This document shows, piece by piece, positions 1 to 64,000 of a stretch of 64,000 nucleotides of DNA. The position numbers and the translations under genes were made by a program. Below the pieces are notes generated by a model that searched no databases, had not been told where the DNA came from, and saw only the letters and a list, made by a program, of their open reading frames with translations. Location: assembly GCA_035079385.1 (NCBI GenBank), contig JAVHKY010000046.1, positions 1,302,001 to 1,366,000 on the forward strand, given 5' to 3'. Each line of letters opens with the position of its first letter. The stretch's first letter is position 1. The stretch is from Aspidiotus rigidus. Taxonomy: Eukaryota; Arthropoda; Insecta; Hemiptera; Diaspididae.

Positions 1-170
1 GTTCTGACTCCCTCAAGCTGGAGTAGGGGGCGAAAAAATTAGGAAAAAACGGGGATCTGAAACTGCTTCTCGCTGTACCTTACGAGTGGACGTACGCGCG
101 TCGTTCCAACCGTTCGAACGCGTTGAGCGGCGCAGTTTTAAAAATTTGAGTTCTAGTACAGAGCAAGGCT
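1..170. repeat. Fragment of a Helitron-like interspersed repeat
   Basis: The stretch around 90-165 (GTTCCAAC, CGAACGCGTTGAGC, GCGCAGTT, then AAAAATT) recurs in the Helitron-like element at about 31007-31070. It is probably a cut-off relic of that family in the intron that follows liprin exon 2. No coding potential is seen. Confidence 0.4.
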
Positions 171-470
171 AGTAATGACGGTACACTACACTACGCTCTT
201 GCACTACGCTAGTATAATGAAGGCAGACATACTGCTTGTAATGAAGGAGTGCGAATGGAACATTTTTCCAAATCCCAAGGTTTCATTAAGGTTTTCGAGA
301 AAATTTTAGTAACAATGTTCGTGACAGTTTTCCAAGAATAATGCCAACCTTAGAAGCATATAAAAATGCTAAAAAATGGGAAATTTTCATCAATATATTA
401 TTTAATTCAATTTGAAGTCTTCAATGTTGTAACGGTGTAATATCATTACTATTATTATACAAATACTCAC

Positions 471-572
471 CCGAGTATTATTCCTCTCTGCTTTCAGTTC
501 CAAAATTTCTTCATCTCTTTCAATCAGTGTCTCTCGCGCTTGACTCAGCTCTTTGGTTAGCGACGCGAATTC
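471..572 (-). CDS. Liprin-alpha: Liprin-alpha (PPFIA/syd-2), second coding exon
   Basis: On the minus strand an AG acceptor at 574-573 is followed by an open 102-bp exon of 34 codons (starting [16 protein letters not shown] and ending [10 protein letters not shown]) and a GTGAGT donor at 470. This is the start of the liprin-alpha N-terminal coiled coil; family members read EFAxLTKEL...[10 protein letters not shown] at this point. Both exon junctions are phase 0, so it joins the first coding exon (24905-25153) in frame as NLPS|EFAS. Liprin-alpha is a cytoplasmic scaffold of presynaptic active zones that binds LAR-type phosphatases. The next exon (expected to begin LLLEHLE) is not in 1-470, so the gene runs off the window. 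Confidence 0.9.
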
Positions 573-2289
573 CTAAATAAATAAATAGAAAATAAATGAA
601 AGAAACAAAACAAAATGGTTTATAATTTTAGAAAAAAACGATAATTTCGCCCCCCCTTTTTTTTTCATATACATGCAGATAACACTCTTGGCAAATGACC
701 TTTCTTTTTCATTTTTCTCTACGCATAGCCTATTTCGCTCCAACACTGTGCAGTGCACTGTGAAGTAAATTGAAAATTTGAACTTCTATAAAATTTTGTG
801 ATGTGTAGTAGCTAAAAAAATGTACCAACTAAACGTTTAACACCTTATCAACACCAATGCTATTTTATTAATTAGCCTAGTAGGATTAGAGTCGATGAAA
901 ACGTTCACAGTACTTGAAAAGGCCTTTCTAGAAATATTTCTACTTTCCCCTGTCATTTCGGAATTTTTCCAGGATTATGTCGGATCATTACATTAATACT
1001 AGATATTACTGACTAATAAAAAGAAGATTGTTACAAGCAAAGAATATATCATAATATTATTATGGAGTTTATTGTTGGCTCCGGCTGCACAAAATTGAAA
1101 AAAATTGTTCGACTGAAACTAGCAGGCTTCATTAAAACCGATCACGTAATAAAAGAAGAAGCGAAAAAATACAAGATAGTAAAAGGAGTAATCAAACAGA
1201 AATAAAATAATAAACAGCATTAACTATGTGGATTTTGAATACTCGGAATAATTGTACCCTATATGGTACCTAGTTTATCCGTATTGGTTTTCAAATTGAT
1301 AATAAAATTATTTTCATAATTTCTAAGCCCTCTCTTAATTTACGTTGACGAGTATTGCTTTCATATTAACTATCGACCTTGTCGAAATTAAAATCATGAT
1401 TTTTATCCCTAGTCTGTTGATCTCTCTAAAGTACCATCATAAAATTTTCAGTGATAACTATCTTAGACGCCGCCACTTACATTCCTTGATTCTACTACAT
1501 AATTTTTGTTGTTTTTTTCATTCTGGATCCTATTTGCATAAACTAAAGAGAAGGAAGACACCAAGACACCTAGATGCCAATGTGGGCAAAAGCAGGAGAT
1601 AGCAGAATATGTGTTGCTTGAATGTTCAATTCATAGCAAGGGACGACCAGGTAGTACACTAGCGGACGTAGCGGGAGATAACCATTGGAAAACTGTGGGC
1701 CAAATAGAGGGAAAGAGAAAGAAAGCGGAAACTTAAATAAGGGGCACTTCAAGATTAGAAGAACGAAGTTTAACTGTGCGTACATTACAAATAAACCCTA
1801 GGGTAAAGAATACACGCACAGCTCATATGGATCTGCATGACACACACAAAACGCGCTCTCTGCAACCACTTTGTTAATTTCGCGCAATTGTGAGACAATA
1901 ATCGATTTTCTAACACATATTCGGCACGCGTTTATTGCTTGGTGCGCGTATGCAGCAACTGTAGTAATTAATAGGTAGAAATGAAAAAAATTCTGAAGAA
2001 GGATGAGTACGTCGGTTCAAAACGTGATTTTATTCGATTAAAACTGAATATTTCCACAAAATATTTGGCCTGTCCATATTGAGGCAGGTCCACCCTGAGG
2101 ATTGGAGCAAGGTTACCACGCCCTGTCCGGGGATGTTCAATTTCCAGGTAGGACTGTGAGTTTGGAGACCTCCGATCTATGTAGCTTTCTTTTCTTACAC
2201 TCTCGAACATAGGAAACAATGCTCATTCTTCGACAGAGTGGAGGCAGTTAAATTCAACGTAGTGCGGTAGGTATGCCGATGGTTCTTAG

Positions 2290-2760
2290 ATCACGACACC
2301 TTATATGTGTGATTGTAGGAACTCAAACATACAGCTTCAAGAAATCGCGAAATTGCTGTCGAAGCCGACCAATAGGATGGTAACACGAAAGAAAGCTTGT
2401 CCAGATGGCAAGGTGAGAAATTCATCATGGCTGGCGACTTTAATACCTGGTCAGAATAATGGCATTCCGGCCGAACTGACCATTGTGGATATGCCTTAGA
2501 GAAAGGGGTTGCCTGCGATGGACTAAAAACGGTCAACGTGGACAACACTCTTACTCGAGTGCATCAAGATTATGAGTCCATTGTTGACATACCTTTGCAT
2601 CAGACAGCCCAGCCCAAAGAGTAGAAGGCTGGGCAGTACTGGATCAGGTGCTTGTTGGGAGCGACCATTGGTATATCAACTTTTCCATCTACCGGGAAGT
2701 TGAGGTCGCTGCTCTACAAAAGCCTGTCGATGTACAACCAGACGATTCCGGATTATTCTC
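2290..2760 (+). pseudogene. LINE endonuclease relic (EEP/APE-type)
   Basis: Read across frames, the stretch gives FIMAGDFNTWS, then GYALEKGVACDGLKTVNVDNTLTRVH in pieces, then VGSDHWYINF. The GDFN and SDH motifs are typical of the apurinic-like endonuclease domain at the N-terminus of Jockey/R1-type non-LTR retrotransposon pol proteins. Several stops and frameshifts interrupt it, and no reverse transcriptase follows. It is a short dead fragment; the clade cannot be decided from this piece. Confidence 0.6.
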
Positions 2761-3445
2761 TTTCTAGTGCGTTGTCGTCGTTGTTGTCATTCGTTGCAGT
2801 ACAGCGTCGCTTTTCTGATATCACTTCCTCTTCTTCGTTATCGCTCCTCACTAACAATGTATGACCAGAAAATTCAGGACGTCCTCTCTTCATTGCGCCT
2901 GGTGTCGATGGTCTAGTACTTTCACAATTGACTGTTTTCAAGGGTGTCGTACAACATTTTTCGCATAAGCAATTCGAACATTAAATGAAATTTCTGGCTG
3001 GATATAACATCAACAGGTACAAAACATTATTAATGTAATTTGCTTGGAAATATATTTAATAAGAGTCCAAACAACGAAATAAATATATAGTCATTACACA
3101 AGATAATTCATATTTTATTATATTTCGCCTTCGCTGCACATGTAACATACCGAATTATGCTCATTCTATTCTCGACGTCATTTATCGACAATATTGGTAT
3201 AATGTAGCGCGATTCAGTTGGTACCTATACAATTATTGGGAATTTCTTCATTATGTGAGCAAGCTGATGTTTGAATTTCACGTTGCTGTCAGAAATTGAA
3301 GTAACGTTATCCCTGCTTCGTTTAAAGACAACTATTCACAGCCTTCTGGAAGCTTCATGGATTGAAAACTCGATCGCGGTATTATACGCAGAGTAAATCT
3401 TCGAGATTCTTTTAAGCAGTCAAGAACAAATGAATCGCAACTGCC

Positions 3446-3812
3446 ATGAACTTCTACAATACTGTTAAGAGGATTACAAATACTTCAACAATGACGTCTA
3501 CTGACTTTAACTTCAAGAAACAATCTTGCCATAATCCTTTTGGTTATGAATGTTTGATATGCGACCGCGTATGGTTCCAGCAAGATCTTGGACTTAATGC
3601 AGTCGAGAAGTTGTCAGACGTCTGTGAAATACGCGTTAATGAAGGATTTCCAGGCGAAGATGTAACCACATTTCATGTTTGCGAAACTTGTTACAATGCA
3701 TTAACAAAATCATTTGTTCCTTGACTGTCGCGTAGGAATGATTTCACGTATCCACCATATCCACATCATCTTCCAGAATTGAATCCGGTAGCTATAAAGA
3801 TTTTCCGGTATA
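3446..3812 (+). pseudogene. Helitron-type ORF fragment, cysteine-rich N-terminal region
   Basis: A 92-codon ORF contains YECLICDRVWFQQDL and VCETCYNALTKSFVP, followed after a stop by LSRRNDFTYPPYPHHLPELNP in the same frame. Paired CxxC motifs followed by 'GFTYPP.P..LP.L..' are familiar from the region ahead of the Rep/helicase in insect Helitron-like proteins. The rest of the protein is missing, so this is a relic. The family assignment is from memory of the motif and is moderate. Confidence 0.45.
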
Positions 3813-4924
3813 GCTCATGTTCGTGTGCACGTGTATCGAATCTAATTTAACTTCGAAACCTAAATATCTTCGTTTGACGTTGAAATGTATGACCATAGCA
3901 ATATTCTATGGCGTGGAATATTTTCTTCAAATATGCTTGACGCAAGACATTTTCCAACTCACCTTGAAACTAATAACAATAAATAGAAACTACCGATAGA
4001 CAAGACGGCCGTGTAAAGGACATATTTCACCGAAAATAAGTGTACCAGAAAACTACCCTTCATTTGAATCGTTCAATAATGCCGCAAGAATATTAATCTT
4101 CGAAGCTTTCGAATTATGAAGGAGATCTTCCTAGAGTGCACCGTCGGGACACCGTTGAATGTCAGTGTGGCCGTGTAACCGGAATAGTGATATGCTTAGC
4201 AATCTATATTATCTTAACTATACCTCAGTACGAACATACTTGCTTTATTTCCGCATCCATAACCGTTCAAATAAACTAATAAATTCAAGTTTCTAGATGT
4301 AAAGGTTTTGATATTTTGAAATTATCAAAATATTTCTCGTACCAGCCGCGAGTGAGCCCCAAGAAAGGCGATACCTCAAAATATTTCTCATACAAGACTT
4401 ATACGACGCCAAAAAAAGGTAAGGGGGCAAACGAGTAGTATCTCTCAAACACTTGACCTGTAGGTAGTAGAATCCTAGACTAAAATATTTCAAGATGACT
4501 GATAAAATATAAGACATGAAACATGATCTTCATTTATTTGGCTATGCCAGAAAATTTTATTAAATAAAATTATTATTTATTTATTTATTCATTCATTCTA
4601 AAAATTTCTTAATAAATTCATCAATAAAACATCATCAATTCTTATCTTTATTATATCTGAATTAATATTTTTTCCTACTTTTTTAATAAATATAATTCAC
4701 ATAAAAATATTTTAGGTCCCCCAATGGTGGGCAATAGTTTTTTTGGTCGTTGTTCTCTCCTTGTAATTCTCAACAATATTCAAGATCAATGCGTCGTTCA
4801 GAATATATTCTCTTTCTTTTCATCAGTTTATTTTATCTTTTCTCGTGCCGAAACGTCCCAAGGTTATCTCGCGCCAAAACGTCCAGACGCCATTATTATT
4901 ATTTACTTGTAGTGGTACTGAAAG

Positions 4925-4953
4925 TTATTATTATTATTATTATTATTATTATT
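4925..4953. repeat. (TTA)n microsatellite at the 3' end of the R4/Dong element
   Basis: About nine ATT/TTA units lie directly against the 3' end of the minus-strand R4-like element. A further short ATT run (about 4890-4902) lies just to the left. R4/Dong-clade elements such as Dong of silk moth are known to insert into TAA repeats, so this is either the target site or the element tail. Confidence 0.75.
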
Positions 4954-7510
4954 CCCATTTCGCTCCACTACAATTGTGGGTTCTGCCAGTAACATTACGG
5001 GCTTTAAAGCCAAGTAAATGCTCTGGTCACTCTACTCCTAGAAATTCCCGAACTAGACTGGTTGATCTAATGATAACCGCTTTCTGCATCCATCTGTAGC
5101 TCTCCTCCTGTATGCCTATTTTCTTCAGGTTGCCTCGTAGTTCGCGCTGCACCAATCCTGTACTGGATAGTATGATGGGTATTGTCTCCACCCTGTTGAC
5201 TTTCCAGTTCCTTTTGATTTCCCGGCTTAGCTCTTCATATTTCTTGATTTTTTCATTGTATGTTCTCTGCATATTACAGGCATATGGTATTGCTACATCT
5301 ATCATTTGGGCCTCCTGTTTTCTTTTGTTCCATACTATGATGTCTGGTCGATTGCTTGTAATCGTCTTATCCGTGTGTACTGTCCGGTCCCAATAGATCT
5401 TGTATTCTGTATTTTCTATCACTGTCTGGGGTGTATAATGATAGTATGGTTCCTCTGTTTTGATGTTCATTTTTTCTCTAAGTAGCGCTATGTGGATTAT
5501 TTTGGCCACTTCATCGTGTCTTCCTCTATATTTTTCCATTGTCAGCATAGGGCATCCGTTTAGGATATGGGCTATGGTTTCGTTTCGATGTCCACACTTT
5601 CGACACTGATCTTCCACATTGCTTTCTTTTAATATTACTTTTTTATAATTGTTCGTCGCTATCACCTGGTCTTGCATCGCAATTAGGAATCCCTCAGTTT
5701 CCGGATAGATTTCTCCTACCTGTAGCCACCTGCACGATGCATCAGTATCCACATCCTTGTTGTGTAGCTCATTGTGGAATCGGCCGTGCAATGCCTTACT
5801 TTGCCAGCTTTCAATTCTTGCCCTATTCCGTTCTAGTATCTTATTCTCCAGGTTTACCTCCTCTTTCTTTAGATTCAATGGAGTCAGCGCCTCATCTGCT
5901 CCAATTATTGCTTTCACCAGTCTGCTTGATCCTTCTTTTGCCCGAAAATATTTCCTCAGATTCAGTATTTGCGTATCTCTCAATGTGGCAATGTCTAGCA
6001 TTCCTCTTCCTCCATTTTTCCTTGGTATTGTTAATCTTTCGATGGCACTTTTTGGATGGTGGTATCTATATTTTGTAAGTATTGTTCGCGTTTTCCTTTG
6101 CAGCTCTTCTATTTCGGTATCATTCCATGGAATTATGCCAAATGAGTAGGTAAGGACTGGAATTGCTAGCGTGTTAATTGCTTTGAATAAGTTTCTACTA
6201 TTTAACTTGGTTTTGCATACTATTTGGACTCTCTTTTCAAACTCCTTCTTCAGTCTTGTTTTTATCATTTGCGTTTCTATCTTCCTGTTTTGTTCCATTC
6301 CTAGATATTTGTAAATCTGTCCATTTTGCAGTGCTTCTATTGTTACTTCTTCAGTGTCTTGTATCTTCACTTCCAACTCCTTATGTTGGCCTCGTTCCAT
6401 TGACATTGTTCTGCATTTGTCTAGTCCAAATTTCATTTTGATGTCTGATGTGAATTTATGGACTATTTCCAGCAAGTTCTTTATCTCTTTTTTTGTTTTT
6501 GCAAACAGTTTGACATCATCCATATACATCAGATGTGAGAGATGATATTTCTGGCTTGCGGATCTATTGATGCAATAGCCCATTTCTTCTTTTTCTAGGA
6601 GTGTGGACAAGGGGTTGAGTGCTATACAAAACCATATTGGACTTAATGAATCCCCTTGAAAGATTCCTCTCTTAATTGCTATGTTTTCTATCTGTCTATT
6701 TTCTGTTGCATTGCTCAGGATCAGTGTGGTTTTCCATGTTTTCATTGTTTTACAGAGGTAGCTTACTATTTTGTCATCAATTTTATACATTTGTAGGACC
6801 TTCTGGAGCCAGGTATGGGAAACGCTGTCATAAGCTTTCTCATAGTCTATATAGGCTGTATATACATTTCGTCTCTTCTGGTATGCTTGCTTCATCACCA
6901 CTTCATCTATGATGAGTTGTTCTTTGCATCCCATTGAGTGTTTCTTGCACCCTTTTTGTTGTTCCGCAAGTACGCCTTGTGTTTCGCAATATTTGACTAT
7001 TTTTTCTGTAAGGCAGGCTGTGATGATTTTATAGAACGTTGTGAGACATGTGATTGGGCGGTATTTGGCCGGGTCTTTTGGATTGCCACCTTTATGCTTC
7101 AGGTACGTCACACCTTTTGTTAGGAAAGCTGGCTGTGTTGCGGGGTTTACAATTGAATCATTTATTATTTGTACCATTTTGGGATGTAATGTTGTGAAGT
7201 ATTTGTACCAGTAATTGTGTATTCTGTCAACACCTGGTGTTTTCCAATTATGTGTCTTTTTTATTACCTTTGTTAGTTCTTCTATCGTTACGGTACTATC
7301 CTTCATCTTATCTGTTTGCTTTTTGCTAATATCTTTTTCCATTGTCTTTATCCATACTGTTTCTTTGTGTTTTTCTTCTTTTCCCCATATATTTGTCCAG
7401 AAATTCCTTATTTCTTCTACTTCCGGTATGTCCTCTGGTGCCTGTGTATCTTCCTGCATTGCATCAGAATTTTGTGAGTGCCGGCAGTGGTGAGTTTCCA
7501 AACTAGTCAC
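4954..7510 (-). mobile_element. R4/Dong-type non-LTR retrotransposon, 5' incomplete
   Basis: The 3' boundary is set by the (TTA)n run at 4925-4953. The 5' boundary is not defined: an in-frame TGA lies a few codons upstream of the GTG at 7510. The N-terminal zinc-finger region found in R4-clade proteins is absent, so the copy looks 5'-truncated or decayed there, while the 3' 2.5 kb is intact. Confidence 0.7.
5027..7510 (-). CDS. R4/Dong-like reverse transcriptase plus restriction-like endonuclease
   Basis: An open frame of 827 codons; the first ATG is at 7459, the frame itself opens with GTG. Reverse transcriptase motifs are present: AYIDYEKAYDSV (about 219-230), GIFQGDSLSP (282-291) and the catalytic YMDD (329-332). 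Near the C-terminus a CxxC...H....C zinc knuckle (CRKCGHRNETIAH...GC, 636-653) is followed by RPDIIV (721-726) and MIDVAIP (736-742). That PD...D arrangement is the restriction-like endonuclease of the R2/R4 group, which nicks the target to prime reverse transcription. No stop or frameshift interrupts these domains, so catalytic parts may be functional, but the N-terminal DNA-binding region is missing. An R2-like clade is the alternative; the TAA-repeat context favours R4/Dong. Confidence 0.85.
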   Translation of the reverse strand: MTSLETHHCRHSQNSDAMQEDTQAPEDIPEVEEIRNFWTNIWGKEEKHKETVWIKTMEKDISKKQTDKMKDSTVTIEELTKVIKKTHNWKTPGVDRIHNYWYKYFTTLHPKMVQIINDSIVNPATQPAFLTKGVTYLKHKGGNPKDPAKYRPITCLTTFYKIITACLTEKIVKYCETQGVLAEQQKGCKKHSMGCKEQLIIDEVVMKQAYQKRRNVYTAYIDYEKAYDSVSHTWLQKVLQMYKIDDKIVSYLCKTMKTWKTTLILSNATENRQIENIAIKRGIFQGDSLSPIWFCIALNPLSTLLEKEEMGYCINRSASQKYHLSHLMYMDDVKLFAKTKKEIKNLLEIVHKFTSDIKMKFGLDKCRTMSMERGQHKELEVKIQDTEEVTIEALQNGQIYKYLGMEQNRKIETQMIKTRLKKEFEKRVQIVCKTKLNSRNLFKAINTLAIPVLTYSFGIIPWNDTEIEELQRKTRTILTKYRYHHPKSAIERLTIPRKNGGRGMLDIATLRDTQILNLRKYFRAKEGSSRLVKAIIGADEALTPLNLKKEEVNLENKILERNRARIESWQSKALHGRFHNELHNKDVDTDASCRWLQVGEIYPETEGFLIAMQDQVIATNNYKKVILKESNVEDQCRKCGHRNETIAHILNGCPMLTMEKYRGRHDEVAKIIHIALLREKMNIKTEEPYYHYTPQTVIENTEYKIYWDRTVHTDKTITSNRPDIIVWNKRKQEAQMIDVAIPYACNMQRTYNEKIKKYEELSREIKRNWKVNRVETIPIILSSTGLVQRELRGNLKKIGIQEESYRWMQKAVIIRSTSLVREFLGVE

Positions 7511-7539
7511 ATAAATTACTATTTCTCACAAGAACTGCA

Positions 7540-8753
7540 CCTCAATTGCTCAATAAGGAGTAATTACTATCACAAACTTGATTTTCCTGCTCAAAACCCA
7601 ACAATGTAATTATCATACTACCTCATTTGTAGGTAGTCAACTTTGAAGTAGGTACTTAGAACTAAGTATAAATTGAAATTCAAAATTGAATTGCGGATCA
7701 TAAAGCCGGGATATCGCATTCGCAATCCATGATCCAAATCGACATTTAAGTCATTTTGTTCCCTAACTTACATGTTTTTATTCGCAATTATTTATTTCAA
7801 ATTCTCGTGGGGCCGTGAAGAAGTTTGTGCACCTCATTTCACATTCAAGTTATCATATTTTATTGAACACACTAACCAACCTCCACTTGAGTACAAACTC
7901 ATTTTGTGAAAGAAACAAACGCCCAACAATTAATTGATAGAAGAAACTTTGTAAATTACGTTCAGCTTTTGTCTATCTATCTGTCAATCATATTAGCCTA
8001 TGCAGTGTATCAAACCAAGACATAGAAGTATTTCCAGCAAGCTCCTTCTTTTCGCTAATACGTATAACGATATTCACATTGTGTCAAAACAAAATAATTC
8101 GATTCCAATAGTCTTTGTATTGCGAAATATTGATTACAATGATATATTTGGCTTCTAACTCAGGCGTAAGAACCGGTACTAGAAACTAAGTGTACTTTAC
8201 ACTGCAAGCTGAAATAATAAAATTTCAATAATTATTCATTCAAACTGTTCATGCCTCATACTTTCCACTTAGCTTTTTACATTTTATCGGATAGAATTAC
8301 CAACTCAGATTGGAGACTAGAATCATTGTAATTAGATACCGGAATATTCAACGATCATTTATTTTATATTTTGCTCTACCCACCCCTTCACCATAGACTA
8401 ATTTCAAAAATTCATATTTCATAACTCTCATTCTATTTTCCATATCGTAATTAAGACGTTTTGTTCCTTTTGTAGTCACCTGATAATTATTAAAAGGAAA
8501 TAAGCTTGCGATTTGAGCTAATCAAATTTATCTTTTCTATTCGCGAACGTTTGATATTCGATAGTAATAATGACGCTACCTGCTAAGCATATTATTGTTC
8601 TGTTCAGACTACCAAGAGTTAAAGACACAAGATTACACAGCAAACAATTTGCTCGACTGTGACGTCAGCGTCTTAACTAACTCAAAGGAGAAAAATACCC
8701 ACAACACTTACTGCGTCGTGGACAGGCCGTGCCGTGAGCGTCTGAACTTACCC

Positions 8754-8798
<45 letters not shown>

Positions 8799-8860
8799 AG
8801 AAACAAGCACCCCGCGGGCAAGTTGTTACGAGGGTCGGCGAATGACTGAGTTATTTCTGA
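7540..8860. repeat. Unclassified interspersed repeat 'B', copy 1, with (GAAA)n
   Basis: Starting near CACAAACTTGATTTTCC and GCTCAAAACCCAAC, this stretch is repeated at 14165-14722 plus 16947-17066, and again at about 17920-19435. It ends in a (GAAA)n run (about 8755-8802). No protein is encoded, no terminal repeats were recognised, and its class is unknown. The copies served as targets for other elements, which makes them useful as empty-site references. Confidence 0.7.
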
Positions 8861-8939
8861 TAAGAAAAATATTGATTGAGATAGACACAAGGTGCAGGAA
8901 AATAGAAATGATAAAATCTTTGTGCGCTAAAACCCAACT

Positions 8940-9047
8940 AGAAAATAGGACGAAGTAGAAATTAAAATTGAATTGAGGATTACAAATCCAGGATATCACA
9001 TTCACAATCGATTTTTGATCATCCTATTTCCTACTTTTTTATTTGTA
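8940..9047. repeat. Unclassified repeat 'A', left half, split by MULE insertion
   Basis: GGATATCACATTCACAATC through TTTTTTATTTGTA is repeated at 17565-17625. The continuation (TTCATTTCATATTCCCATCGCG) is found only after the MULE, from 13523. The uninterrupted copy at 17558-17920 therefore acts as the empty site. Confidence 0.75.
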
Positions 9048-10901
9048 ATAAAATTAGGGGAATATAAAACTGCACGAGAAAAAAAAAAGTTTTCACAGAG
9101 CCATATTGCGCGAGAAAATAAAGAACCGGACTGAGATTTAAAAGTGACATCACGAGATGACTCGTGCACTACATATTAATTTGTCAATACGAGAAAAAAT
9201 CAAAATTTAAGCGAGAAGATATTGTATAACAAGTACAATTTTCGCCTAAACTATTTTCAAGGAATAATACGGGGTGAGTGAGTAGGTATGTGATAAGAAC
9301 AGAAGTAGGTATAATGCTCGTATGAACAAGAAATATTTATGGCAATACGTTTTTTGTATGGGTCACTGTACTTTATCAAGACAGAAATGATGAGTAACGT
9401 CTTTTCGTTGGTCACACAATGTTTATACATGTAGTGATTTATTCATCGACTTGCAAGGGTGAATACTCGTACATTTGTATAGTATGCGTTTTTGTTTGCG
9501 GGCGTTTACGGAGTACTTCTGGGTGCATTTTATCAAGAAATTAATATTAATTTGATTCGAATATGAATGTGACATACGTAAATGATTTTTGTGACGACAC
9601 GAACTCATCAGAGGATGACGAATTATGCTCACCACCTCCAAAACGGCGACGCGCGACGTACACACCGTATTTGGCTTCTTAAGGAAAAATTTACCTCGTC
9701 CGAAGAAGCAGAAGAAGCAGTACAAGCTCGAAAAATTTGGCGCAAGTCAGCATCGAAGAGCACACCTTCAGGTCTTCGAGTAGAGTACCGATGCACAGCG
9801 GCAAAATATCGTGTAAATGAGTGAGTAGCAGAGTTGTACTTGTTATACAGTAGCACGGACTCTAGTGTTTCTCTACACCAAACTACTGATAATCATGCAA
9901 ATCACCTCGACGATCCAACCCGTGGGCTCTCAACAGAGCTAAGGAAGTTCGTTCAAGAAAAATACAACGAAGGGGTCACAAAACCTAATGCACTCTTGGA
10001 TGCGATTCGACGACATAAGATAACTGAACCTCCAAAATCTAAACTTGTTTCGTTTCTTGCATCGCTGCGGGTTAAGAAGTATGGTGAACCAACCGTTTCT
10101 GCAAGTAATATTACAAAGTGGTGCGAGCCTAAGAAGCATATTCCTGACGACGAAGATGAAGCATTCGTACTCGATTATTACGTACACGCTGAATCAGTAG
10201 AAGTGGATGACCAAGACCTAAAGGTTGTGATGTCTACACGAAGATTATTGTCCCTGTGCCCGAATTCGAACATGATACAGATCGACGCCACATATAAATT
10301 AACATGGCAGGGTTACCCTGTATTATTGGTTGGGACTAGCGACGCAGACAAAGTGTTCCATCCATTCGCCCTTGCGGTGACTAAAGGAGAAACATCGGTA
10401 GACTTTGCATTCCTTTTCGAGGCCTTACATAATGCCAACCTGGAGTGGTCTCCTACAATCCTCATGGGTGACGGTTCTGACGCCATCACAAATGGTTTTA
10501 TCTTTGTTTTTGGCATCCCTATTGTGCGCTTGATGTGTTTCTTTCACGTCATCAAGAATCTGGAAACGTATCTCAAACCATTGACAAAGAATGGAGTCGC
10601 CGGGCAGTTGAAAGAAGACATTTACACACTTCAGACCTGTCCAGATGAAGACAAATTTTCCAAAGCGACTCAGCTTTTCTTGGCAAAATGGCGGAAAAAG
10701 AAGGATGATCGCATTAATATTTTCCTTGAGTACTTCGAGCAAGAATGGCTCATAAAATACCCGAATTGTATGAGGGAGCTGCCGCACAACATCTGTCAAC
10801 AAATAACAGCATAGAGTCGACTAATTCTGTCATAAAAAAACAACATACACTTCGCGAAAGACTTCCCGTCGGACAGTTTCTCAAGTGTATGGCGGAGACA
10901 T

Positions 10902-12707
10902 AAAGAGTATGACAACAAGACAATAGCTAATATATTGACTGAGAATATGTCGACCAAGAAAGTTGGAAGGGCAATAAGTCGCCAAACACACATCCTTCCA
11001 AAAATAAAGAAGGGAGACGGATCCGAGACACAGAATCTCGACGAGATAATAAAAATAGTGACAGGATTCTACAAAAACCTATACAGGGATGAGAGAGATG
11101 AAAGAACGAGGGCAGACGAGTACACATGGAAGCGCCACGTACGTAATACAGACGAGCTTCCGGAGATACTTGAGAAAGAAGTAGTGAACAAACTGAAGAA
11201 GTTGAAATCGGAAAAAGCAGCGGGTCCAAAAGACTTCGAGATAGCCACCTTAAAGTCACTAGCCGGGGTGATCACAAAATCCCTAAGAAAAATTTTCAAT
11301 GCAATTCTCAAGCCGGAACAATGGCTAACTTCCGAAATAGTTCTTCTCTTCAAAAAAGGCGATAGAGCTGATATGAGTAACTATTGTCCAATAAGTCTCA
11401 CCTCAACAATCTGTAAAATCTTCATGAAAATACTGAAAGACCGAATATATAACATTTTAGACTTACAACAACCTAACGAGCAAGCTGGTTTCAGAGAAGG
11501 TTTCTCCACAATTAACCACATTCAAACAGTAGATCAGATCATTGAAAAAACGAAAGAATACAACATTGAGGTACATCTCATGTTCATAGACTTCAACAAA
11601 GCGTTCGACTCCCAGTACCACAACTTTGTTTGGAAGGCATTAGCCGAACAAGGGGTCCCAGAAAAAAATCATAGAAATCTTATCAAATCAATACAACTTA
11701 TCGAGGGCTTATGTTAAACTGGACAGGGTGACACATTCAGGACCGAGAAAGGAGTTAAACAGGGCGACCCCTTATCCTCAAACATTTTCAACAGTGTATT
11801 AGAATTCGCATTCCAAAAACTACAATGGGACGATAAGGGGATCAAGATGAATGGAATAAATGTAAATAATCTCAGGTTCGCGGATGACATCATCCTAATA
11901 GGGAAAAGCTTTGAAGAATTACAGAATATGGCCGAAGAACTAAGAATAGAATGCGAAAAAGTGGGATTAAAAATGAATCTGTCCAAAACCAAAATTTTGT
12001 CTAAAAAACAAACTGAGGAGGCCATAGTTATAGATCAATCTGAAATTGGAAAAGTTTTAGAATATAGATATCTGGGGCGAATTCTTTCATTTGAAGATCG
12101 AATGAACGTAGAGATAAAAACTAGAATAGCAAACGCGTGGAGAGCCTTTTGGAGACTTAAACCAATTATGAAGGGTAGCTTGAACACCAGACTGAAAATC
12201 AAAGTACTAGAAAGTAACGTTCTACCGGTGACATACGTTGCGCAGACTTGGGCGGCAACTAAAACCCAAATTCAAAAGATAAAGTCTACCTATTACGCCA
12301 TGCTAAGGAAAATCCTGCAAATTAAATCGAATGATAGAATCAAGAAAACGGAAATAATTGAAAGAACACTCACACGGGATGCAGGATATACCTGCAAAAA
12401 ACTAAAGGTAAAATACGCAGGTCATATAGCAAGAGCTGACAGGAACAGGTGGAACGTTCTAGCTACAGTTTGGGTACCATATGGTAATAAGAGGAGTAGG
12501 GGTAGACCAGCGACTAGATGGTCCGATGAAATTGTAAGAAGGCTGGGCCCTCAATGGATGGGGGTTGCCCAAAATAGGAAAAGCTGGAAAGTGGTGATGG
12601 AGGCTTATGCTCAATTATGGGCAGTTTAGGCAACGGCGTACCTGACAAACTTCTATATACAAGCTTATGTAATGCATAAACAATAAAAAGCTGTATTAAT
12701 AATAATA
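10902..12707 (+). mobile_element. RTE-like LINE, 5'-truncated, inserted in the MULE transposase
   Basis: It is flanked by an exact 13-bp duplication ATGGCGGAGACAT (10889-10901 and 12708-12720). The 3' end is AATAAAAAGCTGTATT followed by (AAT)n, a simple-repeat tail like those of RTE elements. Removing it restores the MULE reading frame across the TSD. Truncation at the 5' side is typical of target-primed reverse transcription. Confidence 0.9.
10935..12629 (+). pseudogene. RTE-type reverse transcriptase, interrupted by a stop
   Basis: The frame 10935-11717 holds LKKLKSEKAAGPKDFE, SNYCPISLTSTICKIF, EQAGFREGFSTINHIQ and MFIDFNKAFDS. After a TAA (11715-11717) and a shift it continues as GVKQGDPLSSNIFN, then LRFADDIILIG (catalytic FADD, about 11875-11890), EYRYLGRILS and a C-terminal RGRPATRWSDEI. 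The order of RT motifs and the 'GRP..RW.D.I' tail match RTE-clade elements. The endonuclease is absent because of 5' truncation. Confidence 0.85.
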
Positions 12708-13522
12708 ATGGCGGAGACATTGGAGAAGTGGTCCAGTCGGCGAGACCCGTCGTCCATAAATTGTGTCACCTTTGCTGAGAAACCAACCATTTTACTCAGA
12801 CAGTAGACTGACGCATTCCAATGGGCCGCTCATAATTGGCCAGTGTTGCAACATGATGAAGGTGGTATTACGCGGTATTACGTCATGTCATCAAGAAAGG
12901 GTGAACCAATTACAGCAAAACAACTGAAGAAGTTCCAGCGCCGCGAAAACCAATGGGCCAATTTTGACGATTTCAAATCATGGCAGTCGGAAATATGGAC
13001 TATCGAATTCACCGACGTGGGAGTTACATGTTCATGCCCCGTATTTCTAAAGAATAGACTGTGTAAACACACATTAGGTATGCAGATAAGGAGGAAAGAG
13101 GTACACGTACCGCAGGAGGCAAAAAATGTTCCACTGGGGCAACGACAGAAGAGAGGGCGACCCAGTAAAGCCAAGAAAGCCATGATTGTGCAGTGACATG
13201 TGAAAAATTTTTACTTTTTTAAAAAAATAATTGCATGTTTTCAATGTTTTCAATTTTTTTTTAGATTCTAATTTCTCGTGCGATAAATACTCGGCCAAAA
13301 TTTTATTCCATCGTTTTATGTCAATTTTTTTTCGTTCATGAATTAATATCTCGTTTTATAAAATTATTTCTCGTACAATTCCCTTTTCTTTTTGATAGCT
13401 TCTTTTTATTCTCGTGAAAATTTTCCTTTCTCGTTCATTTATTACAACTCCTGTGAACACACTTTTTTTTCTCGTTATTGCTCTTTCATTTCTTGGGCCG
13501 ATAAATGGCACCCATAAAATTA

Positions 13523-14164
13523 TTCATTTCATATTCCCATCGCGTTTAAGACATTCCCTTTCATTTGTATTCAATTTCATTCATATTGTTCGAACCGCCT
13601 TTTCAAGAATTCACATCACACCTTTTTGATTCTACTTGTAAAAGCTAACACTCAACAATTAATAAGCAATAACCTGAAGCATGGCCTTCTCTAGTTACAG
13701 GCTGGTAGACTAAATCTGTCAACGCTGCAATCAGCCTCCTCACATAGATGATTCGGGTTCCGGGCGGCAAAGTGTTACAGTACCCCACTTTGTCAACTAC
13801 CACAATTTTTCATTTTCAAATGATTGTCGTTTGATTACGAGTGAACGGATTCCAATGAGAGTACCCACACAAAATAGAAAAATGTTCGTTCTTTAATTAG
13901 AGTTCTCTTCACTTTCTCTTTAAAATGCCCTGTATTTTAGAAAACATCGATTATTTGAACTTTTTCCGGTATTTTCCATAAGAGTGAATGTCAACGTCAA
14001 CCCCCTGGCGTTGTTGTCATTTTTCAGCCTACCGGCCTGTAACTGGAGGCGGCCATACATGAAGTAACCACTGTTCAGTACAAACAACGCTGTTATTACA
14101 CCCTTCCAACAATTGTCATTTTCGTCATGAGATGAGAATAATAAGTAACACAAATCATAACATC
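13523..14164. repeat. Unclassified repeat 'A', right half
   Basis: It continues the repeat cut by the MULE (TTCATTTCATATTCCC... TAATAAGCAATAACCTGAAGC). It is itself interrupted by a MITE (13681-14059) and resumes with AACCACTGTTCAGTACAAAC, matching 17558-17920. Confidence 0.7.
13681..14059. repeat. MITE inserted in repeat A
   Basis: Terminal inverted repeats: left ATGGCCTTCTCTAGTTACAG, right (reverse complement) ATGGCCGCCTCCAGTTACAG, both followed by GCYGGTAG. The other repeat-A copy has CCTGAAGCAACCACTG without the insert (about 17780). The flanks TGAAGCA and TGAAGTA suggest an imperfect 7-9-bp target duplication. Confidence 0.65.
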
Positions 14165-14722
14165 ACGTAAAATTGAAATCCTTTATTAATTGATACTATT
14201 TGTCTGCTCAAAACCCAACGATGTACTAATTATACCGCCTTTGTAGTCAACTTCAAAGTACTTGGAAATAAGTATTAGGTAAATTAAAATTCCAAATTGA
14301 ATCGCCAACAAAGCCGGGATACCGCATTCGCGATCCATGATCAACTTTTAAATCATTCTGTTCTGTACGTTTTTATTCGCAATTATTCATTTCAGTTTCC
14401 CATGGCATTGTAAAAAATCTCGTTTCATCCGCATTTAGTAAAGGAAAATGAATTTATAATTTGAACATTCCGTAAAATCAAATTTAGTTAATACACTGAT
14501 TAATGTGAACACGCGAAGACACAAGAAACAACACAAAACAAGATAGGCTACAAAACTCTTCTCGCCTGAAAATTAGGCCATAAGAATCAAACTATCAAAG
14601 ACGACAAAACAATGAACATCAAATATGATTGAAACGCAAAACGCATTAACACAATAATGCACAAAGAAAAAAGCAAGATACACGTCATGACACGACACGG
14701 TACCATTAAAAATACCCACAAC
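14165..14722. repeat. Unclassified repeat 'B', copy 2, left part
   Basis: Matches 7540 onward and 17920 onward (CTGCTCAAAACCCAACGATG...). It is broken at CCCACAAC by the element at 14723-16946 and resumes at 16947. Confidence 0.7.
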
Positions 14723-16946
14723 GTAGCGATGCTCAGAACTAGTTTGTAAACACGTTCAAGAACCAAATTAGGCCTACTGTTTCTATCTAGCAAAATTTAA
14801 TCGAGATTCAAGTGGTACCTAAGTTAGACTTGATGACTCCAAAAAATTGATAGCCAGATAAAATAGAGGTTTCCACCTATTGTTCAAGAGTCAATAATGA
14901 TTTTGAAAGTATTTTAGATGTTGGATACAAATTAGGGCGTTTGCCGTTCTTAATTCAAGACTTTGGTTTTGTTATTAGGGAAATTCAGCAGAATTTTATA
15001 TAAATTTATAAGGGAAGGACAAATAAACGGCAAACGCTTTTCCAATCAACCTCAAAACTATATTTTTATATTACACTAGCTACCCAACGAATTCAAACTT
15101 TTTGAAAATTGCTGAGCTGAAATTATCTAATTCAAAATGAATTTTGAACGCTGAATTCAATGTCGTTCTCAGTTTTGTGATAGGACGTCTCAATTTTTTG
15201 TATTCGCATGAAATATTCACGTTTATTCGCAGCGCGTTGTTACAGAGTAGCGTTCCTTCTATCGATAGCCGATACTTCAGGTATCGAGAAGTTTGTGTTA
15301 CGTTCTGCAACAACGCGATGCGAATAAACATGAATATTTCACGCGAATACGAAAAATTGAGAAGCCCTATCAAAAAACTGAGAACGTTATTAAATTCAGC
15401 GTTCAAAATTCATTTACAATTAGATAATTTCACTATTTCAGCTCAGCAATTTTTAGGCTGTTGGGATAGTGTTATGAGCTACCTATGTAGCTGAAAAAGT
15501 AAATAAACTTACAAACGTAGGTATTTAATTCAAATCACGGATTCAAATTGAAAAACATACGAGTATAATTTAAAGGAACCTCATTTAGGACATTAAGGTT
15601 GTTGTTCACAGAGCCTGTACAGATTCATGTAAGGTGAACAAATTTTCTTTCTTTCAACCATTGAGTTGGATGAATGAATTCAAAAACTATTTCAGAAGGG
15701 TTACCAAAATTTTGCATTTACTATTCATATTTTTTTTATTTCTTCGCCAGCTATAATTATATCGCATTGAAATTGAAATGAAATGCCAAGTCTTGAGAAG
15801 TGTGTTTGAGAAGAACTCTCAAATTGTAATTGCAAAAAGTTGCAAGGACCAACAATGCCTGATAGAAGAAGAATGAGAATTTTCCTTTTTTGAAGAGTTC
15901 TCATGATAAATTGGATACCAATTATTTACACAGCTAGTTACCGTACTTAATATTTCACGAGATGCTTGCAAATTCCAGAGGCCGTTCCATGTCTACTATA
16001 TGAAAAGTGGAAGAGATTTCAAGAGAAGAGAGAGGGTTTTCTACAGGACATATTACAGTCATTTGCTATTTTCCATTCCAGTACCAGTATGTTTCAAATT
16101 GGGAAGTAGTTTCAAATTTCAATTCATCTCTCTTTTTCTTATTCAATGAAGGCTTAGGTACCTACTGTTGTTTTTAGATACGTACCTGAATATTAAAAAC
16201 AAACCTTTTTTGTGGCCCTGTGGCGACTAGTTTAATAAGGTATAATAATAAGTAATTCGGTAACAAGTTGCATAGTCTACCTATAAGTATACGTTCAACT
16301 TCAATATTTCTTATAATTCTTACAATTGAGAAAATTATAATCATTCGATAAAATTCAGAAAAAAAAAATGTAGGTATCGATTTATTCTTAGTTGGAATGT
16401 AGCTTAGATTCTTTCTTCTTCTTTCGCAAAATATTTTTACCATGGCATTTTATTGCAGATGAATTCTTTTTTTCCGCTCAATCAGCGAATTGTAATATTA
16501 TTTATCACAAATACTCAGAAATAAACGTAAACGAAGAAACTCAACGTCCCCCTGTCTTTCTGAAAGAAAAAACGCATTACCAATGCATATCCTGAGTTAC
16601 ATGCGCGCTGGTTACAATTGAGCCACTGGCATTTCTCATCATTCAATTTAAAACGCAATCACTGTGGCGATCACTAATGATAAGCCCAAAGTCGTTAAAA
16701 CCTATATAAGAGGAAATTTTATGGGCTACAACTTTTTTTCTCTCCAATTTTTCGAATAATCGAATATTTGTCGAGATATTATAAAAATAAGAGAACAAAT
16801 CGTGAATTCTCAATAAGCGTATATGTATTTAGCCACATTGATTGACGACAAAGCTTACAACGCGCTCTAGTATCACAATCATGAAACAGCGACAAAACGA
16901 CGGACAAGATTTCCGTTTTGTGTCCATACCTCTATAATGTACCGTG
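14723..16946. mobile_element. Copy 1 of a 2.2-kb element, left terminus missing, 8-bp TSD
   Basis: It is colinear without indels with 44110-46333 (constant offset 29387). I saw only four substitutions in 2224 bp (near 15042, 15435, 16622 and 16918). An exact 8-bp duplication CCCACAAC flanks it (14715-14722 and 16947-16954), and the repeat-B copy at about 8700 shows the uninterrupted site. The right end reads ...TATAATGTACCGTG. The left end lacks the matching terminal repeat that copy 2 has at 43778. No convincing protein is encoded: the apparent ORFs of 108 and 116 codons are opposite-strand readings of the internal palindrome. Confidence 0.75.
15065..15480. repeat. Imperfect palindrome of about 400 bp inside the element
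   Basis: Two arms of about 200 bp mirror each other around 15270-15295 (ATCGATAGCCGATACTTCAGGTATCGA). For example GAATTTTGAACGCTGAATTC on the left answers AATTCAGCGTTCAAAATTC on the right. The same palindrome is in copy 2 (44452-44867). It would form a long hairpin. Confidence 0.8.
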
Positions 16947-17066
16947 CCCACAACTTACTGCGTTATGGACTACCATGCTGTGCCGGCAGCGTCTAAACTG
17001 AGACGAAAGAAGAAGAAGAAGAAGAAGAAGAAGAAGAAGAAGAAGAAACAAGTAGCTCGCGGGCGG
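16947..17066. repeat. Repeat 'B', copy 2, right tail with (GAA)n
   Basis: CCCACAACTTACTGCGTTATGGAC and the following (GAA)n run (about 17006-17045) correspond to 8697-8810, where the run is (GAAA)n instead. Confidence 0.65.
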
Positions 17067-17283
17067 GGTGTCGATTTCTTGGTTTACGTTGGAAACGAAT
17101 AACAGATCGCGCCAGATGTTGAGACGTAGGTGTAACAGAGAGGGAACCATGTTCAGCGATGCTTTTTCTCTTTTACTCTACCGGTTAACACGCAGCGCAC
17201 TCACGTTTTTGTTTCCAGCAAAACGACACCGTTCATAACAATAGGCCTGTACGGCTGGGTTACGAAGTAATATATAGTCAATG
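17067..17283 (-). repeat. Truncated MITE of the CATTGACTATA family, reverse orientation
   Basis: Read on the minus strand it begins CATTGACTATATATTACTTC and runs to ...CCAAGAAATCGACACC, matching 17291-17550 and 48320-48581, but the far terminus is missing. It lies back to back with the next copy, separated by ATATTAC. Confidence 0.7.
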
Positions 17284-17290
17284 ATATTAC

Positions 17291-17550
17291 CATTGACTAT
17301 ACATTAACCAGACACAGTCCTATTGTTATGAACGGTGTCGTTTTGCTGGAAACGACAACGTGAGTGCGCTGCGTGTTAACCAGTAGAGTAAAAGAGGAAA
17401 AACATCGCTGAACATCGGTCCCTCTCTGTTACACCCACGTCTTAACATCTGGCGCGATCTGTTATTTGTTTCCAACGTACTCCAAGAAATCGACACCATT
17501 TATAACAATAGGACTGTACGTCTGGGTTACAAAGTAATATATAGTCAATG
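17291..17550 (+). repeat. MITE, CATTGACTATA termini, 7-bp TSD
   Basis: Ends CATTGACTATA...TATAGTCAATG; flanked by exact ATATTAC on both sides (17284-17290, 17551-17557). Same length class and sequence as 48320-48581. The pair with 17067-17283 makes a large inverted repeat. Non-coding. Confidence 0.8.
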
Positions 17551-17557
17551 ATATTAC

Positions 17558-19435
17558 AGAGCTAGGATATCACATTCACAATCAATTTTTTATCATCCTA
17601 TTTCCTACTTTTTTATTTGTAATTATTCATTTCATATTCCCATCGCGTTGTAAGACATTCCCTTTCATTTGTATTCAATTTCATTCATATTGTGTGAACC
17701 GCCTTTTCGAGGATTCACAACACATCCTTTTGATTCTATTTGTAAAGGCTAACACTCAACAATTAATAAGCAATAACCTGAAGCAACCACTGTTGAGTAC
17801 AAACAACGCTGATATTACACCCTTCCAACAATTGTCATTTTCGTCATGAGATAAGAATAATAAGAAACACAAATTGTAGGCCTAACATCACATAGAATTG
17901 AAATCCTTGATTAATTAATACTACCACAAACTTCATTTGTCTGCTCAAAACCCAACGATGTAATTATTATACTACCTTTGTAGTCCACTTCAAACTCAAA
18001 GTACTTAGATCTAAGTATAGGTAAATTAAAATTCAAAATTGAATCGCGGACCACAAAGCCAGGATATCGCATTCGCGATCCATGATCGACTTTTAAATCA
18101 TTCTGTTCCCTACGTTTTTATTCGCAATTATTCATTTCAGTTTCCCATCGCATTGTAAAAAATCTCGTTTTATTTGTATTTCATAACTTGCAGATAGTAG
18201 AATTGTTCTTAGAAATAATCTCTCTTGCGTCTAATTTGTTAGGAGCTGAGCAATCTCTGATGAAATATAATCTATTCATCAATACTCTCGTAATCACATT
18301 TTATTGAATAGACTAACCTAACCTCCACTTGAGTACAATCTCATTTCATAAAAATAGTAAAAGAAACAAACGCCCAACAATTAATTGGTAAAAGAAGCTT
18401 TGTGAATTATGTTCAGCTTTTGTCTATATATCTGTATATCTTTCATATTAGCGTATAGGTACAGTGCAGTGTATCAAACCAAGTCATAGAAGTATTTCCA
18501 GCAAGCTCCTCCTTATAACAATATTCATATTCCGTCAAAACCAAAAAATTCGATTCCAATACATCTTTGTAAACACTGCGAAATAATATTGATTTCGATG
18601 TTATTTGGCTTCTAATTCAGGCGTAAGATAACCGGTACTAGAAACTAAATATACGTACCTTACACAGACTGCAAGTTGAAATAATAAAATTTCGATAATT
18701 ATTCATCCAAACTGTTCATACCTCATACTTTCTAGAGAAATATACTCAAAGAGAGTAACGAGTCGCTTTCTATACCGTGAGAATGACTGTTTAGTCGAAA
18801 GCGCTCGGTCTGTTGATAATATTGTGCGGTTCTTGTATTTGTTCGTTACTCTCTTTGAGTATATTTCTCTATGATGGATGACCGTAAAATTAAAAAACGC
18901 ATTGATTCATACTTTCTACTTAGCTTTTCACTTTCTATCAAATAGAACTACAAACTCAGATTGGAGACTAGAATCATTGTAATTAGATACCGATTTTATG
19001 ATCAGGATACTCAACGATCATTCATTTCATATTTTGCTCTACCTACCGCTTCACCATTCACATTATTTAGACCAATTTCAAGAATTCATATTTCATCACT
19101 CTAATTCTTTTCCATCGCAATTAAGACGTTTGGTTCCATTTGTAGTCATCTGATACCTAATCATTAAAATGAAATAAACTTGCAATTTGAACATATCAAA
19201 TTTATTATTGCGAATGTTCGATAATAAAGAGACTACTATTTTTATTGTTCCGTTCCTATGTGATTCCTACGACCATTACAACATTTGAATACAATCAAAA
19301 CGCAAAATGCAATGATAACACGCCAAAAGCCAAAGACTCGAGACTGTACAGCATGTACAGCATACAGCTTACTCGACCATGACGTCAGCGTCTTAACTGA
19401 GCCGAAGAAATAAGTGATTACAATATGGTCGGCTA
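17558..19435. repeat. Repeat 'A' (17558-17920) plus repeat 'B' copy 3
   Basis: The A part is uninterrupted and serves as the empty site for the MULE at 9057 and the MITE at 13681. The B part (17920-19435) matches 7540-8860 with small indels and carries one 172-bp insertion (18735-18906). No coding capacity was recognised. Confidence 0.7.
18735..18906. mobile_element. 172-bp hairpin insertion with 12-bp target duplication
   Basis: TCATACTTTCTA occurs exactly at 18723-18734 and 18907-18918, and repeat-B copy 1 has a single such site (about 8252). The insert contains a stem ATATACTCAAAGAGAGTAACGA answered by TCGTTACTCTCTTTGAGTATAT, then a 35-bp non-palindromic tail. A 12-bp TSD is longer than that of the MITEs here and suggests LINE-type insertion. 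Confidence 0.65.
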
Positions 19436-20410
19436 GCGCCTGCGCCGACCCTAAAAACTATGTTTCTACTTGATCTCATACTCTCCACGACCTTTTACTG
19501 CATCGATTGTGCCAATATGTGGGGGTATGGTGGAAATGAATGATTATAAAGAGACATGGAAAATTAGCGTTCAACTTATTTTAAAAACTTCACAACATCG
19601 AGAGATTATATCGCGGTATAAACACTACACAACAACGAAAAATTTCTTGAAAAATATGAATGGAATGAAATAGGTCGTATCTCAAAGTATTTTTTGCGCT
19701 GAATTGAGAACAACTTGCCGTTTTTTGATAGTAGATCGCGTTTTCTAGTCAAGAACTTGTTTAATTGGCGCACATTGTCGCGAGACAAAAAATTCCTCAT
19801 TGTGCTTTGATACTGCTATCGTTAATCAAAGCTCGAGAACAAACGTTAGGTTCCGTGACAATGCGCGGCAACTGAATAAAATAATAACAAGAAACTACGA
19901 TCTGTTATCGAAAACCGGCAAACGGTCCTGAATCCCGTTCCATATCGTAAGAGTTGAATTGATCAGGTGCCCTTTTGACAGAGAACTCCTCATTTGCAGG
20001 CGCACGTTGAAGAATAATTATTGGTAGACAGGCGAAAATTGGGTCAGACAGTCCTCATATCTTCACGAAGAAAACGATCTGGATAAATTTTCATGAAAAA
20101 ATAAATAATTTGTAGGAAATTTTACACTCCGCCAATTTCTACCATTCAATTTTCCATCAAAATCGCTTCGTTCCCAAGTTATTAGGTTCATGCTCGTTCT
20201 ACGAGTCATGAACCACTTGCAATCGCTTTGTTTTTTTTTTTTTCAGTCTCACGATGTTGTTTGCCGACCTTTCGATTTCGATGTTCGATGTACAATGTAC
20301 TCACGATATACACTCGATTGTTTTACCGCAACGAGAAAAGAGAAAAGTTGTTTTTGCGTTCGAATGTGAACGAGGTTGGTGGCCGTTTTTTCTTTCGCTT
20401 TCAAGTTTTG

Positions 20411-21408
20411 CGTTCCCGGTCATTTACCTGACAGCATTTGCCTGAAAACCATTTGCCTGAATGAAAAAAATCCTGTAAACTCAATACCTGACATTGTAAT
20501 CCCTGACATCCGTTCACCTGATCATTTTTTACCTGACAGACATTTGCCTGAAATTTTTATCCTGAAAACACATTTTCCTGACAGACATTTGCCTGACAAT
20601 TGTTAACGGAAAAGTGTTTTTTCCACCTCGACCAATCTATGTTCAGAAGGGTACAAGCCGAGGGACTCCAAGGTCGCTACAATGATCCCGACGATGTCTC
20701 TGTACGGCGGTTCGTACACATGGTGCTTTCATTGGCTTTTGTGCCTGACGAGGAAGTAGGAGAGGCGTTCGATTTGTTGGCTGGTGAAGCGCCAGAAGAG
20801 CTCGAACCGATACTCGATTACTTTCAAAACACGTATGTAACCGGCAGACCAGCTCGAGGCCGCCGTAGAGCTGTCCCACCACGATACCAGCCGACGTTAT
20901 GGAGTCATTACCTGCCAGCCCTCACCAATTTACATAAAACCAATAACTGTTCTGAGGGCTGGCATAATCGATTCAATCGGCTGGTGGGCAAAAGTCATCT
21001 CGACACTTATAAGTTCATTAAAGAACTACAAAAAGAGCAGGCCCATACAGAAATTTGTACAGCGGAACTCTCACTGGGAAAGCGGGTGAAGACGGCACCC
21101 AAGAAGAAATGATTGGACCTTTAAGAACGGATACATGGAATCGCCAACCAATACGAACAGTACAAAGATAATGACGACATCATTGAGTATCTGAGAATTG
21201 TTAGTTTTAATGTAAGAATATCAGGAATATAACAAAATTAATAGTTTATCTTGTCAGGGGCATGGTTTTCAGGTAAAAGTTAGTCAGGTATTATGCAGTC
21301 AGGGCGAAATTTTTCAGGTTCATATTATTCAGGCATTTGACTGTCAGGGATTTTTAATTCAGGCAAACGGTTTTCAGGTTATCGTATTCAGGTAAATGTC
21401 AGGGAATC
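20411..21408 (+). mobile_element. Short MULE with CCTGA-rich subterminal arrays, 9-bp TSD
   Basis: Exact 9-bp duplication CAAGTTTTG (20402-20410 and 21409-21417). Inverted ends: left TTCCCGGTCATTTACCTGA, right (reverse complement) TTCCCTGACATTTACCTGA. The left 190 bp contains more than ten CCTGA units, mostly as TTTRCCTGA; the right 170 bp contains the same motif inverted (TCAGG). Between them lies a transposase fragment. This is a defective or non-autonomous MULE. Confidence 0.85.
20600..21112 (+). pseudogene. MULE transposase C-terminal part
   Basis: An uninterrupted 170-codon frame starting at ATG 20600. It reads CFFHLDQSMFRRVQAEGL, then VRRFVHMVLSLAFVP and TNNCSEGWHNRFNRLVGKSH. The CFFHL...R.VQ..GL and 'TNN.SEGWHNRFN..VGK.H' blocks belong to the half after the catalytic core of FLYWCH-associated MULE transposases. 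The N-terminal DDE core is absent, so it cannot transpose on its own. It differs from the transposase at 9563-13196. Confidence 0.8.
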
Positions 21409-21654
21409 CAAGTTTTGTGATTATTATTCTCGTGAAGTGCGTATTTCTGCACACGTATGTTCGCGTGTTCGTCATCTCATCTCACATTGTTCTTCCCTTC
21501 CGTGATCGAGTAGCTGCAGTCTGCTGACGTCGTCTTATTAGGAATAAACGATAAACGAGTTAATGATAAACGAGATGAAAATAGAAATGTGAATCCAGTA
21601 AATAAGAATGTTAATAAAGGTGTATACGAAAATAGGATTGAACAGATGAATTGT

Positions 21655-22075
21655 GAACCTGATATTTGTGATAATATTGTGTCTAATTGTAGTAAAGCTG
21701 ATAGAACTAGCGAACAAAAACGGCGTAATTATTTGAAGAACAGAGAGGAATTATGTTTAAAACGGCGTATAAGGAATACGTTATGAGATGAACCGTGAAA
21801 CCATTTCCCGAGAAAACGTAAATTATACCATACAATATGCGATGTCCCTATCGGTGAGTATGATGAAATGATTTATCGGAAAGAAGTAGTTGATCGTGAC
21901 TGTATTTCTATCAAAAATGCGAAATATTATCGGTAGTGAGAATCGACTAAGGATTCTTTCGCAACGTTATCTCATAACGTATTCGCTCTGTTCTTCAAAT
22001 AATTACGCCGTTTTCGTTCGCTAGTTCTATCAGCTTTACTACAATTAGACACAATATTATCACAAATATCAGGGA
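21655..22075. repeat. Inverted repeat within the Helentron
   Basis: The arm 21655-21793 (CCTGATATTTGTGATAATAT...) is answered in reverse complement by about 21955-22075, with about 160 bp between. It would fold into a long hairpin. A fragment of the same sequence (AGTAAAGCTGATAGAA) recurs at about 54908 in the second Helentron. Confidence 0.7.
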
Positions 22076-22094
22076 CCTACTACCGCCTACTACA

Positions 22095-22520
22095 ATGTGT
22101 GGTAGTTCAACTAATAGTAGCAATGAAAGATATGAAATTTCAAGTTCAGGTATAGACTATAGTAATGATAGTGATGGGAAATTTATGGAAAAACAGGATG
22201 ACGTAGATAAGTGTCGTGTTGATGAAACTGTATTGTTGTTTAACGAAGGTATTAGTTTTGCTCCTGGTGAAAATAGAACTCCTCGTTCATCTCTTTATGA
22301 TCCTCATGCTGAAGCACGTACATTCATCAAAAGTTATGCTGGTACGTTACTCTCGTGAATTGCGTACTTCCCTATTACCTAGCTTTTTATTATCAAGCAG
22401 AATAGAGTTGATAAGTTGGCCGAAAGCTGAACGTCTAAAGCCAAAGTCACATAAATTTGGGAAACAAGCTGAAATTTGTTTCACTTATTCACACGGCACA
22501 ATGCTTATTCATAAAAAGAC
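22095..22520 (+). pseudogene. Degraded Helitron/Helentron ORF fragment
   Basis: ATG at 22095 opens 87 codons containing EGISFAPGENRTPRSSLYDPHAEARTF in two parts. A frame change leads to RYSRELRTS and PSFLLSSRIEL. 'APGE...P.S...D..AE...F' followed by a 'YS.ELR.S' block is the pattern upstream of the Rep domain in many Helitron proteins. It fits its place inside a Helentron-shaped element. Broken by a frameshift and short; the assignment rests on weak motifs. Confidence 0.4.
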
Positions 22521-23090
22521 ATGAGCAAGTGACTGTTCAGTTGTTTTGTAAGTGGAAATTATGTGGACATCCCTGTAGTACAAAGGTTTATTGACGTAGG
22601 TCAATTCATATAATAATAACAATCAGAGAGAAATAGTCTTCCTTCATTGTCCAAAAGAGACAGTTTGCCTGATCGTAAGTTTTGATGTACGTCAATTCAA
22701 TTTAGTATGGCACCAACAAGAACGCTTCAATCAACAGAATGCATGAACCTCTTCCGGCCTGTCGCGGGCCGCTTGTTTCAAGATTTATAAAACTGAACAT
22801 TCAAATGATAGACTCGCCTTCCTCTCGTTTTCAATTTTGCCGAATGTAACGCTTCCAGCGGATGACGGCCAGACGTTATCGCCGAAGGAATATCAAACAT
22901 ATTTTTTTTTTATATTTGCTGGTAAGACTGCCCATAAATCAGATGTTTTCGTTTTTCGAGAGGTAAACTAGCTGTTTTAATCTCAGGCTCGAGTCACAAG
23001 CTGTTATACTCTGCGTTCGTGATTTGCACGTAATTCGTAAATCGTAATTTAAAATACATCAAGTGATGCGATATCTGGTAGCGGGCTCTT

Positions 23091-23358
23091 CCATTCGGAC
23101 CGGGCAGCGCTAGCATCGCGCAAAATTTTTGAATTTTTTAAAATCTCTCAAAAATATGATCATCTGAAAGAAAATTTTCCACTCTTCAATTTCGTTCCTT
23201 ACAAGTACACGCCTAAATTCATTATTTTTGGAGAAATTTAAGAAAAACTAAAAAATCACCTTTGGTTTCAAGTCACGATCACCGTTCGCTTATCAGTACT
23301 TTCTAGGTATTTTACATAGGCGACGCTAGCGATCCTACAATATGCCCGGTCCGAATGG
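23091..23358. repeat. MITE with CCATTCGGACCGGGCA termini
   Basis: Left CCATTCGGACCGGGCAGCGC, right (reverse complement) CCATTCGGACCGGGCATATT. Further inward GCTAGCATCGC and CGCTAGCG also mirror each other. No clear target duplication; superfamily not assigned. Confidence 0.6.
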
Positions 23359-24904
23359 ATTGAGACGAGAAGGTGATGGTGATGAATACAGAGTGATAAA
23401 AAAAGTTTTGTAAAAAAGTCGAACTTGGCTTCGCTGGAAAGAAGGCTACAACTTTCATTCTATACAGTTTTTAATAGAAATTCGTATTAAAAGAAATGGA
23501 GCAGATTTTATGCGTGTACATTCTTATGGCAAAAAATACGCGATCACGTCTTTCTCGTCTAGTTTCTGTAAATCGCCACCTACAGCGCAACCGCTCTGTA
23601 TTTTGCGAATTTGAACGTATAAAAAAAAAATGTATTATAATTATACGGTCCATCAGCTTGTAATAAGTCACTCATCCATTTACTTCACTCGCCTTCGACT
23701 CGTTTTGCAAAACTCGGATTTGTGATTATATCACTCGCTTTAGGACCTTGTATAATGAGTAACTATTTTTCATCCGAATATTCATTGTAAAAAGCAATTG
23801 CTGTTGTATTTTTAATACACTCTGATTTATTCGAGAAAGATAAATTTGTAGACAAATGAAAAATTCTTGGTGGGTACTTCCTACTTTTTTCGGCTCCTGA
23901 GTAATGGAAGCAGTTACAAAGATAGACATTGAGAACTAGTTTGCTTTTCTAAGAATTTCATGGATCGTTTTTATGGAAGATCAGCCGTAAATTATTCAAA
24001 GTTGGCTCTCATTATGAAAAGTTCCAAAACGCTTAATTGAAATTATGATAAACGGAATTTATTTTTAAAATATTTGAATAGTAAAAATAATTAAAAGTAT
24101 TACAAAAACTTTATTCAGTTTGCAACAAGAGAGAGATGAGAACGTTTTGCGACGAGTGCGAACGATCACTTTACTCCCGTGGCGTATGAACTATTTTGTA
24201 CCATAAGCACGAGAAAAATGAAATTTTGTGGTTCATTCATTGATATAGTTTCTTCAAACGCCATTTCCATGTTCTCTCCCTGTTTTTTCTTTCTCTTCCG
24301 CTTTTTGCAAACTCTATCATTCGACAAGAAAACGCCGCTTCCTCCTCAAAAAACAGTCTCATAATGAGCCACTTCTACAGTACGTGTGACATAAATACAC
24401 TTCTGTACACACACGCAATGCGATGAGTAGTTTTTCATACTCTTTTCATCTGATTATCTCGAATATATAAACATCAACCATATCTTCGAGAGTATAGGAA
24501 GGAAAACACGCCGCAAAAGACAATAAAAAAGTAGGCTGCAGTGCAAAACATGTCCAACTCGCATTTAATTTTCCAACTTCCTACTAATTGTGAATGAAAA
24601 TGACAGATAAGCTTAATATGCTCATGAATTCACCACACTAAACAATTAAACGTCAAGGCCGTTATCTTCGAATTTACGTAGACATATATTTAATCACCGA
24701 TTCCTAGTACAGTTCGTCAATGGGCATAATCATTCGGTAGTATTTTCCGAACATCAATACGCATGTAAATATTATAATTTCTTTCACTGTCCATTTTGCG
24801 AATATAAAGAAGACTGAATAAAATATCAGGATAACGACTACTTTGTAAGCTAAGCGCACTATCGGATAAAACAGAGAGAGGAACAAAAGAAAAAAAAAAC
24901 TCAC

Positions 24905-25153
24905 AGAAGGAAGATTGGCGGATATTTGTCTCTGCAACGAGTCTCGCTCTTTCTCCACATCCACCAATTTAGTTTCTGCTTCTGAAAGACGACACTGAGT
25001 CTCCCTTAAAGAGTCGACCAATTTATCCCGTTCGTCCAGCATAGACACCATCAGTTGTTCGAAGTTAGCTTCATCTCCAGCAATCTGAGAATTGCGGTTG
25101 GTAATACTATCTTCCGATATAGTAGGCATCACATCACACATCATATTCCACAT
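24905..25153 (-). CDS. Liprin-alpha: Liprin-alpha (PPFIA/syd-2), first coding exon
   Basis: ATG at 25153 opens MWNMMCDVMPTISEDS, which matches the conserved N-terminus of insect liprin-alpha, then ANFEQLMVSMLDERDKLVDSL and VEKERDSLQRQISANLPS, the start of the coiled coil. A GTGAGT donor follows at 24904. The exon is 83 codons, phase 0, and splices to 471-572. An earlier in-frame ATG (25198) exists, but the family start supports 25153. The protein is a presynaptic scaffold. Non-coding 5' exons and the promoter are not resolved upstream. Confidence 0.92.
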
Positions 25154-26113
25154 TGTGAGAGGCACTTTCGTGGCAATTTCAATTGGCAGTATCAGCAAAA
25201 AATAATTATAAATGAATAAAATTAAACTTCGATCTCCTACACCGATCTCCGATATTCGATGAAAGGGAAGAAATTGGGTACATGGTACGAATACTCAAAT
25301 CTTCTAGTAATCCTAATGAGAGTTCACAAATTTTAACATACATCAGGAGGGCGTAGTATAGTAACGGTCAGCTGAACATTCGTTATAAGGCGAAATAATT
25401 TTACATGACAAATCACCATCCTCGCATGTTTTTACCAAATAAAAGGGGAATAGACAACAGTGACACCACACCTTAATAATATTGCACACGTTCGGTCGTT
25501 TTATCAATACATTTATCTATAGGACCGCCATCTTGAGCACTACTAAACTAACGCGAATAACAATCAAAAATTCAGCAAAAGAGTCGCTGCAGGTGGCAGT
25601 GTATGGAAGCTTGGTCAAGGAAGGTGATCGTGATATTCCAGGCGCTACCATATTCCAATACTTTCTTATGGCGAAAACAAAATTTTCAAACTGAAGAAAC
25701 ATTCAAGATCGCGATACTATCGAGCCAAAAATCATTAAAATGTCTTCTGGTAGCCTTGAGCTAAAAGTAATAACAATTCTGAAGCTTTTTTAGAACTTAT
25801 AATTTAAGTTATTCCAAATTTTCTTTACTTCATTTTCCACCAAGGGTGGTAAGCTTAAGGGTATATTTATGCTCAACCTAGTCACTTACACACAGGAGAA
25901 AATACACGTGTATTACACAAAATGGTGTGTTGCGGGTAGTGATTTTTGCCCAGAGATAACATATTGAATAATGCACCAAATAATTAGGAACATAGAGTAA
26001 TTTATTCTTGAAGTTCAGGAAAATACGGCTAATTAGTTGACAGATTGCAAAATATTCTGATTTAAAGGGTTTTTTACAGGTGCAAGGATAGATCTATGCA
26101 GACGAAGGAAAAA
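25154..26113. other. AT-rich DNA upstream of liprin-alpha, nothing recognised
   Basis: It probably includes the 5' UTR and promoter of liprin-alpha, but no promoter element can be fixed from sequence alone. ORFs here (for example 25482-25694) are short and show no recognisable family. Confidence 0.4.
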
Positions 26114-26462
26114 CAGGGCTTGCGACCGAAATTTCTTTAACGGTTAACGGTTATCGGTCAAATGACCTCACGAATTTTTTTGGTTATCGGTTATATCGGT
26201 CAAAATGATCCTCCCAATTTTTTCGGTTATCGGTTATCGGTCAAGCTGTATTTTGACCAATAACTGTTAAATGTTGAAAAATATTTCGGTCAAAGTCCTG
26301 CTAAAATTTTCGGTTAACGTTGTTAGAAGACCTAGAATTTTCGGTCAAATAACAGTTATAACCGAAAAAATAACGGTTGTTAACGGTCAATCGGTCAAAA
26401 TTGATATTTTCATTTCGGTTATAACAGTTAACCGAAAAATAACTGTTATTGTGCAAGCCCTG
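26114..26462. repeat. hAT-like MITE built of CGGTTA motifs, 8-bp TSD
   Basis: Ends CAGGGCTTGCGACCGAAA and, in reverse complement, CAGGGCTTGCACAATAAC; exact 8-bp duplication AGGAAAAA (26106-26113, 26463-26470). CAGGG termini and an 8-bp TSD indicate hAT. The interior is dominated by CGGTTA/TAACGGT/CGGTCA in one half and the inverse near the other end. Confidence 0.85.
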
Positions 26463-26644
26463 AGGAAAAACAAAGGCTTTTCCCGCACAAATTGTTTAAT
26501 TTTTATACAACGTTTCGACGAAATAGTATATTACTTTATAAGTAATTAAGTGTCAAAAGTGGCATTTTCCATAATGAGTACATACGTTTGCGATGCGAGC
26601 CGGAGGCAAGTATCGCGAGTATGTACAAATTATCGAGCCACTTC

Positions 26645-27181
26645 CAGGGCTGGGCACGGATCGGATCACGGATCACGGATCAAAAATTGGCGATCGGTGA
26701 TCCGTATTTGGATCATTTTTTTCCCGCGCTTTATGATCCGCGATTGATCCGGATCATTTTTTCATTTATGGTTGATTTGATCCGAATCATTTGCATTGAT
26801 CCGCGGATCGCGTTTTTTTTTCTTGCTCCAGATTGAAGTGAAAAACTCGAGAGCCTCATAATTTTTCACATTGCAAAACAACTACATTTTCCATGGAGAA
26901 AGAGAAAAAAAAATTACCTTCTATTTGAGTAATGATTTGCGGATCACAGATAAATGATCCGCGGATCACGGATTACTGATTCCCGGATCACGGATCAAAT
27001 GTTCTGATCCGCAGTTGATTGATCCGTCGGATCGCAAAGAAATGTTACTGATCCGTGATCCGTGATCCAGATCATTTTCAATGAACGATGATTGATCCGC
27101 GATCCGATCCGTCAAAACAAAAGACCGATGATTCGCGATCCGGGATCCGGATCAAATTTCCGCGATCCGTGTCCACCCCTG
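26645..27181. repeat. hAT-like MITE built of GGATCACGGATC motifs
   Basis: Ends CAGGGCTGGGCACGGATC and, reversed, CAGGGGTGGACACGGATC. The body is a dense array of GGATC/GATCC words (GGATCACGGATC, CGCGGATC, TTGATCCG). Flanks GCCACTTC and ACCACATT match at 5 of 8 positions, consistent with an eroded 8-bp TSD. Confidence 0.75.
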
Positions 27182-27647
27182 ACCACATTGACATAGTGTA
27201 GAGTGCTTTTTAGCACAAACCTATCGAATGTACATTTCCACCATTATTTTTAGTTTATCTCTCTTATCATAGTATGACAAACGAGCAGTTTTTTCATCAC
27301 AGTGGTCTGTAATCACAGTATAGTATGATGAAAAATCCCATAATCAACCAATGAAAAATATCGGCAATGATGTTTCCAGTTGGTGACCAGAAAAGCGCTA
27401 CTTTCGCTACGCAACACAGTTAATTGAAAACGTACTTCCGATACGTGAGTGCTGAAAAGAAATCAAATATGAGAATACAGCTAGTGTAAACGATGATTCA
27501 GAAATAAAGTAAAAGTAAAAAACATGAAATTATTTGGAATGCTTGATAACGGGTGTATGGAACGAGGCGAAATTTGCAGTATCGCTCTTCGTGTTCACGG
27601 TGTTGGCGCGTTTTATAATCTCGATAACCTCCCTGAGCTTACGTATT

Positions 27648-27780
27648 ACCGACTTTTCTATCTAGAAAAGTGAGGTATTACACCCGTAGCAAGGTGAACA
27701 AGGGGCGGGGGCAATGAACTTTCTCAACGTTTTAGAGGTCCTAGATCACAACTAGCATGAAAAAATTTCAGGTTTCCTTG
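27648..27780. repeat. Penelope-like element tail fragment
   Basis: ACCGACTTTTCTATCTAGAAAAGTG through AGCATGAAAAAATTTCAGGTTTCC recurs at 35150, 53839 and in part at 32450. At 53839-56850 it is the tail of a GIY-YIG-bearing Penelope-like element. Confidence 0.55.
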
Positions 27781-27785
27781 AAGCG

Positions 27786-27940
27786 GATTTATAGTGGCGC
27801 AGCGAACAAGCAAGCAAAGCAGAGCAGAGAAAATATCCTTTTGTATTTTCTCTTCTCTGTTCTGCTATGTTCCCCTCCTGCCTACGAAACGCTGCGCTGC
27901 TTTCTTTGCTCGATCAGATCAAACGGCACTATAAATGCAC
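27786..27940. repeat. Small inverted-repeat element
   Basis: Left ATTTATAGTGGCGCAGCG and right (reverse complement) CATTTATAGTGCCGTTTGAT, with AGCAAAGCAG and CTGCTTTCTTTGCT mirrored inside. A MITE-like foldback; no TSD fixed. Confidence 0.45.
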
Positions 27941-27959
27941 ACATATATCTATAATAGTA

Positions 27960-29450
27960 AAAATACAACCTTCGTCCCTTACGTTTCCGAGCCCGGAAGA
28001 GTCCGAAAAGCGCGAAAATTAGCTAAAACGATGCGATTTGTACTTTGTATATGTATTTTTTATACAATTTATGAAACATTAAAAATAGCTAAAAACCGTT
28101 GTGATAGAAACTAATAAAACGAGGTGCCATATCTTAGCTACCACAGAATTTCAGTCTGATGAATTGATGATAATTGTTTTGTAGTTGCAGGAACAAATTG
28201 TTTTGTAGTTGCAGGAACACTATTGTTTCATTTTTAATCATTTCTTATAATCCATTTTGTACAAAACAGATGTTCATAAGCGTGACATGAAATCGGTAAA
28301 CGATCAGTGGACAAACACGATTTTACATAAATGGAAAGAAATACCATCGTCGCTGTAAAGAATATCATGTTGAAAAAAATAATTAAAAGTAGCTTGCACA
28401 AATAGGAAAGAGGATAACGAAGATGATACCTATACAAAAAATATTGTATTCAAGGAAATTTTGGATTACCTACGTAAAAAGTTTCATGGAAAGTACTGTT
28501 GATTACACAATGACGAGAAAAAGAATAATACCAAAGTACCTACACACAAAAATGTAGTCTTCAAGGAAATATTGACTTGAATTTGTTCGCAAAATTCTAG
28601 GTACCACTAAATATAATTCATCATTAATAAGAAAAATAAGAACTGGAGACAAGACGGATCAAACGTTTGATAAATAATTCTTCGTATTACCCGCATAAGT
28701 AACATAAACAATAATTATTCTATCATAGAAAATGAATTAAATACATACCTATTAATCTGATTAATATTAGGTATTAATAATAAATTAAGGACAACATTTA
28801 CTTCATTATTTATGTTGACTATAGATTATAAACTGGATGGACTTGACATCATCCCGATTTAACAGAAGAATCTTATAGATGATGAATTACAAAAATTGCG
28901 ACTCAACGTCAAGAATAACAGTTATAGTTGGAGGTGAGTGGACTCGAAAGATTATATTGAGGACCTCGAGTAGAAAAACTAAAAAGTGAAAGAGAAAAGG
29001 GAAAATGAATCAACTCATCTTTAGAATCAAAATATTTTTGTTCTATTCGTTTGTACATTACAGAAGGACGACACGTAGAATCAATTATTAGGATACGGAT
29101 AATTAGATGAGGAGAGAAGACTGAAAAAGAAGGAGAGTTTGCATAAAAATTTTGAATACAGGACCTCGCAGAAAAGTAATCTACAGAATTTCTACTTCTT
29201 TTTTTTTCACAGTAGAAATATCTACATTATTTTCCGAAGTTGTTGAAAATGATTCCTATTTACATGTTTTCCATAAGAAATTTGTATCGCCAAAAATTCA
29301 TTGACAATTCCTTACTTCCTTTGTTTTGTAATAAGTGATAGGCAATATGAGGAAATATTTGAAAATTAGATGACACAAGTATCAAAAAATAAAAAAATAT
29401 ACATTTTTTAATTCCAAAAAATGTCTAAAATATAAAAATACGTGATGACG
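27960..29450. other. AT-rich intergenic DNA, nothing recognised
   Basis: No gene, no terminal repeats, no long ORF with a recognisable family. A 20-bp direct repeat (GTTTTGTAGTTGCAGGAAC) occurs twice near 28176-28220. Confidence 0.4.
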
Positions 29451-29563
29451 AGAGAGGCGCGCCATAGGCGCGCCGACGTGGCTAGTATATATGTAAGAAT
29501 AATTATGCTGCTGCATATTCTTGCACGCTGGCACTCGCAGACAAAATAGGTAGTCGTAGTTGT

Positions 29564-29603
29564 TATAAGAGATTGGAATAGAGATAGCGAGTGTCAGTTA
29601 ATT
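29564..29603 (+). promoter_or_regulatory. TRIM1 LTR core promoter and putative self-primer donor
   Basis: TATAAGAG starts at 29564. The arthropod-type initiator TCAGT has its A at 29596, 32 bp downstream, which is textbook spacing. A transcript starting there begins AGTTAATTCAC, and GTCAGTTAATT (29593-29603) is the exact complement of the 11 bases that follow the LTR (29720-29730). Confidence 0.6.
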
Positions 29604-29719
29604 CACATTTTGTACGTGTAGTTGAGATATCGTTCAATAGAGACTCGGTAGAAGGAAAGATGAAGGTCTTCGGATCAATAGAGACCTGTTGCCGAGAAAG
29701 ACGAAGTTCGATTCTTACA

Positions 29720-29730
29720 AATTAACTGAC
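29720..29730 (+). other. TRIM1 primer-binding site complementary to its own LTR
   Basis: AATTAACTGAC occupies the PBS position directly after LTR1. It pairs over 11 nt with the LTR stretch at 29593-29603. I did not recognise a tRNA 3' end (which would give TGG...) here. Confidence 0.65.
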
Positions 29731-30091
29731 CAACACGCCGATTCAGAGTTGGGTGTTCGAGTAAAACGGAATGCCGGAAAGAAAGATAATCCAGAAAACC
29801 GGTAAACGATCACCCAGGTAAACGATCACCTCGACATTCTTCTCTGGTGGTGGACCCTCCTAAGAGGGGGAGATGTAAGAATATGCTGCTGCATATTCTT
29901 GCACGCTGGCACTCGCAGACAAAATAGGTAGTTGTAGTTGTTATAAGAGATTGGAATAGAGATAGCGAGTGTCAGTTAATTCACGTTTTGTACGTGTAGT
30001 TGAGATATCGTTCAATAGAGACTCGGTAGCAGGAAAGACGAAGGTCTTAGGATCAATAGAGACCTGTTGCCGAGAAAGACGAAGTTCGATT

Positions 30092-30095
<4 letters not shown>

Positions 30096-30133
<38 letters not shown>
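30096..30133. repeat. (TA)n microsatellite between two TRIMs
   Basis: An uninterrupted AT/TA run bounded by TRIM1 and TRIM2. The same tract continues after TRIM2 (30780-30785) and after the Helitron (31718-31733), so it was one target hit at least three times. Confidence 0.85.
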
Positions 30134-30137
<4 letters not shown>

Positions 30138-30779
30138 AGATGTAAAATCTTGACAAATCTGGCGATGCTGTGTTTCCACAGAATCGTATCAAAAAGTCGA
30201 GTTCCCGAAGGAAAAGCAGGTCAGCTGACTGCACTCGGAAGGATAAACAGAAGGAGAGAGGAATAGCATTATATAGTCGGAGCTCCGAACTTTGTCCGTG
30301 AGTAGGAGAGTGACGCGACTGACGGTGAAGAACGTTCACGTTCTTACATCTCCACCGCTAAGAGGAAAAGGATAAGGAGTAGACTTTTTTGATACGGCTT
30401 ACTGCATGGTGTAGGCTTACTGCGCACGCAGGAGTGGACTTGGTCCGTGTACCTACGGGGAGTGGAGTGTATCCGTGTACCCAGCTAATGCGGCTTACTG
30501 CATGATGTAGTCTTACAGCGTTCATCTACAGGAGACCGGGAGACTCAGTTATTTTGATACGATTTGTAAGATGTAAAATCTTGACAAATCTGGCGATGCT
30601 GTGTTTCCACAGAATCGTATCAAAAAGTCGAGTTCCCGAAGGAAAAGCAGGTCAGCTGACTGCACTCGGAAGGATAAACAGAAGGAGAGAGGAATAGCAT
30701 TATATAGTCGGAGCTCCGAACTTTGTCCGTGAGTAGGAGAGTGACGCGACTGACGGTGAAGAACGTTCTCGTTCTTACA
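30134..30779 (-). mobile_element. TRIM2: miniature LTR retrotransposon, minus orientation
   Basis: LTRs 30134-30348 and 30565-30779, both 215 bp, almost identical (a visible difference is TTCACG/TTCTCG near the end), with TGTAAG...CTTACA ends. The 216-bp interior is non-coding and has an internal partial repeat (CGGCTTACTGCATG twice). Read on the minus strand, GCGGTGGAGA precedes the 3' LTR as polypurine tract. The PBS position starts AATCGTATCAAAA, complementary over 13 nt to the LTR. Confidence 0.85.
30552..30564 (-). other. TRIM2 primer-binding site complementary to its own LTR
   Basis: On the minus strand the first 13 bases after the 5' LTR are AATCGTATCAAAA. The LTR carries the exact complement in sense orientation (plus-strand AATCGTATCAAAA at 30613-30625 and 30182-30194). 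Confidence 0.65.
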
Positions 30780-30785
30780 TATATA

Positions 30786-31717
30786 TCTAATATATAAAGC
30801 AGAAAGTTTGTCCGTCCTCCTGTCCGTTTATAACTCGAGAACTACTGGGCCGATCGCTTTCAAACTTTCAGGATATATTGTCCTCATCCCAGAGCAGCAC
30901 ATAGACTCATAAAAATAAAAATTTGACGGGGAGGTGCTGAGTAATTTCAAAAAAGGGCGAAAACAATGACTTTTTTCAATATAAAAAAACGTGGTGGTGT
31001 AGCTTGCCATTGAACGCGTTGTTCCAACGTTACCGTTCAAACGCGTTGAGCCGCGCAGTTATAAAAATTAAGTTATGATGATAACTCGAGTTTTACTCAT
31101 TTTTATGAAAAATTGAAGAGAACAAAAATTGTTGCCCCTTTAATTTCCTTTCGAATGAGCCCAATTCCAGATTTTTAGGAGGAAATTTTGGAACTATTGG
31201 TATTTTGACTGATGCGTATTTAAGATCATTGTGTTTACAGAGAGAGAGCATTTAAACCGGTTGCTCTGGATGAATCTACAGAGACTATTCGAGTTTTACG
31301 TATCCAATTTTCGATTTTGAAAGGAGACGTTTATGTAAAATAATTTCTTGAAAATTTGCTCTTCTTTTGTGACGAGTAACTATACATTAGGTAAATATCG
31401 TCGTCAGAGTTTGAAACTACCTAAGAAAAGGTACTGGGTTCGAGAAAGAATTAAGAAAATTACATCCGGTTTCTCATATAGGAAACGACTGAGTTCGTCT
31501 CGTGCCTCTACACAGACTGATGTAATGCTTCGGGGAAATGGCAGGCTCTTTACCTACTGTCCATCTATTTCCTTAATCATTGCGACGGTTCATGAATTAG
31601 TCCGTTTTTTGCTGCAATACAGCCCTTACCTGTCAACTCAGCTCTTACCGTTAAAATCGAAATAATTACAAAACACTGATATCTACTCAACACACAGCTG
31701 GCGCTCCCAACCGCTAG
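30786..31717 (+). mobile_element. Non-autonomous Helitron in (TA)n
   Basis: It starts TCTAATATATAAAGCAG and ends CTCCCAACCGCTAG, flanked by A on the left and T on the right with no target duplication: the TC...CTRR, A^T pattern of Helitrons. Just inside the 5' end is the sequence TCCGTTTATAACTCGAG, common in insect Helitron-like repeats. A 105-codon ORF (31348-31665) shows no recognisable domain. Confidence 0.75.
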
Positions 31718-31733
31718 TATATATATATATATA

Positions 31734-32930
31734 TTTTTTTAACTCCTCCGAAACTACCCGATGGATTTTTTTATAACTTGGCCATAGTATTATATCTGAA
31801 GATGTGCACCTGCAATTTTTTTGAGAATCGGATGAGTAGTTCTCGAGAAATTTTCACTTTTTTGAAAAATTTCTCACTATTACGAGTGCTTACAAATAGC
31901 TGCGAGTAGCTGTTCACGTTATACAAGAAGCGGATTTTCCTATCCTTTTACCACTTTTGTTATCAGTACGTGTATTGTGATGAAGAACCTTTTATCATTC
32001 AACAGGTTCATTCTTGGTTCATTCTTCACCAAGGGTTCATTGAGTTTTATTTTCGATGATATTTCATTCGAATTTAGTACACTTGTATCTCGCTTCCCAC
32101 AGCCCCTAGAGCCTTGAATTTTGTTTCATTGTTAAATTTGTTTTTGAACGGATAGTGGCAATGGAGGGTTTTTCATTTTTATTTTATTTCATTATTATTA
32201 TTAGTCATACTCGATAGTGAAAACCTCGAGTTTGAATGATTGAGTACAGTTTTTTAGTCTTCATCAAGTATGCTGCTGGACTATCTTGGTGATTTCACTC
32301 TTAATTAATTATTGATTTATATACGTCATTTTTATTTCATGTATACGTAATTGATAGTGGTTTATAGTTGATTCAAAATATGTCAGGGCGTGGAATTTTA
32401 GGTTAGACTAACGAGTAAACCAGGTTCGGGTACGATATATTTTTTTATTTTCACCGACTTTTCTAGCTAGGGAAGTGATGTACTAAACCCCTAGCAAGGT
32501 GGATAAAGGGAGGGGGCATTGAACTTTCTCGAAGTTTCACTACACCAATACTAGGCTAAGAATCAATTTTGTAGGTTACGGTCAATCACATTAAATTATG
32601 AATATTCAGAAGAGTAGTAGAAATATAAATTTTTATAGACCGCAGAAACAACTGTTATAGCCCCATAGCAAGGTGGACAGGGTTAGATCAGTTCTAGCCT
32701 AAAATTAAATAAAATAAAGGTTTCCCTGTTGGATTATGAATACCTCTAGAAGACCTTTAGGTACTCCGTTATCAGTTGATGTGACGTCACGGTGATAGAC
32801 TTTATGAACTTGAGTTTTGTGGTTAATTCAACAAATAACTGGCTTGATTGGCGATTGATTTTTATTTTAACGGAAAACTTGTTCTATGGGAGGTTTTTTG
32901 AAAATTTTGCCGTGTGCCGATCAACAAAAG
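31734..32930. repeat. Penelope-like tail repeat, second copy
   Basis: AACTCCTCCGAAACTACCCGATGG, GATGTGCACCTGC and GAATCGGATGAGTAGTTCTC recur at 54005-54300. 32060-32460 matches 55690-56150, and 32640-32880 matches 56520-56720 and 35510-35890. It has no Helentron at 32055, so it is the empty site for the element at 54526. Confidence 0.65.
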
Positions 32931-33137
32931 ACTTGGAAAAATTTCGACTTTCGAGCCATATATGATAGGAGGGGGACTAAGAAAAATCTTGACTCTCAAG
33001 CTATATATGATAGGAGGGGGACTTGAGAAATTTCGACCATTACGCTATATATGAGAGAAGGGGGATTTGGAAAAATTTCGACTCTTGAGCCATATATGAT
33101 AGAAGGGGGACTTGGAAAAATTTCGACCATCAAGCTA
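32931..33137. repeat. Minisatellite, about 60-65-bp unit, left block
   Basis: About three and a half copies of a unit containing GGAAAAATTTCGACTCT, GAGCCATATATGATAG and GAGGGGGACTT. The array resumes at 34378 after a Helitron insertion. Confidence 0.8.
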
Positions 33138-34377
33138 TCTATTATATAAAGAGAAGTTGCAAAATCGCAAATCCATTTAACTTTATTCCTATTTCACCTA
33201 TGAACTTGGAATTTGTTTCCATTGCTTTAGCTTGCCTAGGAGAAGGTTTATGCGTAATAAATTTGAAGTTACGAAATCAGGCGAATGGCGTGTAGTATAT
33301 ATCTTTGTGCTTGGCGGAGGGGGGGGGGGGGGGTTGTCATGAATGATCCAAGAGATGAAAAATCTGTCATTCATTAATTTATTGATTAAAGATGCTAAGC
33401 AATCATTTTTGTTGACGTTCATCGAAAATTAATATGTGCTAGGCAATCATTTTTGGAAAGTGGTTCTTTTTAACCCGAGAAGTTTTGAATACCCATGCTA
33501 TGAGTAATCGAATAGTGTAGGGTTACGATAAAGATTTTGCTTAGCAATTATCTGAAGAAGTGGTGGTTATCTTTCATTATTTCAAATTTAACGTGAGGAC
33601 AGAGAAAGAAAAACAATTCACGTCAATTTCGAAAATTCAATATCGAAGTCACGGATGTCTCACTTTATTGCAATCTAATTGGAATGCCGAAACGTAAGAA
33701 AGCAAATCTAGGGCGGTTGACGAACAAAGGGAAGAGGGCTCGGGTCAATTCCGAAATTTTGACATCGGAAAATAATGTGGAAAATGATTGTCAGAACGAT
33801 AATAGTCCATTCATTAGGTACATTATTGAGAAAGAATATACTGGTATAAGTTCAATTGGGAATCTGGCAATTAGGCCTACGTGCACATTTTGCGATGGAA
33901 AATTATTTGAAACTGAAGATCGAAATTTCTGTTGCGGGGGTGGTAAGATTAAGTTACCTGATTTACCCTCAATGCCGGATCTTCTTCAAAAATTATTAGA
34001 CGGAAGAGATAATAGATCTTCTCATTTTCTTAATAGCTAATTTGCGTAAATACAACAATGCGCTTTCAATGATTTCTTTAGGGTGTAATGAAGTTCCAAA
34101 CATATTTAAGTTACAACTTTCAAAATTTTCGAACAATTAGAAAGAAGAATGCGCAAAGGATCTTCTAAAAAGATGGCATCCAACTATCAGAGAAGATATT
34201 ATGAGCGAGATTGAAAGTGTAAAACAAAATACCAACGATAAAAAAAACCAAATTAAAAAATTGGAAATTAAAAGAATTAGATTAGAAATTGAACTAAAAG
34301 AATACTAATGATAAATAAATATCAAGGATTTTGAAAATAATTTGAAATTTTATAATATTTAGCGGGCTTACGGCTTG
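33138..34377 (+). mobile_element. Helitron inserted in the minisatellite
   Basis: 5' end TCTATTATATAAAGAG, 3' end AGCGGGCTTACGGCTTG. Joining the flanks (AAGCTA + TATATGATAG) restores the array unit exactly, showing A^T insertion without duplication. The 5' end resembles the Helitron at 30786. It carries the start of a Helitron ORF and a poly-G run (about 33318-33334). Confidence 0.75.
33684..34040 (+). pseudogene. Helitron protein N-terminal fragment
   Basis: ATG at 33684 opens 118 codons starting MPKRKKANLGRLTNKGK. It contains CTFCDGKLFETEDRNFCC, GGGKIKLPDLPSMP and LLQKLLDGRDNRSSHFL. The 'C..C.AK.F..E...FCC..GK..LP.LP..P..L..LL' block is characteristic of Helitron proteins upstream of the Rep domain. 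A stop follows; further residues (RKYNNALSMISLG) are readable out of frame. The Rep and helicase domains are gone. Confidence 0.75.
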
Positions 34378-34565
34378 TATATGATAGAAGGGGGATTTGG
34401 AAAAATTTCGACTCTTGAGCCACATATGATAGGAGTTGGAAAAATTTCGACTCTCGAGCTATATACGATAGGAGATTGACTTAGAAAAATTTCCACTCTC
34501 GAGCCATATAATTATGATGGGAGGGGGACTTGAAAAAATTTCGACTATCGAGCTATCTTACATAG
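34378..34565. repeat. Minisatellite, right block
   Basis: Continuation of the 60-65-bp array (ATGATAGAAGGGGGATTTGG, AAAAATTTCGACTCTC), about three units. Confidence 0.8.
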
Positions 34566-34579
34566 CTCGAGATTCGAGA

Positions 34580-35945
34580 AAAATTTATACTTTCGAACTA
34601 TATTATACTAGGCTTATAGTAAGTCTACGCCTTCTTTATACTAACTTTATCTAGGTGTAGGCTTCCTTGAATTTTCAATACCAAATCCCATTTGACTCAT
34701 AAAACAGGTTCCCTGCGTTCCTCGTTTAACTTCGTTAAGGATACCGTCGTTTTTAGGCTAGTCATTTTAGGCCTAGTATAGTATTTGTCGATACGTTTGG
34801 AAATGTTGAAGCGTGAGGGAAGGAATGAGGGGTTGACTGGTGGGTGATTGGTTGCTTCTTTGGCCTCGACATCGATTTTTTTATAGTTTTTCGGGATCTT
34901 CTTGTAGCTGGATTCCCAGATGAAGAATCAAGAGATGGAGTTTGCATAGAAAAAGGTGATATGATAGCGTGAATACAATTTATGAGTGCACGAGAGGAAT
35001 AGCAGCTGAAGGTAGCTTTAAGAGATGCCAGGAATCGGAAGTGATAAAGAACTGAACCACTCAGCCTAGTATACAGTATACTAGACTAATACTAGGCTAG
35101 GAATAATGTATAGGAAAAAATGATTGTGGAGCACTTTTTTTTACGTACGTACTTTTCTAGCTCGAAAAGTGCGGTATTACATCTGTAGCAAGATTGACAG
35201 GAGGAAGAAGCAGTCAATTTTCTCGATGCTTTGGAGGTCCTATATTACTTTCAGCATGAAAAAAATCAGTTTTTTTTGTATAGTCCTATATTTACGCTGA
35301 CAGAAATTTTTTTCCCGCGGATCTCCTCCAAAACTACTGGGTGGGTTTTTTCGAGACTTAGATATGTTATAGTCTCAATCTGAAGATGGTACGAACATTT
35401 TTTTCGACGAATAATTGATAGTAATTCCTCGGCGCACTTCCAATTGAGTTGATACGATTCTGTAGGTTACGGTTAATGATATTGGGAGTAATCGAAATAT
35501 CAATTTGCAATGATAGCAGAAACAACTGTTGTTGTCTCGTAGCAGTTTGGGCAGGGGGAGGGGGAGTGGTTTTTCTGGAGACGTTTCGTAGGTTTTAGAT
35601 GACTCCTAGTTTAAATTAAAACAAAATTCAGGTTTCCTTATTGCAGTGGGTGGCCCCAGGAATTTTGCCCGAGGTAGGCCAGCCGGAGGCCTGTGAATTG
35701 CCAGGTAGGCCGACGATTCAAAAGGGGTGAGAGAAATAAATTTTATTTCTGTTATTTGTTGCTACAGAGTTTTTACAAAAAACTTTTGGGCAGGCCAAAG
35801 GGTAGGCCGAGAAACTTTTGGTTAGACCTGGCCTACCAGGCCTGATGTGACGTCATATTGATGGAATTTATAAACTGAGTTTTATTGTTCATTCTACAAA
35901 TATTTGGCATGATTGACAGGTCATTAGTATTTAATTTAAAGAGAG
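34580..35945. repeat. Penelope-like element 3' region
   Basis: 34760-35100 matches 56165-56460 (GAAGCGTGAGGGAAGGAATG); 35150-35260 matches 53839-53970; 35510-35945 matches 56520-56820. A patch at 35636-35850 rich in TAGGCC/GGCCTA replaces the sequence seen in the other copies and looks like a separate insertion. Confidence 0.6.
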
Positions 35946-35957
35946 GAAGTGACTCAC

Positions 35958-37479
35958 TCAATGATTTTTGCATTGTAGTTGAAAAGTCGTGTACAACTCA
36001 CGCGACTGCATGAGTGTTTTTTTGTTGTTGCATTCGTTGGCCAAAATGTTTACGTTCTTAAAATTAAAGCTGTGACCCATTTCTCTAAAGTGACCAGCGA
36101 GAGCAGAGTGACCATTCTGTATTCTTTCATCATATTTATGTTGGGAGATTCTGACAGATAAAAATTGTTTGGTCTCTCCAACATAAACTTGGGAACAATC
36201 AGAACAAGGAATCGAATAAACAACACCAACTCTTTTATTGAGGGGGGTAGGATCTTTAGTTCGAGAGAGAATTTTTTGGTCGTGGAGGGTGTTGTGGTTA
36301 GCGAAAGCGATGCAAATTTTTGGATCTAAAGAACGTAAGAATTTTTGAATGATCATACTGCTCTGGCCTACATAAGGTATAGAGAAAAATTTGTGGTTTT
36401 TATGGTAGTATTATCTTTAGGTTTATAGCTAAGCACGCGCTTAATAAAATTATCAGGATAGCCATTATTGGTCAAAAGGATGCGGAAATCGGAGATAAGT
36501 TGGTTGTGGAATTCAGGATCAGAAACTTTCAACCATTTTTCTATGAGAATGAAAGCAGTATTAAATTTATAATGGAAAGGTTGATTCGACCGGAAATGTA
36601 TTATACGACTAGTATAATAGGCTTTTTGTAGTGACAAAATTTCAAATTATTACTGTTAGTACGTACCTAAAATAGGTATGTAAAGAAAATTAATAGCGTT
36701 ATAACTTTTTTCGTAGGTAAAACGTATACGGTTATGGAAATTATTCATAAAATTAAAAAGATCGTCAAAATATAGTCAAGAATCACAAACAAATAGTCAT
36801 CTACATACTTAGTCATAAATTTAATGTTATCGCCAAAATTTACAGTTATCTCTTTGAAAAAGTCATCGAGTATGAATTCGGAAACTATAGACGACAGAGG
36901 GCACCGTGTAGCTGAGAATAAAATTTCCCTTGAAACTGAAAATAACTATTTTCTAGGCCGAAGGAAAGGATGGACAAAAAAAGTTTTTTGTCGAGTGAGG
37001 TATGAGGTTGTATATCATTCCAACGTGTTGACACTGAGGCTAAGATGAGGTCTACCGGAACATTAGTGAACAAGGCAACGACGTCAAAGGATACGAGGAT
37101 GTCCGCTGAGTCCAAATGGATGGTCGATAAAATGAGAGGGAGAGACTCGGAAGAACGGGTATTTATGTCATCATCTCGGATACAATTCAGAATACTGACT
37201 ACAAACTGCGAGAGACGGTACGTAGCGTAGGTGCCCTCACAAAGGAAACAACTGGTCTCAAAGGAGAGTTTTCCTTATGAATTTTTGGTAAACCATAGAT
37301 TCTAGGTGGAAAGGTAGCACTTTAGATTGTAGTGAATAAGGTTTTTTTCGAACATAGTTTTTGTTCGGGAAAAGCCTTCGTTTTTTCTTCGTTTGTATAG
37401 AAATATTCTGAATGATCTTCAGGAAACGTTTGAACTTTTGTACGTCTGTAGGGGCCATCTTTGAATCGTTGAATTCCAA
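35958..37479 (-). pseudogene. Penelope-like element: reverse transcriptase plus GIY-YIG endonuclease
   Basis: Read on the minus strand in broken frames: FNDSKMAPTDVQKFKRFL, then ILVSFDVVALFTNVPVDL (RT motif with catalytic D), FILDDFFKEI, and YVDD at 36796-36807. GYPDNFIKRVLSYKPK follows, and the C-terminal GIY-YIG nuclease: VVYSIPCSDCSQVYVGETK, LSVRISQHKYD and HSALAGHFREMGHSF. This domain order is that of Penelope-like elements. Several stops and frameshifts (near 36366, 36650, 36880, 37250) inactivate it. The longest open piece is the 132-codon nuclease (35958-36356). Confidence 0.85.
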
Positions 37480-37919
37480 TTAATGAACAGAATTAGTTCT
37501 CGTGAACCAATTAGCCGTATTTTCCTAAATTTTGTCTACATAAATAAAAAGTTTTAAGAATTATTCATGCTTTATTTAATCAGTTATTTCGAGGAAAAAA
37601 TTGCAACATATGATACATATTTTGTGTGTATCTACGTGTGATACAGCATACCCTCAAGTTTTATTCAAGTTTTAGGCTGTAAATAAGCTAAAGCAAAACA
37701 ATTTTCCATTCGCTTGATGAAGCAACTTATTAGAAGCAAAATAACTTAGCAATCGCTTAATTACGCGACGTAATGAACGAAACAAAAGCTTAAGACTTGA
37801 AAAAAGCGAAAACATGTTTTTTCTACCAAAGGCATTTTTTTTTTTTAACAAAAACATGTTTTGTACTTTCAGCTTCAAGCTTTAAGCTCAAGTTTCAAGT
37901 TAAAACTCATAAGTCTTGA

Positions 37920-38125
37920 ACAGGGATGGTTAGGTTCACAAACATGAACTAAAGTTCACATTCACGTTCATTGTGTTTTTTTTTTTCTTTTTTTGTGAAC
38001 GTGAACGTCCAAAAAATGCACGTTTATTTTCAAATTTCAATTTTTTTCAATAATGTACGTATATAATGCAATGTGAGGAAGCAATTTTGGATAACAAGAC
38101 CATAAAAGCCATCCTGCCTTTTCTG
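37920..38125. repeat. Possible hAT-like fragment with reiterated GTTCAC motif
   Basis: It begins CAGGGATGGTTAGG and repeats GTTCAC, TTCACGTTCA and the inverse GTGAACGTGAACG. The right end is uncertain (CATCCTG at about 38112). It resembles the other motif-built MITEs, but no TSD was found. Confidence 0.4.
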
Positions 38126-38882
38126 CTTTCTCAAATCTCAACCAAACTGAAATGACACTGGGTATCAAAAAGTGATTGGGGGATTATTTATTAATGTCTC
38201 GTGGTGGTTGGTGGATTGTGAATCGTGTGAGAGTTCTGCCGTACAAAGTTGAATTGACGTATATGCAAAGACAACGATCATGGAAAAATGTTAAAAAGAG
38301 TTAAAAAATGTGTTTGGAAAAAAATTAGATAACTATAGTTGTTCTCTAACATTAGTTTTCAATTTAGAATTCAATAGTAATAATAATGACGTCCTTCTAC
38401 AAGTTCTCGATCATGGTGTTCTCGATTCTCAGCTACAGCACATCACGATGCATATACGTCAAAAAAATTGACGTACATGCATTCGATTGTAATTGGGATT
38501 CAAACTTTGAGTTGGGGAGTTGGTAGCCTTGACGATATTCACCCTTTCGCTCAATGCTTTTTAAATGTAGAAATTTTACGCACCATAATTAATAGGATAT
38601 CGTTTTTTAAAGCAAATACCAACATAAATTTTGTAGTCTGTATCATCAACATTAAATACAAAAAAAATTGTAGCAATGAATGATATATTGAAAAAATAAC
38701 ATTTGATTGAAAATCAATGTACAAACGTACATAAATTCTCTGATTCACCCTTTCAGTAGCGCTCTCTAGTGTAGGTTTAAACCCCAATAGTAAGAGAGCA
38801 TTGGGATTTAAACTTGGAGTTTCATAAGTTTGTAGCCCTGTGAAAAATTTGAGTGATCGCGTAGCGTCAACCATAATGAGAC

Positions 38883-39367
38883 TGGTGATGGGCGGTTATC
38901 GGTTATTAACCGATTAATCGGTTTATTCTTGTGTAAAATTAATCGAAAAACCAGTTTATTTGTGAATAATGATTAACCTGAAAAACCGGTTAATAAGAGC
39001 ACATAGACCGATTAACCGCTAAAATTAAAAATTTTTATAACAATTCCAAATTCCGATTGATAATTTGACAAATTTGAAGCACCAGGGCTGAAGTTATTAG
39101 AATTACTGAGTTATACATGTAAAGGATTTGGAATTATCAGTCAAGATATTTCTCACTCATTAACTCATAAAAGATCTTCCTCCTCTTTTTTTTTTTCAAT
39201 TTTCGCGATTTTAAGAGCAGAAAAGTGGAAGACCTCGGTGCTAGCGGATTTTTTTGAGAACTAAAGGCGACCCGAATAGTTGCCAGTTGACCGATTAACC
39301 GGTTACAATGATCTCTAATAAACCGTTTAACCGATGTATTGAAATAACCGATAACCACCCATCACTA
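38883..39367. repeat. hAT-like MITE built of CGGTTAATCGGTT motifs
   Basis: Ends TGGTGATGGGCGGTTATCGG and, reversed, TAGTGATGGGTGGTTATCGG; flanks AATGAGAC and AAAGAGAC (7 of 8 identical). Dense CGGTTA/TAACCG words at both ends. A related copy starts at about 63686 and runs off the window. Confidence 0.8.
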
Positions 39368-39434
39368 AAAGAGACAGCAAAATGTAAACGATTTTTACAA
39401 GGTTTTTCCCTAGTATAAAAACGTACGTGATCAC

Positions 39435-39808
39435 CTTCGACTATATAATGTATGGACTGAGCTAAGGGGTCCGCTACAATGAAAAGAAGTTGGCAACGAG
39501 CAACGCGCAACGAGCAATTTTGAAACGGTACAAAACAAGCAACCGAATCAAACTAATTTGTTTCGGTTGCCCGTTGCTCGTTCACGTTGCTCAGTTTGTT
39601 TCATTGTAGCGGACCTCTAAGCGCCGCGTAACGCGGCACAACATCCAGTAGGTAAGACAACACGCGTTTGGATATAAGCGGCAACGATCACGTCCTATGA
39701 AAATACACGCAAAACGTGGTGCATGCCGCTTACGCTTATCAGATCTGTGGACGCGTTTTTCGCTCATTTTATACATGTTAGCGCAGTCCATACATTATAT
39801 AGTCAAAG
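39435..39808. repeat. MITE with CTTYGACTATATAATG ends, 8-bp TSD
   Basis: Left CTTCGACTATATAATGTATG, right (reverse complement) CTTTGACTATATAATGTATG; exact TSD GTGATCAC on both sides. Inside is a second inverted repeat (39471-39607): GGTCCGCTACAATGAAA...TTTCATTGTAGCGGACC, probably a nested MITE. Confidence 0.85.
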
Positions 39809-39845
39809 GTGATCACTTGAATCAGCTATTTTCAAAAACCTTGTA

Positions 39846-39917
39846 AGCAATGCTATGCCAGTGCTCAACATTCACAATCCGTGGCAACAACATGAAACTG
39901 CGCGAGTTACACAACTT
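39846..39917 (-). repeat. 70-bp repeat shared with 63595-63665
   Basis: GCAATGCTATGCCAGTGCTCAAC...GAAACTGCGCGAGTTAC is the reverse complement of a stretch just upstream of TFIIA-L. Both lie close to a CGGTTA-type MITE. Confidence 0.65.
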
Positions 39918-39973
39918 TGTGTTTTATAATTGTGACTTTGTCTGTTTGATAACACTCTCTTTCCTTTTGATAA

Positions 39974-40292
39974 TAAGGTGTTCACACGTGATGTCGTCAC
40001 AGAATGCGGTCTTATCAACTTGGGGGCAAAATAAAACAGTGCCTTACGGGTAGTTTTTGGGATTGATTTATCTCGAGAACGGTCGTATTTTGTGAGAAAT
40101 TGAGGAGAACTTCTTGTAATTTTGCATCTGATGGGACTATAACAAAAAAAGGGATCTCTTTCAATTGAAATCACCTGAAAAAAATACTTTTTCTCCTAAT
40201 CTACCCAGATACGCCCCCAAGTTAGTAGGTATTCTCCGCATCCCGCTCCATCCAAACATTTTTATAAACAAAGCAAAAGTGTGGACACCTTA
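39974..40292 (+). repeat. MITE, AGGTGTTCACAC ends, TA target
   Basis: TA-AGGTGTTCACAC...GTGTGGACACCT-TA. An inverted second copy is at about 42322-42642. The TA target is consistent with Tc1/mariner-type mobilisation. Confidence 0.75.
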
Positions 40293-40871
40293 TACTCATC
40301 TCTCTCCTCACGAAGTTTCAATTACTATCACTTACAAAACTACAAGGGAAATCTGAGTCTCTTGTCTTTTATTCAATGTTAATAGTTCTCTTTACTTTCA
40401 TAAGATACGGAAAACAACAATTCCGTCAATTAGCATTCCAATCCTATCAAACCTTGAATAAAAAATCAATGTAAGACAGATCAATAATAAAAAAGAACCA
40501 TAAATAAATACGTTGTACCTCCTTATCAATTTTGTGTTTACTATGATACTCCACAGTCATTCATTTCTTTTGCTTTGGATACTCTATTTATGTTCATTTA
40601 TATTGCTCCAACGAATTCCAACAATTCATCTCTCATTTAGCCTACTTGAATACCACCCTGCAACATTGATTCTCATTTCATCTGTGTTTATTATTTGATG
40701 AAGAAATACGTGATAATCGATGAATCAATGCATCCATGGCACAATATTGACTTCATATTTATTAAGATAAAATATATTTATTACAATTTTGAACATTCAA
40801 TAGCCCTCTAAATACAAGTAAGTACATGGGCTGCCATATTTAGTCGTTACCTATGTCATCATTATTTTCAC

Positions 40872-41333
40872 CACGGTATAAGATGAAGAGGTAATGACAC
40901 AACGCTAAAATCGTGTCCGCAGTTTTGAAGTTGTACGTACAAACTTCCGCTAGGTATGCAGCGAACACTCGGGCTGTTTCCCTGTTCCTTCTACACCCCA
41001 CCTGCGCCGAGACGTTACCGTTGGTACCCTAGTATTGATGAAATTTCCAAGGATTATAAAAAATCCAAGAATTTACTTAGAAGGGTGATTCTTTCAAAAT
41101 TTTATAGAGTAGATTAAATGGTATTTTTATGCCAAATATGAAATGCATCGGCTGATTCCTGATCCTGCAATAAATTTTTGAAAGTAGCGGCGTTCCCATA
41201 AGACTCTGTACATTACCCATCACTTTCATCACGAGCGCTGCGCTCGGGATGTTCAGAACTACTTCAAAATCACGGACAGCGTTTACCACAGTCAGAATAC
41301 GTTCGTGTCGCTACCTCTTCATCTTATACCGTG
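40872..41333 (+). repeat. MITE, CACGGTATAAGATGAAGAGG ends, 8-bp TSD
   Basis: Right end (reverse complement) CACGGTATAAGATGAAGAGG mirrors the left; both continue to GACAC. Exact TSD ATTTTCAC (40864-40871, 41334-41341). Termini relate it to the larger element at 43778-46333 (CACGGTACATTATAGAGG). Confidence 0.85.
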
Positions 41334-42274
41334 ATTTTCACTAATGACTGGAGCACGTTCAACCGGTAGCCGACAATGAAAATCTGCGGAAAAAAGTTTC
41401 AGTCAAGTCGCCGTTCTGCCGTTCTCAGGAGCACGAGAACATTTTTGTTGTCTGGCGACGTTTTGTACGCAAAATTGTTGGATCACAAGAAATGTACAGT
41501 GTAGGCATGATTACCTAGGACAGTTTCGGAACGCATTGGAGGATATTTATCGCCGAACGTTGTCCGGTAATGTTGGTTGATGGTTTCAGAACGCGCCCCT
41601 GATGACAGTTCATCATGATTTGAAAATAATAAGAGAACATACTAGACTAAATGCCAAAGCAAAATACAAAACTCTACACTATTGAGAAATGCAAAATAGC
41701 TTCACTAATGACTAAACACACAATTTACTCATTTGAATAGGCAGCTATGAAGATAAATGATGATGTATCGACTAAATATGGCGGACCATGTCCTCCCTCG
41801 TATTTATAGGGCTCTAATTAATACGCCGATCTTTGCGCACGTTCGTGACGGTAACAGACGCGAGATATGTGACAAGGATGCAATTGTAGAATTATAATAC
41901 TATAATTATAAGAACAATACGTATACTACTCCAAACACACAAAACAACAACCATCTGAATCGACTTATCAACGTAGAGGTGGAATTCCGCTGATACATTG
42001 AGTCCTATGGGAACACACACATTTTCAAAAGGGTATAGAAAAATTGTAAATTAATTGATTAAAAATCTGGAATCTCGAATACAAATTTTCTCCACGTCAT
42101 TGTACCTATTGATGAAAGAAATATTTCGATGTGATTTTTTTGATGAATTATAATCTTTTAAAAATTGGCTGAACCTGTGGCACCTACGGTAATGTACCGT
42201 TGTTAGTGGGGTGAGGAGAAAGCAAATTTAGCTCGCTGCAAACCTAGCGGAATTAAAGTGGATTATAACATTAT

Positions 42275-42321
42275 TGCGGACACAATTTTTCGGTCGTGTC
42301 CATACCTCTATATCTTATACC
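42275..42321. repeat. Terminal fragment of the CACGG family
   Basis: GGTCGTGTCCATACCTCTATA and CTTATACC resemble the right end of the CACGG family; cut by the adjoining MITE. Confidence 0.5.
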
Positions 42322-42642
42322 GGGGTGTTCACACTTTGGCTTTGTTTCCATAAATTTTTGGATGGAGCGGAGTGCGGAGAATACAAACTTGGGGGCATAT
42401 CTGGGTAGATCAGGAGAAAAAGCCTCTTTTTCAGGTGACTTCGATTGAAAGAGATCCCTTTTTTTGTTATAGTCCCATCAGATGCAAAATTACAAGAAGA
42501 ATAAATCTAGTTCTCCTCAATTTTTCACAAAATTCGACCGTTCTCGAGATAAATCAATTCCAAAAACTACCCGTAAGAGCCTGTGTTATTTTGCCCCCAA
42601 GTTGATAAGAACGCATTCTGTGACATCACGTGTGAACACCTT
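42322..42642 (-). repeat. MITE, AGGTGTTCACAC family, second copy
   Basis: Reverse-complement relative of 39974-40292 (shares GAAAGAGATCCC, AGTCCCATCAGATGC and ACTACCCGTAAG). Left end slightly altered (GGGGTGTTCACAC). Confidence 0.75.
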
Positions 42643-43272
42643 ATAGTGAAGTAGGACATCAGTATACGCTTTTCGCTGTTGTACAGCGGAAGACCGGTGA
42701 AAATAGTGCGTGAAGTAACTTAGTTTTTCTACATGACTTTGGCGCAAAATACTCCTATGAGCTGATCTTTATTTCAAAGGTCTTTACTCAGAGACCCTTT
42801 CTGCTGATCATTATTTCAAAGATACGTCCATATCTTTGACTATATACCTCTTATGGACTGAGCTAAGACAACGTTTACCCGTGGAAAGATATGATAATAA
42901 AATAAAATGCGGAGGACTCAAGAAGCTGTTTCTCCTGCGCGCACTCGCCCGCGCTGCCTACCGCACGCTATAATGTTTCCATGCTCGTTTAACATTGCAG
43001 TATCTGGACCAAAGTCATATAATTATATTACTAACCTAACAAGTTGTGTATCTTCCTATATACACAATGAATACAAAAAATGTAACAAAATTCATCACTA
43101 TAGGTGCGCAGCGTCCCATTGCTTATTATTCTCTTATGGGAGAAAACACTAGTTCCAATGGAGGGACAGAAATAGCAGTACCTCGGAAGTAGTGATAGGT
43201 GGCGCTATTCTGGTAAATTCAATGTTGTTTACAATGAACAACGCTGCTGCTGCTGATGAAGCCTAAACAAAA

Positions 43273-43345
43273 TGTCCGCAAATAGAATGGGTAATGTAAA
43301 CAAACCCCGCAAACCGCTTTCTCGTCATGTAATCAATTTATAAAA
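43273..43345. repeat. Single arm of a CTGTCCGCAAATAG MITE
   Basis: GTCCGCAAATAGAATGGGT and ACCGCTTTCTCGTCATGTAATC match the left arm of 48898-49026. Confidence 0.6.
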
Positions 43346-43364
43346 ATACAGTTGACAGGTATTT

Positions 43365-43522
43365 CACGCCGGTTAACTGGTTATTTTATTGCCGGTCAAC
43401 CGTTTATTTCTCATGTTTAATGCTTTTGACAAAATTATAGGTTAAACTGGTTAACCGGTTATTTTGATGAAAAAGTAACTGGATCAAAAATACCGGTTAT
43501 TCCTCAACACTAAATCCAACGT
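43365..43522. repeat. Motif-built MITE (CCGGTTAA words)
   Basis: Dense GCCGGTTAACTGG, GGTTAACCGGTTA and TACCGGTTATT words in a 155-bp patch. Possible ends AGTTGACAGG and AGTGTTGAGG (reversed). No TSD established. Confidence 0.45.
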
Positions 43523-43777
43523 TGGGAATTCGCATAAGTGACGTCCAGTAGGAGCGGTAGTTTCCACGTGGAAAAGAACGGACAAAAACATGATAGGTAA
43601 GTTTTGGTCCATTTCCTTGTTTTCGTTGTTTTTTCATTGGTTGAAAAAAATGAGATATAAAAAAGATGCAATGTACTTTGCTTCATCTATTTCAAACACT
43701 CTTTGACCACGCTTACATTTAATTTTTTTGAGAAAAACGAGAAATGAATGTACGCGCTGTACCTTTTGAATGGTACG

Positions 43778-46333
43778 CACGGTACATTATAGAGGTATGG
43801 ACACGAGCGTATTCTCGCTGTGTAAAATGTTGTCCCACATTATGTCGCTGCGCCGTAATGTGTCACTAGATCGCGTTGTAAGTCTTATCGTCAGCAAATA
43901 CATGTACGCTTATGGAAGATTCCTGATTTTTTCGTTTCTTCTTGTAATATCTCGATAAATATAATATTAATGAAAAAATTGAAGAGCAGAAAACTTGTAA
44001 CCTATAAAATTTCCTTTAAAATGAACATTCACTCAGAACATCATATTGAAGGTATAAATGCTAAAAATTAGTTTTAAAATGAGTATCTTTCTAGAACATT
44101 GTATAGAAGGTAGCGATGCTCAGAACTAGTTTGTAAACACGTTCAAGAACCAAATTAGGCCTACTGTTTCTATCTAGCAAAATTTAATCGAGATTCAAGT
44201 GGTACCTAAGTTAGACTTGATGACTCCAAAAAATTGATAGCCAGATAAAATAGAGGTTTCCACCTATTGTTCAAGAGTCAATAATGATTTTGAAAGTATT
44301 TTAGATGTTGGATACAAATTAGGGCGTTTGCCGTTCTTAATTCAAGACTTTGGTTTTGTTATTAGGGAAATTCAGCAGAATTTTATATAAATTTATAAGG
44401 GAAGGACAAATAAACGGCAAACGCTTTTGCAATCAACCTCAAAACTATATTTTTATATTACACTAGCTACCCAACGAATTCAAACTTTTTGAAAATTGCT
44501 GAGCTGAAATTATCTAATTCAAAATGAATTTTGAACGCTGAATTCAATGTCGTTCTCAGTTTTGTGATAGGACGTCTCAATTTTTTGTATTCGCATGAAA
44601 TATTCACGTTTATTCGCAGCGCGTTGTTACAGAGTAGCGTTCCTTCTATCGATAGCCGATACTTCAGGTATCGAGAAGTTTGTGTTACGTTCTGCAACAA
44701 CGCGATGCGAATAAACATGAATATTTCACGCGAATACGAAAAATTGAGAAGCCCTATCAAAAAACTGAGAACGTTATTAAATTCAGCGTTCAAAATTCAT
44801 TTACAATTAGATAATTTCACTGTTTCAGCTCAGCAATTTTTAGGCTGTTGGGATAGTGTTATGAGCTACCTATGTAGCTGAAAAAGTAAATAAACTTACA
44901 AACGTAGGTATTTAATTCAAATCACGGATTCAAATTGAAAAACATACGAGTATAATTTAAAGGAACCTCATTTAGGACATTAAGGTTGTTGTTCACAGAG
45001 CCTGTACAGATTCATGTAAGGTGAACAAATTTTCTTTCTTTCAACCATTGAGTTGGATGAATGAATTCAAAAACTATTTCAGAAGGGTTACCAAAATTTT
45101 GCATTTACTATTCATATTTTTTTTATTTCTTCGCCAGCTATAATTATATCGCATTGAAATTGAAATGAAATGCCAAGTCTTGAGAAGTGTGTTTGAGAAG
45201 AACTCTCAAATTGTAATTGCAAAAAGTTGCAAGGACCAACAATGCCTGATAGAAGAAGAATGAGAATTTTCCTTTTTTGAAGAGTTCTCATGATAAATTG
45301 GATACCAATTATTTACACAGCTAGTTACCGTACTTAATATTTCACGAGATGCTTGCAAATTCCAGAGGCCGTTCCATGTCTACTATATGAAAAGTGGAAG
45401 AGATTTCAAGAGAAGAGAGAGGGTTTTCTACAGGACATATTACAGTCATTTGCTATTTTCCATTCCAGTACCAGTATGTTTCAAATTGGGAAGTAGTTTC
45501 AAATTTCAATTCATCTCTCTTTTTCTTATTCAATGAAGGCTTAGGTACCTACTGTTGTTTTTAGATACGTACCTGAATATTAAAAACAAACCTTTTTTGT
45601 GGCCCTGTGGCGACTAGTTTAATAAGGTATAATAATAAGTAATTCGGTAACAAGTTGCATAGTCTACCTATAAGTATACGTTCAACTTCAATATTTCTTA
45701 TAATTCTTACAATTGAGAAAATTATAATCATTCGATAAAATTCAGAAAAAAAAAATGTAGGTATCGATTTATTCTTAGTTGGAATGTAGCTTAGATTCTT
45801 TCTTCTTCTTTCGCAAAATATTTTTACCATGGCATTTTATTGCAGATGAATTCTTTTTTTCCGCTCAATCAGCGAATTGTAATATTATTTATCACAAATA
45901 CTCAGAAATAAACGTAAACGAAGAAACTCAACGTCCCCCTGTCTTTCTGAAAGAAAAAACGCATTACCAATGCATATCCTGAGTTACATGCGCGCTGGTT
46001 ACAATTGAACCACTGGCATTTCTCATCATTCAATTTAAAACGCAATCACTGTGGCGATCACTAATGATAAGCCCAAAGTCGTTAAAACCTATATAAGAGG
46101 AAATTTTATGGGCTACAACTTTTTTTCTCTCCAATTTTTCGAATAATCGAATATTTGTCGAGATATTATAAAAATAAGAGAACAAATCGTGAATTCTCAA
46201 TAAGCGTATATGTATTTAGCCACATTGATTGACGACAAAGCTTACAACGCGCTCTAGTATCACAATCATGAAACAGCGACAAAACGACGGACAAGATTTC
46301 CGTTTCGTGTCCATACCTCTATAATGTACCGTG
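43778..46333. mobile_element. 2.56-kb DNA transposon-like element, copy 2, both ends present
   Basis: Both termini read CACGGTACATTATAGAGG and GTATGGACACGA inward; similarity between the two ends continues loosely for about 150 bp (GCGTTGTAAG, AAATACAT.TACGCTTAT). Flanks ATGGTACG (43770-43777) and ATGGTATG (46334-46341) match at 7 of 8. 44110-46333 is nearly identical to 14723-16946. No transposase was recognised, so it is non-autonomous. Superfamily not assigned; 8-bp TSD allows hAT or P-like. Confidence 0.75.
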
Positions 46334-46419
46334 ATGGTATGTATCATGTTTTCGTCGAGCTTCCAAAAACTTCCGTATAGCAGCGACTCTTTCGATCACT
46401 TATGCGAATCGGTATCATT

Positions 46420-46800
46420 TTGTACAACTGAAATAGCGCGCTCTATCTATGCGTCCACGGAACCTTCAAAAACAAGCGTTTCCGTCCCTCCTCAAAGCTT
46501 AGACCATACAACAGATAGACCAAGCATAGTAACAAATCTTTGAACGTGGGACATGATAAGAATACACATGAGAAAATAAGGGGGACTGGACCTTGCTTAC
46601 AAGTTACTTGAGCGGCGCGGGTGTACGGTGCATTTCACTGCTCCACGCGTTCACCCGCGTTGCCTTCATTGAGGTCTAGTCCCCCTTATTTTCTTATCAT
46701 GTCTTCTGTTCAACGCGTTTTATGGCCAATGCTCTGTCTATCTGTTGTATGGTCTGAGCCTCAAAGCTCAAGAGCCTCAGTCTGTCTTTTACCTTTGTTA
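46420..46800. repeat. Foldback with GGGGGACT stem
   Basis: GACATGATAAGAA...AAAATAAGGGGGACT on the left is mirrored by AGTCCCCCTTATTTTCTTATC on the right. Outside it, AGACCATACAACAGATAGAC mirrors GTCTATCTGTTGTATGGTCT. The left stem has a 10-bp interruption (TACACATGAG). Confidence 0.65.
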
Positions 46801-47840
46801 CCACTACTAAAGCATCTAGAACACCCAAGTATTGACATACGTCATTTTGACTCCTAGAAAGAATGTACTCCCATAAGAGCCCATGTTAAATTTGTGATTT
46901 TCAAGAAAGGATTCCTCGAGAACGGCTCGACAGATTTTCTTGAAATGAACGTCATTAGAAAGGAAATTTTATGTAGGATAAATCATTTTCTCTCCTTTTT
47001 CACCCCCCGAAGCTCATTTTCCGAGTTATTTATTGATAAATGGTACGAGGTTTTCCAAGAAAATGTTCTAGATGCTACATGAGCGTGGTAATTGTTGGTT
47101 CACTGATTACAAACCTCCGACTTCTTTCCCCCTCCAAACGTCGTTTCGTTCACTCGGTTGTCCTTTCACGCTCGTCTTTCGCGCACTTTCACGGAAAACC
47201 TTGTACCATTTCTGCCCTACAAAGTTGAATTGATGTCTATGCGAAAACAAGGATCACCGAGACGAGGCGTTCGGATCAATGAGCTGTATGTGTGTTGGTA
47301 ACGAAGCTTCGTATTCACACACCACTACTATCACAGTCGATTGCATCAGTTCATATATGTCCCTTTTTTGGACGTATATGCATCGCGAGGTGAAGAATGT
47401 ACCGCATCTGAAGATTGAGCACTTATTGAAGAAAATTATTATAATCATCGAATTCTGCGTTGAAAATTGCTATGAGTGAGCAATTTATGCGATCTTAATA
47501 TCTTTCGAATACATTTTTATATTCTTTTTGATACTTTTCCATGATCGTTGTTTTCGCATATACGGCAATTCAACTTTGTACGGCAGATTTATCAATCAAT
47601 AACTCGGAAAATGAGCTTCGGGGGGTGAAAAAGAAGAGATGAAGATGATTTATTCTACATAAAATTACCTTTCTAATGACGTTAATTTCAAGATAATCTA
47701 TCGAGTCGTTCTCGAGTAATCCTTTCTTGAAAATCACGAATTTAACATGGGCTTTTTTGGAAGTACGTTCTTTGTAGGAGTCAAAATGGCGTATGTCAAT
47801 ACTTGGGTGTTCTAGTAGATGCTCTACCACTACCCTGCCA
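46800..47840. repeat. Inverted repeat, arms of about 250 bp
   Basis: 46800-47040 (CTAGAACACCCAAGTATTGACATACG ... GAAGCTCATTTTCCGAGTTATT) is answered by 47580-47830. Between the arms lie sequences with CCGTACAAAGTTGAATTG ends, also seen at 38240 and 49190. Confidence 0.65.
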
Positions 47841-47960
47841 TACAAAGTGAGATTGGCGTATATCGGAAATACAAATCTAGAAAAATGTATCTTCTGGCGG
47901 ATTTACCTACGAGTGTGTGCGTGTGTGCTACGTCTGTGAAATCATTTGAAAATCAAAAGT

Positions 47961-48248
47961 GGATATAAGGCGATGTCGCGACGCTCACTGAGGGCTCCGT
48001 GCAATGTATTTGTTTATGGATGAAAATCAGAAAATATTTTCAACAAAGTAGATATTTGAGAGTGGTCGCAAATTAAAGAAAATTTTAATCTCTACAACTT
48101 TCATTCTTATGATTTTTTTCGTAGAAATTCCTTTTAAGAATATATTTGAAAAAGAAAACTTCAAATTGTAATGTTGCGTAAATGCACACTGATAACACAA
48201 ACCCTCAGTGAGCGTTCGCGTCGGTTCGCAACATCGCCTTATACGTCC
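47961..48248. repeat. MITE with GGATATAAGGCGATGT ends
   Basis: Left GGATATAAGGCGATGTCGCG, right (reverse complement) GGACGTATAAGGCGATGTTG; CGCTCACTGAGGG is shared inside both. The right flank is a longer imperfect mirror to about 48300. Confidence 0.65.
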
Positions 48249-48319
48249 TATTAAGGGACTGAGTCCTATTCCTTTGTCGGCAAATGGGACGTATTATATC
48301 CACGGTTATTATCCCAAAT

Positions 48320-48581
48320 CATTGACTATACATTAATCAGACGTGCAGTCCCATTGTTATAAACGGTGTCGTTTTGCTGGAAACGACAACGTGAGTGCGC
48401 TGCGTGTTAACCGGTAGAGTAAAAGAGAAAAAGCATCGCTGAACATCGGTCCCTCTCTGTTACACCCACCTCTTAACATCTGGCGCGATCTGTTATTCGT
48501 TTCCAACGTAATCCAAGAAATCGACACCGTTTATAACAATAGGACTGTATGTCTGGGTTACAAAGTAATATATAGTCAATG
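48320..48581 (+). repeat. MITE, CATTGACTATA family, 7-bp TSD
   Basis: Exact CCCAAAT on both sides (48313-48319, 48582-48588). Sequence as 17291-17550, including GTGAGTGCGCTGCGTG. Confidence 0.85.
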
Positions 48582-48606
48582 CCCAAATCCACTTACCTGA
48601 TTATTA

Positions 48607-48895
48607 TTCGCATGAGGACACAAAGTAGGCGCCCTCTATGAAAACTGTGGTGGCCATTTTCGGAAGCTGCCTGAAAAGAGGATGTTACAGAAAATTGTTG
48701 AAATCTTAATTTTTTCTTCTTTTAGGTTATTCTATGAATGAAAATAATAAAAAAATGCTCTTACTACTTTTTTGTATTTTTCAATATTGACAAAGATACA
48801 GCCCGTTTTAGTTTTATACAGGTTTATGGCAATTTTTGCCGAATTTCCTTTTCGGGCAAGACTCTAGCGCACCTACAGTTGTGTCCTCATGCGAA
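48607..48895. repeat. MITE with TTCGCATGAGGACACA ends, TA target
   Basis: Right end TGTGTCCTCATGCGAA mirrors the left; TA at 48605-48606 and 48896-48897. Confidence 0.75.
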
Positions 48896-48897
48896 TA

Positions 48898-49026
48898 CTC
48901 TGTCCGCAAATAGAATGGGTCGCGTAAACAAACCCGCGAACCGCTTCCTCGCATCGTAATCAATTTTTTTCGCATGAAAGCGGGTCGCGGGTTTGTTGAC
49001 GTGACCCATTCTATTTGCGGACAGAG
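48898..49026. repeat. Near-palindromic MITE with CTCTGTCCGCAAATAG ends, TA target
   Basis: Arms mirror over about 60 bp (GAATGGGTCGCGT...ACGTGACCCATTC). TA at 48896-48897, shared with the previous MITE, and at 49027-49028. Confidence 0.8.
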
Positions 49027-49450
49027 TATAGTGAATAGCCGTCAACAAAAATTTAAAACGACCATCGGATTCTTAGATAAAAATATTAGAAATTGTGAAA
49101 TTTGCAGAATTGTAGAAAAATTTTATTGTTCTTTTTGATAGCAATATATCATTCTCCGAATCGTTGTTTTGGACTTTGTACGGCAGTACCAGTGACTGTT
49201 TGTTACTCCTTTGACTATATGTATAGTACTTCTTCGCTCCTTTGACTATATAGTGCAAAGTACTATATGTATAGTCAAAGTGTTTCTCTCATGTCTGTGC
49301 TCTCATGGTATTCGTCCTGCAATTTGATAAAAAATGTACTCTTTGTTACGCTACTTCCACATTATGACTAGGTGCCACTAATCCATAATACCGAAAAGAC
49401 AATATTTTCGATCATTTTGAAAATATTTGGAGATTCCTTCCTTCAAAAAT

Positions 49451-51693
49451 ATGTGGGAGGACACAGAGATCAAATTTGACCTCTCTTTCAGGTAATCATC
49501 TTCTCTTTGGTATCTCCTCAATAATTAGATACACGAAATTTCATTGTACTTCTCAAACGTGACTATTTCAGTCAAATGGAAATGCACAAAGGTGAACGAA
49601 TCGTAGATAAATTGGACTTCGTCGAAGACACGAAAGGTAATAACGGTGATAGAGGAAGGTTACTGGTAACCAGTCTGAGATTGATATGGCATTCGTTGAC
49701 GACGACTCGTATAAGTTTATGTGAGTCATTTTACGTGATAATCGAGATTTGATATATATAAACTAAGTACTTACTGCGACCGTTCACTCAAAATTTCCGA
49801 ATCCACGAAATTTGAATTATCCTAGTATTGTCGTACAACCCTAGAGAACCTAAGAGCAACGCCAGAGTTCAATAAAGAGCCAACGATCGTTGAAGTTCAA
49901 GTTTGAACTCATTTTTTAGTGGCCTTTCGTTGTCTCCACCAAGCGTGTGAAGCTAGTCGTGAAGAAAAAGTTGAATTGTTTTCTATCTTCTTTTCATCAG
50001 TGACTTTGTAATATAATATTTTCCCACTCAAGATTTCAAGTTTTCAATTTTGACACAATTGTATTCTGTTGTGTGTCTCATTTGCATTCTTTTTCTTCAA
50101 AATAATAAAATGATGAATGAAATGATCACTGTCGTTGAAAAATGAACTGGTGTATTAGCTGAAGTTTCAATCGAAAATATTGCAGAATTCTATGGATGAG
50201 AGGATAATATGATTTTCTAATCCTTCTGATGACGTTGATATCAATTTATCAAGAAGAAAAACTCATGAACTATCCCGAAAAATTGTTCAGTAGACCCTTG
50301 CGGTTTTCTCTCCATCTCGCGTTCCGTATCTGGCGAATCTGTCGTCAAATAAGAATGTCACGCTGTTGCACGTATGCTCTAGGGTTCATTTTTCACGTGA
50401 TATTGTTGGTCCACACTTCGCAGTGTAGTCTTATGGTCGCAGTTGTTGAAGAACTTGTAAATCTTCGAGTACAATATCTTCGTGTAAAACTTTTAAATTT
50501 CAACAGCTATTGGGTACAGTTCTATCCAGGATATTTCAACAAAAGTTGTCAATTCCGTGAGTAACATTCTGAATTGTTGGTTCATGAAAAGAAAAGTATT
50601 TTTTATGTAAATTTTATGCACTCATCACACCGCAGAGGTTGAATTTTTACTCACTCTTTTAGTCAGAATTGAATGTCTCCGTTTTTTACAATAGAGATTG
50701 AAAGGTTTGACCGAAGCTCTCCATGTCATTACAAGGTTCAACGGTTGCCGTTACGAATTTATTTTCACAAACCTGCTTCCAGGAGACTCGCGACACTTCA
50801 CATCAGTTATGGGAGTTTACAAGTAATGATCTTCAAAATTTCCGTCCCTGAATAATTTTTTATCTTCAGAGGATCCCATTTTATAGAGCATATCAGTCCT
50901 CCCGAATCTACCGTGAACTCAAACTCAGGGGAGCGATTGTGAATAACAAACAATTGAACATTCTTGAAAAAGAAACTATATATTTCACCGTGAATGGAGT
51001 ATGGAATTTATCGAGCGATCAAGGTAATCTAGGCACATTCATAGCAACTAGTGTACGAATGGTATGGTTCGCCGACATGAATGAAACTTTCAATGTTTCT
51101 CTACCTTATATTCAAATAGGATCGGTTAGCGCTTCTCATCATTCTCAAAATTTTTTGCAATAAATCATACGATATTAATAACAACTATTATAGATCAAAG
51201 TTCGCGAATCAAGATTTGGGTTGGCATTGGTCGTTGAAAGTTCACTTGGCAGCGGTGGATATGTACTTGGTTTTCGAATTGATCCCGTCGAACACCTTCA
51301 TAAGATAGCAAGTGATTTACAGAAATTGTGTCTTACTCATTGCGAGCATCCAGAATTTGGCGTCTATTATACCTTAACGACTACGGTATTTATTTGAATA
51401 ATGAATTTTCATTTTTGTAATAAGCTAACTATTTTTCAATGTGAACGATCTCTTTGCAGCCTCTTTTTTCCAAACGACCACCTATTATACCGAACGATAC
51501 AATAGAATTTGACGAAATTGTTAATGATATGTCAAATACGCTGGTCACGTACAGCTTAGATCTAATGGAAGAAAATACTAAAAGACCTGTACATTGTCCA
51601 GAATTGGGCCTCGCTGTCGAAAAACTGAAGGATGGATACTCCATACAAAATTTATGGGAAGTTTTACCTTCACAAATAAAATCCATAAATTAA
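49451..51693 (+). CDS. BBS5: BBS5, Bardet-Biedl syndrome 5 protein (BBSome subunit), complete
   Basis: Seven coding exons with GT/AG borders: 49451-49491, 49572-49720, 50507-50556, 50695-50822, 50887-51124, 51194-51385, 51460-51693; 1032 nt, 343 residues (human about 341). Markers along it: [114 protein letters not shown] and [20 protein letters not shown]. It has the two PH-like domains of the BBS5 family (about 20-140 and 150-270), which bind phosphoinositides; the BBSome moves membrane proteins into and out of cilia. Phases close at every junction with no stop. The start is the ATG in the exon aligning with the family's LWED block; an upstream non-coding exon is possible. Largest intron 786 bp. 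Confidence 0.95.
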
Positions 51694-53054
51694 TATTATT
51701 CCGTCACCAACAAGATGATTCGATATTTCTAAAATATTTTTAACTCGCTGAAATCTTCAAGAAATTTGGAACCCTCTCAATGATTACGTCGCGTTCAAAA
51801 TGAGCAGGAATTCACGGGTTTGTCGTTTTCGTATTTCCTATTTGTCAATGTGTGAATACGTTTCAACTTTTTCAGGCTGTAAGATTTAATTTTCCTTCAG
51901 AAATCAGAATGCTTATTCGTTCATCAATGTAGAAAACTTTGTACTCCTGAGATAATAAACAGAATTTGGCTCATTCATCTTTTCGATTACTAAAAAACTG
52001 ACGAGATGACGTTCAGATACATCGTCGGTATCATCTTCACAAGTAACTGAAATTAAAAGTACAGCACTTTTCCAAATATAAGCCACACTTCTTTTTCAGA
52101 TTCTTGAACCGTGAAAAATGAGATCCGGCCTGTATGCTAGTCGGATTTACGTATCAGAGATTACAGTCCGACAACCACTTATATGATAAAAAAGTTCTTC
52201 GATGGATTCAACTACAAGAGTGCGCTGCGTGTTGAGATGTGGGTGTAAACGAGAATACTAAAGATTGAGCGACGAAGCAATTTACCTTAATCACGTCATA
52301 ATTAATCAAGTTTAGAACAACAGAGTAACTCTGAAGATTAATAACTTTGAAAAATATGAAGATTGAAGGTTTCTTTCGTACAAATGAAGAGTTAGGGAGG
52401 GGGAGCATTTGGCCATCAGAGTTACTAAAGCTATTCGATGAATCAGCAGTTACGAGTGAGAGAAGAAATCCTCATTGTATACAATTTCTATAATAATTTA
52501 GAAGCAGAATTTTACCTCCATCCCTATCAAGCCCGCAGGCTAAATCCATTCATAGAGAAAATTTTATATCTTTTGGAGAGATCAAGCTTTTCTGCTAAAT
52601 AAACCGGCAGTTTTTTCTTTTAGCGTAATCATGAGCGACTCGTGAAGTACACTTACTGCCCAGATTTTCACGATGGAAACAGTAAATGAATTTTACGTGT
52701 GGTTACTGCACACTTTTGCGAACCATTTCTGTAGAACTTGTAAAAATACAAACCTGTGCAAGTGGACTTGACGAGTGTAACGAAATAGGATTATTTACTT
52801 TTGTGCCGCAATCGAATATTACCAATATTTTTTTTAATTAAATTGTGTTTTTGACTAGAGGAGCTTAGTCCCTCTCCCTTGGCAGTAGGTCCGAGACGTT
52901 GATACGTGCGCAATAAGTATGAAATACTTTGACATATAAAATAAAACTAATATCTTTCTTTGAACAGCACGAGAGCTGATCAAATGTTACGGATCTGATT
53001 ATCTCCAAAACTTCCTCCAAATAGTGGAAGACCTATCTAAGACTTCAATGCGTA
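51694..53054. other. 3' flank of BBS5, no gene seen
   Basis: AT-rich DNA containing the probable BBS5 3' UTR (AATAAT- and ATAAA-like words near 51890-51960). A short patch GAGTGCGCTGCGTGTTGAG near 52220 resembles the interior of the CATTGACTATA MITEs. It ends at the gypsy target site TACA (53055-53058). Confidence 0.4.
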
Positions 53055-53058
53055 TACA

Positions 53059-53325
53059 TATAAGTTCGTAATGAACAAAAATGAAAACTTCGATGATGCA
53101 CGTAAATTTTATTTCAATAATTAGCGAATCGATACGAAGCTTTCGACGACGCGACAAGAACTGGACATAATTATTAGGAAGTACCTAAGAGTGATACAAC
53201 CACGTACACGTTTATACGTGCATCAATGAACAATATGCAATTTTAATTAAAAAACTAGATAAGCGATAACGGTATGGTATGGCCTGAAATACGGTCGCAG
53301 TGGCGAGCGGAACTTCAATCTTACA
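53059..53325 (-). repeat. Gypsy 3' LTR
   Basis: Same length as the 5' LTR and colinear with it; followed inward by the polypurine tract (53326-53335 on the plus strand, TCCCCTCACC). Confidence 0.9.
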
Positions 53326-53339
53326 TCCCCTCACCGAGA

Positions 53340-53838
53340 GAGCAACAAAGACCCAAATTTCAGAGATACCTTTATCCTAAGGAAATATCCTAATAAGAGG
53401 TCAAGGAAGTAAATGGAAATAGTTTATTTACTAATATGATAAAGACGCTGTTTTTTTTGTTTATTGCCCACGTCAATAAAGAAGAGATTATTTGATACTT
53501 TTTTTGAGATTGGATAGGGACCAATTCTTACCTCATCTAACTTTGCGCGATTTAGCTTATTTCCATTTTCTATGAATACGAGGTCCCCTTCGGAGAAATT
53601 ATATTTGGTAGACGACTTGTCTAGATAATTTTTATTTCTATTATGATCAATTATAGAGAATTTTGGAAAGCTATTTTTCTATCCCGAATATGATTGCTTG
53701 GTTTTTGCAATTCATGCGGTAGTATTGAATTCATTTTACCATACATGAGGTAGCTTGGTGCGAATTTTGTTACACTGTGAGGCGTGTCATTATATTCTTT
53801 TATACATTGGTGAGCAATATTTACCCAACTCTTTTTTT
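53340..53838 (-). pseudogene. Gypsy integrase C-terminal part
   Basis: Minus strand reads KKSWVNIAHQCIKEYNDTPH and FAPSYLMYGKMNSILP, then GPYPISKKVSNNLFFIDVG, the GPY/F module of gypsy integrases. It continues the frame broken at about 56850 by the Penelope-like insertion. One stop lies within the linker. Confidence 0.8.
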
Positions 53839-54525
53839 ACCGACTTTTCTAACTAGAAAAGTGAGGTATTACACCCGTAGCAAGGTCAACAGGGGGAGTG
53901 GGCAATGAACTTTCTCGACGTTTTAGGGGTCCTAGATCACAACTAGCATAAAAAAAATTTCAGGTTTCCTTATATATATTTATATTTATATATAAGATTT
54001 TTTTGTCCGCGGAACTCCTCCGAAACTACCCGATGGATTTCTTTGTAACTTAGCCATATTGTAGTATTATATCTGAAGATGTGCACCTGCAATTTTTTTG
54101 AGAATCGGATGAATAGTTCTCGAGAAATTTTCAATTTGTTGAGAAATTTTGCAGTATTTCGAGTGCCTTTTTGTCCGCGTAACTCCTCCGAAACTACCCG
54201 ATGGATTTTTTTGTAACTCGGCCATATTATAGTATTATATTTGAAGAGGTGCACCTGCATTTTTTTTGAGGATCGGATGAGTAGTTCTCGAGAAATTTTC
54301 ACTTTTTTTGAAAAATTTTTCACTATTACAAGTAGCTTCTTACAAATAGCTGCGAGTAGCTGCTTAGTGCTTACGTTAGGAGAAGCGGATTTTCCTATAC
54401 GTTTACCACTTTCCTTATCGTTTACCACTTTCGTTATCAGTACGTGTATTGTGATGAAGAACCTTTCATCATTCGACAGGTTCATTCTTTGTTCATTCTT
54501 TACCAAGGGTTCATTGGATTTTATT

Positions 54526-55683
54526 AGGTTCGTGCTCTTCGAGCAAAGAACCTATTGCAATCGCTTTTTTTCAAGATCAGCCTCATCAGAACCAGATGAC
54601 GGCGTGAGTTGATGATGAGGTGAGCAGGCTAGATTTGGTCCAACTGTGTGCCACAGATGTTGGTACAGTGATACCAAATATTTTCAACAGATTTATCAAA
54701 AGTGAGAGGTGTGGCGAAAATATGATTCAGATGATAACGAATAAATTTTTATTTTGTGAACTGTATAGCCCGTTCCTATAGTAATATTTGTTTTCTTCTT
54801 TGATTGAAGATGAAACGGCCGATCGAGAAGACGAGAAAGGAGTGTACAGAAACACTTATTATTCGTAAATCGGCGAATTCTACATTTGTTCATTGTGTGC
54901 AGTTATAGTAAAGCTGATAGAATTTAAGAACGAAACTATGGAACTGTGTTTGAAACGAAAACATACTTTATGAGAGAAACTGTGGAATCATTTATCGAAT
55001 GGCTGGTAGTTTGAGAACGCATTATTATATTGTTTTTGGTCAGTACATAAGCAATGAGAAGCTATTGAAATTGATTTTGATCAGACAAATATGAGTGATA
55101 GTAGATGACGATTTCGAAACTTATTGGTTCGTGTATCGGTAGCTAGTGTGTATTGTGTTTCGAGTCATCCAAGTTTCAAATTAGGCCTACATCATGATAA
55201 AATGAATTCTCGAAAGATATTAGTATTATTAGAAAAAAAAAATTTTTTTAATAATATAGATTCTGCCATAGGAGTAAGTACCTATAAAAAGTGACGGATT
55301 GCTTTTCTTCAGCCTTCCAATCATCGTTCACAGATATTGTTTACGCATCTTTCGATTTGCGATGCAATATATCGATTCATAAGTGGATTGTTTTACGAAG
55401 TTTTACAATAATATTCCCTATTCATTCTAGAGAAAAGTAGTTTTTGCGTGAGGAAGTAGAGGAGTGTTTTCGTATTGCGTTTTATTCACAATATTAATGT
55501 CTAGTTACTACAGTCTGTTCCACGAGAGTTTGGTATTATAAACGATAGGCAACCCACGTCACTCACGCTTATTTTACGTTACGGAATGCGAATGGAATGC
55601 GGGTTCCCCGTGATTTATAATACCAAACTCTCGTGGAACAGACTGTAGGCACGAACCTCTTCCAGCCTGGTACAGGGTGCTTG
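54526..55683. mobile_element. Helentron-like element, copy 2, with empty-site proof
   Basis: It starts AGGTTCGTGCTCTTCGAGC and ends GCACGAACCTCTTCCAGCC, a hairpin and GTGCTTG. The paralogue at 32041-32070 reads TTTTATT directly into TTCGATG with no insert, so insertion was between T and T. Shares both termini with 20184-22775. No ORF. Confidence 0.75.
55511..55645. repeat. MITE inside the Helentron, TA target
   Basis: Arms CAGTCTGTTCCACGAGAG and TTTGGTATTATAAA are exactly mirrored at the right; TA on both sides (55509-55510, 55646-55647). Confidence 0.8.
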
Positions 55684-56849
55684 TTTCCGATGAAACCTTT
55701 TCATTCAAATTTGGTACACTTGTATCTCGCTTCCCACAGCCCCTAGAGCATTGAATTTTGTTTTGTCAAATTTTATTTGTTTTGTTAAATTTATTTTTGA
55801 ACCGGTAGTGGCAATGGCGGGTTGTTCATTTTTCTAGCTATTTTTCATTATTATTAGTCATACTCGATAGTGAAAACCTTGAGTTTGAATGATTAAGTAC
55901 ACTTTTTTAATCTTCAAGTGTGCTGATGCGAGACTACCTGAGTGATTTCACTCTTAATTAATAATTGATTTATTTGTCATTTTTTCATGTATGAGTACAT
56001 AATTAATAGTGGTTCATAGTTGATTTGAGGTGTCTCAAGAGATGGAAAGATTGTTTTCAATTTGGACTGGCTTTTTTGAGTGAGATTTGAGATTAGACTA
56101 ACGAGTAAACCAGGCTTGGGTGCTATATATTTTTACTGAATTTTCTAGTTAGAAAAGTGAGGTATTTTGTTAATACGTTTGGAATGGTTGAAGCGTGAGG
56201 GAAGGAATGAGGGGTTGACTATTGGGTGATTGGTTGCTTCTTTCGTTTCGACATCGATTTTCTTAGTTTTTCTGGATCTCGTGGTAGCTGGATTCCCAGA
56301 TGAAGAATTTTGGGGTGGAGTGTGCATAGAAAATGGTGATATGATAGCGTGAATGCAATTTATGAGTGCACGAGAGGAATAGCAGCTGGAGATAGCTTTA
56401 AGAGATGCCAGGAATTGGAAGCGATAAAGAATTGAACCACTCATCCTAATATACAGTATACTAGACTAATAATATGCTAAGAATAACGTATGGGAAAAAA
56501 TGATTGTAGAGCTCTTTTTTATTAGAAACAACTGTTATAGCCTCGTAGCAGTTTGGACAGGGGGAGTGGTTTTTCTGGAGACGTGTTGTAGGTTTCAGAT
56601 GACTCTTAGCCTAAATTATAACAAAATTCAGGTTTCCTTATTGGATTATAGGTATTTTTACTCTGTTATCTGTTGATGTGACATCGTAGTGATAGAATTT
56701 ATAAACTGAGTTTTATTGTTTATTCTACAAATGTTTGACAGGTCATTGGTATTTAATTTAAAGAGAGGGAGTGACTCTATCAATGTTTTTTGCATTGTGG
56801 GAAGAAAAGTTGTGTACTACTCACGCGACTGCGTGAGTGTTTTTTTATT

Positions 56850-59410
56850 ATTTTTTTCATTTATTCGACAACGTATCCTATTGGTTAGTGTCTGGTTTAA
56901 CCTTTTGTTAAGACCATTTGAAGAGGCGTTGTCGACTGCTGTTACTACATGTTTAATTTTTTTTGAATCTAGGAAGTTATTGAATTCTTCTGAAGTTAGA
57001 CTCCCATATTGATCTGTTAATGACAAACCTATTGGGTGTTCACCACAAACATTATTAATTAATTTGACAAACTCTGAGGTTGTTTGATAAGTAGATGCCA
57101 AAGTATAGGCGTACCTTGTAAAGTGGTCAACCAGGAGGAACAAGTAGCGTTTTGTTGACCGTCTGCCCCCAAAAACACCAATGGTATCAAGGGACATGAT
57201 GTCAAAAGGTTGTTTAGCTGGCCCAAGATACCCTAAACAGCCTTTATCTTTTTTTATTCTCGTTTTATTTTTTATGCAGACTTCACAAGTACTGCAAGTA
57301 TTCTCTATTAACTTGTACATATTTTTAAAATAATAGTTAAGTCTTATTATATTTATTAAATGCTTCATTCCAATATGACCATAGTGTAGATGGGTGTTTT
57401 TTATCAATCTACCTCCAAGAGCCGAGGACAAGTGTATCCGGGACTTATTTCCCACGTTTCTATACTGGATATTGTTCCTATCTATAGTATCCCTTTTAAA
57501 TAATTTCCTTTGATCATCAATTATATCATCGATGGTCAAGAGTTTGATAGTACAAAGGCAATCTTTTAGGACACATTCGTTGGGGTTTAAAACTGGATTG
57601 CGTGAAAGACAGTCTGCCTCAACATTCATAACTCCAGGTTTATACTGAATATGAAAGTTGAACTGGAGTAAGTAATTCAACAAATCCCCCAACTCTTCAT
57701 CCGTTCTTGAGGTAACTTTTAGGTTTTCAAGGGGCTTATGATCGAAAAACACTGTGAACCTCCGCCCCAATAACCAATATTGCCAGTATTTCACTGCCTC
57801 ACGAATCGCGATGTATTCAATATAAATTGCCTTTTTCTTTTTTTGGCATTCATAGAGCTTTCTTGAAAAATAAGCAATCGGTTTTCCGCAGCTATCCCTT
57901 TGAGGCTGCTTTAAAACGGCACCTACTCCTTCTAGACTGGCGTCGGTATAAATGTATATAGGGAGGTTTTCATTGAAGACTGCTAAAATGGGTGAAGACA
58001 TCAAGTAAGATTTTATATTATCAAATGCTTGCTGGCACTCCTTGGTCCAATTAAATTGAACATTTTTCCTAAGAAGATGATGAAATGGTTCGAGCACTTT
58101 TGCAGTGTTGGGAATGTATTTATGGTAAAAATTTACCTTTCCCAGGAACTGTCTTACATTTTTTGTTGTTGTGGGGTTCGGGAAATCACGTATCGCTTTT
58201 AAATCATCTGTTAGTGGTCGTACAGTATCTCTACCGATCACATGACCAAGGTACTTTACCTCCTCCATTGCAAATTCACATTTAGAAAATTTTAAACGGA
58301 ATCCCTCCTCCTGAATTGCTACTAAAAGAGTTTCAATGTGTTTTAAGTGTTCTTCAAAAGTGTCTGAAAAAACAAGGATATCGTCGATGTAATTTACACA
58401 AAAATTTTGAAGATTTCGTTTTCTGATTATCCCTGCTAAAATCCTTTGAAAAATAGCGGAAGCGTTCTTGAGACCAAATGGCATACTTAACCACTGAAAA
58501 TGGCCACTTTGTGTAGGTAATGAAAGCGGTTTTTTGACGATCTTTGATCCTCAGGGGAATTGTCCAAAAAGCTGAATTTATATATCCAGTGACGAGAACC
58601 ATTTCTTTCTCTGTGTTTGAATAATTAAATCATCAATCAATGGGTACGGGTAGACCTCGGGAACTAACAATTTGTTGAGCTCCCTGAAGTCCACGTACAT
58701 CCTGTTTTTTATTTTTTTGTCTCCATCCTTCTTATATGCCAGGGTAACTGGAGAAGCAAACAGGGAGGTGGATTCCTCAATGATTCCATGTTTTAACAAT
58801 TCGGAAATCTGTGCTTCGATTTCTTTTCTATCCTCATTAGAACAACGGTACGGTTTTTTTGTTATGTATTTATTTTCAATTAATTTAATATTTGCTTCAT
58901 AGTCTTTAACATAACCTATGTCAAATTTATTTTTTGCAAAAGAGGAACCATGTTTATCTACAAGCTTAAAAATTTTTTTCTCTTTTCGGCATCAAGATGC
59001 CCTGTTTTAATTTTGAATTCCTCAACGGAGATAAACTCATTCCAATTCACTAACATAGGTGAATTTGTGTAATTGTGATGAATGGGTGGGTTTAGATCAT
59101 GGTTTAGGCAGTTTAAGGGTTTTTGGGATATTTGACCATTTTCATCTTGGCAAAGCCTGAATTTTAAGATATTGTCTAAACCTAATAAGATGTCATATTC
59201 AAAGTCTTCCCTATCAACCACAAAAAATCGAGTTTCTTGTTCAATGTCGAACACTTTCATTTTTAAGAATACTATTCCTAGCAACTCGTCCGCTCCACTC
59301 ATCGTTTTGTACGAAAATCTTCTTTTGTAAGCATTATATTCATTTTTTATTTTTTTGAAGAATTTTAAATTTATTAATGTTATGTTTGCGCCCCCATCAT
59401 AGAGGGCCAC
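56850..59410 (-). pseudogene. Gypsy pol: protease, reverse transcriptase, RNase H, integrase core
   Basis: Protease: ALYDGGANITLI (family D-S/T-G; here DGG) and ILLGLDN. RT: ESTSLFASPVTLAYKKDG, MYVDFRELNKLLV, MPFGLKNASAIFQRIL and catalytic YIDDILVFS. RNase H: TDASLEGVGAVLKQ and FFDHKPLENL. Integrase: HYGHIGMKHL, CSTCEVC zinc module, MSLDTIGVF and LTDQYGSLTS. The third catalytic position reads NGLNKRLNQ, Lys where Glu is normal. Frameshifts occur at an A-run near 58970, near 58580 and near 58500. It is not translatable as one protein. Confidence 0.9.
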
Positions 59411-59436
59411 TGCTTCAAGATCTTCGATGATAGTGT

Positions 59437-60360
59437 TTAATTTGATGAGCGGAGGAATTTCAAGTTTTTTTGATCAGCAACTTCTTGATTAAAAAAATCT
59501 TCCATTTCAGTATTATTGGCAAGACGTATGTTTTTTTCTTTATCCTTTTCAGATTTTTGTAATTTCCATTTATTCTTGCATTCACTTTCAGTGTGTAACC
59601 TTTGATATCCTAACTTCTCACACACGGGACAGAATTTACTATCCTTATTATTTTTATCATAATTTTGAGAGAAAGATTTTCCCTTAAATTCATTTTGTCT
59701 GTTTTTCATGTCTTTGTTAACATTGCTACTATACTTAGGAGAGGAAGTGTTTTCACCTAGCCGGTTAAGTTCGGCGAGAAGTTTTCCAAATGTATCAACA
59801 GTTTTCTTGTTAATTTTTTGTTGGATGGACATGGGTAGCCCTATCACTGTCAATCCTACCCGTGATTTTTCTGTGAATTCCGAGTCAGCATCAATTAACA
59901 AATTCATTTTTTTAATAGCGTATTGTGAAAAAGAAGTCCCACTTCGCCACTTATAATTAATAGCAAACCATACTTCAGACCAACCTTTTTCGCTGAAAGA
60001 TTCCAGAAATTTTGAACTCCATTCCTCCCATGAGTCCTCTCCGACGAGCTTCCAATTGGCCTGGAACCATTCCAATGGTGAGCCTTCAAGGAAAAGGCGA
60101 AGAGCCTCCACACGTTGGTTAATGCTGATTTTGAGTCGATCACATTCGGTGACAAACGTACGCTACCAAACCCTAGCGTTCTGGTTCACCCCAGTGAATT
60201 TTTCTATCACCATGTCTTTTGTGATGCTTTGGAGGGAACGTTTTTTTTCCGATGTATCGATCTGGTCTGAAGTGGGAACGGCATCCTGTGGCGTTGATTC
60301 CTCCAGAAACCATTCATCATAAATTGGATTATCATTGTCATCAAAATAAATTTTTCTCAT
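59437..60360 (-). pseudogene. Gypsy gag with one premature stop
   Basis: ATG at 60360 opens MRKIYFDDNDNPIYDEWF. One in-frame TAG (60163-60165) follows NARVW; the frame then runs on through RVEALRLFLEGSPLEWFQ, SYSQYA-like SFSQYAIKKMNLLID and a Cys-His knuckle CPVCEKLGYQRLHTESEC to a stop at 59437. Gag forms the particle that packages the RNA. A single substitution separates it from an open frame. Confidence 0.8.
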
Positions 60361-60638
60361 TTCTTCCGAAAGTGTGACTTGGACTCGACGAAACTGACTT
60401 CTTGATTGCTGTTAATTTCATTAGTTCCACGTGTGACGACAAAAGATATTTTTCTTTAGGGAAAAGATATACTTTACCTTCCCCATCTATTTGCAATGAC
60501 CGAACAGCAAGCACAGAACTCTTATTGTCGGCTGTTGTTTCAGCAGATAACAAAAAACGAACTTTCATTTTAAATTAGTTGAAAGAGATTTTATGTGAGT
60601 TACTCAGCCGCGAGAGAATAAGTACGTTACGAATTTAA

Positions 60639-60647
60639 GTATCGATT
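60639..60647 (-). other. Gypsy primer-binding site complementary to its own LTR
   Basis: Minus-strand bases directly after the 5' LTR are AATCGATAC. The sense LTR contains GTATCGATT (plus-strand AATCGATAC at 60716-60724), an exact 9-nt complement. No tRNA-type TGG start is seen. Confidence 0.55.
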
Positions 60648-60914
60648 TATAAGTTCGCAATGAACAAAAATGAAAACTTCGATGATGCACGTAAATTTTA
60701 TTTCAATAATTAGCGAATCGATACGAAGCTTTCGACGACGCGACAAGAACTGGACATAATTATTAGGAAGTACCTAAGAGTGATACAACCACGTACACGT
60801 TTATACGTGCATCAATGAACAATATACAATTTTAATTAAAAAACTAGATAAGCGATAACGGTATGGTATGGCCTGAAATACGGTCGCAGTGGCGAGCGGA
60901 ACTTCAATCTTACA
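60648..60914 (-). repeat. Gypsy 5' LTR
   Basis: 267 bp, paired with 53059-53325. A weak TATA-like TAATTAT lies about 38 bp upstream of the self-complementary GTATCGATT in sense orientation. Confidence 0.9.
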
Positions 60915-61104
60915 TACATTCGCCGTTAATTGAACTTGAGAATTACAGAGAAACATATTTTTAATGAATGAAACAAAGAGAATGATAATCATGATGTTAA
61001 AAATTGTAATAGTAGTAGAAGTAGTAGTATAATGAAATACCTCGATCAACATAAACAACAAGCAATTTGAATACATTTAATTTTTCTTACTCGAAAACGC
61101 TCAA

Positions 61105-63404
61105 TTACCATTCGGCATCACCATTCGCCTTTTGAAAAATATAATCTCGTCCAGCTAAATTCATAATACCATCTTTTAAATAGAATTTCCATTTATTCCT
61201 TGATCGATTGATCTAAAAGAAAATTGAAATCTATTGTCATAGAGAAAAGGTGTTGAACAGAATTAGTTCAATGCAACTATTTTTTCAATCTCATTACTTT
61301 ATCGTACTGACATACGACAACATTTTCGGTTTCAAATAAATCAGTATTGTCACCCTCGCTGACGTCATCTCCAGAATTCAGAGGATCCTATGAAGAATGA
61401 AAATGTAATGGTCTCATAAAGAGGGAAAGAAGAAGAAAATAGAGAGAATTTACCTCTTCAACTCCATTTTCTGCTTCATTATTATCCTCTTCATCTTTAT
61501 CATCGTTTTCATCGTCATCGTCGTCATCATCATCGTCGAGGTCGTCGTCATCGTCATCGTCTTCATCGTCATCGGAAGTATCGTAAACGCCGTCCAACTG
61601 TGAAAATAATTCGCTGCCTCTCATTTTTTTCTGTGAAGTACTCGTCTCTCCACCCGGTGCGTCGCGCGCAAAACGTGATAGTACAATCTTGATACCGTTC
61701 GTTTCTATCGAAGATTCTACTTTTTTTTTCTGCGTTATAAAAGCACTTGATTTGAAACGATAATTATTATCTGCTTCATCATTGAAATCATAAATACCGT
61801 CTACTTGACCTATATTCCCCGAGACCTGCGAACACAAATTGTGAATGAAGCAACATCTAGGAAAACGATAAACAAGAATAAAATATGAATTATTAGCTCT
61901 CAGGATCTACATAACTTCTCAAAAGATGTAGAACGGCCTCAGATATCGTCATTTTTCAAAATAGAAATATGCGAGCAAGGATGAACTATTTTATATCATC
62001 ATCGAGCACGTATCGAGACAAAAAACATATGAGCAGATCGTACCTGATTGAGGTGTGAGAATTGACGATTATTCGAGTTTTCCACGGATAGCAGACCTTG
62101 AATTCCATTTATTTGAGTATGATTACCTGAGAAAAGATCAATATGAGAAGAAACGAGGGAAATTAAAGAAAATATTCAGTAATTACTTACGAGCAATACC
62201 AATGGAATTTGCTTGCGTATTATTAGTTTGACTCTGCAGTGATGCCGTGACATGTTGTTGTAACAGAGTAGAGGCTACATTGACCGGTAACGCCATTGTA
62301 GCCGAAATCACTTGAGCTGTTAATATTCGTTGCAATTGATCAGCTGAAAAATTGAATTGCTATGAATGCCGAAACAGAACAAATATAAACGTTGAATAGA
62401 TATACTAATTGACATACTGGCAAGGGCTGAAGCTGGAACTTGGATATTGTAAACACGAGATTGCGGATCTTGCGAACCAGCAGGTGCCGGTAAAGTCAGT
62501 TGGATGGGTACCATCTTCTCCTGAACACTATTCGTGACAGGCTGAGTTTGCACTTGAGGGGATGGTTGCACATGAGACTGCTGAATATTTGGTAAATTTG
62601 AAGCTTGAACAGGTACGGAAGAGTTTACAGGAACAGTAGCAGAATTGGCAACTGTAACGGCTTTCACTCTTGATGACTGAGTCAAGGTAGCAGGTATACC
62701 ATCGGCTGTTAGAAATTGAAAAGAGTTAAAAAAAACAAACATGGAATCATTATGCCAGGGAATGATGAAACCTTACTTTGTTTAGAATGAAGACTTTTCA
62801 CATCGTTTTGAATAGTCTGTGATATTTGAAGAGGCGGAGGTTGAGGTTCAACAATTTCAGGCGGATCGACCGCTTTACTGGCTTGTACTTTTGCTTCCCA
62901 CATTTGTCTCAATTCCTGAAGCACTTGTTCATCAACACCTTCGTCCAGAAAGGCCTCTCGAACGCCGGCAAGCACATCATCCATTACATTTGCATAGAAC
63001 TTCATCTACACAGAAACAATTTTGCATCGTCTAGCTCAATTTAATCAACACGATTTTCGCTGTTCGATAATCGAAAATTGCATGAGCTCATCAAATCGGT
63101 ATACTGAAATTACGCAGCGAACTCATTTCGCAACAGTCGCACGCAATATCACTTAATCCTCTCATCTGTCGCAAAATAATCCATGTAGTCTTCCACAAAA
63201 TGAAACCAACACAGAAGAACTTTTCATAAAAAACGAAATGAGAACAAACGAAAGTGGATTACATTCAATCACTAACTCTGCAGTATGATAATACTACGAC
63301 TTGAACTAAGGTGACAATGATGAATGAAAACGAGTAATAATGGAATATTATAATGAGTTACTTACTGCAGTCGTCGGGTTTGTCGCAGATGTTATAAACG
63401 ACAT
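61105..63404 (-). CDS. TfIIA-L: TFIIA large subunit precursor (TFIIA alpha/beta), complete
   Basis: Eight coding exons with GT/AG borders: 63404-63366, 63005-62777, 62705-62418, 62343-62191, 62126-62044, 61825-61454, 61387-61298, 61212-61105; 1362 nt, 453 residues (vertebrate and fly proteins are about 370). The N-terminal helical domain (KFYANVMDDVLAGVREAFLD, VLQELRQMWEAK) pairs with TFIIA-gamma. A Gln/Val/Thr-rich linker follows, then an Asp-rich stretch encoded in 61500-61575, and the C-terminal barrel DPLNSGDDVSE...FETENVVVCQYDK...RSRNKWKFYLKDGIMNL...GDAEW that contacts TBP. Two Taspase1-type sites occur: QVDG|IYD (271-277) and QLDG|VYD (340-346). The protein stabilises TBP on promoters and acts in the nucleus. 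No poly(A) signal AATAAA; ATTAAA follows the stop. Confidence 0.95.
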
Positions 63405-63685
63405 TCTTACACAAAATTCTCACGACTAATATTCATGAATCTGCTATCTACTCATCGGACTCCTGTAATATTGACAGAAGCCAAATAGTTTCACGATCCG
63501 TGCTGCTTATATACTAAGGGGGATCGCTCTGTTACCAGACATTTTGTACGAATCTGACGTCACGCAAATAATTCTCCTCACTCCTTAGAGGAGGTTAAGT
63601 AACTCGCGCAGTTTCATGTTGTTGCTACGGAACATGAATGTTCAGCGCTGGCGTAGCATTGCTCACGAGTTTTTTGGAAATAGTA
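63405..63685. promoter_or_regulatory. TFIIA-L upstream region
   Basis: It must contain the 5' UTR and core promoter, but no TATA/Inr pair could be assigned with confidence. It includes the 70-bp repeat at 63595-63665. Confidence 0.35.
63595..63665 (+). repeat. 70-bp repeat, inverted copy of 39846-39917
   Basis: GTAACTCGCGCAGTTTCATG through TAGCATTGCTCACG, about 85 percent identical by eye to the reverse complement of 39846-39917. Confidence 0.65.
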
Positions 63686-64000
63686 GCGATGGGCGGTTAT
63701 CAGTTGATAACCGATTAATCGGTTTATTCTTGGGTAAAATTACCCGAAAAACCGGTTTATTTGTAATTGACAGTTAACCTGAAAAACCGGTTAATAAGAG
63801 CGCATAAACCGATTAACCGCCAAAATTAAAAATTTTCCAACAATTTTGAATTTTAAATTGATAATTTGACAAATTTGAAGCACCAGGCGGAGGAAATAGG
63901 AATTATCAACAAATATATTTCTCAATCAATAACACATAAGCGATCTTGCTTCTCTATTTTTTTAATTTTTGCAATTTTGAGTGCAAAAAAGTGGAAGACC
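63686..64000. repeat. hAT-like MITE of the CGGTTAATCGG family, cut by window end
   Basis: TAGCGATGGGCGGTTATCAG, then GATTAATCGGTTTATTCTTG, matching 38883-39200 closely, including AAATTTGAAGCACCAG. The right end is outside the window. Confidence 0.8.

Follow-up and report, generated by a model that had tools for sequence, protein, structure and literature searches.

The window (the whole 64,000-nt stretch of DNA analysed here) contains three LTR elements, two of them miniature (T1 and T2) and one a gypsy element, in each of which the bases adjoining the 5' LTR are complementary to a site inside that LTR, raising the question of whether they prime minus-strand DNA synthesis with their own RNA. 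Self-priming is usually described for elements of fungi and vertebrates, and the primer of Tf1 is 11 nt long. Below we present the comparisons from which Tf1-type self-priming emerges as the best reading of these sequences.

Organization and affinities of the three elements

The features of the elements are as follows (positions in the window, strand, feature):

29492..29719, +, T1 (TRIM) 5' LTR, 228 bp, TGTAAGA...TCTTACA
29593..29603, +, T1 primer site in the 5' LTR, GTCAGTTAATT, complement of the T1 primer-binding site (PBS)
29720..29730, +, T1 PBS, AATTAACTGAC, from the first base past the 5' LTR
29731..29861, +, T1 internal part, without an ORF of at least 150 aa
29862..29873, +, T1 polypurine tract, AAGAGGGGGAGA
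29874..30097, +, T1 3' LTR, 224 bp
29971..29981, +, T1 primer site, second copy in the 3' LTR
30134..30348, -, T2 (TRIM) 3' LTR
30349..30358, -, T2 polypurine tract, GCGGTGGAGA
30552..30564, -, T2 PBS, AATCGTATCAAAA, from the first base past the 5' LTR
30565..30779, -, T2 5' LTR, 215 bp
30613..30625, -, T2 primer site, TTTTGATACGATT
53059..53325, -, gypsy 3' LTR
53326..53335, -, gypsy polypurine tract, GGTGAGGGGA
56817..58484, -, gypsy RT (beginning inside the domain), RNase H and the first part of the integrase
58958..59410, -, gypsy protease region, PF13975 with a score under its cut-off
59437..60111, -, gypsy ORF, likened to Gag on its position alone, without a Pfam match
60639..60647, -, gypsy PBS, AATCGATAC, from the first base past the 5' LTR
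60648..60914, -, gypsy 5' LTR, 267 bp
60716..60724, -, gypsy primer site, GTATCGATT

T1 and T2 measure 606 and 646 bp in total, with LTRs of 215-228 bp, and the search for ORFs of at least 150 aa, the length range covered by the listing, returned none in either; in being shorter than 1 kb, with LTRs of 100-250 bp and no coding part, they are TRIMs. The tRNA-type PBS that also defines TRIMs is missing from both, TGG being absent from the first 25 nt past the 5' LTR, as it is from the corresponding 25 bases of the gypsy element.

The lineage belongs to Ty3/gypsy by its 4-bp TSDs (30/33 elements; the group has 4-5 bp) and its domain order (protease, RT, RNase H, integrase), which is given by Pfam, and its best relatives of solved structure are Ty3 chains. 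A chromodomain was sought with E-values up to 0.1 in three proteins or pieces, namely the C-terminal piece of a 63% relative (L041) and the proteins P0001 and P0040, and none was found; all three give a weak hit, under its cut-off, to PF24626 (Tf2-1-like SH3). As judged from these three, the elements do not show the chromodomain that descent from Tf1/sushi chromoviruses would entail. All ten organism-named Pol relatives among the 120 listed of 2511 are from insects, which makes an insect lineage likely, if indirectly; hosts of Pol relatives include Papilio, Lasius, Venturia and Trichogramma. Searches of viral_contigs and genome_contigs with Pol and with the LTR letters yielded nothing useful.

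Each element matches its own LTR

Exact own-LTR complements of 11, 13 and 9 nt are present for T1, T2 and the gypsy element, at the positions where the sequence-only reading had placed them. In all three the complement begins at the very first internal base and is found in both LTR copies, and the three PBS sequences differ from one another, each being matched by its own LTR. For T2, the 13-nt match is kept in all 18 distinct junctions found in L009-L038, a count that includes the window's own and comes from a search for junctions bearing AATCGTATC. A tRNA scan within the window returned 0 genes.

With the prefix anchored at the LTR end, dinucleotide shuffles attain the match in 0/20000 cases for T1, 1/20000 for T2 and 113/20000 for the gypsy element. 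In real window sequence, with pseudo-elements set at every position and inverted repeats included, the corresponding frequencies are 484/127484, 297/127510 and 1239/127406. The gypsy 9-mer had been put at roughly 1 in 1000 by chance, an estimate that proves too low by a factor of about 5 to 10; since this 9-mer is weak by itself, the argument depends on the test across families.

The match extends across the lineage

The host-genome Pol relatives comprised 1805 candidates, 78 of which were scored and 37 picked by hand (about one or two elements from each group of scores, without the copy in the window). LTR pairs were obtained for 33 of the 37, the other four (C21, C3:19059250, C2:1363995 and C16) having none in the fetched stretches; with the window's three elements included, the sample comprises 36 elements in 24 LTR families. 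The LTR ends, hand-placed in four elements (C41, C25:2597211, C25:12163863 and C46:1703168), are backed by 4-bp TSDs in 30/33, the TSD bases of C41 being alike at only 3 of 4 positions. The alignment ends had suggested that an unprocessed AA is left at the 3' LTR ends, a notion that we discard: perfect TSDs lie directly at the ends in those 30, and the apparent extra AA is therefore an alignment effect. The LTR start TGTAAGA, offered earlier as a mark of the lineage, holds for its first five letters and is otherwise too narrow, as the 36 elements have TGTAA followed by any of A, C, G or T, with a single TGAAAG.

The expectation that LTR complementarity would be enriched across family members is borne out in 24/24 families and 35/36 elements. 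An own-LTR complement of 9-12 nt starting at the first post-LTR base occurs in 32 of the 33 picked relatives. Own-LTR matches span 9-13 nt (mean 10.9), as against a mean of 5.1 nt to the LTRs of other families, to which a match was seen in 19/552 comparisons; no permutation out of 20000 reached the observed result, and shuffles attained the own match length in 40/24000. The complementary site occurs once per LTR in every family, the primer is 11 nt long in 11/24 families, and the pair types vary at PBS positions 4-12 with pairing maintained. The one element that departs from the rule, C52:10227956, has a mismatch at the primer end (5 nt matched when counted from the first base and 10 nt when counted from the second), and its two sisters match over 11 nt; the family of C71, C52:10227956 and C25:12163863 is represented by the best-matching of its three members.

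These same comparisons bear on the alternative that a tRNA (by way of an internal fragment, as in copia) or some other RNA of the cell is the primer, with the LTR complement merely folding the leader in the manner of a U5-IR stem. Such stems between the LTR and the PBS region are on record in retroviruses, according to PMC3601003, and Tf1 itself also requires one, as cited in PMC4600332; moreover, primer:PBS pairing at a probability of at least 0.5 is not predicted for 8/24 leaders. Against this, TGG is absent from the first 6 nt past the LTR in 24/24 families, and a tRNA 3' end therefore does not fit the PBS; two families do have a TGG within 25 nt, at positions (13 and 22) that a normal PBS would not have. 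Further, the PBSs vary by family and track their own LTR, a pattern not expected from one cellular primer common to all; by comparison, a single tRNA-Leu PBS serves both ta-TRIM and lennie, its proposed partner, as described in PMC4558846. As a control from another clade, two BEL elements of the same genome were tried, and the one that was readable (its 5' LTR only in part) has TGGCGCCC directly past the LTR and an own-LTR match of just 5 nt. We regard priming by a cellular RNA as improbable.

Signals around the primer site and a predicted RNA start

If the elements prime with the 5' tip of their RNA, the primer site should mark where that RNA begins. A pyrimidine precedes it in 23/24 families (P 3e-5), and the upstream bases are conserved, with a summed information of 3.17 versus 1.15 +/- 0.28 at random anchors. 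A poly(A) signal lies within 45 nt downstream of the site in 20/24 families (random mean 4.5), which suits a short R starting at the primer; it is missing after the site in T1 and T2, and two other families have none within 45 nt. The primer sites end in a fixed ATT, to which the AAT at the start of the PBS-side bases directly past U5 is complementary, and the next base is C in 17/24 families. The T1 site contains TCAGTT, with a TATA-like TATAAG 29 nt upstream. Primer:PBS pairing with a mean probability of at least 0.5 is predicted for 16/24 leaders if the primer is the first part of the RNA. The fold of the gypsy leader with 60 internal bases gives P 0.86 from the primer start and at most 0.10 from every earlier start that was tried; when the internal part is limited to 25 bases, starts 110-170 give P 0.60-0.80.

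Self-priming might alternatively employ a longer 5' fragment, with the RNA starting from an upstream TATA-like motif and the site acting as the arm of an internal hairpin that RNase H cuts. T2 and the gypsy element do have a TATA-like motif 81 nt upstream of the primer site, which speaks against an RNA start at the site in these two, since the RNA, were the motif used, would start about 50 nt too early for the site to be its tip, and 13/24 leaders are still predicted to pair with 40 nt of extra upstream sequence. The TATA-to-site distance is, however, inconstant across families, on account of which we rejected these motifs as what fixes the RNA start, and the pyrimidine edge together with the poly(A) signal would put that start at the site; further, the complementarity ends after 9-13 nt, whereas a longer primer, once copied into the plus strand, should have lengthened it. 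We regard this version as slightly less probable still than a cellular primer. Chance, or an artefact of AT-rich LTRs and hand-placed ends, could appeal to the shuffles reaching the gypsy 9-mer and to the four hand-set ends with the imperfect TSD of C41, but can be set aside with near certainty given the 24/24 families versus 19/552, the permutations and shuffles, and the TSDs behind 30/33 of the LTR ends.

A proposed model of self-priming

The proposal of a self-primed lineage is supported by the own-LTR matches in 24/24 families and by the absence of TGG at the PBS start. We consider it very probable that these elements are one Ty3/gypsy lineage and its TRIMs, in which minus-strand synthesis is primed by the first 9-12 nt of the element's own transcript. 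Transcription would start at a pyrimidine-purine step inside the LTR, and the first few nucleotides of the RNA would end in AUU; this 5' tip is predicted to pair exactly with the bases past the end of U5, beginning AAT. By analogy with Tf1, the element's RNase H would cleave the transcript just behind AUU, in most cases with C as the next base, freeing a primer 3' end that reverse transcriptase would extend through U5 and R. The plus-strand strong-stop DNA would then copy the primer, and each new PBS would be rewritten from the element's own LTR, which would account for the different but exact match that each family has kept. The TRIMs would bring their own primer, and enzymes supplied in trans by autonomous relatives would cleave and extend it.

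Going further, we lean, by a modest degree, towards an entire, highly successful insect Ty3/gypsy lineage outside the chromoviruses that is obligately self-primed, having lost tRNA priming; in it the PBS would be rewritten from the RNA start, making promoter position and PBS one evolving unit, and the private primers of the TRIMs would be cut in trans by a foreign RNase H that recognizes a fold and an AUU end instead of one set sequence.

Comparison with known systems

As in Tf1, Tf2 and Tj1, the last of which is reported to have a PBS that complements its own mRNA's 5' end (PMC4600332), the PBS adjoins the LTR and complements a site in it, the primer is about 11 nt and a tRNA-type PBS is absent. 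Unlike those elements, the present ones have a probable insect host, gave no chromodomain in the scan of three Pol proteins or pieces, and comprise, within a single genome, 24 families of which almost every one has a primer of its own, TRIMs included. Self-priming has been implicated in elements from fungi to vertebrates (PMC4600332). Sushi-type fish elements and other chromoviruses are said to self-prime. PMC3601003 refers to chromoviruses, whereas the elements here are without a chromodomain where scanned. T1 and T2 resemble PbTRIM of harvester ants in being miniature LTR elements of a (here probable) insect with a 4-bp TSD, most often ATAT in PbTRIM, to which its authors assign a tRNA-Leu PBS (PMC3532108); neither T1 nor T2 has a PBS of the TGG type. 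They also recall ta-TRIM and lennie of tapeworms, whose miniature and autonomous elements have LTR ends in common (PMC4558846), but in place of a single shared PBS, those of T1, T2 and the gypsy element differ, each matched by its own LTR. Among the matches listed from the open-licence literature there is no self-primed insect LTR element, which does not in itself prove that none has been described.

With 24 families following one rule with mostly different primers, the primer length, the ATT end, the pyrimidine edge and the leader fold can be read by comparison. This suggests a reason why searches for tRNA-type PBSs come up empty here; insect elements without a recognised PBS may likewise deserve re-reading. 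It may also become possible to predict from DNA alone where the RNA of an LTR element starts, and self-primed TRIMs, if true, would demonstrate that the cut works in trans.

Complementarity of the primer-binding site to the element's own LTR

In three elements of the window, namely the TRIMs T1 and T2 and a Ty3/gypsy element, the bases directly after the 5' LTR (the primer-binding site, PBS) are an exact complement of one site in the element's own LTR, the candidate primer site for self-priming, i.e., minus-strand synthesis started with the 5' tip of the element's own RNA. On re-check, the sequence-only reading proved correct in all of its coordinates and in the three match lengths:

29492-30097, plus strand: T1 (TRIM), 11 nt after the 5' LTR complementary to its own LTR
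30134-30779, minus strand: T2 (TRIM), 13 nt after the 5' LTR complementary to its own LTR
53059-60914, minus strand: gypsy element, 9 nt after the 5' LTR complementary to its own LTR

The complement begins at base 1 past the 5' LTR, and the primer site is found in both LTR copies of each element. TGG is absent from the first 25 internal bases of all three; hence, a CCA-ended tRNA cannot pair there in the usual way. Shuffled LTRs reach the match length 0 (T1), 1 (T2), and 113 (gypsy) times per 20000, and real window sequence reaches it in 0.38%, 0.23%, and 0.97% of cases, respectively; the gypsy 9-mer by itself would not convince. These real-sequence nulls are raised by strong inverted repeats at 17300-17500, perhaps a foldback element. 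The gypsy element is a damaged copy, with an integrase frame that ends at 56817 and integrase-like sequence that starts again near 53800 (by eye); about 3 kb holding 151-bp repeats lie between the two parts (53840-56817). The window also contains an 827-aa ORF (5027-7510) resembling, by eye, a non-LTR reverse transcriptase.

Own-LTR complementarity across the lineage

Relatives were sought across the 441 Mb host genome with the RT/RNase H/integrase piece of the gypsy element, which yielded at least 78 scored matches among 1805 candidates (query itself included). Of these 78, 37 were selected manually, roughly one or two from each score group, and two stretches of each were examined: 2.2 kb where the 5' LTR was expected and 1.5 kb spanning the region of the 3' LTR. 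An LTR pair was found in 33 (the four without a pair were left out, and LTR ends were placed by hand in four elements); together with T1, T2, and the gypsy element, these comprise a test set of 36 elements in 24 LTR families defined by shared 12-mers, with one representative each (for one family, its best-matching member). Four contigs of this genome (C70, C87, C89, and C97) each carry a pair of COX1 matches spaced by about 13.4 kb, as would arise if mitochondrial genomes had been put together as tandem dimers; numerous COX1 pieces are present in other contigs as well.

The LTR boundaries were tested independently of the complement match by means of target duplications: a perfect 4-bp duplication lies exactly at the LTR ends used in 30/33 elements, the remainder being C41 (3/4 bases alike) and two elements with guessed LTR starts (C71 and C52:6129648). 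The 3' ends read TTACA, TTATA, or TTAAA; of the 5' start TGTAAGA proposed from sequence alone, the TGTAA part stands, save for one element with TGAAA. The polypurine tract, earlier described as G-rich followed by GA or GGA, is a G run plus A adjoining TGTAA where the 3' stretch showed it.

An own-LTR complement of 9-12 nt from base 1 past the LTR is present in 32 of the 33 relatives; the exception (C52:10227956) keeps its family's PBS but differs by one base at the primer's end, and its two sisters match over 11 nt. The sequence-only reading had proposed enrichment across family members as its check, and this is what we observe: all 24 family representatives match their own LTR (9 nt in three, 10 in four, 11 in 11, 12 in five, and 13 in one), whereas against other families' LTRs the same PBSs match over a mean of 5.1 nt, with 9 nt or more in 19/552 cases. 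The observed sum of own-match lengths was reached by 0/20000 permutations, shuffled LTRs attained the own match length 40 times in 24000, and the direct orientation control gave matches of 3-9 nt. The primer site occurs once per LTR throughout the 24 families, and TGG is found within the first 6 nt after the LTR in none of them and within 25 nt in two (positions 13 and 22). As a control from another clade (n=1, a second BEL stretch not reaching the LTR), one of the genome's BEL elements carries TGGCGCCCGAATAGTAGTGG, an ordinary tRNA-type PBS, adjoining its LTR, and its own-LTR match is 5 nt both against the 5' LTR part (186 bp covered, its start possibly cut off) and against the stretch with the 3' LTR. 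One PBS, AATCAAAAACA, is common to two separately grouped families (C27:2712578 and C13:9524468 / C48:221370) and complements the LTR of each, which might reflect convergence, a distant relationship, or primer exchange.

Candidate primer site and predicted RNA start

The primer's 3' end is ATT in 24/24 families, with C as the next base in 17, and PBS positions 4-12 show two to four pair types across families with pairing retained. A pyrimidine precedes the primer's 5' edge in 23/24 families (P 3e-5 vs 58% pyrimidine), and the primer itself opens with a purine in 17 families and with T in the other seven. Positions -12 to -1 hold 3.17 bits, compared with 1.15 +/- 0.28 for 500 randomly placed anchors (maximum 2.24), and the recurrent bases are A at -9 and at -8 (14/24 each), C at -4 (12/24), and T at -1 (18/24); in many families this edge resembles AACGACTT (by eye). 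AATAAA or ATTAAA lies at most 45 nt downstream of the site in 20/24 families (random mean 4.5, maximum 11) and is absent from that interval in T1, T2, C3:20329607, and C4, a position as would be expected of an R region that opens with the primer and closes shortly downstream of the signal. In one family, C28 and C29 share the LTR edge TTTTATTTCACG but differ at PBS position 12 (A or T), which points to a primer of 11 nt beginning at the A. TATA-like motifs count against self-priming by the 5' tip: T2 and the gypsy element each have one 81 nt upstream of the site, which, if used, would put the RNA start about 50 nt upstream. T1 has such a motif 29 nt upstream and TCAGTT inside the site, which resembles the arthropod initiator.

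Primer:PBS pairing is predicted with a mean probability of at least 0.5 in 16/24 leaders for RNA beginning at the primer and in 13/24 for RNA beginning 40 nt upstream, and the minimum-energy folds of the three window leaders all show it. Given their fold z-scores of -1.4, -3.6, and -1.2, T2 is the only one whose stability clearly exceeds that of shuffles. When 60 internal bases are included, the gypsy leader pairs with P 0.86 from the primer start but does not exceed 0.10 from any earlier start tried; when 25 are included, P is 0.60-0.80 for starts 110-170.

TRIMs, lineage, and relation to known self-primed elements

T2 has 448 candidates in the host genome, and its LTRs show 100% identity in 39 of 40 scored copies (the window's two included) and 99% in one, which marks T2 as a very young family. 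The 13-nt match is kept in 18/18 distinct T2 junctions (only those starting AATCGTATC being sought). Three T2 LTRs alternate with two internal parts in a tandem array at C18:638656-639732, and many of the T2 copies L009-L038 are inserted at TATA-like targets. T1 has 346 candidates (40 scored), and several of six copies examined resemble solo LTRs.

PbTRIM of ants (PMC3532108) and ta-TRIM of tapeworms (PMC4558846) were assigned a tRNA-Leu PBS, a clear PBS was not found in bivalve TRIMs (PMC6934838), and ta-TRIM and lennie have a single common PBS because of one common tRNA (PMC4558846). In contrast, the PBSs of T1, T2, and the gypsy element differ, each tracking its own LTR; no other single argument favours self-priming over a cellular primer as strongly as this pattern. 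From shared LTR ends, the PBS start AAT, and 4-bp target duplications, we infer that T1 and T2 may be mobilised by this gypsy lineage.

The Tj1 PBS is reported to be complementary to its own mRNA 5' end, as first demonstrated for Tf1 (PMC4600332). By mechanism, our elements would fit this Tf1-type self-priming, with the RNA start predicted from DNA. Descent from the chromovirus Tf1/sushi group is unsupported because no chromodomain was reported in the three Pol proteins or pieces scanned; these give a weak Tf2-1-like SH3 match. The organism-named Pol relatives (10 rows among 120 listed of 2511) are all from insects, including Papilio, Lasius, Henosepilachna, Venturia, and Trichogramma; two of these rows are automatically named Tf2, a label without evidential value.

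No self-primed insect element was found in the open-licence literature, among the matches listed. Self-priming has been described before, but the literature searched showed no precedent for this host group, for the probable lineage, for so many families, or for its use by TRIMs. The original observation is real and more extensive than stated, encompassing 24/24 LTR families, and self-priming, first proposed as a candidate mechanism, is very probably the norm throughout this lineage, TRIMs included.
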